Below are positions 1-64,000 of a stretch of DNA of 64,000 bases, one piece after another (position 1 is the stretch's first letter; each line of letters starts with the position of its first letter). The DNA lies in assembly GCA_001799845.1 (NCBI GenBank), contig MGUG01000030.1, forward strand, positions 1 to 64,000, read 5' to 3'. The position numbers and the translations under genes were made by a program. The stretch is from Elusimicrobia bacterium GWC2_64_44 (GTDB lineage Bacteria > Elusimicrobiota > Elusimicrobia > Elusimicrobiales > UBA9959). The notes under the pieces are model-generated. The model was not told the DNA's origin, did no database searches, and saw only the letters and a list, made by a program, of their open reading frames with translations.

Positions 1-274
1 CGGCCGCTGGCCGCTGTTCCGCTACAACCCCGCGCTGAAGGCGCAGGGCAAGAACCCGCTGACCATAGACAGCAAGCCGCCCACGATCACCGTGGCCGAC
101 TTCATGAACGGCGAGAACCGCTTCCGCACGCTGCAGAAGACCAACCCGGAAGTGGCCAAGCGCCTGGCCCTGCTGGCCGACGGCGAGTACAAGTGGCGGA
201 TGAGCGTGTACACGCAGATAGCCGCCATGAACTGCGAGACCCCGGCCAAGGAAGGGGAAAAAGTCGGCGTGTAG
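1..274 (+). CDS. nifJ: Pyruvate:ferredoxin oxidoreductase, C-terminal fragment
   Basis: This is the 3' end of a gene that starts before the window. The frame is open from base 2 to the TAG at 272-274, giving about 90 residues. Residues reading WPLFRYNPAL, then NPLTIDSKPP and ENRFRTLQKTNPE, match the conserved tail of single-chain homodimeric PFOR, which oxidises pyruvate with CoA to acetyl-CoA, CO2 and reduced ferredoxin in the cytoplasm. None of the TPP or iron-sulfur domains is inside the window, so completeness cannot be judged. A strong terminator follows directly, so the gene ends its transcription unit here. It fits functionally with the ferredoxin-linked hydrogenase genes at the other end of the window. 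Confidence 0.88.
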   Translation, partial: GRWPLFRYNPALKAQGKNPLTIDSKPPTITVADFMNGENRFRTLQKTNPEVAKRLALLADGEYKWRMSVYTQIAAMNCETPAKEGEKVGV

Positions 275-285
275 TATAGTATCGT

Positions 286-332
286 CACAAAGCAAAGGGC
301 GGGCGCCTCAGGGCCCCGCCCTTTTGCTTTGT
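286..332 (+). terminator. Intrinsic terminator after PFOR
   Basis: A long hairpin pairs CACAAAGCAAAGGGCGGG with CCCGCCCTTTTGCTTTGTG around a short loop. It starts 12 bases after the PFOR stop and carries a T-rich descending arm. Confidence 0.8.
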
Positions 333-396
333 GCGCTCACCGGCGGCCAGCTCGCCTTGACAGGTCAAGGTTGATATAGGTCAAAAGGCCCAGGGA

Positions 397-406
397 GGCA
401 TAGGCC
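397..406 (+). promoter_or_regulatory. GGCATAGGCC motif inside a hairpin
   Basis: GGCATAGGCC lies between arms AAAGGCCCAG (384-393) and CTGGGCCTTT (about 423-432), upstream of the secreted-protein gene at 502. Related AGGCC-rich palindromes occur upstream of the nuclease gene at 12236 and the L,D-transpeptidase gene at 29992, and near the phospholipase gene at 18375. The role is unknown; a shared operator is a guess. Confidence 0.35.
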
Positions 407-437
407 TTAATAGTTTCCCGGTCTGGGCCTTTCGGTG

Positions 438-467
438 GTGACAGGTTTCGGCGCGCTGGGATATACT
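438..467 (+). promoter_or_regulatory. Predicted sigma70-type promoter
   Basis: GTGACA (438-443) and TATACT (462-467) are separated by 18 bases. The expected start of transcription, near 474, would give a short leader ahead of the gene at 502. Confidence 0.5.
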
Positions 468-501
468 CTATATGTAGCTGATGGATATGGGAGTACACAA
501 C

Positions 502-1350
502 ATGAAACTTTACCTCTCCTCCTTCTCCGTGCTGTTCACCTTGCTGTTAGCGCTGCCGCAAGTTAACGTTTTCGCCCAGGAACTCGTCGAGAGGCAGACT
601 CCCGCCGACTCTCCCGATTACACCCCTTCCGAAAAAGAACTGGCCCGCACTTACCCCGGTTACTTCACGCTCAACAATGATTCCATCAAGGTAACCCTCC
701 TGTCGGTCGGAGACGAACCCGACACCAACTACGTAAAGCTGCAGGAGACTCCGCCCAAGGACCTGGCCGGCATAGTGGTGACCATAGAGAAGATAGTCAA
801 CATAGCTTCCAAGGTCTGGGACATCGTAAAGGACAACGCCGCCGCCGTCAACATAGACACCAAGTACGCCACCGCCTACCCGGAGGGCGTTACCTCCGCC
901 ACACAGCTGGCCGGCTGGAGCCGCCCCAAGAGCTATACCTACGGCTTCTACGCCGAGAACCTTTACGGGTCCGTGATGATAGACTGTAAATATAAGTTCT
1001 CTTATACCTATAACGGCGCCTACAAGGGTAAGGGCAAGTTCCTGACCGGCGTGGCCGTGATCCCCAGCAAAGTGACGGCCGGCTGGGGCTATAAGTTCAC
1101 GATGACCGCGGCCGTGCCGGATTCCACCATCGCCAACGTGGGTACCGATACCGACCCTGTGGCCGCCCTGCAGATGAAGCTGAACTGGAAGATGGCTACC
1201 GTGCTCAAAGTGGTGGAAGGCACCAGCGTCTATTACCTGGAGGGCACCGGCTACTTCGAAGAGATCGCCAGCCCCTGGACCAAGAAGGAGAAGCAGGCCG
1301 CGGACCTGAAGTCCGCCGCGCCGCTGCTCGGGCCTTCATCGGTGTTCTGA
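502..1350 (+). CDS. Secreted protein of unknown family, paralog 1
   Basis: I do not recognise the family. The product has a Sec signal peptide (LLLALPQVNVFAQ) and a mature region of about 255 residues. ATG at 502 is preferred because GGGAG lies 8 bases upstream; an in-frame ATG at 481 would add seven residues and would be almost leaderless. The C-terminal half aligns closely with the next gene: both share a GWSRP motif, a KGKGKFLTGV or QGKGQFLTGV segment, and PDSTIANVGT. It lacks the proline-rich linker of its neighbour. The alternating pattern suggests a beta-rich extracellular domain. The pair probably arose by tandem duplication and may be surface-associated, but no function can be assigned. 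Confidence 0.7.
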   Translation: MKLYLSSFSVLFTLLLALPQVNVFAQELVERQTPADSPDYTPSEKELARTYPGYFTLNNDSIKVTLLSVGDEPDTNYVKLQETPPKDLAGIVVTIEKIVNIASKVWDIVKDNAAAVNIDTKYATAYPEGVTSATQLAGWSRPKSYTYGFYAENLYGSVMIDCKYKFSYTYNGAYKGKGKFLTGVAVIPSKVTAGWGYKFTMTAAVPDSTIANVGTDTDPVAALQMKLNWKMATVLKVVEGTSVYYLEGTGYFEEIASPWTKKEKQAADLKSAAPLLGPSSVF

Positions 1351-1401
1351 TTTTCGCACCCGCCGGATGGCCGGCGGCAATAGAAAAGGAGGAAGTATAA
1401 C

Positions 1402-2304
1402 ATGAAGAAACTGCTCGCAATAACCGCAGCCATGACGGCGATGCTGGCCGGCCAGGTTTCCGCCACGGACACCCTGGACGCCAAGTATTTCGCCATCGAC
1501 GAGAGTTCCATCGTCATTGAAGAGCTCGACCTCCGCGGCGGCACGATCCCCGGCACCCAGGTGGTTCCCGGCGGCCCGACCATCCCCGGCCCCGGCCAGC
1601 TGCCCAAGCCTCCGTCGGGCCCGCAGATCAACCCGCCCATCAACCCCGGCGGCGGCACGACCAAACCCCCGGAAGGCGGCACCCCGCCCGCCGTGGACCC
1701 GCTGACCAACATCAATAACACGGTGGACACGCTCGACAAGATCGTGAACCTGATGGAGAAGATCTTCGCCATCATCGAGAAGAACCAGCCCGTGGTCAAC
1801 GTCACCACCAACTACGCCAACGCGGTGCCCTTCGGGACCACGCATTGGACGCAGCTGCAGGGCTGGACCCGCCCCGCCACCAAGAAGTATTCCTTCTCCA
1901 TGAAGAACGCCTATGGCTCCGAAGTCGTGAAAGTTACCTACCAGGTTCACTATACCTATAAGGGCAACTTCCAGGGCAAAGGCCAGTTCCTGACCGGCGT
2001 CACTGTGGAGCCGCTCAATGTCGTGACCGCCTGGGGCTACAAGGTGACCCTGGTGTCCGAAGTGCCGGATTCCACGATAGCAAACGTGGGCACGCACGAG
2101 GACCCCATCGCCTCCATGCAGCTGCAGCTGCGCTGGACCGTGCACACGATGGTCAAGGACATCACGTCCAAGGCTATCTACTACGTGCAGGGCGACGGCC
2201 TCCTGAAGGAGATCGGCACCCCGTTCAAGAACGCGGAAGAGCAGCGCACCCAGAAGAAGGTAGAGGCCGCCCAGGTCAGCGTGACCACCTCGTCCTTTAA
2301 CTAA
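1402..2304 (+). CDS. Secreted protein of unknown family, paralog 2, with Pro/Gly-rich linker
   Basis: This is the tandem paralog of the gene before it, 51 bases downstream, with a strong AGGAGG site ahead of the ATG. A signal peptide ends near residue 21 (AGQVSA). Residues of about 45-100 form a linker very rich in proline and glycine. After it comes a domain of about 200 residues shared with paralog 1, including GWTRP, FLTGV and PDSTIANVGT. Linkers of this kind often let a secreted domain project from the cell surface or matrix. The family is unknown to me; structural or adhesive roles are as plausible as enzymatic ones, since no catalytic motif is visible. A terminator follows. Confidence 0.7.
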   Translation: MKKLLAITAAMTAMLAGQVSATDTLDAKYFAIDESSIVIEELDLRGGTIPGTQVVPGGPTIPGPGQLPKPPSGPQINPPINPGGGTTKPPEGGTPPAVDPLTNINNTVDTLDKIVNLMEKIFAIIEKNQPVVNVTTNYANAVPFGTTHWTQLQGWTRPATKKYSFSMKNAYGSEVVKVTYQVHYTYKGNFQGKGQFLTGVTVEPLNVVTAWGYKVTLVSEVPDSTIANVGTHEDPIASMQLQLRWTVHTMVKDITSKAIYYVQGDGLLKEIGTPFKNAEEQRTQKKVEAAQVSVTTSSFN

Positions 2305-2331
2305 GCAGCAAGTACCGCAGCCTCCTTTTCG

Positions 2332-2372
2332 CCCCTGCGCCCGTCACCCGGGCGCAGGGGTTTCATCTTATT
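2332..2372 (+). terminator. Intrinsic terminator after the secreted pair
   Basis: CCCCTGCGCCCG and CGGGCGCAGGGG pair around TCAC and are followed by a T-rich stretch, 28 bases after the stop codon. Confidence 0.75.
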
Positions 2373-2386
2373 TTGGGAACCGGCTT

Positions 2387-2602
2387 GGCCCGCGCGCACC
2401 CGCTGCGAGCGATTTTAGGGCGTAGGGCCAAGGTCCGGAGCGGACCGCCTATCATTAGGGCGGCGGCAAAGAATGTTTGAGCGAGGCACTGTGTGCCGAG
2501 CGGATCGAGCACAGCGACAGGTCTTCGTTCTTTGCCGGCGGAGGACCACAGGCCCTCTTCCGCCACGCCCGCTTATGAGCGAGCGGCGGGTGCGCGCGGG
2601 CC
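2387..2602. repeat. Structured intergenic repeat, family A copy 1
   Basis: The 307-base gap before the cbpA stop holds a terminator and this element. Its ends pair perfectly over 17 bases (GGCCCGCGCGCACCCGC with 2586-2602). Inside lie hairpins GGTCCGGAGCGGACC, CCGCC/GGCGG around TATCATTAG, GGCAAAGAA/TTCTTTGCC and GGCACTGTGTGCC. A second copy lies at 51414-51609 with the same core but different arms that still pair. Short frames across it are not convincing genes. Confidence 0.75.
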
Positions 2603-2611
2603 CATGTGTGA

Positions 2612-3550
2612 TTACTCCAGTTCTTTGAGTTTGCGAAAGAGGTCGAGCTGCTGGGGGGAAAGGGTGCCCGGGAGGGAGAGATAGATCTCGGCGTACAGGT
2701 TGCCGCGGGAACCGTCCTTGCGGGGCAGGCCGTGGCCTGACAGGCGCAGCCTGCGCCCGGAAGCGGAACCGGCGGGAAGTTTCACCTTGACCGGCCCGGC
2801 CGGGGAGGGGACGGAGATCTCGGCGCCCAGCGCGGCGTCCCACGGGTAGACGTCCACCCTGGCGCGCAAGTCGTCGCCGTCCAGCTCGAAGCGAGGGTCG
2901 GGCGCGAGGCGTATCTTGAGGTACAAGTCGCCGGCGCGGCCCGACGATTCACGGCCCTGGCCGCGCAGCCGTATGGTGGCGCCGTCGCGCAGGCCCCGCG
3001 GAAGCTTGACGTTGATGTCCCGGGTCTCCGTCTTGCGGCCCGCGCGGAAAGAAAAAGAAAGCTGTTTGTGCCCGCCCTTGAGCAAGTCCTCTATGGAAAG
3101 CTGGAGCTCGGCTTCCATATCCAGTGCGGAACGGCCGCCTTGTTCCTCAACGTCACCGAAGCCGCCCATGCCCTGCGCCCCGCCGAACATGGACTTGAAG
3201 AAATCGCTGAACTCGCCGAACTGGCTGAAGTCCGCGCCCTGGCCTCCCTGGTAGTGATGCTGGAAACCGCCCGGACCATGCTGCTGGCGCTGCGGCCCGC
3301 CGGGCGGGGGACGGTAGCCCTGCTGCGCGCCTTCCCTGCCGAACTGGTCGTAGAGCTTGCGCTTCTGCGGGTCGGACAAGACCTCGTAGGCCTCGTTGAT
3401 CTCTTTGAATTTGGCCTCGGCGGCCTTGTTGCCCTGGTTGCGGTCAGGGTGATGCTTCATGGCGAGTTTGCGGTAAGCGGACTTGATCTCCGCCTCGCCG
3501 GAGGATTTCGGCACTCCGAGCACGGAGTAGTAATCTATGTAGTCCGCCAT
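2612..3550 (-). CDS. cbpA: DnaJ-family co-chaperone, CbpA type
   Basis: The product is a class II J-domain protein that would stimulate DnaK ATPase and deliver unfolded substrates. Residues 4-70 form the J domain with the HPD triad (MKHHPDRNQ). A Gly/Phe/Gln-rich linker follows at about 75-135, then two C-terminal beta domains. The CxxCxGxG zinc repeats of true DnaJ are absent, which sets the CbpA assignment. At 312 residues the length is normal for the group. It is the last gene of a three-gene minus-strand block, starting 6 bases after the small membrane protein gene ends, so it is probably co-transcribed with it and the PAS gene. No dnaK or grpE is adjacent. Confidence 0.9.
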
Positions 3551-3556
3551 AGCGGG

Positions 3557-3820
3557 TTATTTAAGTTTCAGCAGGAAAAGTGCCAGGAACACGCCGAAGC
3601 CGGCCATGACCCAGCGCTCTATCACGCTCTCGGAGATACCCGGCAGAGCGGCGTTCAGGACACGGGCGATGACGAGCGCCGCGACGACGCCGAGCCAGAA
3701 GGTCCAGATCTGGGCGTTGGAGACCTTCTCTTCGGGCGGCGCCTCCTGGGGCGGGCGCGGCGACTGGAAGGGGGATTGCTGCGGGACCGGGGCTTCGGGG
3801 ACCTTAAGTTTCTTGCTCAT
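3557..3820 (-). CDS. Small membrane protein of unknown function
   Basis: The product has 87 residues: a hydrophilic N-terminal third rich in Pro and Gln, then two predicted membrane helices at about residues 38-60 and 68-86, ending LLKLK. No known motif is visible. It begins 1 base after the PAS gene stop and ends 6 bases before cbpA, so it belongs to the same operon. It could anchor the co-chaperone or stress response to the membrane, but only its position supports that. Confidence 0.6.
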   Translation of the reverse strand: MSKKLKVPEAPVPQQSPFQSPRPPQEAPPEEKVSNAQIWTFWLGVVAALVIARVLNAALPGISESVIERWVMAGFGVFLALFLLKLK

Positions 3821-3821
3821 G

Positions 3822-4193
3822 TTATTTCCTGGCTACGAAAGAGATGTCCTGGAAGACCACCGTGACGCCGAGCTCCGCGCCTTCGGTGTGCTTGACCAGC
3901 ATGGTGCTGTAACCGATTATAAGCGGGGTGTTGGCATGGAGGATGGAGATCTCGGCTCGGCGTACGCATTTCTTGGATTCGATTGTTTCCCTGATCACTT
4001 CTTTCAGCGCAGGGAAGGCGTCGAACATTTCCGAGTAGCTCTTGTCGTGGCAGCAGGACTCGGGCTCCATATGCAAAATCTTTCCCGCCATCGGGTTCAC
4101 GTAGACCACTTTGCCCTTCATGTCCACGCTGATAAGTCCGCCGGTTAGGTTATCCAGTATGCACTGGTAATATTCCTGAACGTTTTTTATCAT
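3822..4193 (-). CDS. Single PAS-domain protein
   Basis: The 123 residues form essentially one PAS domain. It opens YYQCILDNLTGGLISVD, continues with VVYVNPMAGKILH, and ends in a VVFQDIS segment typical of the last PAS strand. There is no output domain, so it may act as a stand-alone sensor or bind a partner kinase. Several cysteines (11, 47, 48 and 76) are visible, but no clear cofactor motif. It is the first gene of a block with a small membrane protein and CbpA. TAGAAT lies 6 bases upstream of its ATG, so its mRNA is probably leaderless. Confidence 0.75.
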   Translation of the reverse strand: MIKNVQEYYQCILDNLTGGLISVDMKGKVVYVNPMAGKILHMEPESCCHDKSYSEMFDAFPALKEVIRETIESKKCVRRAEISILHANTPLIIGYSTMLVKHTEGAELGVTVVFQDISFVARK

Positions 4194-4199
4194 GGGGAT

Positions 4200-4205
4200 A
4201 TTCTA
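4200..4205 (-). promoter_or_regulatory. -10 element of a leaderless promoter (PAS gene)
   Basis: TAGAAT on the minus strand ends 6 bases before the ATG at 4193, placing +1 at or next to the start codon. No convincing -35 is visible. Confidence 0.5.
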
Positions 4206-4247
4206 CTAAAAATGAAGAAGAGGGGAATTAAGGAGTGAGGAACTGAT

Positions 4248-4292
4248 GCCGGGCTGGACACTGCGGTGTCGCTTCGCTCCACCCGAACCGGG
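4248..4292 (-). repeat. tRNA-Asn 3'-end-like fragment, copy a
   Basis: On the minus strand this reads GGTTCG, then a 24-base insert, then GTCCAGCCCGGC, matching the T-arm and acceptor end of the tRNA-Asn at 4609-4680. Its insert is identical to that of the copy at 4495-4540. Confidence 0.6.
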
Positions 4293-4324
4293 AAGTTACA
4301 TCGAGATCAACCCGCCCGGCGGGC

Positions 4325-4352
4325 AAAAAATTAAGACCCCCGCTGCGGGGGG
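4325..4352 (-). terminator. Minus-strand intrinsic terminator
   Basis: On the minus strand, CCCCCGC and GCGGGGG pair and are followed by TCTTAATTTTTT. It closes the second tRNA-like module downstream of tRNA-Asn. Confidence 0.6.
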
Positions 4353-4379
4353 GCAGAGGTGATGAAGGGGGAACTTATG

Positions 4380-4421
4380 GGCTGGACGGGAAAGTCGCGC
4401 TGCGCGCGACGCGAACCGGGA
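4380..4421 (-). repeat. tRNA-Asn 3'-end-like fragment, copy b
   Basis: It has the same layout as the other copies (GGTTCG, 24-base insert, GTCCAGCCC), but the insert sequence differs and contains its own GTCGCGC/GCGCGAC hairpin. Confidence 0.55.
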
Positions 4422-4451
4422 AGGGGTTAGAGCCAATCAATCACAGAGACC

Positions 4452-4490
4452 AAATTTAAAAACCCCCGCGGACGGGGGTTTTTAAATTTG
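4452..4490 (-). terminator. Terminator duplicated with a tRNA fragment
   Basis: AAATTTAAAAACCCCCG pairs with CGGGGGTTTTTAAATTT. It is nearly identical to the terminator directly after tRNA-Asn, and both are followed by GGTCTCTGTGA on the minus strand. Confidence 0.75.
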
Positions 4491-4494
4491 CTCG

Positions 4495-4540
4495 CCGGGC
4501 TGGACACTGCGGTGTCGCTTCGCTCCACCCGAACCGGGAA
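4495..4540 (-). repeat. tRNA-Asn 3'-end-like fragment, copy c
   Basis: The minus strand matches tRNA-Asn from GTCCAGCCCGGCGAGC through the terminator and beyond, but the T-loop is split by a 24-base insert containing GGAGCGAAGCGAC. No 5' half of a tRNA is present. Confidence 0.65.
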
Positions 4541-4569
4541 TGTATTCAAGCCAAACAGTCACAGAGACC

Positions 4570-4607
4570 AAAATTTAAAACCCCCGCGGACGGGGGTTTT
4601 AAATTTT
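4570..4607 (-). terminator. Terminator of tRNA-Asn
   Basis: AAAATTTAAAACCCCCG and CGGGGGTTTTAAATTTT pair immediately after the tRNA 3' end. The run of Ts works in either direction. Confidence 0.8.
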
Positions 4608-4608
4608 G

Positions 4609-4680
4609 CTCGCCGGGCTGGACTCGAACCAGCAACCCTTCGGTTAACAGCCGAATGCTCCACCATTGAGCTACCGGCGA
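4609..4680 (-). tRNA. tRNA-Asn (GTT)
   Basis: The minus strand folds as a complete cloverleaf. The acceptor stem is TCGCCGG/CCGGCGA, the anticodon stem TTCGG/CCGAA holds loop CTGTTAA with anticodon GTT, and the T-arm is GCTGG-TTCGAGT-CCAGC. The discriminator is G, and CCA is not encoded. The 3' end is copied, with modifications, three more times downstream. Confidence 0.93.
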
Positions 4681-4735
4681 ATACTACAAGAACAATTATA
4701 CAAAATTTTCGGAAAATCAATAAGCCAAAAGCCCC

Positions 4736-4764
4736 TTGACCGCCATCAACCTTTCCTTTATAAT
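4736..4764 (+). promoter_or_regulatory. Strong promoter for a leaderless M28 peptidase gene
   Basis: TTGACC (4736-4741) and TATAAT (4759-4764) are separated by exactly 17 bases. The GTG start at 4771 is 6 bases past the -10, so transcription should begin at the start codon. Confidence 0.8.
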
Positions 4765-4770
4765 TAACCT

Positions 4771-5889
4771 GTGACCAACACGCTTACCATCGCGCTGCTG
4801 TTCTTCGTTTCCGCCCTCTGCGCCCAACAGGCTTCGGGCCCCTCGTACCTGCTGCTTTCCCACGACCCGGCTTTCCTCGAGGAAGTCGGCAAACTTTCGG
4901 AGCCGGTCTACGCAAAAGGCCGCGCGCGCCTGGTCAGGTTCACCGTGCCCTATGCCTCCCTGCCCCCTCAGATAGCGGCCTATGTCCGGCCGGCCGATAT
5001 CGGGGAGATCTCTTACGGGCCGGCTCCCGCACCCGAAGTAAAAATGGCCGACCCCGCCGTGCTGGCCGTCACGAATAGAGTCAGTGGCGCCCGCCTGATG
5101 GGCTACGCCGAGACCCTCACCAACACCGGCAAACGCGGCGCCAAAGACCTGGACGCCTCCGCCGCTTCCGGCAACCGCGCGGCGATGGATTATATCGAGA
5201 ACGCTTTCAAAGAGCTCGGCTACCAGACAGAGCGCCACTGCTACAAGGAACGCAAGAAGGACCGCGAGTGCAATATCCTCGGCCGCCGCAAGTCAGCCGT
5301 TTCCGGCGCCAAGACCATAGCCGTGGTGGGCCATATGGATTCCGTGGGCCATAACAACGCCGGGGCGGACGATAACGCCTCGGGCGCGGCCGGCGTGCTG
5401 GAGATGGCCAAGGTCCTTTCTTCCTACGCCGCGGACCACGACCTGCTCTTCATAGCCGCCAATGGCGAGGAAACCGGCGTGGCCGGCACCTACGCCCTGG
5501 CAAAAAAGATGAAGGCCTCCGGCGAGATGGCCTCCGTGGCCTGGGCCATCAACATGGACATGATAGCCTGGAACCGCAACGGCATCCTGGACATAGAGAC
5601 CAATAAGGAATTTTCCGCTTTCGCCGACTGGGTGGCCGCGCAGGCCGTCATCTATACCAAGCTCAAGCCTTATATCTCCATGCCGGCCTGGGGCAGCGAC
5701 CACGTGCCTTTCCTGGAGGCGGGCGTGCCCACCTATCTCTCGATAGAGAATTGGGAAGACCATAATCCCTGCTACCACCAGGCCTGCGACAAGATGGACA
5801 CGCTCTCCTGGACCTACGCCGCCGACCTGGTGAAACTCAACCTCGCTGTGGTGGCAGGCAAAGCGAAACTCACCCCGCTGAAGCCTTGA
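4771..5889 (+). CDS. Exported M28-family zinc aminopeptidase
   Basis: The 372-residue product should remove N-terminal residues from peptides outside the cytoplasm. A signal peptide covers about residues 1-18 (ALLFFVSALCA). The M28 metal ligands are visible in order: His in GHMDS, Asp in GADDNASG, the Glu pair in NGEETG, Asp in NMDMIAW, and His in CYHQACD. The N-terminal 90 residues are a family-variable region. The start is GTG with no Shine-Dalgarno site, consistent with the leaderless promoter directly upstream. A bidirectional terminator separates it from the convergent nuclease gene. With the M14 peptidase at 6956 it forms part of an exported protein-degrading set. Confidence 0.87.
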   Translation: MTNTLTIALLFFVSALCAQQASGPSYLLLSHDPAFLEEVGKLSEPVYAKGRARLVRFTVPYASLPPQIAAYVRPADIGEISYGPAPAPEVKMADPAVLAVTNRVSGARLMGYAETLTNTGKRGAKDLDASAASGNRAAMDYIENAFKELGYQTERHCYKERKKDRECNILGRRKSAVSGAKTIAVVGHMDSVGHNNAGADDNASGAAGVLEMAKVLSSYAADHDLLFIAANGEETGVAGTYALAKKMKASGEMASVAWAINMDMIAWNRNGILDIETNKEFSAFADWVAAQAVIYTKLKPYISMPAWGSDHVPFLEAGVPTYLSIENWEDHNPCYHQACDKMDTLSWTYAADLVKLNLAVVAGKAKLTPLKP

Positions 5890-5903
5890 GCGGGAACAGA
5901 AAT

Positions 5904-5935
5904 AAAAAAGCCCGGCTTGAACCGGGCTTTTTTAT
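5904..5935. terminator. Bidirectional terminator
   Basis: AAAAAAGCCCGG and CCGGGCTTTTTT pair around TTGAA between two convergent genes, so it can serve both. Confidence 0.85.
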
Positions 5936-5947
5936 TTGCGGCGCCTG

Positions 5948-6832
5948 TCAGTGAGACTGGAAGACTTTCGCGCCTACTTTTTCTGCGAGTGAGGGATCGT
6001 CCACGAAGGGGTTTCTGTTGCCCTGGAAGCCGGCTATGGCCTCGTTGCGGGCGCGCTCGGCGGCGCCAGGCGGGTCCTGGCGGTGCCACTGCAGGAACAT
6101 CCCGACGCGGTTGGTCCAGAAATCCCGGTAATCCGCGCCGTCGCGGATATTGCGGTCGTAATAGCGCACCACGAAATAGAGTATGGCCCTGGCGATCTCG
6201 CCCTTCACCGCGTCGGCGGGCTCGAAGCCCTCCGCGCCCAGCTTCGAGCCGCTGTTGGTGGCGTAAACGAAGCTGGAAACCTCTCCGAAGGGCTCGCTGC
6301 CGCGCCGGCCGTTGACGCCGATATAGGTGGGGAAAATATGGTGCAGGTCCGACTTCATGGGCGCGGCTTTGTTAAAGAAGCCCTGCGGCCAGGAATGCTC
6401 GGCGTTCATGCCGTCCGAATCATTTATGCCGTCGCCGTTGGCGTCGCCCTGTTCCTTATAATCATCGCCGTGCTCACTGGCGCCCCTGGAGCAGATCTGG
6501 GAATAGATACAGGTCACACCCGCGGAGCCGGCGCAGCCGGTATTGTCGGCCACGGAGAACATGAATTTCTTGGCGTTCAGGTAATCCTTGCCGGAGCCAG
6601 GGACGGGATATTCGGTGGCCTGGTGCAGGTACTGGAAAAGCTTTTCGCCGGAGAGGCTCGAGGCCTGCGCCAGGTACTGGGGCTGAAGTTTAAGCGGGGG
6701 GAGGGGCGCGGGTACCGCCTGCGAGGGCAGGTCGTCTGTGAATCTCTCCAAACTCGGCAGGTCCAGGGCGGAACTTGCGCTGAAACCGGCTGCGAGCAGG
6801 ACTGCTGCGAAGATCAACGAGTTGCGTTTCAA
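5948..6832 (-). CDS. Secreted endonuclease I family nuclease, paralog 1
   Basis: The product is a 294-residue EndA/BsnI-type nuclease (Endonuclease_1 family) with a signal peptide (AAVLLAAGFSASSA). Family motifs are clear: NAEHSWPQG near residue 144, KSDLHHIFPT with the likely catalytic His pair, NGRRG, and FQGNRNPFVD near the C-terminus. The start is TTG, supported by GGAG 5 bases upstream and by the same TTG-AAA-CGC start in the paralog at 12236. Segment DANGDGINDSDG may bind calcium. It would degrade extracellular DNA or RNA for nutrients. A TATAAT box lies about 36 bases upstream. Confidence 0.88.
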   Translation of the reverse strand: MKRNSLIFAAVLLAAGFSASSALDLPSLERFTDDLPSQAVPAPLPPLKLQPQYLAQASSLSGEKLFQYLHQATEYPVPGSGKDYLNAKKFMFSVADNTGCAGSAGVTCIYSQICSRGASEHGDDYKEQGDANGDGINDSDGMNAEHSWPQGFFNKAAPMKSDLHHIFPTYIGVNGRRGSEPFGEVSSFVYATNSGSKLGAEGFEPADAVKGEIARAILYFVVRYYDRNIRDGADYRDFWTNRVGMFLQWHRQDPPGAAERARNEAIAGFQGNRNPFVDDPSLAEKVGAKVFQSH

Positions 6833-6868
6833 AACGGCTCCGGAGTCTTGCTATTTAACGCCACGAAA

Positions 6869-6874
6869 ATTATA
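6869..6874 (-). promoter_or_regulatory. -10 element for nuclease paralog 1
   Basis: A perfect TATAAT lies on the minus strand in an AT-rich patch, giving a leader of about 30 bases that contains the GGAG site. Confidence 0.5.
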
Positions 6875-6955
6875 TCATTATTTTGATTTTAATCAACGGC
6901 ATAAATCAGTGGCGCGAAGGCTTTCGGTTTGCTATATTCAAGTTAAGGCCCCCGC

Positions 6956-8230
6956 ATGAAAAATCACCTCTCCGCAGCCCTCTTTTTCGCCTTCGCCGCT
7001 TCCGCCTCCGGAGGCTCTTTCGACCAGCTGCGCCGCGGCCTGGAACTGCCGCTGGTGCCCGACCCCGCGCCCCTGTCACGGGCGACCGAGGCCCTGGCCG
7101 GAGATACCCGCTATTGGATCACCGTAGGCGCCGACGACAAGTATGACCGCACGGCCCTGCTGAACGCCGGGCTGGACATCATAGAAACGCAGAAGGCTTA
7201 CGTCTCGGGGCTCATCGAGGCCGAGCTGATGGACCAACTGGCGGCCAAGGGCTTCATAGTCAAGAGCCGCCGCACCATCCAGGATTACGCGCGGCAGCAC
7301 CTGAAGGATTTTCCCGCGGGCGACGCCGCCTACCATAACTATAAGGAAACTACGGACCTGCTGCTGGCGCTGGCGGCCGAGCACCCGGCGGAGGCTTCGC
7401 TGTTCTCCCTGGGCAAGACCATCGAAGGCCGCGACATCTGGTGCCTGCGGCTGAATACCGCCGAAAAGGGGGAAGCACCTTCGGCCAGGCCCGCCGCCCT
7501 CTTCATGGGCAACCACCACGGCCGGGAACATCTTTCCAACGAGGTCTCCCTCGCGCTGGCACGCCACCTGCTGGCCAACAAGGCCGCCCCGGAGATCCGC
7601 CAATTCCTGGACACGCTCGACATCTACATCGCCCCCATGACCAATCCCGACGGGGCCGAATACGACATCGCTTCCGGCAAGTACCGCTGGCACCGCAAGA
7701 ACGCCCGCGTGAACGCCGACAAGACCATAGGCGTGGACCTGAACCGCAACTACGACTCGCTGTGGTGCCAGGCCGGGGCCTCCCATTACCCGGCGGCCGA
7801 CACCTATTGCGGCCCTTACGCTTTTTCAGAACCGGAAACGCAGGCCATAAAGAGGTTCGTGGAGAGCCGTCCCAACCTGAAGACGCTGATGAGCTATCAC
7901 TCCTACTCCAGCCTCCTGCTCTACCCCTGGGCGGGCAAGGACACGCCCGTGGAGAGCGAGCGCGACCGCAAAGTGTTCGAGGCTATGGCGCGGGGCATGA
8001 CGGCCTTCACCGGCTACACCCCGCAGCAGTCCAGCGACCTCTATGTCGCCACCGGGGACACCACCGACTGGGCCTACGCGGCCCGCGGCATTTTCTCTTT
8101 CACCACCGAACTGGAGGGCACCACTTTCTATCCCGGTGCCGCGATGATAGACAAGGCCTCCGTCAAGAACGTGAAGGCCGCGCTGTACCTGCTGGGCGTC
8201 ACCGCCGATCCGTACAAGCTGGCCAGGTAG
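6956..8230 (+). CDS. Exported M14-family zinc carboxypeptidase
   Basis: The 424-residue product is a carboxypeptidase T-like metallopeptidase that would release C-terminal amino acids outside the cytoplasm. It has a signal peptide (residues 1-18) and a propeptide-like region to about 115. The M14 domain carries the zinc motif NHHGREH (HxxE), the substrate-binding NPDGAEY and LNRNY segments, the second zinc His in SYHSYS, and the catalytic Glu in TTELEG. Three cysteines lie in the domain core. TATATT lies about 17 bases upstream of the ATG. The TonB receptor gene follows 25 bases later, so the two may be one operon linking peptide breakdown and uptake. Confidence 0.88.
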   Translation: MKNHLSAALFFAFAASASGGSFDQLRRGLELPLVPDPAPLSRATEALAGDTRYWITVGADDKYDRTALLNAGLDIIETQKAYVSGLIEAELMDQLAAKGFIVKSRRTIQDYARQHLKDFPAGDAAYHNYKETTDLLLALAAEHPAEASLFSLGKTIEGRDIWCLRLNTAEKGEAPSARPAALFMGNHHGREHLSNEVSLALARHLLANKAAPEIRQFLDTLDIYIAPMTNPDGAEYDIASGKYRWHRKNARVNADKTIGVDLNRNYDSLWCQAGASHYPAADTYCGPYAFSEPETQAIKRFVESRPNLKTLMSYHSYSSLLLYPWAGKDTPVESERDRKVFEAMARGMTAFTGYTPQQSSDLYVATGDTTDWAYAARGIFSFTTELEGTTFYPGAAMIDKASVKNVKAALYLLGVTADPYKLAR

Positions 8231-8255
8231 CCGCCGCAGGGTAAGGGGGGAGTCA

Positions 8256-10433
8256 ATGCGTTCATGCTTTTTACTGGCCGCTGCGCTCTGCGCCGCTGCG
8301 CCGGCGCGCGCCCAGGAGTCGGGCGGCGTGGATTTCTTCCAGTCCTCGCTGCGCGAGATCCTGGATACGCCCATCCTCTCGGCCTCCTACGCCGAGGAAA
8401 GGCCCTCGGATACCGCCGCGGCGGCTTACGTGGTCACCGCCGAGACCATACAGAAGCGCGGGTACAAGACCCTGCACGAGCTCCTCTCCGACATGCCGCA
8501 GTTCCAGGTGCAGCGCAACTCCGACGTGCGCCGCCTCAACCTGGTTTCGGTCCGCGGCATCCCGGGCAACGAGAGGCTGGTGATACTTTACGACGGCGTG
8601 CGGATCACGCCGCCCACCGGCGACCTGTTCGCCATAGCCGGCCAGTTGTCAATCAAGAACGCGGAGCGGGTTGAGGTCGTCATGGGCCCCATGTCCTCGG
8701 TCTACGGCGCCGACGCCTTCAGCGGCGTGGTCAACGTGGTCAGCCGCCGCGCCGGCGTTTCCACCGCCGGCATAGCCTACGGGTCCTTCGACGCCCGCGT
8801 CGCCGGCTTTACTGCGATGAGCAGGCATTCAGAAGAGGCCGGCACTGGCCCGGCCGCCGCCGTCACGATAGACAAGCGCTCCGGCGGCAACCCCAAGCTG
8901 CCTGATTACTACAAGGACGATTACGCCTGGTACAACAGGGAATACCAGGCCGGGCTGGTCAAGTTCCCTATCCCCAGCACCGTGACCGCCTCGGTCCCGG
9001 TGACCGGGTACGACGCGCGGGAAGACTCCTTCTACCTTAACGCCATGCTGGACCTTGGCAGCCTGGAAGTAGGCCTGATAAAGATGAAGGAGTCCCATTC
9101 CTCCTCCATCGGCGTAAAGCCGGAGCTCACCGTCTACAACAAGGACGCCCGCTTCGCCACAGGGCAATGGACGGCCTACGGCCGGCATTCCTACTCCTCG
9201 CCCGGCGAAACCTTGAAGGTCAATACCCTGCTGTCCTATTACGACTACGAGATCCTCCCGGAGAGCCGCTTCATAAACAGCTATTCCGGCTACGCCGACG
9301 CCTACAAGTACGCCTCCGCCAAAACGGCGACCATAGAGCAGACCTTCTCCTTCGAGGCCGCCGAAGGCTTCCCCGTGCTGGCGGGCTATTCCTATCAGGA
9401 AAACGCCGTCCTGCCCTACACAGCCGACCTGGGGCACGAGTTCGACACCCAGAGAAGCCCCGTCTCGCAGAATTTCGTCTACAACGGCTCCACCATACCC
9501 GTGGATTTCCATTCCCTGCGCTACAGCAACACCGGGGCATTCCTGCGCCTGCAGAAACAGCTGTCGGACGTCTCGCTTTCGCTGGGCCTGCGCTACGACC
9601 GCAATACGGCCTACGGCGAGACCTGGAACCCGCGCGCCGGCCTGGTCTGGCGGCCCGGCGGTTCGGAACGCACCGTGGCCAAAGTCCTCTACGGCGAGGC
9701 CTACCTTGCCCCCTCGCCCTTCTGGACCAACAAACATTTCGGCTCGTTCATCTCCTCTCCGACGGCCGCCTCCGGCTACCACAGCTATTTCTTCCATATT
9801 CCCAACGAGGCGCTGGCGCCGGAGAAACTCCGCTCGGTGGAAGGCACGCTCTCTCATGACCTGACCGGGAACGTGCGGGTCTCGCTGAATCCCTACTACA
9901 ACAAGGTCAGCGGCCTCATACAGGATGTCACCATAGGCCCCGGGACTTTCCACGGGGTGGAGGTGGACGTGCTCGAGCGCGCCGAGAACTCCGGCAGCAT
10001 GGAGACCTACGGCGCCACCCTGAAGGCCGACGCGATCTTTCATGCCGGCACCTGGAGCTTCGAGCCTTGGGCGGCCTATACGCATTCAGAGGGCCATCTT
10101 GCGGGTGAGCCCCTGCCGTTCAATTCAAGGCACGTTCTGCAGGCCGGCGCCTCGGCGCAGCACGGCAGGTGGACCATCACTCCGCGGGCCTTGTACCGCT
10201 CCTATACCCGCAACCAGGACGGGGCGCGGGTCGCCCCTTTCACTACGGCGGACCTTTACCTGCGCTACAGCGACATAACCCGCAGGTCGGCGGGGATAGC
10301 CCTCTGGCTGTCGGTGAAGAATATTTTCGACCGGCGCTATTACAACGCCGCTTACGGGGGCGGGGCGGACAGGCTCGACGGAGCGCCGCAGAGCCCGCGC
10401 GAGGCCTCGCTGGGGCTGAGCTGCAAATTCTGA
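8256..10433 (+). CDS. TonB-dependent outer-membrane receptor, copy 1
   Basis: The 725-residue product is a gated beta-barrel transporter. A signal peptide ends ARAQ near residue 20. The plug domain spans about residues 45-170 (VVTAETIQKRGY, VSVRGIPGNERLVILYDGVRI, YGADAFSGVVNVVS). The remaining residues form the barrel, ending in the aromatic LGLSCKF typical of outer-membrane proteins. A GGGGGGAG site precedes the ATG. Substrate is unknown; no siderophore genes are near. It is followed 11 bases later by a periplasmic binding protein gene, the same arrangement as at 41851-44671, so receptor and binding protein probably work as a unit. Confidence 0.9.
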   Translation: MRSCFLLAAALCAAAPARAQESGGVDFFQSSLREILDTPILSASYAEERPSDTAAAAYVVTAETIQKRGYKTLHELLSDMPQFQVQRNSDVRRLNLVSVRGIPGNERLVILYDGVRITPPTGDLFAIAGQLSIKNAERVEVVMGPMSSVYGADAFSGVVNVVSRRAGVSTAGIAYGSFDARVAGFTAMSRHSEEAGTGPAAAVTIDKRSGGNPKLPDYYKDDYAWYNREYQAGLVKFPIPSTVTASVPVTGYDAREDSFYLNAMLDLGSLEVGLIKMKESHSSSIGVKPELTVYNKDARFATGQWTAYGRHSYSSPGETLKVNTLLSYYDYEILPESRFINSYSGYADAYKYASAKTATIEQTFSFEAAEGFPVLAGYSYQENAVLPYTADLGHEFDTQRSPVSQNFVYNGSTIPVDFHSLRYSNTGAFLRLQKQLSDVSLSLGLRYDRNTAYGETWNPRAGLVWRPGGSERTVAKVLYGEAYLAPSPFWTNKHFGSFISSPTAASGYHSYFFHIPNEALAPEKLRSVEGTLSHDLTGNVRVSLNPYYNKVSGLIQDVTIGPGTFHGVEVDVLERAENSGSMETYGATLKADAIFHAGTWSFEPWAAYTHSEGHLAGEPLPFNSRHVLQAGASAQHGRWTITPRALYRSYTRNQDGARVAPFTTADLYLRYSDITRRSAGIALWLSVKNIFDRRYYNAAYGGGADRLDGAPQSPREASLGLSCKF

Positions 10434-10444
10434 CGCCGGCGCCT

Positions 10445-11290
10445 ATGAAGAAAGACCATTTAAAAGGATTGTGCCGCGCGGCTGCCGCGGCTCTGGCGCT
10501 TTGTGCCCCTTCAGCGGCCAGCTCCGGCGAGCTGGCAGCCGTGGTCTCCTCAGACGCCGGTCCCTACGCCGAGGCTTACGCCGCTTTCCGGGCCGGCCTT
10601 TCCGCGCCGGTGGACCTTTACGACATTTCCACGCCGGGGTTTTCGGCTCCGGAGGACGCCCGCTACGTGGCGGTTTTCGGCGCGCGCGCCACGGCCCTGG
10701 ACTTCCCGGCCGGTACGCACCGCGTCTATGCGCTGGCCCCGGTGGCCGGCCGCGGGCGCGGCTGGCACCAGATCTCAATGGTTCCGCCGCCGGCCGAAGC
10801 CCTGGCGGCCTACGCCGGTCTCCAGCCAGGCCTCAGGCGGCTGGCCGTGTTCTGGGCCGCTTATCCGGGAGAGAAGTACATGGAGGAACTGCGCGCCGCG
10901 GGGGAGGCCGCCGGCATAGAGATCCTTTCGGCAAGGCTTAAGTCCCCGGATTCGCTGCCCGAGCGCCTGCGACGGCTCATGGGTAAAATGGACGCCTTCT
11001 GGCTTATGCCGGACCCGGTGCTGATAACGCAGGGCAGCCTGATGGTGCTGGCGAACTTCTCCTGCGCTAACGCCGTGCCTTTCTACGCGCCGACCTACGC
11101 TTTAGTGCAGAACGGGGCCACGGCCTCCTTCGCGCCGGACTTCGCGGAGGCCGGCGCGGCCGCGGCCAGGGCCGTGGAAGAATTGCGCGCCGGGCGCCGC
11201 CTGCCGCCGGTGATCTACCCGCTGAACACGCGCCTGCGCCTTAACATGCAGCTCCTGGATAAGTGCCGCTGGCCCCTCAAGACAAAGTAG
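10445..11290 (+). CDS. Periplasmic ABC_sub_bind-like protein paired with TonB receptor 1
   Basis: The product has 281 residues from the ATG at 10445, which lies 11 bases after the receptor stop; earlier in-frame codons fall inside the receptor gene and were rejected. A signal peptide covers about residues 1-26. The rest resembles type I periplasmic binding proteins of the ABC_sub_bind group: LAVVSSDAGPYAEAYAAF at the first strand, FGARATAL, a LQPGLRRLAVFWAAYPGEKY segment, and a DAFWLMPDPVLITQGSL segment. It is a paralog of the protein at 43799. No ABC permease or ATPase is nearby, so it may deliver a signal or ligand rather than serve import. Confidence 0.75.
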   Translation: MKKDHLKGLCRAAAAALALCAPSAASSGELAAVVSSDAGPYAEAYAAFRAGLSAPVDLYDISTPGFSAPEDARYVAVFGARATALDFPAGTHRVYALAPVAGRGRGWHQISMVPPPAEALAAYAGLQPGLRRLAVFWAAYPGEKYMEELRAAGEAAGIEILSARLKSPDSLPERLRRLMGKMDAFWLMPDPVLITQGSLMVLANFSCANAVPFYAPTYALVQNGATASFAPDFAEAGAAAARAVEELRAGRRLPPVIYPLNTRLRLNMQLLDKCRWPLKTK

Positions 11291-11306
11291 ATCGAGCGAC
11301 CTGAAA

Positions 11307-11336
11307 TAAAAAAGGCCCCTGGCGGGGCCTTTTTCA
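11307..11336 (+). terminator. Terminator between convergent genes
   Basis: AAAAAAGGCCCC pairs with GGGGCCTTTTT around TGGC; it can serve both strands. Confidence 0.85.
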
Positions 11337-11348
11337 TTAGCTCAAGGT

Positions 11349-12236
11349 TCAATGAGAGCGGAAAACTTCCTCGCCTATCCTGTCGGCCAGCTCCGGGTGA
11401 TCTATGAACGGGTTGCGGTTGCCCTGGAACTCTTCCACCAGGTCGTTGCGGCGGCGCTCGGCGGCGTCGGGCTGGTCCTGCGTGTTCCACTTGAGCAGCA
11501 GGGGGACGGTGGCGTTCCAGAAGGAATTATAGTCCATGCCCTGGCGTATGCTTTTGTCATGGTAGCGCACCATGAAGTACAGCATGGCGCGGGCCACGTT
11601 GCCCTTGGATTCGTCGGTGGGCTCGAAGCCTTCCTTGCCCAGCATGGAGCCGGCGGAGGTGCGGTAGACGGGGCCGGTGACCTTGGCGAACTTGAGGTTG
11701 CCGCGGCGGCCGTTAGGCACGGAGAAGGTGGGGGCGAGGTGGTGCAGGTCGGCCACCATGGGCAGGGCGCTGTTGAAATAGCCCTGGGGCCAGATATGCT
11801 CGGCGTTGATGAAGTCGCCGGGCACGCCGTCGCCGTTGCTGTCGCCGTTCTCGTGGTAAGAATTGCCGCTGCTGAAAGAGCCGGGAACGCAGACCAGTGA
11901 GTAGAAGGTCTTGATGCCGGGCCCGTTGTCGCAGCCGGTGTTGTCCGCCTTGGAATACATGAACTTCCTGGAGGCGTCGTAGGACAGCACAGCGCGGTCG
12001 GAGGGGGCGGTGGCGTCGTGCAGGTAGGAGAAGAGCTCCTCGCCGTTCACGTCGGACTCGGGCAACTCGAAGAGCCTGGAGAGCAGCGGGGGCTGCACCG
12101 CGGGGGCGGCCTCAAAAGAGAAACCCGCGGCGGACTCCTTGAGGAGGTCGAGCGCGGGCGATGAATTGTCGGCGGCCGAAACAAAAGACGCGGCGGTCAG
12201 TATCGTCAGTGAGAGCAGGGCTGTGAAGCGTTTCAA
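11349..12236 (-). CDS. Secreted endonuclease I family nuclease, paralog 2
   Basis: This is the paralog of the nuclease at 5948, with the same motif order: INAEHIWPQG, VADLHHLAPT, NGRRG, FQGNRNPFIDH. I place the start at TTG 12236, 295 residues, because GGAGG lies 4 bases upstream and the TTG-AAA-CGC start is identical to that of paralog 1. A longer frame to 12278 would bury the signal peptide behind 14 extra residues. Segment NGDSNGDGVPGD resembles a calcium-binding loop. The upstream region holds a GGCATAGGCC-type hairpin. Both copies end just before a bidirectional terminator facing a convergent gene, which suggests the whole module was duplicated. Confidence 0.87.
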   Translation of the reverse strand: MKRFTALLSLTILTAASFVSAADNSSPALDLLKESAAGFSFEAAPAVQPPLLSRLFELPESDVNGEELFSYLHDATAPSDRAVLSYDASRKFMYSKADNTGCDNGPGIKTFYSLVCVPGSFSSGNSYHENGDSNGDGVPGDFINAEHIWPQGYFNSALPMVADLHHLAPTFSVPNGRRGNLKFAKVTGPVYRTSAGSMLGKEGFEPTDESKGNVARAMLYFMVRYHDKSIRQGMDYNSFWNATVPLLLKWNTQDQPDAAERRRNDLVEEFQGNRNPFIDHPELADRIGEEVFRSH

Positions 12237-12307
12237 AATTCCTCCGGTCTTGACCAAAATCAACATGACTAATATCAATAGTTTAGCCGAATAGGCCTAT
12301 AAGGCAA

Positions 12308-12350
12308 GGGCCAAAGGGCCTATGCCACAAATAGGCCCTTTGGTCCAATT
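12308..12350 (-). promoter_or_regulatory. AGGCC-rich palindrome upstream of nuclease 2
   Basis: GGCCAAAGGGCCTAT pairs with ATAGGCCCTTTGGTCC around GCCACAA. The centre contains GGCATAGGCC on the minus strand, the motif also seen at 397-406. It could be a hairpin in the leader or a binding site. Confidence 0.4.
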
Positions 12351-12373
12351 TTTGTTTTGTAAGCGGTGGGCTA

Positions 12374-12403
12374 AAGAAAAAAGAGGACGCTGGTCCTCTT
12401 TAT
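12374..12403 (-). terminator. Terminator of the MarC gene
   Basis: On the minus strand, AAGAGGAC pairs with GTCCTCTT around CAGC, followed by TTTTCTTT. Confidence 0.75.
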
Positions 12404-12423
12404 CCTTACCTCACGGCAGTGCG

Positions 12424-13068
12424 TCAGCTGAGCTTGAGCAGACCGCGCAGGCCGTCCCAGATTATCTGCACGCCTATAGCCAGCAGGATGAAGGCCGAGA
12501 TCTTGGAAATGGTCTGGGCGCCGGCCCGGCCCATGCGGCGCAGCAGGTTCTCGGAGTAGCGGTAGAAGAGGAAGACGCTGAGCGCTGCCAGCGCGATGCC
12601 GGCGGCGTCGCCTGCGAACTTAACCCAGGTGCCAGAGGCGAGCAGCGAGCCCGCCGGCACCAGCGTCAGGGTCACGGCTATAGAGCCCGGGCCGGCGGTG
12701 ACGGGCATGGTCATAGGGAAGAAGGCCCGGTCGGTCATGTGGCGCTTCAGTTCCTCGTGCTCGTCCTGCGAGAACTTGGGCTTGTTGTTGAGCATCTGCC
12801 AGGCGGTGTTGAAGAGCAGCAGGCCGCCCGCTATGCGGATGACCGGCACCGAGATGCCGAAGATCTTGAGCAGCCAGCCGCCGGCCAGCATGACGCTGAA
12901 GAGCAGCATGAAGGTGTACTTGCCTATCAGCCGGGCCAGGCGGTGCCTGTCCTCGTCGGAAAGCGAGTCGGTCATGTCGAGGAAGATGGGCGCCATGGCG
13001 GGCGGGTTAAGGATGGGGAACAGGGCGAAAAAGGCCAGCGCGGCGTGGTCCGTGAACTCGTGCAGCAT
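12424..13068 (-). CDS. marC: MarC-family integral membrane protein
   Basis: The product has 214 residues with about six membrane helices, the normal size for MarC/NAAT proteins. Family signatures are FPILNPPAMAPIF near residue 17, FNTAWQML, and the second-repeat segment PMTMPVTAGPGSIAV near residue 118. The cellular role of MarC is not firmly known; amino-acid or small-solute transport has been suggested for relatives. It is a single-gene unit with its own terminator. GATAAT ends 6 bases before the ATG, so the mRNA is probably leaderless. The divergent acetyltransferase gene starts 60 bases away. Confidence 0.88.
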   Translation of the reverse strand: MLHEFTDHAALAFFALFPILNPPAMAPIFLDMTDSLSDEDRHRLARLIGKYTFMLLFSVMLAGGWLLKIFGISVPVIRIAGGLLLFNTAWQMLNNKPKFSQDEHEELKRHMTDRAFFPMTMPVTAGPGSIAVTLTLVPAGSLLASGTWVKFAGDAAGIALAALSVFLFYRYSENLLRRMGRAGAQTISKISAFILLAIGVQIIWDGLRGLLKLS

Positions 13069-13074
13069 GGGTAT

Positions 13075-13080
13075 ATTATC
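13075..13080 (-). promoter_or_regulatory. -10 element of a leaderless promoter (marC)
   Basis: GATAAT on the minus strand is 6 bases from the ATG at 13068. A divergent TATTAT (13110-13115) faces the gene at 13128. Confidence 0.5.
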
Positions 13081-13127
13081 CCATTTTATCCGCCGTGGCG
13101 CTAATTTTGTATTATTAATACCGAACT

Positions 13128-13619
13128 ATGAAGATTTCCAAGTTAGTCACCGGTGCGGACAAGCGGACGGCCGCCGCGCTGATGGCCGCCTCCGACCCCT
13201 GGCTGACCCTCGGCCTGGGCCGCGCGCATTGCCTTAAGACACTGTCCGCGCCCTACCGCGAAACCTACGCCGCCCGCGACGGGCGCGCGCTGGCCGGGCT
13301 GGTCACCGTGACCATGTACGGCACTTTCCGGGGCTACATACAGTCCCTTTTCGTGGCCCCGCCCGCCCGCGGGCGGGGGCTCGGCGAAGAACTGATGCGC
13401 TACGCGGAGGGAAAGATCTTCGCGCGCGCGCCTAACGTCTTCCTGTGCGTCTCTTCCTTCAACAAAGGCGCGCTTAAGTTCTACCGCCGGCTGGGCTACC
13501 GCAAGGCCGGCGTGCTGACGGATTTCTTTCAGAAAGGCAGCGACGAGCTGCTGCTGCGCAAGACCCTTGGCCCCATGCAGACCTTCAGTCCACGGAGAAA
13601 ACAACATGGCAAACCCTAA
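13128..13619 (+). CDS. GNAT-family N-acetyltransferase
   Basis: The 163-residue product has the GNAT core: IQSLFVAPPARGRGLGEELMRYAE holds the acetyl-CoA pyrophosphate loop (R/Q-x-x-G-x-G/A), followed by NVFLCVSSFNKGALKFYRRLGYRK, the usual motif B with its C-terminal Tyr. The substrate cannot be told from sequence. The end overlaps the next gene by 14 bases, so translation of the beta-CASP nuclease is probably coupled to it. The -10 box TATTAT lies 12 bases upstream of the ATG, allowing only a very short leader, and no Shine-Dalgarno site is visible. Confidence 0.85.
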   Translation: MKISKLVTGADKRTAAALMAASDPWLTLGLGRAHCLKTLSAPYRETYAARDGRALAGLVTVTMYGTFRGYIQSLFVAPPARGRGLGEELMRYAEGKIFARAPNVFLCVSSFNKGALKFYRRLGYRKAGVLTDFFQKGSDELLLRKTLGPMQTFSPRRKQHGKP

Positions 13620-15009
13620 AATATCTTTCCACGGCGCCGCCGGCGAGGTGACCGGCTCCCGCCACCTGCTGGAGACCGACGCCGGCACGCTGCTGCTGGA
13701 CTGCGGCATGTTCCAGGGCCACCGCGGCGACGCCCAGGCCAAGAACCGCACCTTCCGGTTCCCGCCGGCCTCGGTGGACGCGGTGATCCTCTCCCACGCG
13801 CACGTGGACCACTGCGGGCTGCTGCCGCTGCTCTATAAGGAAGGCTGCGACGCGCCGCTCTACTCTACGCTCGGCACGGCGGAGATCACCGGCGTGATGC
13901 TGGCCGACTCGGCCCGGCTGCAGGTCTCGGACGCGCAGTTCTACAACAAGATCCACGCGGCCGAGAACCTGACGATAGAGCCCCTCTACGACGAGGACGA
14001 CGCCAACAAAGCCCTCGGGCACCTGCAGCCGGCCGAGTACGGCGCGGACTTCTCCCCGCTGCCCGGCGTTCGGGCGCGCTTCCATAACGCCGGCCACGTA
14101 CTGGGCTCCGCGATAACCCAGCTCGACCTGCAGACCGAAGGCGGGCCGCGCCGGCTGGTCTATACCGGCGACCTGGGACGCCAGGAAGGGCTCCTGATGG
14201 AGACCCCCGAAGTGCCCGAAGGCACGGACTACCTGGTGATAGAGAGCACCTACGGCGGGCGGCTGCACGAGAAGCTCTCCGACGCCGGCGAGAAACTGGC
14301 CGAGGTGATAAAGCGCGCCGTAAAAAGCGGCGGCAAGGTCATCATCCCCAGCTTCGCGCTGGAGCGCACGCAGGAGATAGTGTTCATCCTGGACCGGATG
14401 TTCCGCGAGGGCAAGGTCCCGCAGGTCCCGGTCTACGTGGACAGCCCGATGGCCGTCAGCCTGACGGAGATCTTCAGCAAGCGGCGCGACGATTTCTCTT
14501 TCGACGACAAGTTCCGGGCCTACGCCCGGATGGACGGAGACCCGTTCGGCTTCGACTATATCCGCTACCTGCGCACCAAGGAGGACTCCCAGTCCCTTAA
14601 CAACAAGAAGGGCCCGATGCTCATCATCTCGGCCTCCGGCATGTGCGAGGGCGGCCGCGTGCTGCACCACCTGCGCAACGGCATCGGCCGGGACGAGAAC
14701 ATCATCCTCCTGGTCGGCTACCAGGCCATGGGCACGCTGGGCCGCAAGCTGCAGGAGGGGATGAAGAAAATAAAGATCTTCGGCATGGAGCATGAAGTGG
14801 CGGCCAGCATAGAAACGATGCACGTCTTCTCTTCGCACGCCGACAACTCCGACCTGGTCGCCTTCGTCAAGGCCGCCAAGCCGGCCCGCGGCGTCTTCCT
14901 GGTCCACGGCGAGCCCGAGGCCCGCGCCGCCCTCACCGAGGCCCTGACGAAGGAGGGGATAAAGAACATCATCTCCCCTCTTCCCGGCGAGGAGTTCGAA
15001 CTGAACTGA
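13606..15009 (+). CDS. Metallo-beta-lactamase/beta-CASP RNA nuclease
   Basis: The 467-residue product belongs to the CPSF73-like bacterial beta-CASP group, which process RNA. Zinc motifs are HAHVDHCG (HxHxDH), the His in NAGHVLGS and the Asp in YTGDLG. The beta-CASP domain spans about residues 205-370 (SFALERTQE, YVDSPMA, SASGMCEGGRVLHHL), and HVFSSHADN and FLVHGE close the fold. ATG 13606 is chosen over an upstream in-frame codon at 13567 because GGAGA precedes it and the family N-terminus starts KISFHGAAGEVTGS. It overlaps the acetyltransferase gene and ends before a strong terminator. Confidence 0.9.
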   Translation: MANPKISFHGAAGEVTGSRHLLETDAGTLLLDCGMFQGHRGDAQAKNRTFRFPPASVDAVILSHAHVDHCGLLPLLYKEGCDAPLYSTLGTAEITGVMLADSARLQVSDAQFYNKIHAAENLTIEPLYDEDDANKALGHLQPAEYGADFSPLPGVRARFHNAGHVLGSAITQLDLQTEGGPRRLVYTGDLGRQEGLLMETPEVPEGTDYLVIESTYGGRLHEKLSDAGEKLAEVIKRAVKSGGKVIIPSFALERTQEIVFILDRMFREGKVPQVPVYVDSPMAVSLTEIFSKRRDDFSFDDKFRAYARMDGDPFGFDYIRYLRTKEDSQSLNNKKGPMLIISASGMCEGGRVLHHLRNGIGRDENIILLVGYQAMGTLGRKLQEGMKKIKIFGMEHEVAASIETMHVFSSHADNSDLVAFVKAAKPARGVFLVHGEPEARAALTEALTKEGIKNIISPLPGEEFELN

Positions 15010-15026
15010 CCCGGAGCCTCAACAAA

Positions 15027-15058
15027 GAAGAAGCCCCTGCAGAGGGGCTTCTTCCTTT
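15027..15058 (+). terminator. Terminator of the beta-CASP gene
   Basis: GAAGAAGCCCCT pairs with AGGGGCTTCTTC around GCAG, followed by CTTTCT. Confidence 0.8.
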
Positions 15059-15069
15059 CTAGGCGTCCT

Positions 15070-15215
15070 ACCGTGGGGACGGGCCCGTCAAAACCGGCGT
15101 CGGTGCATTGTCGCTCCGCTCCACACGCACACAGTGCTCGCGCCTGCCGCTCTCGGCCTCGGCGCTACGCAAGCCTCGGCCTCCGAGAGGCTTTTGCCGG
15201 ACCCATCCCCACGGT
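15070..15215 (+). repeat. Structured intergenic repeat, family B copy 1
   Basis: Arms ACCGTGGGGACGGGCCCG (15070-15087) and CGGACCCATCCCCACGGT pair over about 18 bases. Inside is a hairpin with stem GGCC-TC-GGC/GCC-TC-GGCC and loop GCTACGCAA (15164-15172). The gap 15010-15590 contains only the terminator, this copy, copy 2 and a promoter. Short frames here are repeats read as protein. Confidence 0.8.
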
Positions 15216-15313
15216 CTCCGCCGGTTTCTCCACTGATACGACATTGCCGCGAAGGCATACCCTCACCGTCCCTCCGTCCTGTCAGTACTGTTACAAGCGA
15301 GCCACCAGCGGAG

Positions 15314-15431
15314 ACCGCAGGGGTAGGACAAGCAAAACCGTCGCGAGCCCGACGCTTGCGTAGCGCGGAGGGCGAGTGCCGAGTGAGCGCACGGTGTGCG
15401 CGAACGCGTTTTGCGGTCCTATCCCTGCGGT
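15314..15431 (-). repeat. Structured intergenic repeat, family B copy 2 (inverted)
   Basis: The arms are ACCGCAGGGGTAGGAC and GTCCTATCCCTGCGGT, different from copy 1 yet fully complementary. On the minus strand the hairpin reads GCCC-TC-CGC, loop GCTACGCAA (15356-15364), GCG-TC-GGGC. Bases 15437-15560 are unassigned, but CCCCGACTTCGC near 15516 matches the end of the element at 30421. Confidence 0.8.
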
Positions 15432-15573
15432 ATGCCGCCAACCACGAGCGCCCCGCCCGAGAAGACATACCTCGCCGGCCTTTGATACTGGGCCCCTCCC
15501 CGGCCGGCCCCGACTTCGCATCTCGCGGAACTTTTTCCTGTGCACCATGCTTACGAGGTAGGCGGAAATAGAA

Positions 15574-15579
15574 TATAAT
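15574..15579 (+). promoter_or_regulatory. -10 element for DEAD-box helicase 1
   Basis: TATAAT sits 11 bases before the ATG at 15591, leaving room for a leader of about 5 bases at most. Confidence 0.5.
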
Positions 15580-15590
15580 ATAGATAACAT

Positions 15591-16862
15591 ATGAAGAAAC
15601 TCCTCAAGAAAATAGGGACCAAGGCGCTGCATGTGCTGGGTCTCAAGAAAAAATCAGGCTTCTACGGGCTCGGCATCGCCCCCAAGCTGATGCAGATACT
15701 CGACGCCAAAGGCTTCGTGACCCCGACTCCCATACAGGAGAAATGCATCCGGATCGCCACCGAAGGCAAGGACATGGTCGGCATAGCCCAGACCGGCACC
15801 GGCAAGACCATCGCCTTCTCTATCCCCATGATACAGCGCCTCGCGCAGGGCCCCGGCAAAGCCCTCGTCCTGCTGCCCACCCGCGAACTCGCCGTGCAGG
15901 TGGCCGAAGTCTGCCGCGAATTCGCGCCCGCCTTCAACATGGGCGTCGCCTGCCTCATAGGCGGCGAAGGCAAAGAATCCCAGCTGCGCGACCTCAACCG
16001 CAAGGCCCGCATCCTTATCGGCACCCCGGGCCGCGTCTACGACCATATCGAGCGCGGCGCCGCCAAGGTGCAGGACTGCCGCATCCTCGTCCTCGACGAG
16101 GCAGACCGCATGTTCGACATGGGCTTCGCCCCGCAGATCAACCGCATCATCCGCGAGCTGCCGAAAGAAAGGCAGACCATGCTGTTCTCGGCCACCATAC
16201 CCGACGAGGTCATGAAACTGGCCAGCCAGCACATGAAGCTGCCCATCCGCATAGAGGCGGCCAGGTCCGGCACCGCCGCGGCGAACGTCATCCAGGAACT
16301 TTACGTAGTGCGCAGCGCCATGAAGCCCCTGCTCCTCTCCAAGCTCCTCGAGAAATACACCGGCACCGTGCTCATCTTCGTCGAGACCCGCTACGACGCC
16401 GCCAAGGTGGCCATGATCCTCGAGCATATGAACCACCACGTGGCCGAGCTGCACTCCGACCGCACCATGGGCCAGCGCAAAGACGCCATGGAAGGCTTCA
16501 AGTCCGGCAAGTACCGCATACTCGTGGCCACCGATATCGCCGCCCGCGGCATAGACGTGACCGGCATCGAAGCTGTGATCAATTACGAGATGCCCGCCGA
16601 GGACGACGCCTACGTGCACCGCATCGGCCGCACCGGCCGCGCCGGTCAGCCCGGCCGCGCCATCACCTTCGCCACGCCAGACCAGGGCGGCGACGTGCGC
16701 AGCATCGAGACACTCACCGGCATCCCCATGAACCAGGTGACGCATCCCGAAGTCCCCGCCGAGACCCTCTGGGGCTACGACAAGGCCGTCGGCGGCCGCG
16801 GCTGGAACCAGCGCTCCGCGCGCAGGCCCTCCGGCGGCGGCGGCAGGGGCAGGCGCCGGTGA
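15591..16862 (+). CDS. rhlE: DEAD-box RNA helicase, RhlE-like, copy 1
   Basis: The 423-residue product is an ATP-dependent RNA-unwinding enzyme. Motifs appear in order: a Q-motif (GFVTPTPIQEKC), AQTGTGKT (motif I), PTRELAVQ (Ia), LDEADRMFDMGF (DEAD, II), FSATIP (SAT, III), VATDIAARGIDV, and HRIGRTGRAG (VI). The N-terminus is a basic stretch (KKLLKKIGTKALHVLGLKKK), and the C-terminus is a short GGGGRGRRR tail likely to contact RNA. It is closely related to the helicase at 19574. It ends in a GTGA overlap with the pilin-like gene, so the two are translationally coupled. Confidence 0.92.
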   Translation: MKKLLKKIGTKALHVLGLKKKSGFYGLGIAPKLMQILDAKGFVTPTPIQEKCIRIATEGKDMVGIAQTGTGKTIAFSIPMIQRLAQGPGKALVLLPTRELAVQVAEVCREFAPAFNMGVACLIGGEGKESQLRDLNRKARILIGTPGRVYDHIERGAAKVQDCRILVLDEADRMFDMGFAPQINRIIRELPKERQTMLFSATIPDEVMKLASQHMKLPIRIEAARSGTAAANVIQELYVVRSAMKPLLLSKLLEKYTGTVLIFVETRYDAAKVAMILEHMNHHVAELHSDRTMGQRKDAMEGFKSGKYRILVATDIAARGIDVTGIEAVINYEMPAEDDAYVHRIGRTGRAGQPGRAITFATPDQGGDVRSIETLTGIPMNQVTHPEVPAETLWGYDKAVGGRGWNQRSARRPSGGGGRGRRR

Positions 16863-17176
16863 AGAGCGCCCGCCGCGGCGCGGCGCTACTGCAGGTCCTG
16901 GTCATTTCGGTGCTGCTGCTCGCGGCGGCGATGATAGTGATCCGGGGGCTGCTGCAGCGCAACCAGATGAGCGCCAAGGCCTCGGTACAATCCCAGCTCA
17001 AGATAGACGTGGAAGGCACCCGCGGGGCCGTGAACTCCTGCCTGGGCGCGGCCGGCTACCCGGACGCTTCCTGCCAGCCCACGGCCGCGCAGGCGGCCTG
17101 CGTGCCGCCCGGGGTCAGCATAGTCTTTTCCGGCACGCCTCCTAACTGCGAAATGCAGATAACAGCCACCCGCTGA
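16859..17176 (+). CDS. Small prepilin-like protein
   Basis: The product has 105 residues starting at GTG 16859, which overlaps the helicase stop (GTGA). A short basic leader RRG precedes a hydrophobic helix (AALLQVLVISVLLLAAAMIV) that looks like a type IV pilin or minor pseudopilin N-terminus; cleavage would follow the Gly. The usual Glu at position 5 of the mature chain is replaced by Gln. The C-terminal half is small and has four cysteines (NSC, ASC, AAC and NCE), which could form two disulfides. No other pilus gene is in the window, so a stand-alone minor pilin is the best guess. Confidence 0.6.
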   Translation: MKSARRGAALLQVLVISVLLLAAAMIVIRGLLQRNQMSAKASVQSQLKIDVEGTRGAVNSCLGAAGYPDASCQPTAAQAACVPPGVSIVFSGTPPNCEMQITATR

Positions 17177-17191
17177 CCGAAGCAAAAAACA

Positions 17192-17219
17192 AAAAAGGCC
17201 GCCTCCTGGCGGCCTTTTC
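17192..17219 (+). terminator. Terminator between convergent genes
   Basis: AAAAAGGCCGCC pairs with GGCGGCCTTTT around TCCT. Confidence 0.85.
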
Positions 17220-17235
17220 CATGCCCTCCCGCGGG

Positions 17236-18375
17236 CTAGTAAGGCGCGCGGGCCGACTTGAAGAGCTTCTCGAACTCGGCCAGGTAAGGCGCCGAGTACT
17301 CCGGGGCCAGCGTGAAGATAGTGTTCTCGGTGTTCGCGTCCTCGGCGGTGGCGGTCCAGTTGAAAGAGCCGTTGATCAGCAGCTTGCCGTCTAGTACGGC
17401 GTACTTGTTGTGCATCTGGCCTTTCTCCAGGCGGCCGTCCTTGAAGCGGAAGTCGATGCTGCTGGCCTTGGCTTCCTTTAGGAAGGGGAACTTCTGGCCG
17501 GAGAACAGCATCATCCGCACGCGCACGCCGCGGGCGGCGGCCCGCTTCAGCGCTTCCATGATGTTCTTGGAGGTGAGGGTGAACATGGCCACCGCCACGT
17601 CGGAGCGGGCGGCGTCCAGCGCTTTTACTATGGCCGCCTCGGTGCCGCCGCGCGGCGAAAAGGCGTAATCCGGCAGCGCGGTGCCGTTAAAATTCACATC
17701 GGGAGTGGGGTCGGAGGGCGGGGGGGTGGGTTTCGCTGCGGCGGCGCCCGGCTGGCCCGCGGGCCTGGCCTGCGCCCACATCCAGTCGAAATTCCTGCCA
17801 TAGCCGCCGACGATGTCCGCGTCGGCCACGAACATGATGTTCTCGTAGCTGAAGCTCTCGGCGAAGCCGCTCCAGTTGGCAGAACCGGTCTGCAGCAGCG
17901 TGCCGTCGAAGAGCGCGTACTTGCAGTGCATCGCGCCCGTGCCGCCGCGGCCGTTCATGGCGCGGGCTTCGATGCCGGCGTCTATCACGGCCTGGATCTG
18001 CCTGCCGGCCTGCGGGTAGACGTGGGCCTTGTCGAACAGCACGCGCACTTTCACGCCGCGCTCCCTGGCCTGCACCAGGGCCGTCACGGCGGCGTCTATC
18101 TGCAGGTTGTAGAGGGCCACGTCCAGCGTATCCTTGGTGCGGCCGATAGCGTCCACGATGGGTTTCGCCAGGGCTTCCTCGTCGGTAAAAATGTAGGCGG
18201 GCAGGCCGGACCAGTCGTAAGCGCGGCCCGGCTCGTAGAAGGGCGCGGGGGGAACCGGCGCCTCCACGGGCGGCAGGGTTTTCAGCGTCAGCGTCTCGAG
18301 CGGGGCGGGCGGGGCGGCAAAGACCGCGGTAACGGACAAGAAAAGGACCAGCAGAGCGTTAAGTGATTTCAGCAC
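17236..18375 (-). CDS. Exported phospholipase D-family protein with two HKD motifs
   Basis: The 379-residue product has a signal peptide (residues 1-20, SVTAVFA) and two PLD domains. The first HKD is AMHCKYALFD followed by GSANWS near residue 160; the second is QMHNKYAVLD followed by GSFNWT near residue 325. A Pro-rich linker (about 215-225) separates the halves. Such proteins hydrolyse phosphodiester bonds in phospholipids or nucleic acids; export favours an extracellular or periplasmic substrate. The start is GTG with GGAGG five bases upstream. It adds to the set of secreted degradative enzymes in this region. Confidence 0.87.
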   Translation of the reverse strand: MLKSLNALLVLFLSVTAVFAAPPAPLETLTLKTLPPVEAPVPPAPFYEPGRAYDWSGLPAYIFTDEEALAKPIVDAIGRTKDTLDVALYNLQIDAAVTALVQARERGVKVRVLFDKAHVYPQAGRQIQAVIDAGIEARAMNGRGGTGAMHCKYALFDGTLLQTGSANWSGFAESFSYENIMFVADADIVGGYGRNFDWMWAQARPAGQPGAAAAKPTPPPSDPTPDVNFNGTALPDYAFSPRGGTEAAIVKALDAARSDVAVAMFTLTSKNIMEALKRAAARGVRVRMMLFSGQKFPFLKEAKASSIDFRFKDGRLEKGQMHNKYAVLDGKLLINGSFNWTATAEDANTENTIFTLAPEYSAPYLAEFEKLFKSARAPY

Positions 18376-18523
18376 GGAACCTCCACCTGCGAAGCAACAG
18401 GATACCTATACTTTAGCTGATGCGGCGGCGCGGCGGCAGGGGCATAGGGCCTGCGCCCGCGCCGTCTTAGGGCCCACGCGGACGGGGGCCTTTAGGCCGA
18501 TGCCGTCCTCGCGCGGTTTTGTA

Positions 18524-18529
18524 TATAAT
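18524..18529 (+). promoter_or_regulatory. -10 element for the acetyltransferase at 18541
   Basis: TATAAT lies 11 bases before the ATG; there is no Shine-Dalgarno site and little room for a leader. Confidence 0.45.
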
Positions 18530-18540
18530 GTATCCGATAT

Positions 18541-19032
18541 ATGAAAAAGGCGCCGCACGTCACCGTGAAAAAAGTCTCCCGCGAGAGCGGAGAGTGGCGC
18601 ACGCGCTTCGAGGCCTTCTATTCGGATTGCGAGATCCGGCGCGTGGACAAGCTGCCGCACGCCTATTTCGCCGCCTATTCCGGCGACGAGATCGCCGGGC
18701 ACAGCGTGGTCTATTTCGAAAAAGGGCGCTGGGTGATGGACGGCCTGCGGGTCAAGCCGGAATTTCGAGAGCGCGGGATAGCCAAGGCCCTCACCGAGGC
18801 CCGCATCCGCCACGCCCTGGAGCAGGGCGCCAAGGAAGTCTGGTACGCCTGCGAAGACGGCAACCTGGTCACCATCTGCTGCCACCTGCGCTACGGCTTC
18901 GAGAAAGTCTGCCCGCACGAGCATTGCAACGCCGCCACGGCGCACTGGTACCGCCTGAAGATCACGCCGCAATTGTTCGAGAAATTCCCAGCGCTCAAGC
19001 CCGGCCGGGCGGCCGGTCACTCCACCCCGTAA
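18541..19032 (+). CDS. GNAT-family N-acetyltransferase
   Basis: The 163-residue product carries the GNAT acetyl-CoA site: MDGLRVKPEFRERGIAKALTEARIRHAL with the RxxGIA loop, preceded by a strand GHSVVYFEKGRW. The second half (VWYACEDGNLVTICCHLRYGFEKV) follows the family fold. Four cysteines and HEHCN near the C-terminus are unusual, but no metal motif is certain. It is not closely similar to the acetyltransferase at 13128. Its 3' end overlaps the convergent gene at 19017 by 16 bases, and no terminator lies between them. Confidence 0.82.
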   Translation: MKKAPHVTVKKVSRESGEWRTRFEAFYSDCEIRRVDKLPHAYFAAYSGDEIAGHSVVYFEKGRWVMDGLRVKPEFRERGIAKALTEARIRHALEQGAKEVWYACEDGNLVTICCHLRYGFEKVCPHEHCNAATAHWYRLKITPQLFEKFPALKPGRAAGHSTP

Positions 19033-19523
19033 ACTTCCTGCTTCTCCAGCGACACGTGCACGGTTTTAGCCCGCACGAAGCGCAGGTATTCCCTGGCCTG
19101 GTCGCTCAGCAGCCCCATGGAAACCTCTACGCGCTCGCCGGCGCCCAGCGGGTCGCTGTGGCCGTACGGGCGCGACCAGATGACCGCGCCGTTCTCGTCC
19201 TTGAAGACGAGCGTGCCGTTGAAGGCGAAAAATTTGCGGTTGGTGGTGTTCTCGAATTCGAGGAACAGCTTGATGCCCAGTTTCTCCTGGCCTACCACCT
19301 GTTTCTTTTTAAGGAAGACCACCCCGATCGGGTTGGCCGGCAGCCGCTGGGAAGCGGCCGGCGCGGCTAGCGCGGCCGCGGCGGCGCCGCCGGTTTCCAG
19401 CCTGACCAACCTCTTCTCTACCTTCGTCACCCGCTTCTCCAGGCCGGTCAGCCGTTTTTCGGTCTTGGTCTGGCAGAAGGCCGGGGCGGCGCAGAAGAGC
19501 AGGCAGAGGAGCAGCGGTCTCAT
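19017..19523 (-). CDS. Exported coiled-coil protein of unknown function
   Basis: The 168-residue product has a signal peptide (residues 1-17, CAAPAFC) and then a short heptad-rich coiled coil (TEKRLTGLEKRVTKVEKRLVRLE, about residues 21-42). An Ala-rich linker leads to a C-terminal domain of about 95 residues with a beta-sandwich-like pattern (KLFLEFENTTNRKFFAFNGTLVFKDENG). That resembles small domains describing extracellular hydrophobic or Ig-like folds, but I cannot name a family. TATAAT is 6 bases upstream of the ATG, giving a leaderless mRNA. Its promoter is divergent to that of helicase 2. Confidence 0.62.
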   Translation of the reverse strand: MRPLLLCLLFCAAPAFCQTKTEKRLTGLEKRVTKVEKRLVRLETGGAAAAALAAPAASQRLPANPIGVVFLKKKQVVGQEKLGIKLFLEFENTTNRKFFAFNGTLVFKDENGAVIWSRPYGHSDPLGAGERVEVSMGLLSDQAREYLRFVRAKTVHVSLEKQEVYGVE

Positions 19524-19529
19524 ACCTCA

Positions 19530-19535
19530 ATTATA
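19530..19535 (-). promoter_or_regulatory. -10 element of a leaderless promoter (gene at 19523)
   Basis: A perfect TATAAT on the minus strand is 6 bases from the ATG. Confidence 0.6.
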
Positions 19536-19562
19536 CTACTGTCGCCGCCGCTCCAGATATGG

Positions 19563-19568
19563 GATAAT
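19563..19568 (+). promoter_or_regulatory. -10 element of a leaderless promoter (helicase 2)
   Basis: GATAAT lies 5 bases before the ATG at 19574, divergent to the -10 at 19530-19535. Confidence 0.55.
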
Positions 19569-19573
19569 GACAT

Positions 19574-21193
19574 ATGACCGAAACGACACAAACTCCCGCC
19601 GCGGGCTTTTATGGCCTGGGCATCGCTCCCAAACTCCTCGAAGCTTTAGACAAGCTGAACTTCAAGACCCCGACCCCCATACAGCACAAGGCCATCCCGC
19701 CCGCCTCCGAAGGCAAGGACATGGTGGGCATAGCCCAGACCGGTACCGGCAAGACCATAGCCTTCGCCATCCCGATGATCCAGCGCCTGGCCGCCGCCGG
19801 CCAGGGCAAGGGCCTGGTAGTGGTGCCCACCCGCGAGCTCGCCCTGCAGGTGGCCGAGGTGGTGCGCCAGTTCTCGCCGCTGCTGGGCATGGGCTGCGCC
19901 GTCATCATAGGCGGCGAGAGCATGAACCGCCAGACGGCGGAGCTCCGCAAGGGCCCCCGCATCATCATCGCCACCCCCGGCCGCCTGATCGACCACGTGG
20001 CCCAGCGCACCGTCAGCCTTTCCGACGTGCGAGTGCTGGTCCTCGACGAAGCCGACCGCATGTTCGACATGGGCTTCGCGCCGCAGATAGAGAAGATAGT
20101 GGCCGCGCTGCCGCGCGACCGCCAGACCATGCTGTTCTCCGCCACCATGCCCGACCCCATCATGAAGCTGGCCAGCCGCCACATGAAGCTGCCGCTGCGC
20201 ATCGAGGTGGCCCGCCCCGGCACCGCCGCCGAAAGAGTGGAGCAGGAACTTTTCATCGTAGACCGCAGCGAGAAGAACGCGCTCCTCGCCAAGCTGCTGG
20301 ACAAGTACTGGGGCAGCGTGCTGCTCTTCGTGCGCACCAAGCATAACGCCAAGAAGATCGCGCGCGCCATCAGGGAGATGCCCCACAGCGCCTCCGAGAT
20401 CCACTCCAACCGCTCGCTCGCGCAGCGCAAGGAAGCCCTGGAGGGCTTCAAGTCCGGCAAGTACCGCGTGCTCGTGGCCACCGACATCGCGGCCCGCGGC
20501 ATAGACGTGACCGGCATAGAGCTGGTGATCAACTACGATCTGCCCGACGAGGACGAGAACTACGTGCACCGCATCGGCCGCACCGGCCGCGCCGGCCAGC
20601 CCGGCCGCGCCATCACCTTCGCCGCGCCCGACCAGGGCGCGGACGTGCGCAATATAGAGCGCCTGATCCGCATGCCGCTGACGCGTATAAAGATGCCCGA
20701 CGTGGCCGCCGCGGATTTCGGCGCTCCGGAAGGCCCCAGGCCCGGCGCCAGGCCCGCGCCCGTCCAGGCCACGCAGCAGCCCCGCGGCGAGCGCCCCCGT
20801 CAGCAGCAGGGCAGGCCCGCGCAGTCCGGCCCCCGCGGCGGCGGCAGGCCTGGCCCGCGCCGCGGCGAAGGCCGCCCCGGCAGGCCCCAGGAGAAGCGCT
20901 CCGAGTTCGGCCGCGGCGCAGGCAGAGGCCCCGCCCGCGGCGGCCGCCCTGCGCCGGACAGGGACGGGCGCCCCAACCGCTATGGGGTAGCCCCGGATAA
21001 GAAGGGGGGCATAGTCAGCCTCTCGCCCTATTTCGACGAGCCCAGGCGCCACGACGGCCCCAGGCGGCACGAGGGCCCCAGGCGGCAGGGCAGGCAGGAC
21101 TCCCGGCCCGCCGAGCCCCAGCAGCCCGCCCCGGGCGGCAACTGGTTCACCCGGTTCCTGAAGAAGAAAAAGACTGATTACAAGAACGAGTAG
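19574..21193 (+). CDS. rhlE: DEAD-box RNA helicase with long Arg/Gly/Pro-rich tail, copy 2
   Basis: The helicase core (about residues 10-385) matches copy 1 nearly motif for motif: NFKTPTPIQHKA, AQTGTGKT, PTRELALQ, LDEADRMFDMGF, FSATMP, DIAARGIDV, HRIGRTGRAG. Unlike copy 1 it has a disordered tail of about 150 residues rich in Arg, Gly, Pro and Gln (RGG- and RRHEGP-like repeats), ending in a hydrophobic-basic NWFTRFLKKKK. Such tails raise RNA affinity and can drive condensation; cold or stress roles are known for relatives. Two RhlE-type genes within 4 kb suggest duplication followed by tail divergence. A strong terminator follows. Confidence 0.92.
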   Translation: MTETTQTPAAGFYGLGIAPKLLEALDKLNFKTPTPIQHKAIPPASEGKDMVGIAQTGTGKTIAFAIPMIQRLAAAGQGKGLVVVPTRELALQVAEVVRQFSPLLGMGCAVIIGGESMNRQTAELRKGPRIIIATPGRLIDHVAQRTVSLSDVRVLVLDEADRMFDMGFAPQIEKIVAALPRDRQTMLFSATMPDPIMKLASRHMKLPLRIEVARPGTAAERVEQELFIVDRSEKNALLAKLLDKYWGSVLLFVRTKHNAKKIARAIREMPHSASEIHSNRSLAQRKEALEGFKSGKYRVLVATDIAARGIDVTGIELVINYDLPDEDENYVHRIGRTGRAGQPGRAITFAAPDQGADVRNIERLIRMPLTRIKMPDVAAADFGAPEGPRPGARPAPVQATQQPRGERPRQQQGRPAQSGPRGGGRPGPRRGEGRPGRPQEKRSEFGRGAGRGPARGGRPAPDRDGRPNRYGVAPDKKGGIVSLSPYFDEPRRHDGPRRHEGPRRQGRQDSRPAEPQQPAPGGNWFTRFLKKKKTDYKNE

Positions 21194-21200
21194 CGCACAA

Positions 21201-21229
21201 GACCCCGCCGCCAGGCGGGGTCTTTTTTT
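21201..21229 (+). terminator. Terminator of helicase 2
   Basis: GACCCCGCC pairs with GGCGGGGTC around GCCA, followed by a run of seven Ts. Confidence 0.9.
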
Positions 21230-21254
21230 GCTGTCCGTTACCCCTCCTTTTTAG

Positions 21255-21260
21255 TATATT
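21255..21260 (+). promoter_or_regulatory. -10 element of a leaderless promoter (multi-PAS kinase)
   Basis: TATATT ends 6 bases before the ATG at 21267; the -35 is weak. Confidence 0.5.
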
Positions 21261-21266
21261 CAGTAT

Positions 21267-24200
21267 ATGGGCGGGACTAACTACAGGAAGGACGGCCTGC
21301 ACGGCGGCGAAGCAGGCGAAACGGACGGGCAGCCGCTGCAGGGCGTAAGCGCCCTGCGCAGGATACTCGATTACGCGGCCGTCCCCCTGGCCGTAGTCAA
21401 CTCCGACGACATTTTTGAATCCTACAACCGCAAAGCCGAAGAGACCTTCGGCTATTCCAGCGCCGAAGTGCCGGACATGGCCCATTGGTGGGCCCTGGCC
21501 TATCCCGAAGCCGCCTACCGTGAAGAATCAAAGAAGCGCTGGCTGGCCGGCCTGCAGAAGGCCCGCCAGGGCGACGGCGTAATAGAGCGGGGGGAATACC
21601 GGGTAACCTGCAAAGACGGGTCGCTCAAGACCTGCAGCTTCTTCGGCAGCGTCATCGAAGGGAAAGCCTTCATTATGCTGGAGGACATCACCGCCAGGTC
21701 CCAGACGGAGACAGCCCTGCGCGAGACCGAGGCGACGCTCCGCAAAATAATCGACAGCGCCCCGATGTCCATGGCCATAGTAGGCATGGACGGCGTCATA
21801 GAGTATATCAACCGCAAGGCCGTGCAAACTTTCGGCTACCCGCACGCGGACATCCCGAACATGGACCGCTGGTGGGCGCAGGCCTACCCGGACGAGCCCT
21901 ACCGCAAAGATGTCATAGCCCGCTTCATGGGCCATGTAAGCGACGCTATAGAAAAGAATACGGAGATCGCCGGCGAGGAATACCTGGTCACCTGTAAGGA
22001 CGGCTCAAAAAAGACCTGCTTCATCTTCGGCGTGGTAGCCGCCGGCAAGATCTTCGTGATGTTCGACGACATCACGCAGCGGGTAGAAGCGGTAAAGGCC
22101 ATCCGCAGCAGCGAGACTACGCTGCGCCGCATACTGGAGCTGGCGCCCATCGCCATCAGCGTCCAGGACCTGGACGCGAGGATGGAGTTCATAAACCGGA
22201 AATTCTCAGAGACCTTCGGTTATACCACTGAGGACGTCTCCGATTACGAGGCTTTCAAGCGCAGTTTCTTCCCGGACGACGCCTACCGGCAGGAAGTCTA
22301 CGGCGTCTGGAAAGGCTGGGTGCAGGAGTCGCTGCAGAGCGGCAGGGAGATGCCCGGGGGGCAGTTCAATGTCCGCTGCAAGAGCGGCGTGACGAAGGAA
22401 GCCTATATAACGGGGATGACCACCCCGGACAAAAAAGTGATCTCCCTCTTCGAGGATATCACCGCCCGCAACCAGGCGGCCCTGGAGATAGCCGAGAACG
22501 CCCGGACGCTGCGCCGCACGCTGGAGCAGGCGCCGATCTGCATAGCCGTCTATACGCTCGACGGCAAGCTCAATTTCCTCAACGCCAAGTTCACGCAGAC
22601 CTTCGGCTACAAGAGCGGTGAGATGCCTACCGCCGAGGACTGGATGCGGCTGGCCTACCCGGATCCCGCCTACCGCGAAAAGCTCGGCAGGCAATGGGCC
22701 CTGCTGCTCGACAAGGCGGTCCGGACGAACGGAGAGATAGACGGCGGGGAATACCGGGTCGTGGCTAAGGACGGGACAACGCGCAACGTCATGGTCCATG
22801 GCGTGGTCACCGACGATAAGCAGGTCGTCTGCCTGCTCGAAGACATCACCGCCCGCGTCGAGACCGAGCGCGCTCTGCGCGAGCGCGAATCCCTCTACCG
22901 CGCCCTGATAGAGACCACCGGCACCGGCTACGTGGTCCTTGACGGGCACGGCAGGGTACAGGACGCCAACCGCGAGTATGTCCGCCTCTCCGGGCATTCC
23001 GACCTTAAAGAAATAATGGGACGCAGCGTGCTGGAATGGTCCGCCCCGCGGCACCAGGCCAGGGCCTGGGAGGCGGTTGAGATAGTTACGCGCGACGGCC
23101 GCCTGGCCAACTTTGAGCTGGATTACGTGGACAAGGCGGGCAAGTGCACCACTATCGAGATCAACGCCACGGTGGTCTCCCGCGGCGGGGTGCAGCAGAT
23201 CCTGGGCATGTGCCGCGACGTCTCGGCACGCAGCAAGACCGAGACGGAACTGCGCGACAGCGAGTCACTCTACCGTGCCCTTATCGAGACCACCCGCACC
23301 GGCTACGTGGTGATAGACACTAAAGGCAAGGTCGTCGACGCCAACCGGGAATATGTCCGCCTGACCGGCCGCTCGGACCTTAAAGAGATACTGGGCCGCA
23401 GCGTTTTGGAATGGACCTCTCCCGAGCAGCAGGAGTCCAACGCCGCCGCCGTGGCCCGCTGCGCCAGGGAAGGTTACGTCTTCAATTTCGAGACCGAATA
23501 CATAGATACCAAGGGCAAGCACACGCCCGTAGAAGTGAACGCCACCGTGGTCAACCGCCGCGGCACGCCGCAGATCCATACCCTCTGCCGCGACATCACT
23601 GACCGCCGCCGCGCCGAGGCCGAGCTCCAGTCGCTGAACCAGGGCCTCGAGAAACACGTCGAAGAGCGCACAGCCGAGCTTTCAGCCGCCAACATGGAAC
23701 TGACCATGGAGATCGCCCAGCGCATCGACGCCGAGCGGGGGCGCTCGAAGCTGCAGGAAGAACTGCTGCAGTCGCAGAAGATGGAGGTGGTCGGCCGGCT
23801 GGCCGGCGGCATAGCGCACGATTTCAACAATATCCTGGTGGCCATCAGCGGCTACGCCGAAATGCTGCAGAAAAGAGTGCCCGCGGACGGGACTGAGAGC
23901 GAGGACCTCAACGAGATCATCCGCGAGACCGAGCGCGGGGCCCTGCTGACCCGCCAGCTCACTACCATAAGCCGCCGGCAACCGCTGGAACTCAAAGAAC
24001 TGTCCGTGAACACGGTGGTGGAAGATTCCTGCAGGATGCTCAGGCGCCTTATCGGCGCCAACATCCACCTTGCGTCCAGCCTGGCGCCTGACCTGGGCTC
24101 GGTCAAAGCCGACCAGGGACAGGTGTCGCAGGTGATCATGAACCTGGTGATCAACGCGCGGGACGCCATGCCCGACGGCGGCACCATCTCGCTGGCTACC

Positions 24201-24491
24201 GCCAACGAAGAACTGGCGGCGCGGCCGGAAGGGCTGCCGCTACCACCGGAGCCGGGCAGCTACGTGACGCTGACGGTAACCGACACCGGCGCCGGCATGG
24301 CTCCGGAAACCGCGGCCCGGATCTTCGAACCGTTTTTCACCACTAAGCCCGAGGGCATGGGGACGGGCCTCGGTTTGTCCACGGTCTTCAGCATCGTACA
24401 GCAGTCCCGGGGCGGCATAGCCCTGGAAAGCCGCCCGGGCAAGGGCAGCGCCTTCAAGATCTACTTACCGCGCCTGCCCGCCAAAACATAA
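21267..24491 (+). CDS. Cytoplasmic histidine kinase with six PAS domains
   Basis: The 1074-residue product has no membrane helix, so it should sense an internal cue. Four PAS repeats of one type fill about residues 25-530 (each with an FGY segment, a Y-P-x-x-x-YR segment and a closing EDIT or DDIT). Two of another type fill about 530-780 (SLYRALIETTxTGYVV, DANREYVRLxG, GRSVLEW). A coiled coil (LEKHVEERTAELSAANMEL) leads to a HisKA domain with GGIAHDFNNIL, then a HATPase domain with NLVINARDAMPDGG, DTGAGM and GTGLGLS. No receiver domain or partner regulator is adjacent. The clear internal duplications indicate recent domain amplification. Confidence 0.9.
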   Translation: MGGTNYRKDGLHGGEAGETDGQPLQGVSALRRILDYAAVPLAVVNSDDIFESYNRKAEETFGYSSAEVPDMAHWWALAYPEAAYREESKKRWLAGLQKARQGDGVIERGEYRVTCKDGSLKTCSFFGSVIEGKAFIMLEDITARSQTETALRETEATLRKIIDSAPMSMAIVGMDGVIEYINRKAVQTFGYPHADIPNMDRWWAQAYPDEPYRKDVIARFMGHVSDAIEKNTEIAGEEYLVTCKDGSKKTCFIFGVVAAGKIFVMFDDITQRVEAVKAIRSSETTLRRILELAPIAISVQDLDARMEFINRKFSETFGYTTEDVSDYEAFKRSFFPDDAYRQEVYGVWKGWVQESLQSGREMPGGQFNVRCKSGVTKEAYITGMTTPDKKVISLFEDITARNQAALEIAENARTLRRTLEQAPICIAVYTLDGKLNFLNAKFTQTFGYKSGEMPTAEDWMRLAYPDPAYREKLGRQWALLLDKAVRTNGEIDGGEYRVVAKDGTTRNVMVHGVVTDDKQVVCLLEDITARVETERALRERESLYRALIETTGTGYVVLDGHGRVQDANREYVRLSGHSDLKEIMGRSVLEWSAPRHQARAWEAVEIVTRDGRLANFELDYVDKAGKCTTIEINATVVSRGGVQQILGMCRDVSARSKTETELRDSESLYRALIETTRTGYVVIDTKGKVVDANREYVRLTGRSDLKEILGRSVLEWTSPEQQESNAAAVARCAREGYVFNFETEYIDTKGKHTPVEVNATVVNRRGTPQIHTLCRDITDRRRAEAELQSLNQGLEKHVEERTAELSAANMELTMEIAQRIDAERGRSKLQEELLQSQKMEVVGRLAGGIAHDFNNILVAISGYAEMLQKRVPADGTESEDLNEIIRETERGALLTRQLTTISRRQPLELKELSVNTVVEDSCRMLRRLIGANIHLASSLAPDLGSVKADQGQVSQVIMNLVINARDAMPDGGTISLATANEELAARPEGLPLPPEPGSYVTLTVTDTGAGMAPETAARIFEPFFTTKPEGMGTGLGLSTVFSIVQQSRGGIALESRPGKGSAFKIYLPRLPAKT

Positions 24492-24518
24492 AAAAGACGC
24501 CGCCCTGAGGCGGCGGCA
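24490..24518 (-). terminator. Terminator of the membrane-protein gene at 24537
   Basis: On the minus strand, GCCGCC pairs with GGCGGC around TCAG, followed by GTCTTTTTTAT. It is also just past the kinase stop on the plus strand. Confidence 0.75.
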
Positions 24519-24536
24519 GTGACGCTCCGGCCGGCG

Positions 24537-25070
24537 CTACGCCGGCCTGGGGGACCTGTTATACCAGCCCAGTATCAGCCCCAGCGCCAGCGACCAGAGC
24601 GCGGCCAGGCCTATGCGCAGGTCCGGCGGCAGCAGGAAGGTCACCGTGTGCGCCGGCACCCAGAACCAGAGCAGCGAAAGCAGGCTTTTATCCAGGTTGG
24701 CCCAGTTGGAGCGGCCGTCTATCGCGTTGTCCATCAGGCGGTGGACGAGCACCAGGAAAGGGCCGAACTGCAGGTTCATGGCCAGCGACACGGCGAAGGC
24801 GCGGCCCAGCGCGCCCGGGGCGGGCAGCAGGCCGTGGGCGACCAGCCCGTCGACAAAACCGATAAAGCCGGTAAAGGCGTATTTGATGCAGACCGCGAGC
24901 GCGGCCCAGCCCAGCGCCCTCAGCAGCGTGCCGCGCAGCCCGAAGGGGGAGAATACGCGGCCGGCGCCCAGCCACTTCGAGAGCACCTCGCCCAGCGTGC
25001 CCAGCACAGCGAACTGCGCCATGGCGGTCAGTATAGGATGGGCCTGCACGAGGGAAATATAGCTATCCAT
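24537..25070 (-). CDS. Integral membrane protein with Mpv17/PMP22-like features
   Basis: The 177-residue product has about four membrane helices. The layout resembles Mpv17/PMP22 proteins: an N-terminal YISLVQAHPILT, a middle NLQFGPFLVLVHRLMD (cf. the conserved N-x-x-x-GP and Asp), and a C-terminal LWFWVPAHTVTFLLPPDLRIG stretch like the family W-x-P...F-x-x-P-x-x-R signature. The similarity is by eye only, and Mpv17 proteins are mainly eukaryotic, so the call is tentative. TAAGAT lies 6 bases from the ATG, pointing to a leaderless mRNA. It forms its own transcription unit. Confidence 0.5.
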   Translation of the reverse strand: MDSYISLVQAHPILTAMAQFAVLGTLGEVLSKWLGAGRVFSPFGLRGTLLRALGWAALAVCIKYAFTGFIGFVDGLVAHGLLPAPGALGRAFAVSLAMNLQFGPFLVLVHRLMDNAIDGRSNWANLDKSLLSLLWFWVPAHTVTFLLPPDLRIGLAALWSLALGLILGWYNRSPRPA

Positions 25071-25076
25071 ACGCCT

Positions 25077-25082
25077 ATCTTA
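25077..25082 (-). promoter_or_regulatory. -10 element of a leaderless promoter (gene at 25070)
   Basis: TAAGAT on the minus strand is 6 bases from the ATG. Confidence 0.4.
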
Positions 25083-25148
25083 CCAATTTTAAAAAGCGCC
25101 CGCCCCTTTTGGGCGCCGCGCCCGGAACCCCCTCGCCCTTTCATTTTG

Positions 25149-25154
25149 TAGAAT
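25149..25154 (+). promoter_or_regulatory. -10 element of a leaderless promoter (LysE gene)
   Basis: TAGAAT is 6 bases before GTG 25161. The context TAGAATTAACCCGTGACC closely resembles TATAATTAACCTGTGACC at the M28 gene. Confidence 0.55.
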
Positions 25155-25160
25155 TAACCC

Positions 25161-25775
25161 GTGACCGCACCCGATAACCTGGTATATTTCCTCGGCGTTT
25201 CAGTGGCGCTGACCGTGGCGCCGGGGCCCGATGTGATCTTCCTGGCCTCGCAGGGGCTGGCCGGCGGCCCGCGCGCCGGGCTGGCGGTGGCGCTGGGGCT
25301 CAGTACCGGGCTGCTCGCGCATACCGCGCTGGCCGCCCTGGGCGTGTCGGCCGTGTTCGCCGCCTCGCCGGCCGCCTTCGGCCTGGTGAAATGGGCGGGA
25401 GCCGCCTACATGGTCTGGCTAGCCTGGTGCGCCTTCCGGGAGCGGCCGGTCGCCGCCGGCGCGCGGGGCCCTGCCGGGAGCGCCGCCGCCCTCTACCGGC
25501 GGGGGATCGTCATGAACCTGCTGAACCCCAAGGTAGCGCTGTTCTTCCTGGCGCTGCTGCCCCAGTTCGTAGATCCCGCCCGTGGGCCGGTGCGCGCCCA
25601 GATGGCGGTACTGGGCCTGGTCTTTATGGCGCAGGTCGTGGTCGTCTTCGGAACTATCGGTTACCTGTCGGGCCGCCTCGGCGAGAGATTCCTGCCCGGC
25701 GCCGGCCACGCCCGCGCCATAGCCGCGGCCAAGGGGCTGGTCTTTCTTTCCGTCGCCGTGCTGCTCTCCCTCTGA
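25161..25775 (+). CDS. LysE/RhtB-family amino acid exporter
   Basis: The 204-residue product has about six membrane helices. Family signatures are VALTVAPGPDVIFLASQGLAGGP at residues 15-37, the LGLSTGLLAHTALAALGVSA segment, and GIVMNLLNPKVALFFLALLPQFVDP near residue 115. LysE proteins export basic amino acids, homoserine or threonine; the substrate here is not clear. It would relieve amino-acid overload in an organism that imports peptides, which fits the oligoendopeptidase gene downstream. The start is GTG, without a ribosome-binding site, next to a leaderless -10. Confidence 0.88.
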   Translation: MTAPDNLVYFLGVSVALTVAPGPDVIFLASQGLAGGPRAGLAVALGLSTGLLAHTALAALGVSAVFAASPAAFGLVKWAGAAYMVWLAWCAFRERPVAAGARGPAGSAAALYRRGIVMNLLNPKVALFFLALLPQFVDPARGPVRAQMAVLGLVFMAQVVVVFGTIGYLSGRLGERFLPGAGHARAIAAAKGLVFLSVAVLLSL

Positions 25776-25803
25776 AAGGCGGGGGCGCCTTTGTGATTTT
25801 AGG

Positions 25804-25809
25804 TATAAT
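25804..25809 (+). promoter_or_regulatory. -10 element for pepF
   Basis: TATAAT lies 24 bases before ATG 25834, and GGAGG at 25825-25829 provides a normal ribosome-binding site. This gene therefore contrasts with its leaderless neighbours. Confidence 0.55.
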
Positions 25810-25833
25810 TCTGAAAAGGTTTTTGGAGGAACA

Positions 25834-27654
25834 ATGGCTGAAAAGAAACAGGGCGTGCAGTGGGACCTTACCAGTTACTTCCCGGCTTTCAACGGCCCGG
25901 AGATGCTCAAATTCAAAGCGAAGCTCGCGGCCGACATAGCCGCGCTGCAAAAGAAAGCGGCCAAGCTCCCGCCGCTTTCGGCCAAAACCGCCAACGACTG
26001 GGAGAAACTGCTGCTCACTGCCGAAGAGACCGGCATGCGCCTGGGGCATATCTACTCTTACGTGGGCTGCCTCGAGGCCGCGCACTCCGACAAGGACGAA
26101 TACGCGGCGGAAAGCGCCAGGCTCGACGGGCTCGCCGCGGAATACTCCAAGTTCAGCGTGGACGTGCTGCGGGCGTTCAAGGACGTGCCGGAGAAGGTCT
26201 TCTCCGCCTTCATAAAGCGCGAAAAGCTCAAGGACATCGCCTATTCCCTCAAGCGCCTGCGCGAGCAGGCGAAACGCACCATGACCCCGGCCGAAGAGAA
26301 ACTGGCCGCCGACCTGTCCGTGGACGGGTTCCAGTCCTGGGAGCGCCTCTACAACAAGGTCTCCAGCAAGCTGACCTTCGAGATGCGCTGGCCCGACGGG
26401 CGCGTTGAGACGCTGCCTATCTCGCGCTGGCGCGCGCTGATGGGCGACGCCGACCGCAAGGTGGGCCGGGCCGCCTTCGAGGGCGGCAACAAGGCCTGGG
26501 CGACCATAGAGGACTCCTGCGCCGCCGCGCTGAACGCCCTGTCCGGCACGCGGCAGGCGCTCAACCGCCGCCGCGGCGTGAAGCATTTCCTGGACCAGTC
26601 CCTGTTCCGCGCCGGCATAAAGCGCTCTACCCTCGACGCCATGTACGAGGCCGTCGGGCGGAACCTCGAGCCCGTGCGCGAGATCCTGCGCGTCAAAGCC
26701 GCGGCGATGGGGCGCAAGGGTATAGCTTTCTACGAGAGGGAAGCCCCGCTGCCGCTCAAGGACAACAAGCTCTATACCTGGGAGGAAGGCTCCGCCAAGG
26801 TGGAGGGGGCCTTCGGCCGCGTCTACCCGGCACTGGGGGCCTTCTACAAAGAGTTCCTGGAGAAGAAAATGCTGGAGAGCGAGGCCCGCGGCGGCAAGCG
26901 CCCCGGCGCTTTCTGCACCGGCTCCCACTATATTAAGGAAGGCCGCGTCTACATGACCTTTAACGGCACCCTGGGAGACGTGAACACGCTGGCCCATGAG
27001 ATGGGCCACGCCTGGCACGGCCGCCTGATGCAGGACATGCGCGACTGGGCCACCGAATACCCGATGACGCTGGCCGAGACGGCCTCCATCTTCGGCGAGC
27101 ACCTCCTGGCCGAGGGCATACAGGGCGACCCCGCAGTCCCCGAGGCGCAGAAGCTGATCATGCTCGACGAGTACCTCAGCGGCGCGGCCATCACCATCCT
27201 CGACATCACCGTGCGCTTCCGCTTCGAGAAGGCCTTCCACGAGGAGCGCGTGAAGGGGGAAGTTTCCGTCGCGCGGCTCAAGGAGCTGATGGTGAGCGCG
27301 CAGAAGGAAGTGTTCGGCGACGCGCTGGAGCCGGGCGGCGAGGACCCGCTGTTCTGGGCCTCCAAGCTGCATTTCTACATGGCCGGCGTTTCGTTCTACA
27401 ATTATCCCTACACCTTCGGCTTCCTGATGGCGGCCACGCTGTTCACCAAGTTCAAGGCCGAAGGCCCGGCCTTCCTGCCCAAGTACGAGGCCTTCCTTCG
27501 CCATAGCGGCTCCGACACCGCCGAAGGCGTTGCGCGGCGCAGCCTGGGCGCGGATATCGGCAAGCCGGAGTTCTGGGAGACGGCGATAAAAGGGCTGGCG
27601 CCGCAGCTGGCCCGCTACCGCAAGCTGCTGGCCGGCCTCAAGGTGAACGCGTGA
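25834..27654 (+). CDS. pepF: Oligoendopeptidase F, M3 family
   Basis: The 606-residue cytoplasmic zinc peptidase cleaves short peptides. The zinc motif HEMGHAWHG lies near residue 389 with the third ligand Glu in LAETASIFGEHLL downstream. The segment GKRPGAFCTGSHYIKEGRVYMTFNGT and the C-terminal FYNYPYTFGFLMA are family hallmarks. Length and domain order are typical for PepF. It has a good GGAGG site. Its stop overlaps the next gene by 4 bases (GTGA), so the DUF2238 protein is co-translated. It would finish the breakdown of peptides produced by the exported peptidases. Confidence 0.93.
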   Translation: MAEKKQGVQWDLTSYFPAFNGPEMLKFKAKLAADIAALQKKAAKLPPLSAKTANDWEKLLLTAEETGMRLGHIYSYVGCLEAAHSDKDEYAAESARLDGLAAEYSKFSVDVLRAFKDVPEKVFSAFIKREKLKDIAYSLKRLREQAKRTMTPAEEKLAADLSVDGFQSWERLYNKVSSKLTFEMRWPDGRVETLPISRWRALMGDADRKVGRAAFEGGNKAWATIEDSCAAALNALSGTRQALNRRRGVKHFLDQSLFRAGIKRSTLDAMYEAVGRNLEPVREILRVKAAAMGRKGIAFYEREAPLPLKDNKLYTWEEGSAKVEGAFGRVYPALGAFYKEFLEKKMLESEARGGKRPGAFCTGSHYIKEGRVYMTFNGTLGDVNTLAHEMGHAWHGRLMQDMRDWATEYPMTLAETASIFGEHLLAEGIQGDPAVPEAQKLIMLDEYLSGAAITILDITVRFRFEKAFHEERVKGEVSVARLKELMVSAQKEVFGDALEPGGEDPLFWASKLHFYMAGVSFYNYPYTFGFLMAATLFTKFKAEGPAFLPKYEAFLRHSGSDTAEGVARRSLGADIGKPEFWETAIKGLAPQLARYRKLLAGLKVNA

Positions 27655-28259
27655 CGAAGAAGCTGCCGCATTTGCTGCTGGGCTTTTACCTCGCGGAATT
27701 CCTGGCGCTGGCCGTGAACCCCTATTCCAGGGACGTCTGGTTCGCAGAGAACCTGCCTATGGTCCTCATCGTGGGAGCGCTGATCCTCACCTACCGGCGC
27801 TTCGCCTTCTCCAACGCCTCGTACCTGTGCATGAGCGCGCTGGTGTTCCTGCATACCATAGGCGGGCACTACACCTTCGAGCGGGTGCCGTTCGGCTTCG
27901 TGACCGACCTGTTCGGGTTCACGCGCAACCACTACGACCGCATAGCGCATTTCTCGGTCGGCTTCTACGCCTACCCCATCGCCGAGTTCATATGGCGCAA
28001 GGGCTACAGCAGGTCCAAAGGGCTGCTGGCGTTCACCGGGATCACCGCCATCTTCACCGTGGCGGCCGTCTACGAGATCATAGAGTGGTGGTACGCCGCC
28101 TCGGCGGACCCGGAGGCGGGCATCGCCTTCCTGGGCAGCCAGGGCGACGTCTGGGACGCCCAGAAGGACATGTTGGCCGACGGGCTGGGCTCCATCTGCG
28201 CCGCCGTCGCCTTCCTCTTCCACTACAAGGACCCGCCGGGGACGCAAGACGCCGCCTGA
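27651..28259 (+). CDS. DUF2238/YjdF-family membrane protein
   Basis: The 202-residue product has about five membrane helices and matches DUF2238: VFLHTIGGHYTFERVPFG near residue 65, TRNHYDRIAHFSVGF near residue 95, YEIIEWW, and GSQGDVWDAQKDMLADGLG near residue 160. These conserved His, Arg, Glu and Asp residues sit at helix ends and may form an active or metal site, but the family function is not known to me. GTG start overlaps the pepF stop. A bidirectional terminator follows. Confidence 0.85.
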   Translation: MTKKLPHLLLGFYLAEFLALAVNPYSRDVWFAENLPMVLIVGALILTYRRFAFSNASYLCMSALVFLHTIGGHYTFERVPFGFVTDLFGFTRNHYDRIAHFSVGFYAYPIAEFIWRKGYSRSKGLLAFTGITAIFTVAAVYEIIEWWYAASADPEAGIAFLGSQGDVWDAQKDMLADGLGSICAAVAFLFHYKDPPGTQDAA

Positions 28260-28263
28260 AATA

Positions 28264-28295
28264 AAAAACCCCGGTTCCGACCGGGGTTTTTTATC
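28264..28295. terminator. Bidirectional terminator
   Basis: AAAAAACCCCGGT pairs with ACCGGGGTTTTTT around TCCG between convergent genes. Confidence 0.88.
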
Positions 28296-28311
28296 GGTCC
28301 GCGGGGCGGGC

Positions 28312-29241
28312 TCAGTCGTCGGTAGTTATGCCGTTGAAGAAGCTTCGGTTCAGAGCGGTCTCTCCGGACTCTTCGCCGGTGGCCTGCGGCACCACGCCGG
28401 TCCAGTACTCAGGCGAGAACATGGTGCCGGTGTTGAGGTAAAGCTGGTCGGTGGAATAGATCACGTTGCAGTCGCGCTTGTAGGGCATCTCGGGGCAGCC
28501 GTACTTGCTGAAGACGGCGTAGCGGTAGTCGAAGCCGCCCTGCCCGGCCTCCCGGAGGCCCTGGGACGAGAAATACTTGAAGCCCACCACGTCGGGGCCG
28601 TAGCTGGGGAGCAGCTTGCCCGTCTTGCTGATGTAGGAAATAAAGGTGACCGCGTGCCCGGTCTTGGTGGTGCGGTTGATGTTGACGAAGTCGCCGGGCA
28701 GCAGCTTGTCGAAGGTGCGCCGCTCGCCCATGCCGAAATTTATCAGGGCGTCGGCGGTGCCGTCGGCCTTGAAGTCATGGTTGACCCAGATATGGCCCTT
28801 CAGGTCGGTGATGGCCAGGCCCTCGAAGCTGCGCTTGGGCAGGTAATTGTAGACCGAATAGTCGCCGGTCTCCCTGGCGTAGAGGTCGAAGGCGGTGAGG
28901 ATGACCTCCATCTGGGCGGCCACGCACATCGTGAGCGGGGCGCGGCGGGCCTTGATGGTGCCGAAGGTGTGGTATTCGATATCGTGCGTCAGGATGGAGT
29001 TGATGTCGTAGCCGAGCAGGCCGTAATTCTTGTAGAGGTGGTCCACGGCCTTGAGCACGTAGGCGTTGAAATACTTGTCGCCGGCGCGTGCGCCGGCGCG
29101 CAGCGGCACGGCCACCTCGGGTGCGGCCGGCAGGGTCAGCTCGCGCAGGTCTTGCAGCTGAAGGGAATTAAGGGTGAAGGCGGTCTGCGCCGAAGCGCCG
29201 CAGGGAAGTGCGATTGCAAGTAGTAGGAGAAGCCTGGTCAT
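28312..29241 (-). CDS. Exported protein, possible papain-fold cysteine hydrolase
   Basis: The 309-residue product has a signal peptide (residues 1-18, PCGASA). I do not recognise a named family. Cys106 in PLTMCVAAQME lies at the start of a hydrophobic helix, and His196 lies in LPGDFVNINRTTKTGHAVTFISYI, a strand that looks like the catalytic His strand of CHAP or NlpC/P60 amidases (GD-x-V ... GH-x-V-x-F). This Cys-then-His order suggests a peptidoglycan or peptide hydrolase. Next to an L,D-transpeptidase gene on the same strand, a cell-wall role is plausible. A Shine-Dalgarno site GAGG and a full promoter are present. Confidence 0.55.
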   Translation of the reverse strand: MTRLLLLLAIALPCGASAQTAFTLNSLQLQDLRELTLPAAPEVAVPLRAGARAGDKYFNAYVLKAVDHLYKNYGLLGYDINSILTHDIEYHTFGTIKARRAPLTMCVAAQMEVILTAFDLYARETGDYSVYNYLPKRSFEGLAITDLKGHIWVNHDFKADGTADALINFGMGERRTFDKLLPGDFVNINRTTKTGHAVTFISYISKTGKLLPSYGPDVVGFKYFSSQGLREAGQGGFDYRYAVFSKYGCPEMPYKRDCNVIYSTDQLYLNTGTMFSPEYWTGVVPQATGEESGETALNRSFFNGITTDD

Positions 29242-29272
29242 TTGACATTCCTCAAGTCGTCCGCTTCATATA

Positions 29273-29300
29273 ATTATACAACTATAGAAGTGCGTGTCAA
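29273..29300 (-). promoter_or_regulatory. Promoter for the exported hydrolase candidate
   Basis: On the minus strand, a perfect TTGACA (29295-29300) and TATAAT (29273-29278) are spaced 16 bases, giving a leader of about 25 bases with a GAGG site. Confidence 0.75.
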
Positions 29301-29305
29301 CAAGT

Positions 29306-29992
29306 TCAGGGTTTGGCTGACGGGGTGACGCCCTTAACGCAGATGGCGGCGTTGGACCTGCCGTTGGCCTTGATCAGGGTGTATAAGGTCTTGGCGTCGG
29401 CCTTGGAGAGGCGGATGCAGCCGTGAGAGGCGGGCTGGCCCAGCAGATGTTCGGCGTTGGTGCCGTGCATGGCGATATTGCCGTTGAAGAAGACGCTGTG
29501 CGGCATCGGGGCCTTGTTGTAGAGGCTGGAGTAGTGCATCTCCTCGATGAAATCGGGGGCGAAGCATTTGCCGCTGCCGGGCGTGCCGTTCTTCGGGAGC
29601 AGCCCCGAGGAGATCTTGAAGGTCTGGTCGAAGTCCTTGGCCTGCACGTTGACGCGCTGGCGGTCGAGGTACACCGTTATCTTCACCAGCGCGTTCTCTA
29701 TGCGCTTGGGGTCCGTGATCTGGAAGCGCGCGGGGGAGAGGCCGAAGGCGAGGGCGACCTCCTCGGGGGTATGCTCGTCGATGAACGCCGCGGGATCGGC
29801 CAGGGCCTCGGCCTGCAGCGCGGTGAGGACGTGGTCGCCGGCCTCGGCCGGGGCCGGCACGGGGCCGGGCTGCTCCAGCTGCGCGGGGCTGACGCCCAGC
29901 GCCGGCAGCTGGCGCTGTATGGTCACAAAATCGAGGGAAAAAGCGGGGGTGGAACCGAGCACAAGAGCCGCAAGCGCGAGAATATTCTTCAT
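29306..29992 (-). CDS. Exported L,D-transpeptidase (YkuD domain)
   Basis: The 228-residue product has a signal peptide (STPAFS) and a C-terminal YkuD domain with the catalytic signature HGTNAEHLLGQPASHGCIRLS, where Cys is the nucleophile. The domain starts near residue 105 (ALVKITVYLDRQRVNV). Such enzymes form 3-3 cross-links in peptidoglycan or attach proteins to it; they act in the periplasm. About 75 residues before the domain form a Pro/Ala-rich linker and a helical part. GGAGG precedes the ATG by 8 bases. The upstream gap contains an AGGGCC-rich palindrome. Confidence 0.88.
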   Translation of the reverse strand: MKNILALAALVLGSTPAFSLDFVTIQRQLPALGVSPAQLEQPGPVPAPAEAGDHVLTALQAEALADPAAFIDEHTPEEVALAFGLSPARFQITDPKRIENALVKITVYLDRQRVNVQAKDFDQTFKISSGLLPKNGTPGSGKCFAPDFIEEMHYSSLYNKAPMPHSVFFNGNIAMHGTNAEHLLGQPASHGCIRLSKADAKTLYTLIKANGRSNAAICVKGVTPSAKP

Positions 29993-30055
29993 TAACTTTG
30001 CCTCCGGTTAAACTCTGCCCTCTTACTATAACTTTCTTGAGCCCGACCGGAGATG

Positions 30056-30116
30056 AAGCGAAGGGCCTAATTCCCTTCCGCCTTTTGCCGCCGCAAACCT
30101 GGGCCCTTTGGTTTGT
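30056..30116 (-). promoter_or_regulatory. AGGCC-type palindromic region upstream of the L,D-transpeptidase
   Basis: The minus strand carries CCAAAGGGCCCAGG and GAATTAGGCCCTTCG, resembling the AGGCC palindromes at 384-432 and 12308-12350. TATAGT (30025-30030) is a likely -10 between this region and the gene. Confidence 0.35.
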
Positions 30117-30150
30117 ATCCAACTTCACATTGCTTTCCCGCCACCGCCTG

Positions 30151-30203
30151 CTATACTATAATCGGCTCGGCCTCCCGCCCAAAAGTGGAGGCCCAATTTT
30201 TTA
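30151..30203 (+). other. Orphan promoter-like and terminator-like pair
   Basis: TATACT/TATAAT (30152-30162) on the plus strand is followed by hairpin GGCCTCC/GGAGGCC and TTTTTT. No gene lies between. It could make only a very short RNA, or the hairpin may end transcription from elsewhere. The gap 29993-30602 otherwise holds repeats B and C. Confidence 0.3.
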
Positions 30204-30265
30204 TATCCCCTAATCTATAATCCATGTTCGGCGGCCTACCGCAGGGGCTCGAAGTTTGGCGGCCT

Positions 30266-30388
30266 ACCGTGGGGACGGGCCCGTCAAAACCGCGGTCTCG
30301 CACACAGTGCTCGCCGCTGCCCGCCTCAGCCCTCGCGCTACGCAAGCTCGGGCTTCCGGCATGCTTTTGCCGGACCCATCCCCACGGT
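30266..30388 (+). repeat. Structured intergenic repeat, family B copy 3
   Basis: Arms are the same as copy 1 (ACCGTGGGGACGGGCCCG and its partner at 30371-30388). The inner hairpin reads AGCCC-TC-GC, loop GCTACGCAA (30337-30345), GC-TC-GGGCT. A fragment GGCGGCCTACCGCAGGGG at 30230-30247 repeats the left border with the copy 2 arm sequence. Confidence 0.8.
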
Positions 30389-30420
30389 CTCCGCCGGCTT
30401 CTAACTGGTACAGCATAGAG

Positions 30421-30592
30421 AGAAAGAACCGGAGGGGTGGCAGGGGTGCTGCCCCCCGAACCCTTTGCGGAAGGGGGGGCCCCGCCTTAAATTCCCAAGG
30501 CGGGGGGAAACCGACGCAAGGGTTTCCATCTTCCAGGGTTCGGGGGGTAGTACCCCTGCCAGGCCCCCGACTTCGCTTCTCGCGGTTCTTTC
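30421..30592 (+). repeat. Structured intergenic repeat, family C copy 1
   Basis: Arms of over 40 bases pair (AGAAAGAACCG at the ends, GGCAGGGGTGCTGCCCCCCG inside). The core holds hairpin CCCCGCCTT/AAGGCGGGG around AAATTCCC and hairpin GGAAACC/GGTTTCC. It lies 10 bases beyond the stop of the Ehr small-subunit gene. Confidence 0.78.
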
Positions 30593-30602
30593 TTTTAGTG
30601 GA

Positions 30603-31340
30603 TTAGTCTATCCTGCCGATGAGGCGGAGGAGGGCGTCGAGGATGCTGAGGGGATGCGGTGGGCAGCCGGGGATGTACATGTCTACGGGGATGTCTGCGG
30701 GGATGCCGACGCACTCCTCGTGCCCGGCGTAGGGGCCGCCGGAGATGGCGCAGGCGCCGCTGGCTATGACCACCTTGGGCGAAGGCAGGGCGTCGTAAGT
30801 TTTGCGCAGCGCCAGCTCCATGTTGCGCGTTACCGGCCCCGTGATCAGCAGCCCGTCTGCGTGGCGCGGCGAAGCCACGAACTGCACCCCGAAGCGCCCC
30901 AGGTCCCAGGCCGGCGTAGCCAGCACGTTGCAGTCCGCCTCGCAGGCGTTGCAGCCGCCGGCGCTGACCTGCCGCAGCCGGAACGAACGGCCAAAGAGCC
31001 CGCGCAGCTCGGCCCCGAGCGTTTCCGCGCGCCGGTACTCCCCGCCGGTTACCACCAGCGAACCCCGGTCCGACGCGCAAAGTTTATATTCCCGCGTAAA
31101 TTCCACGGCCTCGGGCGCCGCCTTGGCGCAGGCCCCGCAGAACACGCAGCGGCCCAGGTCCAGCCCAGGGTTCTCGCCGGCAGAGATGCCGCCGTAAGGG
31201 CAGGCCGCGGCCGCCTTCTCGAGATGGCGCGACTTAAGCCGCGGCACGCCCAGCCCGCGGTGGGGCAGCTTCAGCTCCGGCGCCGGGAACTCCATGGTCC
31301 GGTAGCCTTGCTTGATCCTCGCCAGCAGCGCTTTGATCAT
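30603..31340 (-). CDS. Ehr/hydrogenase-4-type small subunit with ferredoxin domain (HyfI/NuoB-like)
   Basis: The 245-residue product is the last gene of the operon. Residues 40-85 hold a ferredoxin-like part (ACPYGG and CVFCGACAKAAP). Residues from about 120 form a NuoB-type domain, with GGCNACEADC, SGACAISGGPYAG and IPGCPPHP keeping the cysteines for the proximal [4Fe-4S] cluster. This ferredoxin/NuoB fusion is uncommon; in most hydrogenase-4 clusters the two are separate genes. It would carry electrons from ferredoxin toward the large-subunit site on the cytoplasmic side. It starts 1 base after the large-subunit stop. Confidence 0.85.
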   Translation of the reverse strand: MIKALLARIKQGYRTMEFPAPELKLPHRGLGVPRLKSRHLEKAAAACPYGGISAGENPGLDLGRCVFCGACAKAAPEAVEFTREYKLCASDRGSLVVTGGEYRRAETLGAELRGLFGRSFRLRQVSAGGCNACEADCNVLATPAWDLGRFGVQFVASPRHADGLLITGPVTRNMELALRKTYDALPSPKVVIASGACAISGGPYAGHEECVGIPADIPVDMYIPGCPPHPLSILDALLRLIGRID

Positions 31341-31341
31341 A

Positions 31342-32793
31342 TCAGAGGTCCCGCCCGCAGTAGGAAAGATTGAAACTCTTGTTGCACAGCGGGAAATCCG
31401 AGATCTCGCCGTTGCGCAGCGCCAGCGCGAGCCCCTGCCAGTTATGGAACGAGGGGTCCGTGATCTTGTAATGGCGGAACACGCCCGAGGCGTCGGTCAG
31501 CGCGACGTGGCAGATCTGGCCGCGCCAGCCCTCCACCAGCGAGACGGCGGCGCTCTCGGGCTTCAGGGCGCCGCACTCCGTCTCCGACGGGCCCTCGGGC
31601 AGCGCGTCCAGCCAGCCCGTTACGAGCTCGGCGGATTTCTGGATCTCAAGCCAGCGCACGTAGGCGCGGGAGTAGACGTCGCCGCTGCCGGAGACGCCCA
31701 GCGTGAAGCCCTGGTACGGCTCGGAGGGGAAATTGCGCCGGGTGTCGAGCCCCACTCCGGAGGCGCGCGCGGCCGGGCCCACCAGGCCGAGGCCCTCCGC
31801 GGCCTCCTTGGGCACCACGCCGGTGCCCTCGAAGCGGTCCCGCACAGAGGCCGTCTCCCAGAGCAGGGAGACCGCGTTCTGCACGTCGCGGTAGGCGGCC
31901 TCCAGGCGCAGCTTCAGCTCCTTGATCAGCGCAGGGTCCAGGTCGAAACTGACGCCGCCCGGCTTGAACATATTGCGGCCGAAGCGGTTGCCGCAGACCA
32001 GTGCCGTCATGTTGAGGAGGTCGCCGCGCAGGCGGCCGCAGAAAGAGGAGGTGGGCAGGTAGGCCACGTCGCCAGCCAGCGCGCCCAGGTCGCCTGTGTG
32101 GTTGGCCAGCCGCTCCAGCTCCAGCAGCAGGCCGCGCAGGGCCTGCGCCCGCGGGGGCACGTTCACGCCGGCCAGCGCCTCTACGGCGCCGCAGTAGGCC
32201 CAGGCGTGGCCGGCCGATGTATCACCGGCCAGCGTCTCGGCGTAGCGCAGGCAGCGCGCGCCGGGCCCGCCGATGAATCTTTTCTCGAGGCCGCGGTGCT
32301 GGTAGCCCAGCATGATCTCAAGGTGGAAGACCTTCTCGCCGTGGCACTGGAACCTGAAGTGCCCCGGCTCTATCACCCCGGCGTGCACCGGGCCGACGGC
32401 CACCTCGTGCACCTGGCTGCCGTGCACGGCAAAGTAGTCGGCCACGCCCGGCACCGCGCCGGCGGTGTTGAAACGCACGGGCTTGAGCCACGGGTGGCCT
32501 TCCGGCTTGAGCCCGGACTGCTCGTAGATCTCGCGCTCGAAAAGGTGGAGCTGCGGGAAGGCCGGCGTCAGCGCGCGGAACGGGCCTTCCGCCCGGGTAG
32601 AGTAAGCCTCCAGCCTTCCCTCGCGGTCGAAAGCCACGGCCATCACCAGCCGCCAGGCTCCGGCTTCGGGCACGGCGAAATAGGACACGGCCCTGCCGCC
32701 GGCGGCCAGCCGCGAGGCCGCCGTCTCGAAGAAAAGCCCCGGCTCCAGGTCGGAGGCTCCCAGGCTGAAGGCCGCTTGATGCTCTATCTTCAT
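31342..32793 (-). CDS. Ehr-type large subunit lacking NiFe ligands (HyfG/NuoCD-like)
   Basis: The 483-residue product fuses a NuoC-like part (residues 1-110, ending EREIYEQSGLKPEGHP) to a NuoD/HyfG-like part (EPGHFRFQCHGEKVFHLEIMLGYQHRGLEK). Group 4 [NiFe]-hydrogenases bind Ni and Fe with two CxxC motifs. Here the first site reads LAGDTSAGH (residues 188-196) and the second DPSFHNW (from residue 446), so all four cysteines are missing. This is the mark of energy-converting hydrogenase-related (Ehr) complexes, whose substrate is unknown. No hyp maturation genes are near, which agrees. It overlaps the HyfF-like gene by 4 bases. Confidence 0.88.
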   Translation of the reverse strand: MKIEHQAAFSLGASDLEPGLFFETAASRLAAGGRAVSYFAVPEAGAWRLVMAVAFDREGRLEAYSTRAEGPFRALTPAFPQLHLFEREIYEQSGLKPEGHPWLKPVRFNTAGAVPGVADYFAVHGSQVHEVAVGPVHAGVIEPGHFRFQCHGEKVFHLEIMLGYQHRGLEKRFIGGPGARCLRYAETLAGDTSAGHAWAYCGAVEALAGVNVPPRAQALRGLLLELERLANHTGDLGALAGDVAYLPTSSFCGRLRGDLLNMTALVCGNRFGRNMFKPGGVSFDLDPALIKELKLRLEAAYRDVQNAVSLLWETASVRDRFEGTGVVPKEAAEGLGLVGPAARASGVGLDTRRNFPSEPYQGFTLGVSGSGDVYSRAYVRWLEIQKSAELVTGWLDALPEGPSETECGALKPESAAVSLVEGWRGQICHVALTDASGVFRHYKITDPSFHNWQGLALALRNGEISDFPLCNKSFNLSYCGRDL

Positions 32794-34298
32794 AGTTTAC
32801 CGCCGATGTTCGCCGCCGCGCCGGCCAGCAGCGACTGCAGCCAGGCGGGCAGGTACAGGCCCGCCAGCACCACGAGGACGAGGAAAGCCGCTGCCGGGGC
32901 CAGCAGTCCGGCGCGCTCCTCGAAGGGGCGCTCGCCGGGCTTGGGCACACGCTCGCCGAAAGTCATGGAAATGAAAACCCTGGCCATCCCGCCGAACAGC
33001 AGGCCGAGGAAAAGCAGGAAGGCGCCGGCCAGCCAGTATTGCTTCAGCGCCAGGGCCTCCCTGAGGATGATGAGCTTGCCCAGGAACACGCCCGAGGGGG
33101 GCGTGCCGGTGATCAGGAAGAAGCCCGCCAGCCAGAGGACGGCCGTGCGCGGGGCGCGGCGCCAGAGGCCCTTTACGTCGGAGATGCGCCTGGTCTTCTC
33201 CGCCGCGAGGATCAGGCCCGAAGTGAAGAACAGGCCCGCCTTGACCAGAGAGTGGCTGAGCGCCGCGAGCAGCGCGCCGAAGACGGCCCCGCCGCCCAGG
33301 CCCGCTCCCATGGCGATTATGCCCATGTGCTCTATGCTCGAGTAGGCGAGCATGCGCTTGTAGTCGCGCTGGCCCAGCATGAACAGCGCGGCCGTGATCA
33401 CCGAGAGGAGGCCGAACAGCACCAGCAGTCCGCCCGTAAAGTCCGCCAGGCCGGCGGACGCGCAGACCGCGTTAACCCTCAGGATGCCCAGGAGGGCGGC
33501 GGTGGAAAGCACGCCGGAGAGCAGCGCGGAAACCACCGCGGGAGACTCGCTGTACGCGTCGGGGAGCCAGGTGTGGAAGGGGGAAAGGCCCATCTTGGTG
33601 CCGTACCCGACGAACAGGAACAGGAAGGCGGCCTTCAGCAGCGGCTTGTCCAGCGCGCCCGCGCCGGAAAGCAGGGGGGCCAGGTCCAGGCCGACCCCGG
33701 ACTTGAGCCCGGCCGCGCCGAGGAACAGATTGCCCATCAACGCCAGCGCGATGCCGACGGAGCAGATCAGCAGGTACTTCCAGGTGGCCTCCAGCGAGCG
33801 CTTGTGGCGGTGGAAGTAGATCAGCGGGGCGGAGAGCAGCGTGGTGGCCTCTATCAGGGCCCACAGCAGTCCCATGTGGCGGCTGGCCGTCACGGCCGTC
33901 ATGGCCGAGAGGAACAGCAGCAGGCAGCCGGTGAAGACGGCTTCGGGCGCGTTGTTGAAAATAAAGCCCCCGTCGGCGTCCTCGCCGGGGTCGCGCTTCT
34001 CCGCGGCCAGGTAGGTTACGGCGTACTGCGCCGCGCCCAGGAACAGCAGCGAGGCTATGCCCAGGAAGAGCAGCCCGAGCGGGTCGTAAGCGAACCATGG
34101 CGACGACGGCTCCGGGACCGGGGAAACGACGGCGGCGATAAGGGACCCGCCGGGGAAGTATGCGCCTATCACGAGAACGGCCAGCAGGAAGTGGCCCCGG
34201 GCCGTCCACAGAAGCAGGGAGCGCCGGGCGGCGTCGCTCCGGATCAGGAAGGCGGCCAGCCCGGCGGCCAGCGGCAGCAGCATCAGGGCTGTCGTCAT
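32790..34298 (-). CDS. Ehr-type antiporter-like membrane subunit (HyfF/NuoN-like)
   Basis: The 502-residue product has about 14 membrane helices and the proton-translocating transporter fold. Visible signatures are the Glu in ALIEATTL, the FVGYGTKMGLSPFHTWLPDAYSESP stretch with its Lys and Asp, AYSSIEHMG, and the His in ALSHSLVKAGLFF. ATG 34298 is chosen because it overlaps the HyfE-like stop (ATGA); longer upstream frames are shadows of that gene. It should pump H+ or Na+ coupled to electron flow in the hydrophilic arm. Confidence 0.9.
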   Translation of the reverse strand: MTTALMLLPLAAGLAAFLIRSDAARRSLLLWTARGHFLLAVLVIGAYFPGGSLIAAVVSPVPEPSSPWFAYDPLGLLFLGIASLLFLGAAQYAVTYLAAEKRDPGEDADGGFIFNNAPEAVFTGCLLLFLSAMTAVTASRHMGLLWALIEATTLLSAPLIYFHRHKRSLEATWKYLLICSVGIALALMGNLFLGAAGLKSGVGLDLAPLLSGAGALDKPLLKAAFLFLFVGYGTKMGLSPFHTWLPDAYSESPAVVSALLSGVLSTAALLGILRVNAVCASAGLADFTGGLLVLFGLLSVITAALFMLGQRDYKRMLAYSSIEHMGIIAMGAGLGGGAVFGALLAALSHSLVKAGLFFTSGLILAAEKTRRISDVKGLWRRAPRTAVLWLAGFFLITGTPPSGVFLGKLIILREALALKQYWLAGAFLLFLGLLFGGMARVFISMTFGERVPKPGERPFEERAGLLAPAAAFLVLVVLAGLYLPAWLQSLLAGAAANIGGKL

Positions 34299-34960
34299 TT
34301 GCCGTACTCCCCGCGGCGCCAGTCGGACAGCTCCGACAGCTCCGCCGTGTCGATGTGGTCGAACTCGCGGCTGATATGGAAGATGGCGATGCCCATCACG
34401 AAGACCGCGACGAACACGTCGAGGAGGATGGCGAGCTCGACCATCAGGGGCTGCTCCACGAACAGCGCCAGGCCGAAAATATAGATGCCGTTCTCTATGA
34501 CCAGGTAGCCCAGCACCTGCGTTATGGCCTTGCTGCGCGTGGTGATGAGGAGGAAGCCGGTGAAGATGGTCGCGAGCGACGCCGGCACTATCCACGCGAC
34601 GCCGGTATCGGGGAGCGGCAGGCGCGAGCCCAGCCACGACGAGGCGATGAAGGCCCCGAGGCAGAGCATGACCGAAGCCGGGTAGCTGATGAGCGGCTCC
34701 ACGTCCTTGCCCGCGCCGCTGCGGTCGCGCGCCCGCAGCAGCAGCCAGGGGAAAACGGCGCCCTTGAGCAGCATGATGGCCGCCGCGAAGATCACCGTCC
34801 GCGCGTGCGGCGCGCCGTCTCCGGCCAGCAGCGGCAGGATGCCCGCCACCACGCCCTGCACCGCCACCAGGCGGATACAGGCGGCCAGCCCGCCCGTCAC
34901 CGACAGCGCCAGGTTGAGCAGGATCACGAAGACGATTATCAGTTCTGCCAGTGTATGCAT
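34295..34960 (-). CDS. Ehr-type membrane subunit (HyfE/NuoK-like)
   Basis: The 221-residue product has about seven membrane helices. GYLVIENGIYIFGLAL with its membrane Glu is the NuoK-like core of HyfE proteins, and a further acidic residue lies in VELAILLDVFVAVFVMG. The start is ATG 34960, forming a TGATG junction with the HyfC-like stop. The upstream extension in the same frame is a shadow. The C-terminus carries an acidic tail (DHIDTAELSELSDWRRGEYGK). Confidence 0.87.
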   Translation of the reverse strand: MHTLAELIIVFVILLNLALSVTGGLAACIRLVAVQGVVAGILPLLAGDGAPHARTVIFAAAIMLLKGAVFPWLLLRARDRSGAGKDVEPLISYPASVMLCLGAFIASSWLGSRLPLPDTGVAWIVPASLATIFTGFLLITTRSKAITQVLGYLVIENGIYIFGLALFVEQPLMVELAILLDVFVAVFVMGIAIFHISREFDHIDTAELSELSDWRRGEYGK

Positions 34961-35877
34961 CAGCGTCCCATTTGGAAGATCAGCGCCAGCGCCGAGAAGG
35001 CGAAGGCGGTTATCAGCATGTACGGCACCTTGGTCAGGCGCAGGCGGGCTATCACCGACTCGACCACGCCGACGGCCGCCGCGAGGCCGAACATCATCAG
35101 CAGGAACAGGGCGGAGTCGCCGGCCCACGAGCCGCTGTGCCGCGGCAGCACCGTGCTGCCGATCAGGGCGGCGAAGAGCCACAGCTTCAGCGCCGCGCCG
35201 TAAAGGATATAGGCCAGGTCGGGGCCGCTGTGGTCGAGCACCATCACCTCGTGGATCATCGTCAGTTCCAGGTGGGTGTCGGGATCGTCAGCGGGCACGC
35301 GCGAGTTCTCGGCGAGCAGCACGAGGAAGAAGGAGGCGGTGAGCAGCGCCAGCACCGGGGCGGCGGTGCTCCAGGTGCCCCCGGTCAGCGCGCCGAACAT
35401 GCCGGCCAGCGAGGTCTGGCCCGTCACGCGCGCCAGCGACGCCAGGCCCATGAAGAAGGCCGGCTCGGCGAAGACGGCGAACTGCATCTCGCGGCTGGCG
35501 CCCATGCCCTCGAAAGCGGAGCCGGTGTCCAGCGCCGCGAGCACCGTGGCGAAGCGCGCCAGGCCGAGCAGGTAGAGCAGGAAGATGAAATCCCCGTCGA
35601 ACGAGAGGAAGGAAGGGCGCCCGGCGAACGGCAGCAGCGCGAGCGCGGTGACCAGCGCCGCCGCGCCCAGCAGCGGGCCTGCCCGGAATACCCAGGTGGT
35701 GGTGCGGCTGTAGACCGGCGTCTTGCGCAGCAGTTTGGCCAGGTCGTAATAGAGCTGCAGCAGCGGCCGGCCTTTGCGGCCGGCGAAGAAGGCCTTCACC
35801 CGGTTGATCACGCCGGGCAGCAGCGGCGCCAGCAGCGCCGCGGCCAGGAACTGCAGCAGCGGTTTTACAATTTCCAT
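34960..35877 (-). CDS. Ehr-type membrane anchor (HyfC/NuoH-like)
   Basis: The 305-residue product has about eight membrane helices and links the hydrophilic and membrane arms. Signatures include PGVINRVKAFFAGRKGRPLLQLYYDLAKLLRK at the N-terminus, SFEG-like SAFEGMGASREMQF near residue 122, and AENSRVPADDPDTHLELTMIHEVMVLDHSGP near residue 190, the conserved acidic loop next to the quinone-like site of NuoH proteins. It overlaps the HyfB-like gene by 13 bases and abuts the HyfE-like gene by 1 base. Confidence 0.9.
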   Translation of the reverse strand: MEIVKPLLQFLAAALLAPLLPGVINRVKAFFAGRKGRPLLQLYYDLAKLLRKTPVYSRTTTWVFRAGPLLGAAALVTALALLPFAGRPSFLSFDGDFIFLLYLLGLARFATVLAALDTGSAFEGMGASREMQFAVFAEPAFFMGLASLARVTGQTSLAGMFGALTGGTWSTAAPVLALLTASFFLVLLAENSRVPADDPDTHLELTMIHEVMVLDHSGPDLAYILYGAALKLWLFAALIGSTVLPRHSGSWAGDSALFLLMMFGLAAAVGVVESVIARLRLTKVPYMLITAFAFSALALIFQMGR

Positions 35878-37832
35878 AGCAGGAGCAGTATCAGGGTCAC
35901 CACGATATAAAGGATGTAGAGCTGGAGACGGCCGTGCTGGATCCAGCTGAACCGGTAGGCCAGGTCGCGGATGCGCACCGCCACCGGCCGGTAGACGGAG
36001 TTATAGAAAACCGCCTGCGCCTCTCTTGAAAAAGAGGCCCTGGCGGGGAAGTATTCGGTAATGACCGGGTACTGTCCTATCTTGCGCAGCACCGGCTGGA
36101 AGAAATCCGTGAGGGGCTGCGCGAATGAGGAAGCGCCGTACTGCATGCGCGCCGTCGGGGCGGCGTAGCCGCAGTCCCAGGTCAAACCCTGCGCCGGGGT
36201 TTTGCCCCGCAGGAAGACCTTGCGCTTGACGGCGCCGAACGCTATCATGGCCAGCAGCACCAGAAAGCCCGCGGCAACCCCGGCGAGGGGCTGCGCCGCC
36301 GAGGCGGCAGCGGCCAGCGCCGGGGGCAGGCCGAAGGCGGCCGCCGACGCGGTGCCCACCGGCAGCAGCAGAAATGGACCGGCCAGTCCGGACAGCAGGC
36401 AGAGCAGCGCCAGCGCGCCCATGGAGAACAGCATGAGGGGCCCGGCCTCATGGGCCCGGGCCGCCATCTCGGTACGGGGCTCGCCCAGGAAGGCCGTACC
36501 CGCGGCCCTGGAGAAAGCGGCGGCGGCCAGGGCGCCCGCGGCGGCGAGCGACAGCCCGGCTATCACCCCGGCCAGCCCCGCGGGGCCGGGCTGCCCAAGG
36601 GCTTTGAACGCGCCCAGGTAGATCAGGAATTCTCCGGCGAAACCGTTGAAGGGGGGGAGGGCGCAGGCGGAGGCGGCGCCCGCCAGGAAAAAGGCGGCGG
36701 TGCGCGGCATGCGCTTGCCCAGGCCGCCCAAGGCCTCCAGCTCGGCCGTGCCAGCGCCGTGCAGCACGGCGCCGGCGCCCATGAACAGCAGGCCCTTGAA
36801 CAGCGAATGGTTAAGGACGTGCAGCAGCGCGCCGGCGAAGGCCAGCCCGGCCATGACGGGGGAGCCGTTGATCGACGCCACCACGCCCAGGCCGAGGGCC
36901 ATAACGATGATGCCGATATTCTCTATGCTGGAATACGCAAGCACTCGCTTGAGTTCGTGCTGGGCCAGCGAGAAGAGGGCGCCGATCAGGCAGGAGGCGG
37001 CTCCGGCGGCCAGCAGGGTCCAGCCCCACCATTCCTCCCACACCGGCAGGAAGCCGAGCAGCCGGATGAGGCCGTAAATGCCGGTCTTTATCATCACGCC
37101 GCTCATGACCGCCGAAACCTGGCTGGGCGCGGCGGGATGCGCCTCGGGCAGCCAGACGTGCAGCGGGACGAAGCCGGCCTTCAGTCCGAAGCCGAAGAGG
37201 CCGAGCAGGAAGACGGCGGAGGCCGCCGCGCCCGCCGGGGCGGAGAAGAGGGCGAAATCGAGCGAGGCCGAAGACCGGCCCAGCAGCGCGAAGGCCGCCA
37301 GCAGCAGCAGCGCGCCGACGCCGCCCGCCGAGATGTAGAGGAAGGCGGCCCGGCGGGACTGCTCGCGCTCGTGCTCGAATAGCACCAGCAGGAAGGAGGC
37401 CGCGGCCATGAGTTCCCAGCCGACCATGAAGAGGACGGCGTTGGCGGCCGTCAGGACCAGGACCATCGCCGCCGTCAGGACATTGAAAGCGGCCCAGGCC
37501 AGGCCGAGCGGCTTTTTGCCGGCGTAGCCTTTCAGGTAGTCCGCCCCGTAAACGGCCGCCAGGCCCGTGAGAAGGAAGACCGGGACCAGGAAGAAAGCGG
37601 CCAGCGGGTCGAGGTTGAAGGAGAGGGAACCGAGCGGCACCGACCAGGGCAGAGCCAGCGTTTCAGTCTCGCCGGTCAGCAGCACCCGCACGGCGGGAAC
37701 CAGGCCGGCCAGCGAGGCCGCCACGGCGTAGTAAGCTCCGGCGTCCTGGGCGCGGCCGGGGTTGCGTGCAAGTAAAAGCGCCAGCGCGGAGCCGGCCAGC
37801 AGCAGGGCTAAGGATAGGAGGACCAGTAACAT
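35865..37832 (-). CDS. Ehr-type antiporter-like membrane subunit (HyfB/NuoL-like)
   Basis: The 655-residue product is the first gene of the operon and has about 16 membrane helices. It shows the transporter motif set: the Glu in FMVGWELMAAASF, FGLKAGFVPLHVWLPEAHPAAPSQVSA, AYSSIENIGII, and the His in LHVLNHSLFKGLLFMGAG. The C-terminal extension after residue 500 matches HyfB proteins (GLTWDCGYAAPTARMQYGASSFAQP). With HyfF-like it gives two antiporter modules per complex. The promoter lies about 80 bases upstream. Confidence 0.9.
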   Translation of the reverse strand: MLLVLLSLALLLAGSALALLLARNPGRAQDAGAYYAVAASLAGLVPAVRVLLTGETETLALPWSVPLGSLSFNLDPLAAFFLVPVFLLTGLAAVYGADYLKGYAGKKPLGLAWAAFNVLTAAMVLVLTAANAVLFMVGWELMAAASFLLVLFEHEREQSRRAAFLYISAGGVGALLLLAAFALLGRSSASLDFALFSAPAGAAASAVFLLGLFGFGLKAGFVPLHVWLPEAHPAAPSQVSAVMSGVMIKTGIYGLIRLLGFLPVWEEWWGWTLLAAGAASCLIGALFSLAQHELKRVLAYSSIENIGIIVMALGLGVVASINGSPVMAGLAFAGALLHVLNHSLFKGLLFMGAGAVLHGAGTAELEALGGLGKRMPRTAAFFLAGAASACALPPFNGFAGEFLIYLGAFKALGQPGPAGLAGVIAGLSLAAAGALAAAAFSRAAGTAFLGEPRTEMAARAHEAGPLMLFSMGALALLCLLSGLAGPFLLLPVGTASAAAFGLPPALAAAASAAQPLAGVAAGFLVLLAMIAFGAVKRKVFLRGKTPAQGLTWDCGYAAPTARMQYGASSFAQPLTDFFQPVLRKIGQYPVITEYFPARASFSREAQAVFYNSVYRPVAVRIRDLAYRFSWIQHGRLQLYILYIVVTLILLLLWKL

Positions 37833-37912
37833 TTTGAAGACTTAAAGCGCCGTGAGGTGGTCCGGTCTGAACGCGGGTCGTCCATCAAAAACTAAATGCG
37901 GCGGTATCTTTA

Positions 37913-37941
37913 ATTTTAAATTTATAACCGCCGACTGTCAA
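37913..37941 (-). promoter_or_regulatory. Promoter of the Ehr operon
   Basis: On the minus strand, TTGACA (37936-37941) and TAAAAT (37913-37918) are spaced 17 bases in an AT-rich patch. The leader of about 75 bases contains no obvious Shine-Dalgarno site. Confidence 0.7.
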
Positions 37942-38024
37942 TTAATGAATTCGGCGGGATGACTGCGTGAAACGCGGGCGGGCTGAAGGTGCGCGGCGGC
38001 GGCCGCGCCGGGAAGAGCGGCCCG

Positions 38025-38528
38025 CTACTTCCGCCTCACCTGCGGCAGGTAGGCGCCGTAGCCCTCTTTCTCCATGTCCTCCTCCGGCACGAAACGCAGC
38101 GCCGCGGAGTTGATGCAGTAGCGCAGCCCCCCGGGGCCGGGCCCGTCGGGGAAGACGTGGCCCAGGTGGGAATCGCTGGACTTGGAGCGCACTTCGGTGC
38201 GGGCCATGCCCAGCGTCGAGTCGGTCCTCTCCTCGATAGTTTCTTTTTTCAGCGGCTTGGTGAAGCTCGGCCAGCCCGAGCCCGAATCGAACTTGTCCGA
38301 AGAGACGAATAAAGGCTCGCCGTCCACGATATCGACGTAAATGCCCGGGCGGTGGTTGTCCCAGTATTCGTTCTTGAACGGCGGCTCGGTGCCGCAGTTC
38401 TGCGTGACCTCCAGCTGGAGGGGGGTAAGCTTTTTCAGTTTCTCGTCCATTTGCTTGTTCTCCGGGGCGGGCGCCGGTGAGCAGGCGCACGCCAGCAGCA
38501 GGCAGGCACTCAGCGCGGCGGGCTTCAT
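38025..38528 (-). CDS. msrB: Peptide methionine-R-sulfoxide reductase, likely lipoprotein
   Basis: The 167-residue product reduces methionine-R-sulfoxide in oxidised proteins. A lipoprotein-type signal ([12 protein letters not shown]) suggests export and lipid anchoring. The MsrB core shows [19 protein letters not shown] with the resolving Cys, [20 protein letters not shown], and [11 protein letters not shown] with the catalytic Cys. The two CxxC zinc sites of many MsrBs are absent. It is the last gene of the operon and overlaps the DUF1667 gene by 4 bases, so an exported repair enzyme is co-translated with redox flavoproteins. Confidence 0.9.
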
Positions 38529-38887
38529 ATCTTATTCAGGGCCCGGCAGGCCACCAGGTCCACGCCCAGGCCGAGGAAATCCGTGGCGATCACGGAGCCG
38601 GCCTTGACCGGAGAGGTCACCACCAGCCGCTTCACGCCTTCCATCGCTTCGAAAAGTTTTTCCTTGGGTATCGGCTTCGAGGTGCGCACCGGCAGCATGC
38701 GCAGCTCCAGCCCCCGGGTCAGCACCGAGGTGGTAAGGGTGCGCAGCGGCGCCTCCACCTCCTGCCGGGCGTACTTGTCGCCGCGCTTGCACTTCTGCCC
38801 GGTCACGGAGATCACCCGCGTACCGTCGGCCTCTATCTCGAGGCTGCAGCCCTGAGGGCATTCGATACAGGTCATGAGCCTCTTCAT
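38525..38887 (-). CDS. DUF1667 small iron-sulfur-type protein
   Basis: The 120-residue product starts [12 protein letters not shown] and continues to [13 protein letters not shown], so three to four cysteines in the first 35 residues form a probable [4Fe-4S] or zinc site. The rest ([42 protein letters not shown]) is the standard DUF1667 pattern. In many anaerobes this family sits between GlpA-like and FAD-oxidoreductase genes, as here, and is probably the third part of that complex. ATG 38887 overlaps the FAD-oxidoreductase stop. Confidence 0.85.
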
Positions 38888-39858
38888 TTGAGCCCCAGGT
38901 ACCGCGCGGCGGCCCGGCCGGCCAGCTCGCTGTCGCGCGTCACGGAATCCGCAAGGTCGTAGACCTTGAAAGCGTTGCCGCAGGCGAAGATCCCGGGCAG
39001 CGAGGTGAGGTTCACCTCCGGAGCGACGGGCCCGTTGGTCTTGCGGTCCATCTCGGCGCCGGCCATCTCCAGCAGCTCGTTCTCCGGGATCAGGCCCACG
39101 GATATCAGCACGGTGTCGCACGAAAGCTCGAAGCCGGAGGCGGGGATATCCCTGAACTCGTCGTCCACCTTCACCACGGAAACCTTCTCCACCCGGTCGC
39201 GGCCGTGGATCATGGAGATGCGGTGCTGGAAATAGAGCGGGATGCCGAAATCCTCGAGGCACTGCACCACGTTGCGCACCAGGCCGCGGCTGGTCTTCTG
39301 TATCTCCACTACCGCCTTCACGCTGACGCCTTCCAGCGCCATGCGCCGCGCCATGATGAGGCCGATATCCCCGGACCCGACGATGACCGCCTCCCGCCCC
39401 GGGATCCAGCCTTCCATGTTTACAATCTTCTGCGCGAGGCCGGCCGGGTAGACGCCGGCGGGGCGCGAGCCGGGTATGGCGATCATTTCCCGAGTGCGCT
39501 CGCGGCAGCCGGTGGCGAGTATCACCGCGCGCGCCTTCACTTCCTCCAGCGCGCCCGGGCGCAGGAAGGAGATCTCCCTGTCTTTTGTGAGCTTTACGAC
39601 GAAAGAGCGCAGGCTGACCTCTATGCCTGGATCTTCGGCTACCTGGCGCGCGAAGCGGTCGGCGTATTCCGGCCCCGTCAGCTCTTCTTTGAAATGGTGC
39701 AGGCCGAAGCCCGGGTGGATGCACTGGTTCAGGATGCCGCCCAGGTGCTGGTCGCGCTCGAGCAGCAGCACGTCCTGAGCGCCGGCGGCGCGGGCGGCCA
39801 GCGCCGCGGCCATGCCGGCCGGGCCGCCGCCCACTATCACCAGTTCGCGGTCGCGCAT
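38884..39858 (-). CDS. FAD/NAD(P)-dependent oxidoreductase
   Basis: The 324-residue product has an FAD Rossmann motif at the start (VIVGGGPAGMAAALAARAAG), an ATG motif (AVILATGCRERT), a second dinucleotide site (AVIVGSGDIGLIMARRMALEG near residue 157) and the closing GIFACGNAFKVYDLADSV. It is the partner of the GlpA-like protein in a known anaerobic cluster in which the two flavoproteins and DUF1667 act together on glycerol 3-phosphate or a related substrate. Its start forms a TGATG junction with the small gene upstream. Confidence 0.88.
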   Translation of the reverse strand: MRDRELVIVGGGPAGMAAALAARAAGAQDVLLLERDQHLGGILNQCIHPGFGLHHFKEELTGPEYADRFARQVAEDPGIEVSLRSFVVKLTKDREISFLRPGALEEVKARAVILATGCRERTREMIAIPGSRPAGVYPAGLAQKIVNMEGWIPGREAVIVGSGDIGLIMARRMALEGVSVKAVVEIQKTSRGLVRNVVQCLEDFGIPLYFQHRISMIHGRDRVEKVSVVKVDDEFRDIPASGFELSCDTVLISVGLIPENELLEMAGAEMDRKTNGPVAPEVNLTSLPGIFACGNAFKVYDLADSVTRDSELAGRAAARYLGLK

Positions 39859-40091
39859 CAGTTCCGGCTCTGGCCCGTCCAGTCCTGGCTGGTGTACATG
39901 AAGGCCAGCATCTCCGGGGAGATGTCGTTGAGGAAGGTGACTATATAGTCGCGCCTCTTCACGGGGGCGGGGGCCAGGCAGCAGTCCCCGGCCGCGATGT
40001 CGTAGACGGAGACGGGCTCGCTGCGGCGCAGCTTAGCTTTTATGAATTTCTTCGTCTTGGGCGTGGTGTGCCGCAGGTAGATGAGGTTCAT
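39858..40091 (-). CDS. Small protein of unknown function in the GlpA-like operon
   Basis: The product has 77 residues, is basic in its N-terminal half (KTKKFIKAKLRRSE), and contains a CC pair in AAGDCCLAPAP. I see no known motif. It is held tightly in the operon: 4 bases overlap the GlpA-like stop and 1 base overlaps the FAD gene start, so it is very likely translated. It is not a normal member of such clusters as far as I know. It could be a regulatory or assembly subunit, but this rests on position alone. Confidence 0.6.
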   Translation of the reverse strand: MNLIYLRHTTPKTKKFIKAKLRRSEPVSVYDIAAGDCCLAPAPVKRRDYIVTFLNDISPEMLAFMYTSQDWTGQSRN

Positions 40092-41518
40092 TTTCTTTCG
40101 TCCTTTATCAGTTCCGAGCCGGGGCCGCGCTTGGTGAGGGCGGTCACGGGGAAGCCCAGCTCTTCCTGCATGATCTTCAATATCCGGGTGGTGCAGAAGC
40201 CGCCGTGGCAGCGGCCCGCCTGCGCGCGCGTGCGGAACTTCACGCCGTCAAGGGTGACCGCGCCGCGCTTGATGGCGTCGCGGACTTCCTGGGCGCTGAC
40301 CAGCTCGCAGCGGCAGACTATGTCCCCATAGGCGGGGTTCTTCTCTATCAGGCGGCGGCTCTCCTCGAGCGGGATCTGGAAGAGATGCGCCGGGCGCGGC
40401 CGCAGGCGGTGGAACTGTTCCTTGGGCCGCAGCTCCAGGCCGTGCTTCTTCAGGATATCCGCTACCATGACGGCGATGGCCGGGGCGGAGGTGAGGCCGG
40501 GGGACTGGATGCCGGCCGCGTTCACCAGCCCCGGGGCCGAGTCTTCGTGGCGGATGACGAAGTCTTTACCGGCTACGGGGCGCAGGCCCGCGAAATAGGC
40601 GATGATGTCGCTCTTCTCGAAGGAGGGGATCATGCGGCGGGCGCCAGCCAGCACCTCGGCCAGGCCCGCGTCGGTGGTGGCCAGGTCCTCTTTATCCTCC
40701 GTGTCGTGCGCGGTGGGGCCTATCATCGGATTGCCGTCGGAGGTCTTGATGATCAGGATGCCCTTGGAGGTTTTGGACGGCAGCGGGAATATGATGCGGT
40801 TGGCGATATGCTCGCGCTTGCGGTCGAGCAGGTATTCCTCGCCCTTGCGGGGAGTGATCCTGAAAGTGGGAGCGCCGGCCAGGGCGGAGATCTCGTCGGC
40901 GCGCAGGCCGGCGGCGTTGACCAGGAAGCGCGTGGCGTAGACCTGGCCTCCGGCCTCGACGTAAAAGCCGCCCTTCTCGATGCGGGTCACGCCGGTGACG
41001 CGGCAGGAAGTCTTCAGCTCTGCGCCGTTCTTGAGGGCGTTCTCCACCAGCGCGTAGACGAAGCGGTAAGGGCTGATGATGCCGGCGGAGGGGACCAGGA
41101 GGGCGGCCTTCACCTCCGGTCCCAGGTTGGGCTCGTTGGCGTCCAGCCAGGCGCGGTCGACGAGCTGCAGGCCTTTCACGCCCAGCGCTTCGCCTTCCGC
41201 CTTTATCCTGTCCAGCTCCGGCAGGTCCGCCTCGTCGAAGATGACGATCAGCTGGCCGCATTGGACGAGGTTCAGGCCCAGGTCCTCGGCGAGTTCCTCA
41301 CGCAGCAGGCGGTTGCCCTCTACGCAGAGCCAGCCTTTAAGCGAGGCGGGGGAATTCTGGGTGCCGGCGTGGATGATGCCGCTGTTGGACTTGGAGACGC
41401 CGAAGGCGGGCTCGGCCTCCTTCTCCAGTACCAGCAGTTTAAGCCGGTAGCGGGAAAGCTCCCGGGCTATGGCGGCCCCGGTAACCCCGGCGCCGACTAT
41501 GACCACATCGTAGGACAT
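40088..41518 (-). CDS. GlpA-like FAD-dependent dehydrogenase with BFD [2Fe-2S] domain
   Basis: The 476-residue product has an N-terminal DAO-type FAD domain (DVVIVGAGVTGAAIARELSRYRL, then SKSNSGIIHAGTQ) and a C-terminal BFD-like domain whose cysteines are seen in DIVCRCELV and CHGGFCTTRIL. This is the layout of anaerobic glycerol-3-phosphate dehydrogenase subunit A and of related oxidases. No glpK, glpF or glpB is nearby, so the true substrate is open. TAGAAT lies 7 bases upstream of the ATG, indicating a leaderless mRNA for the whole operon. Confidence 0.85.
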   Translation of the reverse strand: MSYDVVIVGAGVTGAAIARELSRYRLKLLVLEKEAEPAFGVSKSNSGIIHAGTQNSPASLKGWLCVEGNRLLREELAEDLGLNLVQCGQLIVIFDEADLPELDRIKAEGEALGVKGLQLVDRAWLDANEPNLGPEVKAALLVPSAGIISPYRFVYALVENALKNGAELKTSCRVTGVTRIEKGGFYVEAGGQVYATRFLVNAAGLRADEISALAGAPTFRITPRKGEEYLLDRKREHIANRIIFPLPSKTSKGILIIKTSDGNPMIGPTAHDTEDKEDLATTDAGLAEVLAGARRMIPSFEKSDIIAYFAGLRPVAGKDFVIRHEDSAPGLVNAAGIQSPGLTSAPAIAVMVADILKKHGLELRPKEQFHRLRPRPAHLFQIPLEESRRLIEKNPAYGDIVCRCELVSAQEVRDAIKRGAVTLDGVKFRTRAQAGRCHGGFCTTRILKIMQEELGFPVTALTKRGPGSELIKDERK

Positions 41519-41525
41519 CGGGGTT

Positions 41526-41531
41526 ATTCTA
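41526..41531 (-). promoter_or_regulatory. -10 element of a leaderless promoter (GlpA-like operon)
   Basis: TAGAAT on the minus strand is 7 bases from the ATG at 41518. The sequence TAGTAGAATA before the start is shared with the PAS gene promoter at 4200. Confidence 0.5.
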
Positions 41532-41593
41532 CTAAAAAACGCGGCGGGGCGCGCCTGCGCCCTTTTTTAACTTGCATATCGGAGGTAGTGTTA

Positions 41594-41599
41594 TATAAA
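41594..41599 (+). promoter_or_regulatory. -10 element for the PspC-domain gene
   Basis: TATAAA lies 9 bases before ATG 41609 in an AT-rich stretch; any leader would be only a few bases. Confidence 0.4.
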
Positions 41600-41608
41600 A
41601 TTAATTAT

Positions 41609-41809
41609 ATGAAGCGTCTTTACCGCAGCAGCGACAACAAGGTTTTTGCGGGCGTACTGGGCGGGCTGGGAGAATACTTCGAGGTGGATCCCGTGGTGCT
41701 CCGGCTCGCCTTCGTCTTTGTCCTGCTGGTCACCGCCTTCATTCCCGGCCTGCTCGCCTACCTGGCGGCCTGTTTCATAGTGCCGGCGAAACCGGGCGGC
41801 CAGGCCTAG
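41609..41809 (+). CDS. PspC-domain membrane protein
   Basis: The 66-residue product is a minimal PspC protein: KRLYRSSDNKVFAGVLGGLGEYFEVDPVVLRL, then one long hydrophobic helix (AFVFVLLVTAFIPGLLAYLAACFIV). PspC proteins take part in envelope-stress sensing in the inner membrane. No pspA is nearby. ATG 41609 is the natural start of the domain. A hairpin GCCCTCC/GGAGGGC (41814-41831) follows, but it lacks a T-run, so read-through into the TonB receptor gene is possible. Confidence 0.85.
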   Translation: MKRLYRSSDNKVFAGVLGGLGEYFEVDPVVLRLAFVFVLLVTAFIPGLLAYLAACFIVPAKPGGQA

Positions 41810-41850
41810 GCGCGCCCTCCGGGGGGAGGGCCACATCTGTCAGGGGGTTT

Positions 41851-43809
41851 ATGCGGTATCTTGCAGTCTTAGCCCTTTCCATTTTATTCCCTGCCGCCGC
41901 CGCGGCCGCTCCGCACGCGCTCACCGAAGAAGAAGAATTTTTCAGCCTCGAGCGGGCCTCGCTCGAGGAAGTCCTGGATATCAAGACCACCGTCGCCTCG
42001 CGCACCGGCATGAAGCTCCGGGAGACACCCGGGCTGGTCACTGTCATTACCCGCGAAGAGATACAGGCCTCCGGCGCCCGCAGCCTGGTGGACGTGCTCT
42101 CGCTGGTGCCCGAGTTCGAATTCGGCATGGACGTGCAGGGGAACCTGGGCCTCGGCGTGCGCGGCAACTGGGCCAACGAGGGCAAGGTGCTGCTGCGGTG
42201 GGACGGCCAGATCTATAACGAGATCCTTTACTCCACCATACAGTTCGACCGTTTCCCTGTAGACCAGATAGAAGAGATCCAGATAATCAAGGGCCCGGGC
42301 TCCGCCGTTTACGGCGGCTTCGCCGAGCTGGCCGTCATAGACATACAGACCCGCACCCCCAAAAGCCTCGACGGCTCCTCCGTCTACGCCGCCGGCGGGC
42401 TGGGGGGAAGCGAGTCCTCCTACGCCGGCTATTCCTTCGGTAAAGCCGGCGCCGGCGCCGACTTCTCGGCCCAGGCCTTCTGGGGAGCGAGCCGCCGCAG
42501 CGGGCGCCGCTACACGGATTTCGCCGGCTCTTCGTACAGCATGGAGGGGAATTCGGACCTGAGGCCGAAGAGCCTGAACCTGAGGGCGGCCGCTCACAAC
42601 ACCTCCGCCCGCCTAATACTGGACGATTTTTCTATGCGCCAGCGCGACAACGTGGACGGGGTCGTCCTCTCCACCGGGGCGACAACAGTTAGGTTCCCGG
42701 TCCTCTTCGCGGAAATAGCACGGTCGATCAAGCTGCCCGGGGCCGTTACCCTGGAGCCGCGCTTAAGCTACATGCGCTCCCGCCCCTGGTACGAGAACGA
42801 CGAGCATTTCCCTTACGACAAGCGCGCCACCAGGCTGACGCTGGGGCTTACCGCCTTTTACCGGCCCAGTTCCCGCGCCGATTACCTGGCCGGCGGCGAG
42901 TATTGCCACGATGACGCCGAGATCGGCTCGCTTACCAGCGACGCCGCCGCGGCTTACAGCGGAGTGCGCAGGGACGGCGCGCACTACGACAACCACGCCT
43001 TCTTCGGCCAGGGCGCTTTCGACCTGGACTTCGCCAAGGTCATCGCCGGGGTTCGCTACGGACGGCACAGCCACTACGGGGGCTCGCTGGTGCCGCGCGT
43101 GGCCGTCACCAGGTTGTGGAACGACTTCAATTTCAAAGCCATCTACAGCCAGGCGTTCCGCGCCCCGGCGATAGAGAATATACGGCTCAACCCCGGCATC
43201 GACCCCGAGAAGGCTGTCTCTACGGAGTTCGAGGCCGGCTACAAGGCCTCCGATACGCTCTTCTTCTCCGGCAATCTCTTCCATACCACGATAAAGCGCC
43301 CGATAGTTTTCACCGTGGTGAACGGCGAGGAAACCTACCTGAATTACGACCGCACCGGCACCTTGGGCGGCGGCTTCGGTGTAAAGTACAAGAGCAAAGG
43401 CCTGCGCGCCGACCTGAACTACCTGTACCAGAATACCCACTTCAACAGGGTAGACATCTACGCCGTACCTGGCAGCGGTTCCTACATGCTGGCTTTCCCG
43501 CGCCACAAGCTCACGCTGAATTCCTCGCTGCCGCTGGCCGCCGGCCTCAGCCTGAACCCCTCGGCCGTCCATGTCTCCAAGCGCTACTCCTACGGCGGCG
43601 GCGGCACGTTGAAGGTGTTCGGAGAGAGGACCACGGTCAACCTGAACCTGCAGCTGAAGGGCAGGCCGCTGGCGCGGCTGACGCTGAACCTCGGCGTGCG
43701 CGATATTTTCAACTCGAATTACAGCTACCTGCAGCCCTACGACGGCGGCCACGCCCCTCTCCCGGCGCCCGCTCGGGAACTCTTCCTGAAGGCGGTGTAT
43801 GAATTTTAG
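41851..43809 (+). CDS. TonB-dependent outer-membrane receptor, copy 2
   Basis: The 652-residue product has a signal peptide (FPAAAAAAP), then a plug domain (TRTGMKLRETPGLVTVITREEI, GVRGNWANEGKVLLRWDG, GPGSAVYGGFAELAVIDI) and a beta-barrel ending LFLKAVYEF. The plug opens with SLEEVLDIKTTVASRT, as in receptors of the same subgroup as copy 1 (SLREILDTPILSAS). The gene overlaps the binding-protein gene by 11 bases, so the two are translationally coupled. Substrate unknown. Here the receptor also leads to a kinase, pointing to signalling rather than, or as well as, uptake. Confidence 0.9.
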   Translation: MRYLAVLALSILFPAAAAAAPHALTEEEEFFSLERASLEEVLDIKTTVASRTGMKLRETPGLVTVITREEIQASGARSLVDVLSLVPEFEFGMDVQGNLGLGVRGNWANEGKVLLRWDGQIYNEILYSTIQFDRFPVDQIEEIQIIKGPGSAVYGGFAELAVIDIQTRTPKSLDGSSVYAAGGLGGSESSYAGYSFGKAGAGADFSAQAFWGASRRSGRRYTDFAGSSYSMEGNSDLRPKSLNLRAAAHNTSARLILDDFSMRQRDNVDGVVLSTGATTVRFPVLFAEIARSIKLPGAVTLEPRLSYMRSRPWYENDEHFPYDKRATRLTLGLTAFYRPSSRADYLAGGEYCHDDAEIGSLTSDAAAAYSGVRRDGAHYDNHAFFGQGAFDLDFAKVIAGVRYGRHSHYGGSLVPRVAVTRLWNDFNFKAIYSQAFRAPAIENIRLNPGIDPEKAVSTEFEAGYKASDTLFFSGNLFHTTIKRPIVFTVVNGEETYLNYDRTGTLGGGFGVKYKSKGLRADLNYLYQNTHFNRVDIYAVPGSGSYMLAFPRHKLTLNSSLPLAAGLSLNPSAVHVSKRYSYGGGGTLKVFGERTTVNLNLQLKGRPLARLTLNLGVRDIFNSNYSYLQPYDGGHAPLPAPARELFLKAVYEF

Positions 43810-44671
43810 GAGCCTGTTAGCCGCGGCCCTCCTCTGCCTGTCCCCGGCGGCGCATGCGGGCGAGGAAGTCGTTGCCGTGCTCTCCTCCGCGGGCGGAGCC
43901 TACCTGGAGGCGTTCTCGGCGTTTCAGGCGTCCTACGGGGCTCCGGTCAGGTATTTCGACGCCTCGAAGGGGAAAACGAACCTGCCTCCAGGCACCAAGC
44001 TGGTGGTCACCTTCGGGACCAGGGCTGCCGCCCAGGGCTACCCGCCTGGCGTGGACCAGATCTACTGCATGGCTCCCGGGTTCTTTCTGGCACCGGGCGC
44101 GCACTCCGGGAAAGCGATAAAGATCAGCATGCGGGTCTCACCGGCCAGGATGCTCTCCAAACTTATAGAGATCCAGCCTTCCTTAAAACGCCTGCGCATC
44201 CTATGGATGAGTCCCGCCTACACAAGTTTTTTCGAGGCCTACGGAGAAGCCGGGCGGGCGCTCGGGCTGGAGATAGCCGTGGTCAAAGTCGCGGGACCGG
44301 ACCAGTTGCCGGCCCTCCTGCGCACGGCTATAGGGAGGACAGACGCCATCTGGTTGCCTCCGGACCCGCTGCTGGTCTCTTCCGATAGCCTCATGATCCT
44401 CCGCCAATTCGCGTGGAATAATTCCATCCCGCTTTACGGCACTACAAAAGGGATGTCAAGGGAAGGGGCCTGCGCTTCCGTAGGCGTTAGCTTCGCGGAA
44501 AGCGGAGCGTCCGCGGCCGCCGCCGTCAGATCCCTGCAGGCCGGGGAGAGCCTGCCGAAAATTATCTTCCCGGAAGTGACAGAGCTGACACTGAACGCCT
44601 CGTCGGCCAAGCGCTGCGGCCTGCGCTTTTCCCCGGAGATCCTGCGCGAGGCCGCCTACCTTTTCCCATGA
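43799..44671 (+). CDS. Periplasmic ABC_sub_bind-like protein paired with TonB receptor 2
   Basis: The 290-residue product has a signal peptide (SPAAHA near residue 20) and is a paralog of the protein at 10445: both share VAVLSSAGGAYLEAFSAF at the first strand, TFGTRAAA, IQPSLKRLRILWMSPAY, and a DAIWLPPDPLLVSSDSLMIL segment. The fold is that of type I periplasmic binding proteins. The start overlaps the receptor stop by 11 bases and the end overlaps the kinase start by 4 (ATGA). No permease genes are present, so the ligand-bound form may act on the sensor domain of the kinase. Confidence 0.78.
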   Translation: MNFRSLLAAALLCLSPAAHAGEEVVAVLSSAGGAYLEAFSAFQASYGAPVRYFDASKGKTNLPPGTKLVVTFGTRAAAQGYPPGVDQIYCMAPGFFLAPGAHSGKAIKISMRVSPARMLSKLIEIQPSLKRLRILWMSPAYTSFFEAYGEAGRALGLEIAVVKVAGPDQLPALLRTAIGRTDAIWLPPDPLLVSSDSLMILRQFAWNNSIPLYGTTKGMSREGACASVGVSFAESGASAAAAVRSLQAGESLPKIIFPEVTELTLNASSAKRCGLRFSPEILREAAYLFP

Positions 44672-46512
44672 AACTATTCGTAAAGATCATGCTGTTCGTC
44701 TTCGTGATAATAGGGACCGCCCTGTCGGCGAACGTCTATTTCTCCCGCCGGGCGGTATCCGAAGGCATGAGCGGCCAGATAGCCGACTCGGCGGCCGCCG
44801 CGGCGCAGGACCTGGCCCAGGACTTCCGCAACGCCATCGCCTCCGGCAAGGAGCTTGACGGCATCAAAGCTCTGCACGCGTTCACCCGCAAGACCGGCGC
44901 GGTCTATGCGGGTATGGTCTCCCCAGAGGGCACGGTCATCGCCCACACCAACGTGGCGCTGACGGGCGGCGCCATGCGCGACCCCCTGATGCTGAAGGGC
45001 CTGCGCTCGGCCGCCCCGGTGTCGCGGCGCGTCTACCATAACGGCGAGCAGGTGGTGGACGCCGTCATCCCGGTGCCGCAGCTCCGGGCCTCCGGAGAGG
45101 ACCTGCTGCTCGAGGGCCTCGCCTCCCCGAACGCCGCCGCCGGCTACCTGCGCGTCGGGCTCCCGCTGACTTCCGCCCGGAAGGCTGAAACCACCATCAT
45201 CCTGAACCTGCTGCTGGTGGCGCTGTTTATCGCGGCCGCGGCGGCGGCCCTCTCCGCCCTTTTCGCCCGCGTGATCCTGCGGCAGGTCGCCCTCCTGGGT
45301 GAAGGCATAAAAAAAGCGCGCGAAGGCGATTACAGTTTTTCCGTGAAGGTGATCTCCAAGGACGAACTGGGAGAGGTGGCGGAGAGCTTCAACAGCCTCA
45401 GCGCCAGCCTGTCCGAGACGACGGTGTCCAAGAAATACCTGGACTCGGTGCTGGAGAGCATGCCTGACCCGCTCTTCATCACCGACGAGTCCGGCGTCAT
45501 ACTGACGGCCAACAAGGCCGCCCAGGAATTTTCGGGCTACGATTTCCAGCCGCCCGGCGCGCTGAACCTGCGCGACCTGCTGGAAGCCCAGGCGGGCGGG
45601 GCGGCCGAGCCTTTCGGCCTGCTCTCCTGGAGCGGGCGCATCAAGGAGCTGGACCTCTGGTTCAAGGGCAAGGACGGACGCCGTCTGCCCGCCATGCTCT
45701 CGGCCGCCTTTATAGGCAGGGAGGGCCGCCGCCAGGTGGTGACGGTACTCAAGGACACCTCCCAGCACAAAGAATCCGAAGCCCGCCTGGCCCAGTACCT
45801 GAAGGAAGTAGAGACGGTCAACAACGAGCTGGACGCCTTCGCCCACACCGTCTCGCACGACCTGAAAGAGCCGCTGCGCGGCATAGAGATGTTCTCCGGC
45901 ATGCTGCTGACCGATTACGCCGCCAAGATGGACCCGCAGGCCGCGGATTACCTGGGCCGCGTGGTGAAGGCCTCCGGGCGCATGCGGCGCCTCATAGACG
46001 ACCTGCTGAGCTACGCGCGGGTGGCCCGGGTACGCAACCCCTACGAGAACGCCTCCACGGCCAACCTGGCCGCCGAGGCGGCCGCCGCTGTCTCGGCCCT
46101 TATCGAGGAGCGCAAGGCCTCCGTCAACATCGCCGGTACGCTGCCCGAGCTCTTCTGCGACCCGGTCAAGATGCAGCAGCTTTTCCAGAACCTTATCACC
46201 AACGCCCTTAAGTACAACGACAAGCCTGCCCCGCGGGTGGACATCAGCGCCGAAAAATTCGGAGAATACTACTGGAAGTTCATGGTAAGGGACAACGGCA
46301 TCGGCATCCCCAGCCAGTACTTCGAGGAGATCTTCCGCATGTTCAAGCGCCTCCACTCCCGCCAGGAGTACGGCGGGGGCACCGGCGCCGGCCTGGCGAT
46401 AGCGAAGAAAATAGCGGAGGAGCACGGCGGCAAGATCTGGGTGGAGTCGACGGAGGGCGAGGGCTCCACCTTTTTCATACTGATACCCGCGGACGTACGC
46501 AAGAAACCCTGA
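44668..46512 (+). CDS. Membrane histidine kinase with HAMP and PAS domains
   Basis: The 614-residue product has helix 1 (residues 5-24), a periplasmic sensor of about 150 residues (GIKALHAFTRKTGAVYAGMVSPEG), helix 2 (about 170-198), a HAMP region (KKAREGDYSFSVKVISKDELGEVAESFN), a PAS domain (about 258-370), HisKA with DAFAHTVSHDLKEPLRGIEMFSG, and HATPase with NLITNALKYND, RDNGIGIP and GTGAGLAIAKKIAEEHGG. The SHDLKEPLR box is the phytochrome-type subgroup, which usually partners small single-domain regulators; one follows directly. The gene is coupled by ATGA to the binding-protein gene. Confidence 0.92.
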   Translation: MKLFVKIMLFVFVIIGTALSANVYFSRRAVSEGMSGQIADSAAAAAQDLAQDFRNAIASGKELDGIKALHAFTRKTGAVYAGMVSPEGTVIAHTNVALTGGAMRDPLMLKGLRSAAPVSRRVYHNGEQVVDAVIPVPQLRASGEDLLLEGLASPNAAAGYLRVGLPLTSARKAETTIILNLLLVALFIAAAAAALSALFARVILRQVALLGEGIKKAREGDYSFSVKVISKDELGEVAESFNSLSASLSETTVSKKYLDSVLESMPDPLFITDESGVILTANKAAQEFSGYDFQPPGALNLRDLLEAQAGGAAEPFGLLSWSGRIKELDLWFKGKDGRRLPAMLSAAFIGREGRRQVVTVLKDTSQHKESEARLAQYLKEVETVNNELDAFAHTVSHDLKEPLRGIEMFSGMLLTDYAAKMDPQAADYLGRVVKASGRMRRLIDDLLSYARVARVRNPYENASTANLAAEAAAAVSALIEERKASVNIAGTLPELFCDPVKMQQLFQNLITNALKYNDKPAPRVDISAEKFGEYYWKFMVRDNGIGIPSQYFEEIFRMFKRLHSRQEYGGGTGAGLAIAKKIAEEHGGKIWVESTEGEGSTFFILIPADVRKKP

Positions 46513-46523
46513 CGGGAGGAACG

Positions 46524-46967
46524 ATGACGAATAGCAACGAAAAACTGAGCGTGCTGCTGGTCGAGGACAACGAGGACGACGTCCTGATAGCCCAGCGGGC
46601 CTTTAAGGAATTCAAGTTCATCTCGGCGGTGCACGTGGCCAGGGACGGCCAGGAGGCGCTGGACCTGCTGTCGGCCTCCGGGGCCCGCTCCGGCCAGAAG
46701 CCGCTGCGCCCGTCCATGATCCTGCTGGATATCACGCTGCCGCTGATGGACGGCATCGCGCTGCTCAAGCGCCTGAAGAGCGACTCGGCGCTGCGCTGCA
46801 TCCCGGTGGTAATGCTCACCACCTCGTCGCGGCACGAGGATATCATGCGCAGCTACGAGAACGGCGCCGCCTCCTACATCACCAAACCCGCCTCGCTCGA
46901 CGAGTTCCTTGAGCTGGCGCGCAAATTCGAAATGTACTGGGTTTCCGTATCCAGGCTACCGCTCTGA
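46524..46967 (+). CDS. Single-domain response regulator, Rcp1-like
   Basis: The 147-residue product is a receiver domain only. Acidic pocket residues are seen in VEDNEDD, the phosphoacceptor Asp in MILLDITLPLMDG, the Thr in VVMLTTSS and the Lys in YITKPASL. Rcp1-type regulators lack an output domain and pass phosphoryl groups or bind partners. It lies 11 bases after the kinase gene with a GGAGG-like site (GGGAGGAACG), so it is the cognate partner. No DNA-binding regulator follows, so the output may be the GAF protein or a phosphorelay. Confidence 0.9.
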   Translation: MTNSNEKLSVLLVEDNEDDVLIAQRAFKEFKFISAVHVARDGQEALDLLSASGARSGQKPLRPSMILLDITLPLMDGIALLKRLKSDSALRCIPVVMLTTSSRHEDIMRSYENGAASYITKPASLDEFLELARKFEMYWVSVSRLPL

Positions 46968-46975
46968 GAGGCAAC

Positions 46976-47668
46976 ATGTCCGACATCCACAAAATGCGCA
47001 TCCCCGACATCGCCATCCTTAAATGGCGCAACATCGCCGACCTGCTGGCCGAGGTGGCCGGCGTCCCGGCGGCCACCATCAACATCCTGGAGGAGGACTC
47101 CATCCGGGTGATCGGCACCAGCCAGGGGAGCGACCGCCCCTTTAGCGAGGGGACCACTATCGAGCTCAAGCCCGGCATCAAGATGTACTGCGCCGCAGTG
47201 ATCCAGGCCAAGGACAAGCTGCTCATCCCCGACGCCACCAAAAGCGAATTCTGGCGCGACAGCGCCGGCGCCAAGGCCGGCTACATAGCCTACGCCGGCG
47301 TGCCTATCCTGCAGCAGGACGGCGAGATCTTCGGCAGCATCTGCCTCTTCGACCGCAAGCCCAACGAGTTCAAAGGGCCGGTCATCAAGCTGATGGAGGA
47401 GTTCAGCGAGATCGTGACCGCTCACCTCTCGCTGATCCTGAAGAACACACAGCTGGAGGAAGCCCTGAAAGAAGTGCGCGCCCTGCAGGGGCTGATCCCG
47501 ATCTGCGCGCAGTGCAAGAAGATCCGCGACGACAAGGGGTTCTGGCAGAAGGTGGAGGTGTACCTGGAGAGCCACTCCAAGGCGCGCTTCACGCACGGCC
47601 TCTGCGAGGACTGCATGCAGAAGCTCTACGGCCACGAGAAGTGGTTCAAGGAAAAAGACGGCAAGTAA
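46976..47668 (+). CDS. GAF-domain protein with C-terminal CxxC...CxxC module
   Basis: The 230-residue product has a GAF domain (about residues 20-150: VAGVPAATINILEEDSIRVIG, KMYCAAVI, AGVPILQQDGEIFGSICLFD), a coiled coil (LKNTQLEEALKEVRALQG), and then a module IPICAQCKKIRDDKGFW ... FTHGLCEDCMQ with four cysteines in two CxxC pairs, likely a metal site. This C-terminal module occurs in many PAS/GAF signalling proteins of environmental bacteria, but its function is not known to me. It is the last gene of the TonB receptor/kinase cluster, 8 bases after the regulator. Confidence 0.75.
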   Translation: MSDIHKMRIPDIAILKWRNIADLLAEVAGVPAATINILEEDSIRVIGTSQGSDRPFSEGTTIELKPGIKMYCAAVIQAKDKLLIPDATKSEFWRDSAGAKAGYIAYAGVPILQQDGEIFGSICLFDRKPNEFKGPVIKLMEEFSEIVTAHLSLILKNTQLEEALKEVRALQGLIPICAQCKKIRDDKGFWQKVEVYLESHSKARFTHGLCEDCMQKLYGHEKWFKEKDGK

Positions 47669-47671
47669 GCG

Positions 47672-48247
47672 TCAGAAGAGGCCGAGGTGCCCGGCCAGGA
47701 TCTTCAGGCCGATGGCTATCAGGATGAGGCCGCCCGCGGCCTCCATCTTGTGCTCGAAGAAGTGTCCGCCCGACGAGCCCAGCCTGACGCCAGCCACGGA
47801 CATGGCGAAGGTGACCGCCCCGATCACCAGCACCGGCGTTACGATGGAGACGGCCAGCGCCGCGAAAGTCAGGCCCACGGCCAGCGCGTCTATGCTGGTT
47901 GCTATGGCCAGCACAGTCAGGGTGCCCGTATCGAAGGGGCAGGTTTTGGGCCCGCCGCACTCCTCCTCCTCCTTGATCTTGAAAGACTCGTAGAGCATCT
48001 TGCCGCCTATGGCGGACAGCAGGCCGAAGGCGATCCAGTGGTCCACACCGGAGATGAAATTTTTCATGCCGAGGCCGGCCAGCCAGCCCAACGCCGGCAT
48101 CAGCGCCTGGAAGCCGCCGAAGAACAGCGCCATCTTGAGCGCGTTGGGCAGGTGGAGGCGTTTCATGGTGGCCCCGCTGGCCACCGCCACGGCGAAAGCG
48201 TCCATGGAAAGCCCGAGCGCGATCAGCAGAAGTTCCGGTGTCTTCAT
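47672..48247 (-). CDS. mntP: MntP-family manganese efflux pump
   Basis: The 191-residue product has six predicted membrane helices in two repeats. Signatures are LGLSMDAFAVAVASG near residue 12 and ATSIDALAVGLTFA near residue 116, each with the conserved membrane Asp, plus GGKMLYESF and GGLILIAIGLKIL. MntP exports Mn2+. A Mn-responsive riboswitch often precedes mntP, but here TATAAT is only 6 bases from the ATG, so no leader exists to hold one. It converges on the GAF gene with a 3-base gap and no visible terminator. Confidence 0.9.
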   Translation of the reverse strand: MKTPELLLIALGLSMDAFAVAVASGATMKRLHLPNALKMALFFGGFQALMPALGWLAGLGMKNFISGVDHWIAFGLLSAIGGKMLYESFKIKEEEECGGPKTCPFDTGTLTVLAIATSIDALAVGLTFAALAVSIVTPVLVIGAVTFAMSVAGVRLGSSGGHFFEHKMEAAGGLILIAIGLKILAGHLGLF

Positions 48248-48253
48248 GCGTAA

Positions 48254-48259
48254 ATTATA
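48254..48259 (-). promoter_or_regulatory. -10 element of a leaderless promoter (mntP)
   Basis: A perfect TATAAT on the minus strand is 6 bases from the ATG at 48247. Confidence 0.6.
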
Positions 48260-48278
48260 GCACTACCCGGCCGCCGGC

Positions 48279-48307
48279 TTGAAGAAAGGCAGTATGTTTT
48301 ATATATT
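48279..48307 (+). promoter_or_regulatory. Leaderless promoter of the TIGR03546 gene
   Basis: TTGAAG (48279-48284) and TATATT (48302-48307) are spaced 17 bases; ATG 48314 is 6 bases past the -10. It is divergent to the mntP promoter. Confidence 0.65.
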
Positions 48308-48313
48308 GAACTT

Positions 48314-48826
48314 ATGAACCCACTAAGCATTTTAAGACAATTCATAAAGGGCCTCACCTCCGACACCGACCCGTCGCAGATAGGCTGGGGCATCGCCCTC
48401 GGCTTCGTCATCGGGCTCATTCCCAAGGCCAACCTCACCGCCCAGCTGCTGCTGGTGCTGCTGATGGCCCTGAAGGTGAACATCCCGATGGGGCTCATCG
48501 CCATGTTCTTGGTCTCCTTCGTCAACCCGCTCTTCGACAAGCTCACGGACCCGATCGGCTACGCGCTGCTCACCTCGGACGCGCTGGCGCCCCTGTGGAC
48601 CGCGCTCTATAACATGCCGGTGGTGCCGTGGACAGGTTTCAACAATACCGTGCTCCTGGGCGGGCTGCTGCTGGGCGCCGCGCTATTGGTCCCGGTGTAT
48701 TTCGCCGGGCGCCGCTTCGGCGTTTACTATAACGAGAAGTTCCGCGAGCGGGTAATGAATTCAAAGTTCGTCAAAGGCCTGAAGGCTTCCTTCCTCTTCG
48801 ACTGGTACTTCAAGGGGGGGGTGTAA
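48314..48826 (+). CDS. TIGR03546-family membrane protein
   Basis: The 170-residue product has about three or four membrane helices (GWGIALGFVIGLIPKANLTAQLLLVLLMAL; NIPMGLIAMFLVSFVNPLFD; VLLGGLLLGAALLVPVYF). The pattern matches the TIGR03546 family, which resembles DUF2062 proteins and is found next to TIGR03545 genes, as here. The function is not established. It lies 1 base before the TIGR03545 gene, so the pair is co-translated and probably forms an envelope complex. Confidence 0.8.
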   Translation: MNPLSILRQFIKGLTSDTDPSQIGWGIALGFVIGLIPKANLTAQLLLVLLMALKVNIPMGLIAMFLVSFVNPLFDKLTDPIGYALLTSDALAPLWTALYNMPVVPWTGFNNTVLLGGLLLGAALLVPVYFAGRRFGVYYNEKFRERVMNSKFVKGLKASFLFDWYFKGGV

Positions 48827-48827
48827 T

Positions 48828-50600
48828 ATGCGCTGGTCCTACATAGCTCCCCGCCTGGCTTTGCTCGTCCTTGTCTGGGCTTTCTTTTTCTTCGCCTTCG
48901 ACCACCTGCTCAAGTGGGGCATGATCAAAGGCCTGGAGAAAGGCGCCAAGGCGCGCGCCGAGATCGCCTCGGTGCGCACCACGGTGCTGCCGCCCTCGCT
49001 GTCCATAAAAGGCCTGACCGTGGGAGACGCGGCCTCCGAGTTCTCCAACCTCTGCGAATTCTCGTCGCTGGAGTTCCGGCTGGAGGGCCGCCCGCTGCTG
49101 GAGAAGAAGTTCGTGATCGACCGCGCCGCGCTGGCCGGCCTGAAGTTCGGCACGCCCCGGAAGACTTCCGCGCGCCTGCCGCTCGTTAAGGAGGAGCCGC
49201 CCTCTGAATTCGCCAGGGAGGTACAGGACGCCTCAAAGAACTTCGCCCTGGACCGCGCCGCGGACGTAAAAAGCGACGCCCTGGACGCCTACAAGGTGGA
49301 GCCGGATTCGCTCGAGTCCGTAAAGCTGGCTAAAGAGCTGGAGCGGAAATACGAGGAAGATTACAAGAAGCTTTTCGAACAGGCCGACTTCGCGTGCTAC
49401 CAGGCCCGCATGGACGCCCTGAAGGCCGACTACGAAAAAGCCAAAGGCGAGAGCAACCTCCCCAAGCAGGCCAAGGCTTACGCCGCAGCCGGCAAGGAAC
49501 TGAAGAAGCTCACAACCGACTTCAAGGCCGACAAGGAAGCGGTCGAAAAGGCCCTGGCCGAAGCCAGGTCGGCGATGAAGGCGCTGGAAGATGCCCGCCG
49601 CAAGGACACCGCCGGCGTCCTGGCCAGGCTGAAGCTGCCGTCGCTGGACAAGGCCTCGCTGGCCCGGATGCTGGCCGGCCCGGCCATAGCCGCCAAGACC
49701 GAAAAGGCCATGAAGTGGCTGGCCATAGCGCGCCGCTATATGCCCCAGAGCGCCACGGCCAAGACGCTGGCCCGCGAGGCCGGCCGAGGCCGCGTGATAG
49801 AATTCCAAAAAGAGCGCGCCTGGCCCGCGTTCCTTATAAGGGAGTTGGAAGTCTCCGGCGAGCTGGACCTCGGCGAGCCGCTGGACTACAGCGGGCGCAT
49901 AGAGGGCATCACCACCCAGCCGAAGATCTACGGCAAACCGCTGGTGGCCGACATCAAGGGCGCCAAGGGCGCCCGCACGCTGCAGGCCAGCGCCCTGGTG
50001 GACGCCACCGGCGACGCGCTGGCGGCCCGCGCGCTTCTGACCTACACGGGCATGGCCGTGAAAGACCTGCGCCTCGGCTCGGAGAATTCCGTCACGGTGG
50101 ACATCAGGGGCGCCGGCAATTTCGACGGCAGAGCGGCGGTGCAGGGCGAGAACCTCTCGGGCAAGGCGGTCTTCACCGTCGCCGGGGCCTCTTTCTCGCC
50201 CAAGGCCGACTCCGTGAAGACGCCGCAGGTAAAAAGCGCCCTCCTGGGGGCTTTCGATTCGCTGAAGTCCGCTTCGCTCTGGGCCGACGTCGGCGGCACT
50301 CTCAAGGCGCCCAAGTTCTCCGTCGATACCGACCTGGCCGGGGCGCTGTCGGCCGGCTTCTCCAAGGCGCTGGGGGCCGAGCTGAAGAAGGCCCAGGACG
50401 AGGCGGCCAAAAAGGTGGACGCCGCCCTTGAGCCCTACAAGGCTAAGCTCGACAAGCTGACCTCCTCCAACGAAGCCAAGATCCGCGAGAAGCTGGGCAT
50501 GGGCGAGAAGTCTGTAGGCGGCTTCGCCGGCGACCTGGAGCAGAAGCTGAAGCAGTCCCTGTCGCCTGGCAAGGTGAAGCTGCCCAAGTTCAAGCTGTAA
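48828..50600 (+). CDS. TIGR03545-family envelope protein
   Basis: The 590-residue product has one N-terminal membrane helix (residues 9-28, LALLVLVWAFFFFAFDHLL), then a large periplasmic part. Residues 40-110 look like an AsmA-type start (SLSIKGLTVGDAASEFSNLCEFSSLEFRLEG). Residues of about 125-300 are Lys/Glu/Ala-rich and helical, probably coiled coil. The C-terminal part (from about 340) repeats beta-strand patterns (GELDLGEPLDYSGRIEGI) and ends in another Lys-rich helix. It pairs with TIGR03546; a lipid-transport or envelope-maintenance role is an inference from AsmA likeness. Confidence 0.75.
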   Translation: MRWSYIAPRLALLVLVWAFFFFAFDHLLKWGMIKGLEKGAKARAEIASVRTTVLPPSLSIKGLTVGDAASEFSNLCEFSSLEFRLEGRPLLEKKFVIDRAALAGLKFGTPRKTSARLPLVKEEPPSEFAREVQDASKNFALDRAADVKSDALDAYKVEPDSLESVKLAKELERKYEEDYKKLFEQADFACYQARMDALKADYEKAKGESNLPKQAKAYAAAGKELKKLTTDFKADKEAVEKALAEARSAMKALEDARRKDTAGVLARLKLPSLDKASLARMLAGPAIAAKTEKAMKWLAIARRYMPQSATAKTLAREAGRGRVIEFQKERAWPAFLIRELEVSGELDLGEPLDYSGRIEGITTQPKIYGKPLVADIKGAKGARTLQASALVDATGDALAARALLTYTGMAVKDLRLGSENSVTVDIRGAGNFDGRAAVQGENLSGKAVFTVAGASFSPKADSVKTPQVKSALLGAFDSLKSASLWADVGGTLKAPKFSVDTDLAGALSAGFSKALGAELKKAQDEAAKKVDAALEPYKAKLDKLTSSNEAKIREKLGMGEKSVGGFAGDLEQKLKQSLSPGKVKLPKFKL

Positions 50601-51370
50601 TGAAAGCAGACAAGCTGCCGGCGCTGTTCATCGGCCACGGGTCGCCGATGAACGCGGCGCTGGACAATCCTTTTACGCGGGCCATGGGCGCGCTGGGAAA
50701 AGCGCTGCCGCGGCCCCGGGCCATCCTGTGCGTCTCCGCCCACTGGCTTACGGAAGGGGAACTCCGGCTCAGCGGGAGCGCGCCCTTCGAGACCATCTAC
50801 GACTTCTACGGCTTCCCCGACGAGCTTTACCGCATAACCTACGCGCCGCCGCCTGCCGGAGAGGCGGCCCGCGCTACCGCCGCCCTGCTCACGCCGGCGC
50901 CGGGCATAGAAGGCAGGGGGCTGGACCACGGCGCCTGGACCGTGCTGCGCATGCTCTATCCCGGGGCGGATGTGCCGGTATACCAGCTCAGCGTGGATTA
51001 CCCTGCCCCCGGCAAAGACCATTACGAACTGGGCCGCAGGCTGTCGGTGCTGCGGGAGCAGGGCGTACTGATCGTTGGCAGCGGCAACATAGTCCACAAC
51101 CTGGGGCGGATGTCCCCGGAGCAGGACGCGCCGCCGGCGCAGTGGAACCTGGATTTCGACCTGAAGGTAAAGGAATATATAGATAATGGCCGCAGGGCAG
51201 ACCTGGCGGCCTACGAGAAGCTGCCGGGGGGGAAGCTGGCCGTGCCCACCCCCGACCATTACTGGCCTTTCCTCGTGGCGCTGGGGGCCGGCCTCGAGGA
51301 TAAAGCCTCCTACCCCTACGAAGGCTACCACCACGCCACCCTCTCCATGCGCGCGGTCCTCCTCGGCTAG
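50600..51370 (+). CDS. ygiD: LigB-family extradiol dioxygenase, YgiD-like
   Basis: The 256-residue product resembles 4,5-DOPA dioxygenase extradiol proteins. Likely iron or zinc ligands are His in LFIGHGSP, His in CVSAHWL, and His in GNIVHNLG, with HGAWTVLRMLYPGADVP and YWPFLVALGAG as further family motifs. The enzyme would open catechol-type rings; this needs O2, which is odd beside strictly anaerobic functions, so the real reaction may differ. Start ATG overlaps the TIGR03545 stop by 1 base (TAATG), so it belongs to that operon. Confidence 0.85.
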   Translation: MKADKLPALFIGHGSPMNAALDNPFTRAMGALGKALPRPRAILCVSAHWLTEGELRLSGSAPFETIYDFYGFPDELYRITYAPPPAGEAARATAALLTPAPGIEGRGLDHGAWTVLRMLYPGADVPVYQLSVDYPAPGKDHYELGRRLSVLREQGVLIVGSGNIVHNLGRMSPEQDAPPAQWNLDFDLKVKEYIDNGRRADLAAYEKLPGGKLAVPTPDHYWPFLVALGAGLEDKASYPYEGYHHATLSMRAVLLG

Positions 51371-51413
51371 CGCAGAACGTTCAGACTTCAATACCAAATC
51401 ACAGCATCTTCCC

Positions 51414-51609
51414 GGGCCCGGGCTGACTCCCCGCGAGCGATTTTAGGGCGTAGGGTCAAGGTCCGTAGCGGACCGCCTATCATTAGGGCGGCGGCGGAGA
51501 CTGTTTGAGGAGCGCACTGTGTGCGCGACGAGTTCTCTGCCGGCGGAGGACCGCAGACCCTCTTCTGCCACGCCCGCTTATGAGCGAGTGGGGAGTAAGC
51601 CAGGGCCCC
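51414..51609. repeat. Structured intergenic repeat, family A copy 2
   Basis: It shares with copy 1 the core GCGAGCGATTTTAGGGCGTA, GGTCCGTAGCGGACC, CCGCC-TATCATTAG-GGCGG, a GCGCACTGTGTGCGC hairpin and CACGCCCGCTTATGAGCGAG. The outer arms (GGGCTGACTCCCC and GGGGAGTAAGCC) are unrelated in sequence to those of copy 1 but pair with each other. Confidence 0.75.
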
Positions 51610-51642
51610 GATGTGGGGGAACGGCAGTCTTTAACAGCACAA

Positions 51643-51698
51643 AGCAGCGTTACATACTGTTACGCGAAGGCGCGTACATACTAGTATGTAACGCTGCT
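51643..51698. repeat. Long palindrome with GTTAC repeats
   Basis: AGCAGCGTTACATACT pairs perfectly with AGTATGTAACGCTGCT at 16 positions. Further GTTAC/GTAAC pentamers lie inside it and at 51722, 51731 and 51863. The palindrome is followed by CTTTTAC, a weak terminator tail. It could insulate the hydrogenase promoter or be a binding array. Confidence 0.55.
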
Positions 51699-51777
51699 CT
51701 TTTACGGGCGCGCCTGTTAGTGTAACGCAACAGTAACGGTGCTACTCCGACGTAAATACGGCACATTTAAATAGGCA

Positions 51778-51806
51778 TTGACAAAACAGAAACGATGACG
51801 TATACT
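51778..51806 (+). promoter_or_regulatory. Strong promoter of the hydrogenase operon
   Basis: TTGACA (51778-51783) and TATACT (51801-51806) are spaced exactly 17 bases. Transcription should start near 51813, giving a leader of about 88 bases. Confidence 0.85.
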
Positions 51807-51818
51807 ATTTCTGTAGTC

Positions 51819-51838
51819 AACGTTAATAGATTAACGTT
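51819..51838 (+). promoter_or_regulatory. Predicted Rex operator
   Basis: AACGTTAA-TAGA-TTAACGTT is a perfect inverted repeat with the GTTAA-N4-TTAAC core of known clostridial-type Rex sites. It lies just after the predicted transcription start of an operon that contains rex itself, so NADH-sensitive self-repression is likely. Confidence 0.7.
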
Positions 51839-51844
51839 ATTAAA

Positions 51845-51867
51845 TAACGATGCGGCTACCATCGTTA
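51845..51867 (+). promoter_or_regulatory. Leader hairpin of the hydrogenase operon
   Basis: TAACGATG pairs with CATCGTTA around a 7-base loop in the 5' leader, 20 bases before the GGAGG site. It may be a second operator or an mRNA structure. Confidence 0.45.
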
Positions 51868-51900
51868 CATTCTGAACGCTAGACAACCCCGGAGGAAAGT

Positions 51901-52317
51901 ATGGCAAAGATACTCTGCATAGACGACGACAAGGACATCCTGGACACCTGCGAAGTGGTGCTGCAGGGGGTCGGGCACACCGTTGTAACGGCGACCAACG
52001 GCAAGGAGGGCTTCGAGAAGGCCTCCAAAGAGAAACCCGCGCTTATAGTCCTGGACGTCATGATGGACGACTCCACAGAGGGCTTCGCCACCGCGCAGAA
52101 GCTCCGCCGCGCCGAGGCCCTCAAGTACACCCCCATCATGATGCTCACCTCGGTCAACGAGACCTCGCCCCAGAAGTTCGGGGAGAAGGACGGCGAGTTC
52201 CTGCCCGTGGACGCCTTCCTGGAGAAGCCCATAAAGCCCAAGGAGTTCCTGGCCAAGGTCAAGGAACTGCTGGCCCTCAAGAAGGAGCAGGTTAACGTCG
52301 ACGGCCGCACCAAGTAA
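51901..52317 (+). CDS. Single-domain response regulator heading the hydrogenase operon
   Basis: The 138-residue product is a receiver domain: CIDDDKDI acidic pocket, LIVLDVMMDD with the phosphoacceptor Asp, MMLTSVNE, and FLEKPIKPKEF with the conserved Lys. There is no output domain. The short insert ETSPQKFGEKDGEFLPVDA before the Lys strand is typical of regulators found near sensory hydrogenases. A GGAGG site lies 5 bases before the ATG. It probably receives phosphate from the HydS-kinase at 57203 or the REC-kinase at 59654. Confidence 0.88.
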   Translation: MAKILCIDDDKDILDTCEVVLQGVGHTVVTATNGKEGFEKASKEKPALIVLDVMMDDSTEGFATAQKLRRAEALKYTPIMMLTSVNETSPQKFGEKDGEFLPVDAFLEKPIKPKEFLAKVKELLALKKEQVNVDGRTK

Positions 52318-52325
52318 GGAGCAAT

Positions 52326-52958
52326 ATGACAAGGATCCCCCAGCGCACCGTAGAGAGGTTCTTCCGCTACTGCCAGTTCCTGCACAACAGGCTTGAAGCC
52401 GGCTCCGAGCACGTCTTCTCGCACGAGCTGGCGGCGGCGGTGGGGGTTTCGCCGGAACAGGTCCGGCGCGACCTCATGAACTTCCGGCTGAAGGGCACCC
52501 CGCAGCGGGGCTACCCAATCAAGGAGTTCATGGCCGAGCTCTACGCGCACCTGGAATCCTCGTCGCTGACCAAGATGGTGCTGGTGGGGGTGGGCAACCT
52601 CGGAAAGGCCATACTTTCCTACTTCCTCAAGCGCAGGCCCAACCTCAGCATAGTGGCGGCCTTCGACCAGGACCCGGAGAAGGTCAACCGGGTCTACTCG
52701 GGCTGCCAGGTGCACCACATCGGCCAGCTCGAAAAGACGGTCTCCCGCGAAAAGGCGGCGGTGGGCATCATCACAGTGCCCGCCGCCTCCGCGCAGGAGG
52801 CGGCCGACGCCCTGGTCCGGGCCGGTGTGCGCGGCCTTATCAACTTCGCCCCGGTGCAGATCCGGGTGCCCGCCGGGATCTTCCTCGAGCAGATAGACAT
52901 CACGCTCTCCATAGAGAAAGTCGCGTATTTTGCCCGCAAGAACAGATCGAAGGAGTGA
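52326..52958 (+). CDS. rex: Redox-sensing transcriptional repressor Rex
   Basis: The 210-residue product senses the NADH/NAD+ ratio and represses fermentative and hydrogenase genes when NADH is low. The N-terminal winged helix (residues 8-75) reads RTVERFFRYCQFL ... VSPEQVRRDLMNF; the Rossmann domain starts VLVGVGNLGKAILSYF near residue 86 and continues with FDQDPEKV and IITVPAASAQEAADALVRAGVRGLINFAP. A C-terminal helix (FLEQIDITLSIEKVAYF) mediates dimer swapping in Rex proteins. A matching operator lies in the operon promoter. Rex within the hydrogenase operon closes a direct feedback loop. Confidence 0.94.
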   Translation: MTRIPQRTVERFFRYCQFLHNRLEAGSEHVFSHELAAAVGVSPEQVRRDLMNFRLKGTPQRGYPIKEFMAELYAHLESSSLTKMVLVGVGNLGKAILSYFLKRRPNLSIVAAFDQDPEKVNRVYSGCQVHHIGQLEKTVSREKAAVGIITVPAASAQEAADALVRAGVRGLINFAPVQIRVPAGIFLEQIDITLSIEKVAYFARKNRSKE

Positions 52959-52962
52959 CATC

Positions 52963-53445
52963 ATGAGCGCCCCCAGCAAAGTGGACAAGGTCCTGGAGAA
53001 TTACAGTTTCGCCAAGCGCGACAAGCTCATCCCCATCCTGCAGGACGTGCAGGCGGCCGAAGGCTTCATCTCCAAGCCGGCCGCCCTCAAAGTGGCGAAA
53101 CATTTGAATATCCCCGCCAGCAAGGTCTACGGCGTGGCCACTTTCTACAACCAGTTCAGGTTCAAGCCCGTGGGCAAGCACCACGTCATGATCTGCCGCG
53201 GCACCGCCTGCCACGTCAAGGGCTCCGCTGCCGTGCTGAAGATGTGCGAGGAGGTGCTCGGTATAAAGGCCGGCGACACCAGCCGCGACGGGCTATTCAG
53301 CATAGAAGTGGTCTCCTGCATCGGCGCCTGCGGCCTGGCCCCGGTCATCAGCATCAACGGCGAGTTCCACGCCAAGGTCACGGCCGACAAGCTGCGCAAA
53401 CTGGTAGAAGATCTTAGAAAAGCGGAGAACTCCAATGGCAAATAA
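52963..53445 (+). CDS. hydC: Electron-bifurcating hydrogenase subunit HydC (NuoE-like)
   Basis: The 160-residue product is a thioredoxin-fold [2Fe-2S] protein with the four cluster cysteines in CRGTACHVKGS and CIGACGLAPV. The N-terminal helical part (NYSFAKRDKLIPILQDVQ ... VYGVATFYNQF) is typical of NuoE/HydC. ATG 52963 is chosen because AAGGAG lies 8 bases upstream; an in-frame start at 52930 lies in the rex coding end. It transfers electrons within the HydABC trimer. The end overlaps hydB by 11 bases. Confidence 0.93.
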   Translation: MSAPSKVDKVLENYSFAKRDKLIPILQDVQAAEGFISKPAALKVAKHLNIPASKVYGVATFYNQFRFKPVGKHHVMICRGTACHVKGSAAVLKMCEEVLGIKAGDTSRDGLFSIEVVSCIGACGLAPVISINGEFHAKVTADKLRKLVEDLRKAENSNGK

Positions 53446-55393
53446 CGACATCCTGGACCGCAACCTCTCCGGCCTAACGCCCTCCGCCCGCAGGGACTTC
53501 CTGACACGCGTCTTCGGCTCCGAGGACTACGCCGCCAAAGCCGCGGCCCTGCGCCGCGAGGCGCTCACCCGCCCTGTCATTTACGTCGGAGCAGGCACCT
53601 GCGGCCTGGCCGCCGGCGCCGCAAAAACTCTGGAAGCGGCGAGGAAATATCTCAAGGACAACAAGCTCGAGGCCGACATTCTGGAAGTGGGCTGCATAGG
53701 GCTGTGCGCGGCCGAGCCCCTGCTCGACGTGCAGCTGCCCGGCCACGCCCGGGTCGGTTTCCAGCGCGCCTCCGGCGACACGGTCCCGGCCCTGCTCGAC
53801 TCCGTCTTCAAGGCCAAAGCCCCGCTGAAGGACTACCTCCTGGGCCAGTTCGAGGACGGGGGGAAGAAATGGCCCAAGGTGCCGCTGCTCTCGGAGCATC
53901 CCTTTTTCTCCAAGCAGCTGCGCTTCGTGCTCAAGCACGTCGGCCTCGTAGACCCGCTCTCTATCCAGGAGCATATAGCCCGCGGCGGCTACGGCGCGTT
54001 CCTTAAAGTGATACATACCATGACCCCGGCCCAGGCCTGCGACGCCGTGGAGGCCAGCGGCCTGCGCGGCCGCGGCGGCGGCGGCTTCCCGACGGGCAAG
54101 AAGTGGAAGATCGCCCTGGCGTCGGACGCCGACCAGAAATACATCGTCTGCAACGCCGACGAGGGCGACCCGGGCGCCTTTATGGACCGCTCCGTCATCG
54201 AGGGCGACCCTCACCGCGTGCTGGAGGGCATCGCCATCGGCGCCTACGCCATACACGCCAGCAAGGCCTACATCTACATCCGCGCCGAGTACCCGCTGGC
54301 CATCCAGAACCTCAAGAAGGCCATCGTCGACGCCAAGGCCTACGGCCTGCTGGGCGAGAACATCTACGGCAGCGGCTTCGACCTCGACGTCATCATCAAG
54401 ATGGGCGCCGGCGCCTTCGTCTGCGGCGAGGAGACCGCCCTGATGAACAGCATCGAGGGCCGCCGCGGCATGCCCAAGCCCCGCCCGCCGTACCCGGCGG
54501 TGAAGGGCCTCTTCGGCAAGCCCACCGTCATCAATAACGTCGAGACCTTCGCGAACGTCCCCGAGATCCTGTCCCAGGGCCCGGCGGCCTTCGCCGCTAT
54601 CGGCACCAAGGGCAGCAAGGGCACCAAGGTGTTCGCGCTGTCGGGCAAGGTCAACCGCACCGGCCTCGTCGAGATCCCGATGGGCACAACGCTTAAGGAA
54701 ATAGTCTTCGACATCGGCGGCGGCATAGAGGGAGGCCTGGGCTTCAAGGCCGTGCAGATAGGCGGCCCGTCGGGCGGCTGCATCCCGATGAGCCACATGG
54801 CCATCCAGGTGGATTACGAATCCCTTAAGACCGTGGGCGCCATGATGGGCTCCGGCGGCCTCGTCGTGATGGACGAGACGACCTGCATGGTGGACGTTGC
54901 CAAGTATTTCATGGACTTCATCAAGCGCGAGAGCTGCGGCAAGTGCATCCCGTGCCGCGAGGGCACGCTGCGCATGCTCGAGATCCTCAAGGCCATCACC
55001 CGCCACCGCCGCGGCGAGAAGGACGCGGACGCCCTGGCCCGCTTCTCCGGCATCATGAACCTCGAGAACCTCAGCCAGGTCATCCGCGAGACCAGCCTGT
55101 GCGGCCTGGGCCAGAGCGCCCCGAACCCGGTGCTCAGCACGCTGCGCTGGTTCCGCGACGAGTACGAGGCCCATATCTTCGAGCGCAAGTGCCCGGCGGG
55201 CGCCTGCACCGAGATGCTGGAGTTCTCCATAGACGCCGGCAAGTGCAAGGGCTGCACTCTCTGCATGAAGGGCTGCCCCACGCAGGCCATAGTGGGCAAG
55301 CCCAAGGTCCCGCACTACATCCGGACCGAGAAGTGCATCTCCTGCGGCTCCTGCAAGACCGTCTGCAAGTTCAAGGCCGTCGCCGCCGCTTAA
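53435..55393 (+). CDS. hydB: Electron-bifurcating hydrogenase subunit HydB (NuoF-like)
   Basis: The 652-residue product is the NAD(H)- and FMN-binding subunit. Domains in order: an N-terminal thioredoxin-like part (about 45-130, with GAGTCGLAAGA and GCIGLCAAEP); the NuoF domain with GLRGRGGGGFPTGKKW (FMN), CNADEGDPGAFMDRS (NADH) and a SCGKCIPCREGT [4Fe-4S] site near residue 500; and a C-terminal pair of [4Fe-4S] motifs (CKGCTLCMKGCP and CISCGSCKTVC). This C-terminal ferredoxin-like domain separates HydB from respiratory NuoF. It is the site where NADH oxidation is coupled to ferredoxin oxidation during H2 formation. Confidence 0.94.
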   Translation: MANNDILDRNLSGLTPSARRDFLTRVFGSEDYAAKAAALRREALTRPVIYVGAGTCGLAAGAAKTLEAARKYLKDNKLEADILEVGCIGLCAAEPLLDVQLPGHARVGFQRASGDTVPALLDSVFKAKAPLKDYLLGQFEDGGKKWPKVPLLSEHPFFSKQLRFVLKHVGLVDPLSIQEHIARGGYGAFLKVIHTMTPAQACDAVEASGLRGRGGGGFPTGKKWKIALASDADQKYIVCNADEGDPGAFMDRSVIEGDPHRVLEGIAIGAYAIHASKAYIYIRAEYPLAIQNLKKAIVDAKAYGLLGENIYGSGFDLDVIIKMGAGAFVCGEETALMNSIEGRRGMPKPRPPYPAVKGLFGKPTVINNVETFANVPEILSQGPAAFAAIGTKGSKGTKVFALSGKVNRTGLVEIPMGTTLKEIVFDIGGGIEGGLGFKAVQIGGPSGGCIPMSHMAIQVDYESLKTVGAMMGSGGLVVMDETTCMVDVAKYFMDFIKRESCGKCIPCREGTLRMLEILKAITRHRRGEKDADALARFSGIMNLENLSQVIRETSLCGLGQSAPNPVLSTLRWFRDEYEAHIFERKCPAGACTEMLEFSIDAGKCKGCTLCMKGCPTQAIVGKPKVPHYIRTEKCISCGSCKTVCKFKAVAAA

Positions 55394-55406
55394 GAGGAAA
55401 CACAAC

Positions 55407-57131
55407 ATGAAACTGACCATCAACGGAAAAGCCGTAGAGGCCCAGGCGGGGGAAACCCTGCTCACCGTGCTGCGCCGCGAGGGCGTGCACGTGCCCACCC
55501 TCTGCCACATGGAAGGCATGCTGCCGTCGGGCGCCTGCCGCATCTGCGTGGTGGAAGTGGAGGGGCAGAACAACCTGATCCCCAGCTGCTCCTTCCCGGC
55601 CGCCGAGGGCATGAAGATCCTCAGCAACAGCCCGCGCGTCATCAACGCCCGCAAGACCGTGGTGGAGCTCCTGCTGGGCAGCCACCCCGACGACTGCCTC
55701 TACTGCGCCAAGCAGCCCACCTGCGACCTCAGCCGCCTCAGCCGCGACTACGGCGTGACCAGCCGCCGCTTCCCGGTGGCCCGCAAGAAGAAACCGCTCG
55801 ACATCTCGAGCCCCTCCATCTCGCGCGACCCGGACAAATGCATCCTGTGCGGCAAATGCGTGCGCGTCTGCGAGGAGACGCAGAGCGTGGCCTGCATCGA
55901 CTTCGTCAAGCGCGGCTCCGACGCCTTCATCGGCTGCGCCTTCGACTCCAGCCTCAACGTCTCCTCCTGCGTCAACTGCGGGCAGTGCATCAACGTGTGC
56001 CCCACCGGGGCACTGATCGAGAAGAGCGACATCCAGCCCGTCATGGAGGCCCTGGCCGACAAGGACAGGTACGTCGTCGTGCAGCACGCCCCGTCCATCT
56101 CGGTGTCGCTCGCCGAGGAGTTCGGCCTGCCCGCCGGCACCGACGTCAACGGCGTCATGACCGCCGCCTTCCGCAAGATGGGCTTCAAGGCCGTGTTCGA
56201 CACCTCCTTCGCCGCGGACCTCACCATCATGGAAGAGGCCAGCGAGCTCGCCCACCGCATAAAAACCGGCGGCGCGCTGCCCATGTTCACCTCCTGCTCG
56301 CCGGGCTGGATCAAGTTCGTCGAGACCTTCTACCCCGAGATGCTGCCGCACCTCTCCACCTGCAAGAGCCCGCAGCAGATGCTGGGCGCCATGATCAAGA
56401 CCTACTACGCAAAAAAGCAGGGCCTCAATCCGGCCAAGTTATACAGCGTCTCGGTGATGCCCTGCACCGCCAAGAAGTTCGAGGTCGCCCGCCCCGAGAT
56501 GGGCCGCGACGGGTACCCGGACATCGACGCCGTCCTCACCACGCGCGAACTCGCCCAGCTGCTGCGCATCTACGGCATCGACCTCAAGACCCTGCAGCCC
56601 GAAGAGCCGGACCTGCCCTTCGGCGACCGCAGCACCGCCGGCAAGCTGTTCGGCGCCTCCGGCGGCGTCATGGAGGCCGCGCTGCGCACCGCCCACTTCC
56701 TGCTCACCGGTAAGGAACTCGGCAACCTCAAGGTGGAGGCCGTCCGCGGCCAGAACGGCCTGAAAGAAGCCCGGCTCAAGATCGGCGCCCTCGAAGCCGG
56801 CGTGGCCGCGGTCAGCGGCCTGGGCAACGCCCGCAAGCTGCTCGAGGAGGTCAAGAACGGCCGCAAGGACCTGCACTTCATCGAGGTCATGACCTGCCCC
56901 GGCGGCTGCATCAACGGCGGCGGCCAGCCCATCGCCAAGAACAAGACCGCGGTCCTCGAGCGCATGAAGGCGCTGTACGCCATCGACGCCTCCGAGAAGC
57001 TGCGCACCTCCCACGCCAACAAGGCGGTGCAGCAGCTCTACAAGGACTTCCTGGGCAAGCCGCTCGGCGAGAAGAGCCATCACCTCCTCCACACCAAGTA
57101 CGCCAGGCGCAAAGCGGCGGACCTCATCTGA
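55407..57131 (+). CDS. hydA: [FeFe]-hydrogenase catalytic subunit HydA
   Basis: The 574-residue product makes or uses H2 in the cytoplasm. Domains in order: a [2Fe-2S] domain (CHMEGMLPSGACRICVVE), a His-Cys cluster site (HPDDCLYCAKQPTC), two [4Fe-4S] motifs (CILCGKCVRVC and CVNCGQCINVCP), then the H-cluster domain. H-cluster motifs are L1 TSCSPGW (residues 295-301), L2 MPCTAKKFE and L3 TCPGGCINGGGQP. L1 usually reads TSCCPxW; here the residue before Pro is Ser298. With HydB and HydC beside it, the enzyme is probably the bifurcating trimer. It shares the Rex-controlled operon. Confidence 0.93.
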   Translation: MKLTINGKAVEAQAGETLLTVLRREGVHVPTLCHMEGMLPSGACRICVVEVEGQNNLIPSCSFPAAEGMKILSNSPRVINARKTVVELLLGSHPDDCLYCAKQPTCDLSRLSRDYGVTSRRFPVARKKKPLDISSPSISRDPDKCILCGKCVRVCEETQSVACIDFVKRGSDAFIGCAFDSSLNVSSCVNCGQCINVCPTGALIEKSDIQPVMEALADKDRYVVVQHAPSISVSLAEEFGLPAGTDVNGVMTAAFRKMGFKAVFDTSFAADLTIMEEASELAHRIKTGGALPMFTSCSPGWIKFVETFYPEMLPHLSTCKSPQQMLGAMIKTYYAKKQGLNPAKLYSVSVMPCTAKKFEVARPEMGRDGYPDIDAVLTTRELAQLLRIYGIDLKTLQPEEPDLPFGDRSTAGKLFGASGGVMEAALRTAHFLLTGKELGNLKVEAVRGQNGLKEARLKIGALEAGVAAVSGLGNARKLLEEVKNGRKDLHFIEVMTCPGGCINGGGQPIAKNKTAVLERMKALYAIDASEKLRTSHANKAVQQLYKDFLGKPLGEKSHHLLHTKYARRKAADLI

Positions 57132-57202
57132 CGGGCCTATTATTGAATACATTAGCCCGAAGTGCGCGCTAAGACAGTAAGACTCCCAGTGCAGGCAACA
57201 GT

Positions 57203-59236
57203 ATGACTTACGAAGACGGACAACTGGTCAGGACCATTAAAGAACGCTGCAAGGCGTGCTACACCTGCGTCCGCGGCTGCCCCGCCAAAGCCATCCGGAT
57301 CTCCGCCGGCCAGGCCGAGGTGATCAAAGAGCGCTGCATCGGCTGCGCCAACTGCGTGCTGATGTGCAGCCGCGGCGCCAAGGAGACCAAGCAGTCCGTC
57401 GAGGCGGTCAGGGCCCTGCTGAAGTCCGGCGCGCCCGTGGCGGCGGCCCTGGCCCCCAGCTTTCCCGTGGAGTTCGGCAGCGTCGACCCGCTGCGCTTCG
57501 CCGGCATGCTCAGGGCCCTCGGCTTCAAGTACGTCTGTGAAGTGGCCTTCGGCGCCGACATGGTCTCCCTTCAGTACCGCAAGCTCCTAAACGAGAACCC
57601 TGGCAAGAAATTCATCAGCACCGCCTGCCCCGCCGTGGTCTCCTTCGTGGAGAAATACCACCCGGCCCTGGTGCCGAACCTCGCCCCGATAGTCTCGCCG
57701 ATGGTGGCGGAAGCCCGGGTGATCCACGAGCTCTACGGGCGCGACGTAAAAGTGGTCTTCATCGGCCCCTGCGTGGCCAAGAAAGGGGAATCCGCCCGCA
57801 GCACCGGCGACCTGGACGAATCCATCACCTTCACCGAGCTGCGCGCCCTTCTCGAGGGCGCCGGCGTGGACCGCAACAGCGCGCTCGATGGCCAGTTCGA
57901 CCCGCCGTACCCGGCCAAGGGCGTGCTCTACCCGATGGGCGGGGGGCTGCTGAACTCCGCCGAGCTGGAAGAGGACCTGCTCAGCGGGCGCTTCCTGTCC
58001 GCAGAGGGCCTCGAGAGCTTTCCAGAAGTGCTCAAGAACCTGGAGCACGGCGACATAGACTCTGACTTCATCGACCTGCTCTGCTGCAACGGCTGCATCA
58101 TGGGCCCCGGCATCAGCGTCAAGACTTCCAAGCACGCTCGCGAGGCCGCGCTGCGCCGTTACGCCCGCAAGAGCTATTTCAGCATCAAGTTCAGCGACTG
58201 GGAAGAGAGCGTACGGCGCTTCCGCTCGCTGGACTATTCCGCCTCCTTCGCTCCCGAGGACCGCCGCATGGGCCTGCCCGGCGCCGACGCCCTGAAGGCC
58301 GTCCTGGAGAAACTGGGCAAGCTCAACCCCGAGGACGAGCTCAACTGCGGCGCCTGCGGCTACTCCACCTGCGTGGAGCACGCCGTGGCCATCATCCGCG
58401 GCATCGCCGAGAGCGAGATGTGCCTGCCCTATACCATCGACCGCCTCAAGATCACCGCCGAAGAGCTTACGGTGTCCTACAACCAGCTCGCCAAGACCAA
58501 GCAGGCGCTGATGCAGAGCGAGAAGCTGGCCAGCATGGGTCAGCTGGCCGCGGGCGTTGCGCACGAGCTGAACAACCCGCTCGGCGTGGTGCTGCTCTAC
58601 TCGCACCTGCTGGCCGAGCAGTGTGAGAAGGGCTCGCGCACTTTCGCCGACGCCAAGATGATCACCGAGCAGGCCGACCGCTGCAAGAAGATAGTGGGCG
58701 GGCTGCTCAACTTCGCCCGCAAGAACAAGCCCTTCTTCCGGCAGACCAGCCTGGTCAAGCTCGTGGACAACTACTTCAGGACGGCGCCCCTGCCGCCTGC
58801 CCTGCGCGTCACCGTCAACCGCTCCGGCGAGGACCTGCAGGCCGAGATGGACCCCGACCAGCTGGTGCAGGTGCTCACCAACCTGGTCACCAACGCGCTG
58901 GAGGCCATGAACGGCACCGGGGCGCTGACCATACGCACCTTCGCCGAGGGCAATAATGTCTGTTTCAGCGTCACCGACACCGGCTGCGGCATCAAGCCGG
59001 AGAACTTCAAGAAGGTCTTCGAGCCCTTCTTCACCACCAAGCAGATAGGCAAGGGCACCGGCTTGGGCCTCGCCGTCTCTTACGGCATCATCAAGGTCCA
59101 CCGCGGCAACATCACCGTCGAGAGCAACTCCGACGCCGCGGCCGGCCCCACGGGCACCACTTTCACGGTAAAACTGCCGCGCGTAGCCAAAGACGCCGGC
59201 GCTATAAAAATGAAGGCCGAGCAGGCCAGGAAGTGA
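57203..59236 (+). CDS. Sensory [FeFe]-hydrogenase fused to a histidine kinase (HydS-type)
   Basis: The 677-residue product joins three parts. Residues 1-65 hold two [4Fe-4S] motifs ([12 protein letters not shown] and [11 protein letters not shown]). Residues of about 75-370 are an H-cluster domain with L1 STACPAVV (Cys142), L2 GPCVAKKGE and L3 [10 protein letters not shown], as in group C sensory enzymes, where the proton-relay Cys before the ligand is replaced (here by Ala). A Cys-rich CGACGYSTC segment near residue 390 follows. The kinase part has [29 protein letters not shown] and GTGLGLAV. It should phosphorylate in response to H2, with regulators encoded on both sides. Confidence 0.9.
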
Positions 59237-59250
59237 CCAGGAGAAACGCT

Positions 59251-59661
59251 ATGAACGATAAAACCAAGATCAAGATCCTCGTGGTCGAGGACGACCCCGA
59301 CATGATGGAGCAGATGAAGGTCTACCTCGAAAGCGAGTCCTACGAGGTGGTGGCCGCCTCGACGCAGAAGGAGGCCGAGCCCATCATCAGGCCCGGCGCT
59401 TTCAGCGCGGCGGTGCTGGACCTGATGATGGAGAACCCGGACTCCGGCTTTGTGCTCAGCCACAAGATCAAGAAGATGGACCCGAAGATCCCCGTCGTCA
59501 TCGTCACCTCCGTCACCAAGGAGACCGGGTTCTACTTCGACAAGGCCCACGACCCCAAGGCCTGGATAAAGGCCGACGCCATCATCCACAAGGAACTGCG
59601 CTTCGAGCAGCTCAAGGCCGAGCTCAGGCGCCTGCTGGGCGCGGGGGGCGGCCATGAATGA
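59251..59661 (+). CDS. Single-domain response regulator
   Basis: The 136-residue product is a receiver domain ([21 protein letters not shown] with the phosphoacceptor Asp, VVIVTSVT, and IHKELRF near the conserved Lys site). ATG 59251 is chosen over GTG 59233 because AGGAG lies 8 bases upstream. It lies 14 bases after the sensory-hydrogenase kinase gene and overlaps the REC-kinase gene by 8 bases, so it is probably the direct phosphate acceptor of HydS. Confidence 0.88.
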
Positions 59662-60820
59662 CGACCCGCTGCCCGTCCACCAGCTGGACGTCCTGATCGT
59701 CGACGACGAGGCCGGCATGCGCGCCGGCGCCGAGCGCTCGCTGGAGGGCTTCTCCGTGCCGCTGCCCGAGTTCAGCGAGACCGTCACCTTCGCCGTACGC
59801 TCGGCCGCCACCGGCGAAGAAGCCCTGGCGCAGCTCAAGGCCAAGACCCCTGACATACTCCTGCTGGATTATAAGCTGCCGGACATGACCGGCATCGACG
59901 TGCTGGCGGCCTCGTCGTCGGGCGACTTCCTGACCATCATGATCACCGCCTTCGCCTCGCTGGAGGTGGCCGTCACCGCCACCAAGCGCGGCGCCTTCGA
60001 TTTCCTGGCCAAGCCGTTCACGCCCGAAGAGCTGCGCGCCACCATCTCCAAAGCCGCCCGCAGCATCTACCTCCACCGCAAGGCCCGCCGCCTGGAGGAG
60101 GAGAAGCGGCAGGTGCGCTTCGAGTTCATCTCCGTGCTCGCCCATGAGCTCAAAAGCCCGCTGGCCGCCGTGGAAGGCTACATGCACCTGATGAAAGAGC
60201 GCATGAAAGGCCCCGAGCTGGAGGCCTACGACTCCATGATAGAGCGCTCGGTCACCCGCATCGGCGGCATGCGCAAACTGGTGATGGACCTCCTGGACCT
60301 CACCCGGCTGGAATCAGGCAAGAAGAAGCGCGCCCTGGAGCCCGTGGACCTTGTAAAGGCCGCCGGTCTGGCCGCCGAAGCCGTGGCCTCCCTCGCCGAG
60401 GCGAAAAAGGTCGCCGTCGAAGTAAAAGTTCCCGCCGGCCTCGCCATGACCGCCGATCCCGGCGAAGTGGACATGATACTGTCCAACCTCCTCACCAACG
60501 CCGTCAAATACAACAAGCCCGGCGGCCGGGCCACCCTGGAGCTCGAGCGCGCCGGGGGCTCCGTCGCCATACGCTGCACCGACACCGGCATCGGCATGAC
60601 CGAAGAAGAACTGGCGAAGCTCTTCGGCGAGTTCGTCCGCATGAAGAACGAGCACACCCGCAACATCGACGGCAGCGGCCTCGGCCTGTCCATCCTCAAG
60701 AAAGTCGTCAAACTTTACGGCGGCGAAGTGAAAGTTCGCTCCAAGTACGGCGAAGGCACCACCTTCGAGCTCACCTTAAAAGACGCCCCCGTTCCCGCCA
60801 CGGTAGAGGCGGCCAGGTAG
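59654..60820 (+). CDS. REC-histidine kinase hybrid (receiver at N-terminus)
   Basis: The 388-residue product begins with a receiver domain (residues 12-130: [38 protein letters not shown]), followed by a coiled coil and a kinase core: [23 protein letters not shown] (HisKA), [25 protein letters not shown] and [13 protein letters not shown] (HATPase). Kinases whose own N-terminus is a receiver usually act within phosphorelays. Together with the HydS-kinase and two single-domain regulators, this gives a branched H2-linked signalling path. It ends 175 bases before hydG. Confidence 0.9.
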
Positions 60821-60867
60821 TTTTAATCGGGTAGCATTTCAGTTCCAGACGACGCCACTGAGCGGAC

Positions 60868-60972
60868 GGCCGTGGTTCATCCGGCAAACCCGTTGGGGAA
60901 GGGGGGCCCCGCTTCGGGGGGGAACCGCGCAACGGTTCCCTGCAGTCCGGGTTTGACGGGTGAATCACGGCA
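60868..60972 (+). repeat. Structured intergenic repeat, family C copy 2
   Basis: Arms CGTGGTTCATCCGGCAAACC and CGGGTTTGACGGGTGAATCA pair. The core has hairpins CCCCG-CTTC-GGGG and GGAACC-GCGCAAC-GGTTCC. It lies in the spacer before hydG; the hydG ribosome-binding site follows it directly. Confidence 0.75.
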
Positions 60973-60995
60973 GGCCGCGACCCCAAGGAGGCGCT

Positions 60996-62474
60996 ATGCA
61001 AACCGCAACCGTAAACGCTGATACTTACAACGACTACCTCAAAGACGGGCGTGACTTCATAGACGACGCCGCGCTGAAGGCCGCCCTGGCCGCGCCCGCC
61101 CCGACGGCGGACCGCGTGCGCGAGATCATCGCCCGCTCCCTGCGCGTCTCCGAAGCCCTCCCGCCCGAAGACACCGCCGCCCTCCTCGCCGTCGAAGACC
61201 CCGCCCTCCTCGAAGAGATCTTCGAGGCCGCCCGCGACGTCAAGCACAAAGTCTACGACAACCGCGTCGTCACCTTCGCCCCGCTGTACGCCTCCAACTT
61301 CTGCGTCAACAACTGCCTCTACTGCGGCTTCCGCACCGGAAACGCCGGCGCCGTGCGCCGCAAGCTCTCCATGGACGAGATCAAGGCCGAGACCGAAGCC
61401 CTCGCCGGCCGCATCGGCCACAAGCGCCTCATCTTCGTCACCGGCGAGCATCCCGCCACCGGTGCGCAGTACATCGCCGAGGCCATGAAGACCATCTACG
61501 CCGTAAAGGTGCCCACCCGCCGCGGCTTCGGCCAGATCCGCCGCGTGAACGTCAACGCCGCGCCCATGAGCGTCGGCGACCTCAAGGTCCTGAAGGCCGC
61601 CGGCATAGGCACCTACCAGGTGTTCCAGGAGACCTACGACCGCGAGCTGTACGCGAAGCTGCACCCCGGCGAAACCCCCAAGGCCGACTACCGCTGGCGC
61701 CTGTACGTCATGCACCGCGCCTTCGCCGCCGGCATCGACGACGTAGCCCTGGGCGCGCTCTTCGGCCTGAACCCGGACTGGAAGTTCGAAGTGCTAGGCC
61801 TCGTCGCCCACGCCCGGGAGCTGGAAGCCCGCTTCGGCATAGGGCCGCACACCATCTCCTTCCCGCGCCTCGAGAACGCCGACGGGACCTCGCTGCCCGC
61901 CGACAGCCTGAAGAACGTCTCCGACAAGGACTTCAAGAAGCTCGTCGCCGTGCTGCGCCTTTCCGTGCCCTACGCCGGCATGATAGTCACCGCCAGGGAG
62001 CGCCCGGAAACCATCCGCGAGGTCATCGGCATGTGCACCCAGCGCGACGCCAGCACCCGCATAGGCATAGGCGCCTACTCCGAGCGCTACGGCGAACAGG
62101 AGGCGGAGCGCCAGCAGTTCCTGCTCGGCGACACCCGCTCGCTCGACGAGGTCATTGGCGAGCTCGCGGACCTCGGCCACATCACCTCCTTCTGCACATC
62201 GGGCTACCGCTGCGGCCGCACCGGCGACCATATCATGAAGCTGCTGAAGTCCGGCCACGAAAGCCGCTTCTGCAAGCTCAACGCGGTGCTGACCTTCCGC
62301 GAATGGCTCGACGACTTCGCCTCGGACGCCACCAGGGCGAAGGGGGAGAAACTGATACGCCGCGAGATCAACGAGATCCGCGAGCGCGGCGCGCATTTTC
62401 CGCCCGAGACGCTGAAGCTGCTCGAGGCCTACTACGCCCGCATCGAAGGCGGCGAGCGCGACCTGTGCTTCTGA
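60996..62474 (+). CDS. hydG: [FeFe]-hydrogenase maturase HydG (radical SAM tyrosine lyase)
   Basis: The 492-residue product cleaves tyrosine to supply CO and CN for the H-cluster. The radical SAM motif CVNNCLYCGF lies near residue 105. HydG binds a second, C-terminal cluster through CX2CX22C; here the site reads CTSGYRCGRTG, with Cys400 and Cys426 in place but Gly403 where the middle Cys is expected, and an extra Cys406 three residues later. AAGGAGG sets the start at 60996; an upstream GTG at 60960 lies within repeat C. It is followed after 7 bases by hydE. Confidence 0.93.
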   Translation: MQTATVNADTYNDYLKDGRDFIDDAALKAALAAPAPTADRVREIIARSLRVSEALPPEDTAALLAVEDPALLEEIFEAARDVKHKVYDNRVVTFAPLYASNFCVNNCLYCGFRTGNAGAVRRKLSMDEIKAETEALAGRIGHKRLIFVTGEHPATGAQYIAEAMKTIYAVKVPTRRGFGQIRRVNVNAAPMSVGDLKVLKAAGIGTYQVFQETYDRELYAKLHPGETPKADYRWRLYVMHRAFAAGIDDVALGALFGLNPDWKFEVLGLVAHARELEARFGIGPHTISFPRLENADGTSLPADSLKNVSDKDFKKLVAVLRLSVPYAGMIVTARERPETIREVIGMCTQRDASTRIGIGAYSERYGEQEAERQQFLLGDTRSLDEVIGELADLGHITSFCTSGYRCGRTGDHIMKLLKSGHESRFCKLNAVLTFREWLDDFASDATRAKGEKLIRREINEIRERGAHFPPETLKLLEAYYARIEGGERDLCF

Positions 62475-62481
62475 GGCCTGT

Positions 62482-63471
62482 ATGGAAAGAGACGAGATGA
62501 TCAACTGGCTCTCGCCGGATAGAGATCCGGCGGATCTCTACGCCCGGGCCGACAAGGCGCGGCGCGAGGCTGTAGGCGACGCCGTGCATCTGCGCGGCCT
62601 CATAGAGTTCTCCAACTTCTGCCGCCGCCGCTGTTATTACTGCGGCATCCGCGCCGGCAACGCCAAGGTGCGGCGCTACCGCCTTACCGAGGGCCAGGTC
62701 CTCGACTGCGCCCGCACGGCCAAGCGCCTGAACTACGGCAGCGTGGTGATGCAGTCCGGCGAGGACAGCCACTGGGGACCGGCTCAACTGGCCGAAGTGG
62801 TGAGCAAGGTCAAGCGGGAAACCGGCCTGGCCATCACTCTCTCCGTCGGAGAACACACGCGGGAAGAGTACAAACTGCTGCGCGCCGCCGGGGCCGACCG
62901 CTTCCTGCTGCGCTTCGAGACCTCCGACCGGCGGCTCTTCGGCATGTTCAAGCCGGATTCCGACTACGACAACCGCTTCCGCTGCCTGGCCTGGCTGAAG
63001 GAAGCCGGCTTCCAGGTGGGCTCCGGCGTGATGGCCGGCCTGCCCGGCCAGACCCTCGAAAGCATGGCCGACGACATCCTGCTCTTCAAGCGCCTGGAGC
63101 TCGACATGGTAGGCATCGGCCCCTTCATCGCCAACCCCGACACCCCCATGGCCGGTGCCGTGAGCGGCACGCTCGACGCCGCGCTGCGCATGGTGGCCCT
63201 CACCCGCATAGTAACGAAGAACGCCCACATCCCCGCCACCACGGCCATGGGCAGCATAGACCCGCAGGGCCGCCAGAAGGCCCTGCGCTGCGGCGCCAAC
63301 GTGCTGATGCCCAATATCAGCCCGACGGAGCACCGGGTGGATTACAGCCTCTACCCGGGCAAGATCTGCACCAACGAGGCCCCGGAGCAATGCGCCGGCT
63401 GCGTGGACGCCATGCTCGACTCACTCGGCCGCAAGCGCGCCGAAGGGGCCGGCCACAGCTTGAAAGTCTGA
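62482..63471 (+). CDS. hydE: [FeFe]-hydrogenase maturase HydE (radical SAM)
   Basis: The 329-residue product takes part in making the dithiomethylamine-bridged di-iron unit of the H-cluster. The radical SAM motif is CRRRCYYCGIRAGN near residue 49. The C-terminal CTNEAPEQCAGC fits the CX7CX2C site of the optional [2Fe-2S] cluster seen in some HydE proteins. Substrate-binding regions (VVMQSGED, LSVGEHTREEY, RFETSDRRLF, MAGLPGQT, PMAGAV) are all present. It lies 7 bases after hydG and before hydF, a compact maturation operon. Confidence 0.94.
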   Translation: MERDEMINWLSPDRDPADLYARADKARREAVGDAVHLRGLIEFSNFCRRRCYYCGIRAGNAKVRRYRLTEGQVLDCARTAKRLNYGSVVMQSGEDSHWGPAQLAEVVSKVKRETGLAITLSVGEHTREEYKLLRAAGADRFLLRFETSDRRLFGMFKPDSDYDNRFRCLAWLKEAGFQVGSGVMAGLPGQTLESMADDILLFKRLELDMVGIGPFIANPDTPMAGAVSGTLDAALRMVALTRIVTKNAHIPATTAMGSIDPQGRQKALRCGANVLMPNISPTEHRVDYSLYPGKICTNEAPEQCAGCVDAMLDSLGRKRAEGAGHSLKV

Positions 63472-63481
63472 GAGACCCGGA

Positions 63482-63607
63482 GGGGCGGCCGGGGTATTCC
63501 CCTAAGGCCCCAGTTGGGGAGGGGGACCCGGCCATAAATTCCCAAGGCCGGGGGAACCGCGCAACGGTTCCCGGGTCTGGGGCACAGGGGAATATCCCGG
63601 CTGCCCC
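63482..63607 (+). repeat. Structured intergenic repeat, family C copy 3
   Basis: Arms GGGGCGGCCGGGGTATTCCC and GGGAATATCCCGGCTGCCCC pair. The core has hairpin GGCC-ATAAATTCCCAA-GGCC and hairpin GGGAACC-GCGCAAC-GGTTCCC. It fills the spacer between the hydE stop and the hydF ribosome-binding site. Confidence 0.78.
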
Positions 63608-63627
63608 GACTAACGGAGACACCTACT

Positions 63628-64000
63628 ATGAATACCACACCTAAATCCCTGCGGCTCCAGATCGCCATCTTCGGCCGCACCAACGTCGGCAAGTCCAGCG
63701 TGCTCAACATGCTGGCCGGCCAGGACGTCGCCATCACCTCGCCGGTACCGGGCACCACCACCGACGTAGTGGAGAAATCCATGGAGCTGCTCCCCGTCGG
63801 CCCCGTGGTGTTCCTCGACACCGCCGGCCTCGACGACAGCGGCCAGCTGGGCGCCCTGCGCACCGAGCGCGCCCGCCGCGTCTTCGACCGCGCCGACGTG
63901 GCCGTCCTGGTGGCGGAGCCCTCCGCCTGGGGAACCTGCGAGGACGAAATTGCCGCCGCGGCCGCCGAGAAGAAGATCCCGCTGATAGTCCTGGTCAACA
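63628..64000 (+). CDS. hydF: [FeFe]-hydrogenase maturation GTPase HydF, 5' part
   Basis: The first 124 residues are inside the window. The P-loop GRTNVGKSSVLN near residue 16, switch segment SPVPGTTTDVVEK, and DTAGLDD (G3) mark the GTPase domain of HydF, the scaffold on which the di-iron unit is built before transfer to HydA. The cluster-binding C-terminal domain lies beyond the window. GGAGA lies 8 bases before the ATG. Position after hydG and hydE confirms the call. Confidence 0.92.
   Translation, partial: MNTTPKSLRLQIAIFGRTNVGKSSVLNMLAGQDVAITSPVPGTTTDVVEKSMELLPVGPVVFLDTAGLDDSGQLGALRTERARRVFDRADVAVLVAEPSAWGTCEDEIAAAAAEKKIPLIVLVN

Follow-up and report, generated by a model that had tools for sequence, protein, structure and literature searches.

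The window analysed here, a 64,000-nucleotide stretch of a contig from Elusimicrobia bacterium GWC2_64_44, carries two composite elements built from hairpin-forming modules. The informative strand of these modules is opposite to the strand first described; the TC/TC mismatch noted then reads GA/GA on it, and the two strands are called GA and TC below. At the first locus, a terminator-like hairpin (15028 to 15053, plus strand; AAGAAGCCCCTGCAGAGGGGCTTCTT), which probably serves the upstream gene, is followed by a T-rich tract. Composite element 1 starts just 3' of this tract, with its left end at 15062 to 15073 (plus strand; GGCGTCCTACCG) and its right end at 15506 to 15528 (plus strand; GGCCCCGACTTCGCATCTCGCGG). 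It holds two three-way-junction modules in head-to-head orientation, joined by a linker without assigned strand (15216 to 15313). The type 2 module (15070 to 15215) has its GA strand on the minus strand, matches covariance model R1 at 15078-15210 (E 9.8e-8) and carries a 24-nt insertion in arm P2; its P3 loop is 15164-15172. The type 1 module (15314 to 15431) has its GA strand on the plus strand and matches R1 at 15319-15423 (E 3.1e-28), with a P3 loop at 15356-15364 and a P2 tip at 15390-15398. The two R1 matches are separated by 108 nt.

Composite element 2 begins with a left end at 30258 to 30269 (plus strand; GGCGGCCTACCG). An isolated extra left-end sequence at 30230 to 30241 (plus strand; GGCGGCCTACCG) is perhaps a truncated copy. 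The single three-way-junction module here is of type 2 (30266 to 30388, GA strand on minus; R1 match 30274-30383, E 3.3e-8; P3 loop 30337-30345). The right module (30430 to 30569, no strand assigned) is a different long palindrome, near-identical in five copies, in which 30430-30464 forms an inverted repeat with 30535-30569 at 86% complementarity. The right end lies at 30562 to 30585 (plus strand; GGCCCCCGACTTCGCTTCTCGCGG). Composites are about 330-470 bp long with defined ends, and their left boundary was set by five aligned copies from this genome that share that end; the second locus entered this boundary work only.

Fold and covariation of the module

The preliminary description had placed three repeat copies in the window, and all three were confirmed at 15070-15215, 15314-15431 and 30266-30388. 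Their shared loop GCTACGCAA occurs exactly three times in the window, at 15164-15172 (plus), 15356-15364 (minus) and 30337-30345 (plus). By itself the loop is weak evidence, because three of 100 shuffles also reach at least three matches. The stems and their matched arm changes are as described in each copy. The hairpin they form is real, but it is the P3 arm of a larger structure and not the whole element. The unit is a Y-shaped (three-way) hairpin of about 105-145 nt, in which stem P1 closes two arms, the short P2 and P3. On both strands every window copy out-folds its own shuffles, none of 200 being as good, and the GA strand gives the stronger fold each time (z-scores of -6.85, -4.67 and -6.31 for the GA strand and -5.91, -4.15 and -4.53 for the TC strand).

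Alignment of the family required some manual work. RNAalifold recovered only 12 pairs from alignment A1, in which MAFFT had misplaced the 3' arm; subfamilies were therefore aligned separately and structures set by hand. From 50 distinct cores, alignment A2 took 20 and A3 took 13, while the remaining 17, with insertions, gaps, truncations, other P1 types or further variants, were omitted. Alignment A4 was fitted to R1, a model that favours type 1, and so is biased to the R1 structure. Other genomes supplied 100 distinct R1 matches, in which 25 of the 32 pairs show changes on both sides and 455 covarying cells are observed versus 114 in shuffles. Because R1 matches are numerous in the home genome and covariation lies far above both shuffled and slid controls, the repeat is beyond chance. 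With many copies aligned, the strong covariation supports the original proposal of a selected RNA or DNA structure, and neither of the two refuting outcomes set out with that proposal was observed.

P2 and P3 contain sites of G·A mismatch as well as two conserved tips. The GA/GA mismatch can occur at up to three places. In the same 100 matches it is found at the P2-flanking site in 81 and at the lower P3 site in 77, and the upper P3 site is GA/GA in 48 cases but pairs as Watson-Crick GC/GC in 28. Thus the mismatch that was called fixed is present in the window copies but varies across the family. The loop that was called invariant is near-invariant, with five forms of TTGC[A/G][T/C]A(A)GC covering 87 of the 100.

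Across 93 distinct P1s the closing stem is almost free in sequence, but its length is fixed and a mismatch recurs at a constant distance. Complementarity is 0.86-1.0 at positions 1-10, 0.49 at position 11 and 0.71-0.88 at positions 12-17, then 0.58 and 0.51 at positions 18-19 and 0.33 at position 20. The sequences fall into 62 clusters, and P1 is no conserved terminus. One operon locus retains P1 pairing through 12 species, and both partners have changed in 12 of its 20 pairs; such a record resembles selection in place more than free hopping.

Copy number and genomic context

The genome contains 78 R1 matches at E<=0.1, of which 73 reach E<=3.5e-5. Since 150 of 2375 candidates were scored with R1, this count is a lower bound, and the window holds three of at least 73 copies. 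The search of related genomes that had been suggested found copies in 45 of 101 genomes, this one included. Within one Elusimicrobiota family they occur in 45 of 59 genomes (32 of 32 in the genus and 13 of 27 in the rest of the family), and elsewhere in the phylum in one genome of 281. The repeats were first thought to match no known family. With Rfam 15 at gathering score, the whole window gave one tRNA elsewhere and nothing at the repeats, and with relaxed thresholds two window copies and three loci gave low-scoring matches only. The genomic habits of the repeats, on the other hand, correspond to those reported for REP/REPIN repeats.

Copies are intergenic and prefer the 3' ends of genes. 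With genes called by a home-made gene caller, none of 101 matches overlaps a called gene (two of 103 matches, cut by locus ends, were omitted, and for 11 of those kept a neighbour could not be assigned). Copies occupy 15 of 45 convergent gaps versus 4 of 40 divergent gaps (p=0.017). Many copies are single. Pairs within 1 kb are head-to-head in 35 of 35 cases among the matches listed for three genomes (85 of 96 in G019, 65 of 70 in G014 and 73 of 78 in the home genome), with spacers of 22-142 nt; at named loci the same holds for 16 of 17 close pairs.

Orthologous sites, sorted by reading into occupied and empty, have a copy either present or cleanly absent between species. At orthologous loci the core can be swapped while P1 is retained. 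Five flipped orthologous pairs were listed, and retention of P1 is clear in only one (L089/L123); the other four may be independent insertions. On the tree of locus L088, presence takes nine changes, at least five of them forced by well-supported branches, and clusters no more than expected by chance (216 of 500 shuffles are as low). Its history may therefore reflect a single origin followed by repeated clean losses, repeated gains, or recombination between species.

Proposed mobile DNA and competing explanations

The repeats, found in one Elusimicrobiota family, may be non-autonomous mobile DNA of REP/BIME/REPIN type, with a folded GA strand that a protein recognises. This account has about an even chance of being correct. 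Mobility itself is suggested by presence and absence between species. The GA strand would become single-stranded, for example in replication, and then fold. A putative structure-specific protein would recognise the core, gauge how long P1 is and move the unit in trans, on the model proposed for RAYTs and REPINs, and recombination between copies would exchange cores while P1 remains at its locus. A more ambitious version, which is unlikely, holds that these are a distinct mobile class whose identity is a folded single strand and not a sequence, in which a protein recognises the G·A-rich three-way-junction core in single-stranded DNA and measures a stem of free sequence and fixed length, and cores are swapped like cassettes while stems stay.

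Mismatches in P1 bear on which nucleic acid folds. Taking one P1 per cluster and reading the GA strand, there are 53 G·T versus 19 A·C mismatches (p 8e-5) and 65 G·A versus 19 C·T, the G·A count including the fixed mismatch. With flanking genes transcribing the TC strand, the ratio of G·T to A·C is 73:17; with the GA strand transcribed it is 30:15, and in divergent gaps only 7:6. Because the GA-strand excess of G·T persists where neighbouring genes transcribe the TC strand, this evidence speaks for a fold in single-stranded DNA instead of one in mRNA and tilts the RNA-or-DNA question toward DNA. A preference for one replication strand is not convincing (46 versus 55 by sign; signed-rank p=0.029).

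The P1 mismatches weigh against the idea, which we regard as improbable, that the repeats are RNA structures serving the host at gene 3' ends or between operon genes, having spread once and then been selected locus by locus. Such structures might stabilise, process or terminate mRNA, as proposed for some REPs. The preference for 3' ends, the maintenance of P1 pairing in 12 species and the position of some copies after a terminator all fit a host role. However, copies in co-directional gaps show no orientation bias (28 with and 36 against gene direction), the G·T excess stays on the GA strand even when genes transcribe its complement, and 11 of 30 genomes join the operon genes (gap -1 to 4 bp) without a copy. 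Less probable again is a self-standing RNA from the GA strand, either a small RNA or a retroposon-like transcript, with its own promoter. It would explain why folding of one strand is selected regardless of gene direction, and the conserved tips resemble those of structured RNAs, but the sequence outside P1, a possible place for a promoter, shows no conservation and no Rfam family matches.

Two further explanations are both very doubtful. Template copying by replication slippage leaves letters free while preserving pairing, so passive quasi-palindromes, in which slippage into a hairpin copies arm onto arm without selection on structure, would fit the free letters and kept pairing of P1, but copying should erase mismatches, whereas mismatches return at set places, both at the G·A sites and at position 11 of P1, P1 length is set and G·T exceeds A·C. 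Ordinary MITEs, which derive by deletion from a DNA transposon bearing terminal inverted repeats, would share the short units, defined ends and presence/absence polymorphism, but in five copies the left and right ends are not mutual inverted repeats and no target duplication is obvious, P1 is not a conserved terminus, and a parent transposon was not found. A left end lies 200-600 bp from the right end in 40 of 47 cases, so most right ends leave no room for a transposase; six others have no left end in the 265-3000 bp examined.

For REP-like mobile DNA, a mobilising enzyme was not found among the candidates examined. RAYT (PF01797) occurs in 27 of 32 genus genomes and is missing from five copy-rich ones; of the 14 family genomes free of the element, 11 have it. 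None of 14 RAYT loci, a subset of many PF01797 matches, lies next to a copy (R1 matches at E<=1, 55 kb). The genus genomes that lack PF01797 and the absence of copies adjoining RAYT genes weaken the case for RAYT as a dedicated mobiliser. A long RAYT subfamily, set by our own cut of E<1e-80, is found in 26 of the 45 family genomes with the element and in 2 of the 14 without it (p=0.006, uncorrected for descent); it is absent from G019, which has 96 copies and is scored 100% complete. RAYTs are not firmly linked to the repeats. Long-spacer pairs were sought as a possible autonomous parent, and the sole 2-kb pair, in G019, merely flanks an ordinary gene. Genes also lie between the members of a pair at L165, L184 and L230, and the L165 gene encodes a GIY-YIG domain (PF01541, E 2.5e-18). 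These genes were not taken as the mobiliser.

If the REP-like account is correct, REP/REPIN-type mobile DNA would extend to a phylum and an architecture for which the literature searched gave no description, and the protein, if found, would read a fold and measure a stem of nearly any sequence. The natural covariation record is unusually rich. Splitting G·T versus A·C by the direction of neighbouring genes provides a way to ask, from sequence only, whether it is as mRNA or as single-stranded DNA that a bacterial palindrome acts.

Comparison with known systems

In the literature searched, no description of such elements with this architecture was found for Elusimicrobiota. Riboswitch-like RNAs in Rfam share a conserved core, a variable closing stem and strong covariation with these repeats, which differ in matching no family and having no link to gene orientation. 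Cis-regulatory RNAs are likewise distinct, as orientation to genes is not fixed here.

GTAG and CGTC REPs, as described by Di Nocera et al. 2013 (PMC3733652), are intergenic, lie between unidirectional and convergent genes and are often dimers; CGTC REPs also occur without a known transposase. Elusimicrobium is unmentioned in the main text of that paper. Those REPs are 20-40 bp long with an unpaired terminal tag, in contrast to the 105-145-nt unit described here, in which GTAG appears near the 3' side of just 9 of 93 distinct copies and GAC, present in the 5' arm of 51 of 93, is inside P1.

REPINs consist of two REPs in inverted orientation, and Bertels and Rainey 2011 (PMC3116915) propose that RAYT mobilises them in trans. 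The repeats resemble them as inverted doublets that are extragenic, spaced by tens of bases, paired with compensatory changes and devoid of a gene of their own. They differ in having a three-way junction instead of a short REP hairpin, a stem of free sequence, no copies flanking RAYT genes (0 of 14 examined) and, in the window, a pair that joins modules of different types. In the broad sense they are REP-like: present in many copies, extragenic and located at gene 3' ends.

Fold and covariation

The preliminary description placed three copies of a hairpin with a common loop in the window. The window sequence bears out their positions, and the loop, GCTACGCAA, is present in all three and occurs nowhere else in the window. 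The hairpin is real, but it is only one arm (P3) of a three-way junction of about 105-145 bases that also has a closing stem (P1) and a short arm (P2). Similarly, the TC/TC mismatch is present, but the informative reading is that of the other strand, GA/GA (hereafter the GA strand, as opposed to the TC strand). P1 comprises an outer stem, an internal loop and, in most copies, GCAAAAC/GTTTTGC. The tip of P2 is CAC-GGT-GTG with flanking GA/GA, and P3 carries at most two GA/GA sites and the loop TTGCGTAGC.

Covariation remains strong when more copies are aligned, well above shuffled controls and controls in which partners are slid. Two subfamilies were aligned separately. In A2 (20 sequences, 32 pairs), 98.4% of cells are paired, both sides change in 13 pairs, and covariation is 0.322 compared to 0.106 shuffled and at most 0.065 slid. 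The corresponding values for A3 (13 sequences, 22 pairs) are 96.5%, nine pairs, and 0.326 compared to 0.097 and at most 0.084. A covariance model, R1, trained on 20 copies from the window's own genome, yielded 103 matches (100 distinct) at 80 loci in other genomes. Aligned by fitting to the model, these show both-side changes in 25 of 32 pairs (455 cells versus 114 shuffled) and score 0.405 (0.111 shuffled, at most 0.066 slid). Among the 100 distinct matches, five forms of the P3 loop cover 87, the P2 tip GGT is found in 97, and GA/GA occurs at the P2 base in 81 and below P3b in 77; the site above P3b is GA/GA in 48 and GC/GC in 28.

The impression that the element matches no known family holds, as Rfam 15 finds one tRNA in the window and nothing else. 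Relaxed Rfam scans gave low-scoring matches only, and searches of open-access literature brought up nothing recognisable as this element or as an Elusimicrobiota palindromic repeat family.

The closing stem and the strand that folds

P1 has a set length and hardly any fixed sequence. P1 was detectable in 212 copies, which form 62 clusters. The largest, the GGCGG family seen in the window, has 123 members and the next has 18; seven clusters contain two to four copies each, and the others are singletons. Across 93 distinct P1s, numbered from the inner loop, complementarity is 0.86-1.0 at positions 1-10, dips to 0.49 at position 11, recovers to 0.71-0.88 at positions 12-17, and falls to 0.58 and 0.51 at positions 18-19 and 0.25-0.48 farther out.

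With one P1 taken per cluster, GA-strand mismatches are G·T rather than A·C by 53 to 19, and G·A rather than C·T by 65 to 19 (fixed mismatch included). Pairing within mRNAs would predict a reversed sign where neighbouring genes transcribe the TC strand. When P1-distinct copies are sorted by neighbour direction, the G·T to A·C ratio is 73:17 in that group, 30:15 where the GA strand is transcribed, 24:9 between convergent genes and 7:6 between divergent ones. Because G·T exceeds A·C on the GA strand even under TC-strand transcription, we read these counts as selection acting on the folded GA strand independently of read-through. We consider this folded strand more likely to be single-stranded DNA than RNA, since the sequence flanking P1, a possible site for an external promoter, is not conserved.

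Distribution among genes and genomes

The window represents 64 kb (contig C30) of a 3.09 Mb genome in 60 contigs. DNA searches located 45 and 47 places in this genome, and R1, applied to 150 of 2375 candidates, matches at least 78 at E<=0.1, of which 73 reach E<=3.5e-5. Further copies occur in related genomes: 45 of 101 relatives have R1 matches (32/32 in the genus, 13/27 other family members, 0/42 outside the family). Across the phylum, 46 of 340 genomes match, comprising 45 of 59 in the family and G111, from another family of the class, with a lone stray match (E 6.3e-8) that could reflect transfer, contamination or chance. Both genome searches used strict filters that weak copies may escape. 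A pattern scan of named genomes found at least 104 stretches; the 80 listed are titled Elusimicrobia, Elusimicrobiales, Elusimicrobiota or are untitled 'bacterium' bins.

None of 101 matches in named loci overlaps a called gene. Sixty-four lie in co-directional gaps (36 against the genes, 28 with them), 21 in convergent gaps, five in divergent gaps and 11 in gaps of undetermined type. Occupied gaps number 15/45 convergent versus 4/40 divergent (p=0.017), and 56/381 co-directional. Close pairs are head-to-head in 35/35 cases among the matches listed for three genomes (spacers 22-142 nt) and in 16/17 cases in named loci. One such pair is in the window, at 15070-15431, where the genes on either side encode a beta-CASP metallo-beta-lactamase-like protein and a DEAD-box helicase; a single copy, at 30266-30388, lies between genes with L,D-transpeptidase (YkuD) and Oxidored_q6 domains. 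Small genes between two head-to-head copies (L165 5993-6253, with a GIY-YIG domain; L184 5838-6245; L230 706-1269) look as if they were carried passengers.

Some copies belong to composites, bounded by GGCGGCCTA and CCGACTTCGCTTCTCGCGG in five aligned own-genome copies, with a near-identical right module and a variable left three-way junction; a left end lies 200-600 bp from 40 of 47 right ends. The right palindrome of the second composite (30430-30569), near-identical in five copies and with many matching places in congeners, constitutes a separate, second repeat family.

Several further features were also noted. A second dispersed pair (2387-2610 and 51415-51615, between genes, two parts 86% and 83% alike) has a GA-rich tip (GAGGCACTGTGTGCCGAGC; GGAGCGCACTGTGTGCGCGAC) resembling P2, and R1 matches it weakly at 51486-51545 (E 0.019). 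At 4248-4614, beside a tRNA gene (4609-4680 minus), repeats of roughly 118 bp contain tRNA-end-like fragments. At L070 1650-2000, an intact tRNA-Ala gene (1833-1908 minus) has partial copies of its 3' part on either side, resembling the outcome of integration at a tRNA gene. The similar stretches 15713-16453 and 19660-20403 (85%, 74% and 69% alike) lie in neighbouring genes, the first a DEAD-box helicase gene, that are probably paralogues. Within 15573-15591, a TATAAT-like box precedes by a few bases the ATG of a gene that starts at 15591, and is repeated in nearly all orthologous gaps listed for the first window locus, as if transcripts start at or near that ATG.

Presence and absence, proposed mobility and known repeats

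At that locus, both neighbours were found among 30 loci in 24 genomes, the window's own being one of them; by our reading, 10 of these genomes have three-way-junction copies, which differ in type, and 14 have none. At L088, a locus from genome G017, 12 of 30 genomes have a copy, 11 have the two genes joined (gap -1 to 4 bp) and seven have something else, in two cases other copies. The carriers are scattered over the gene tree (nine changes, at least five forced). The 12 carriers have recognisably homologous P1s, with both-side changes in 12 of 20 pairs (31 cells), the A·G mismatch retained in 10 and G·T to A·C at 12:5. Cores seem to be exchanged between copies, because at one locus they differ in subtype (L088, L096, L172) or are flipped (L089, L123) while P1 is kept.

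We propose that folded GA-strand DNA is moved in trans, and that the protein responsible recognises the core and measures the length of P1. RAYT, the protein proposed to move REPINs, is the obvious candidate, but it fails the usual test of a repeat adjoining its gene, as copies adjoin none of 14 RAYT loci examined. Its domain family, PF01797, is absent from 5/32 genus genomes and present in 11/14 element-free family genomes. A long RAYT subfamily is found in 26/45 element-bearing versus 2/14 element-free genomes (p=0.006, uncorrected for descent); it was not found in G019, which is scored 100% complete and has 96 copies.

What speaks most strongly against a purely selfish element is the compensatory change in place at L088, and the element may thus have a host function. 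In two accounts (PMC3116915, PMC3733652), REPs and REPINs are inverted doublets that are extragenic, lie at gene 3' ends and contain no internal gene. The element described here shares all of these habits.
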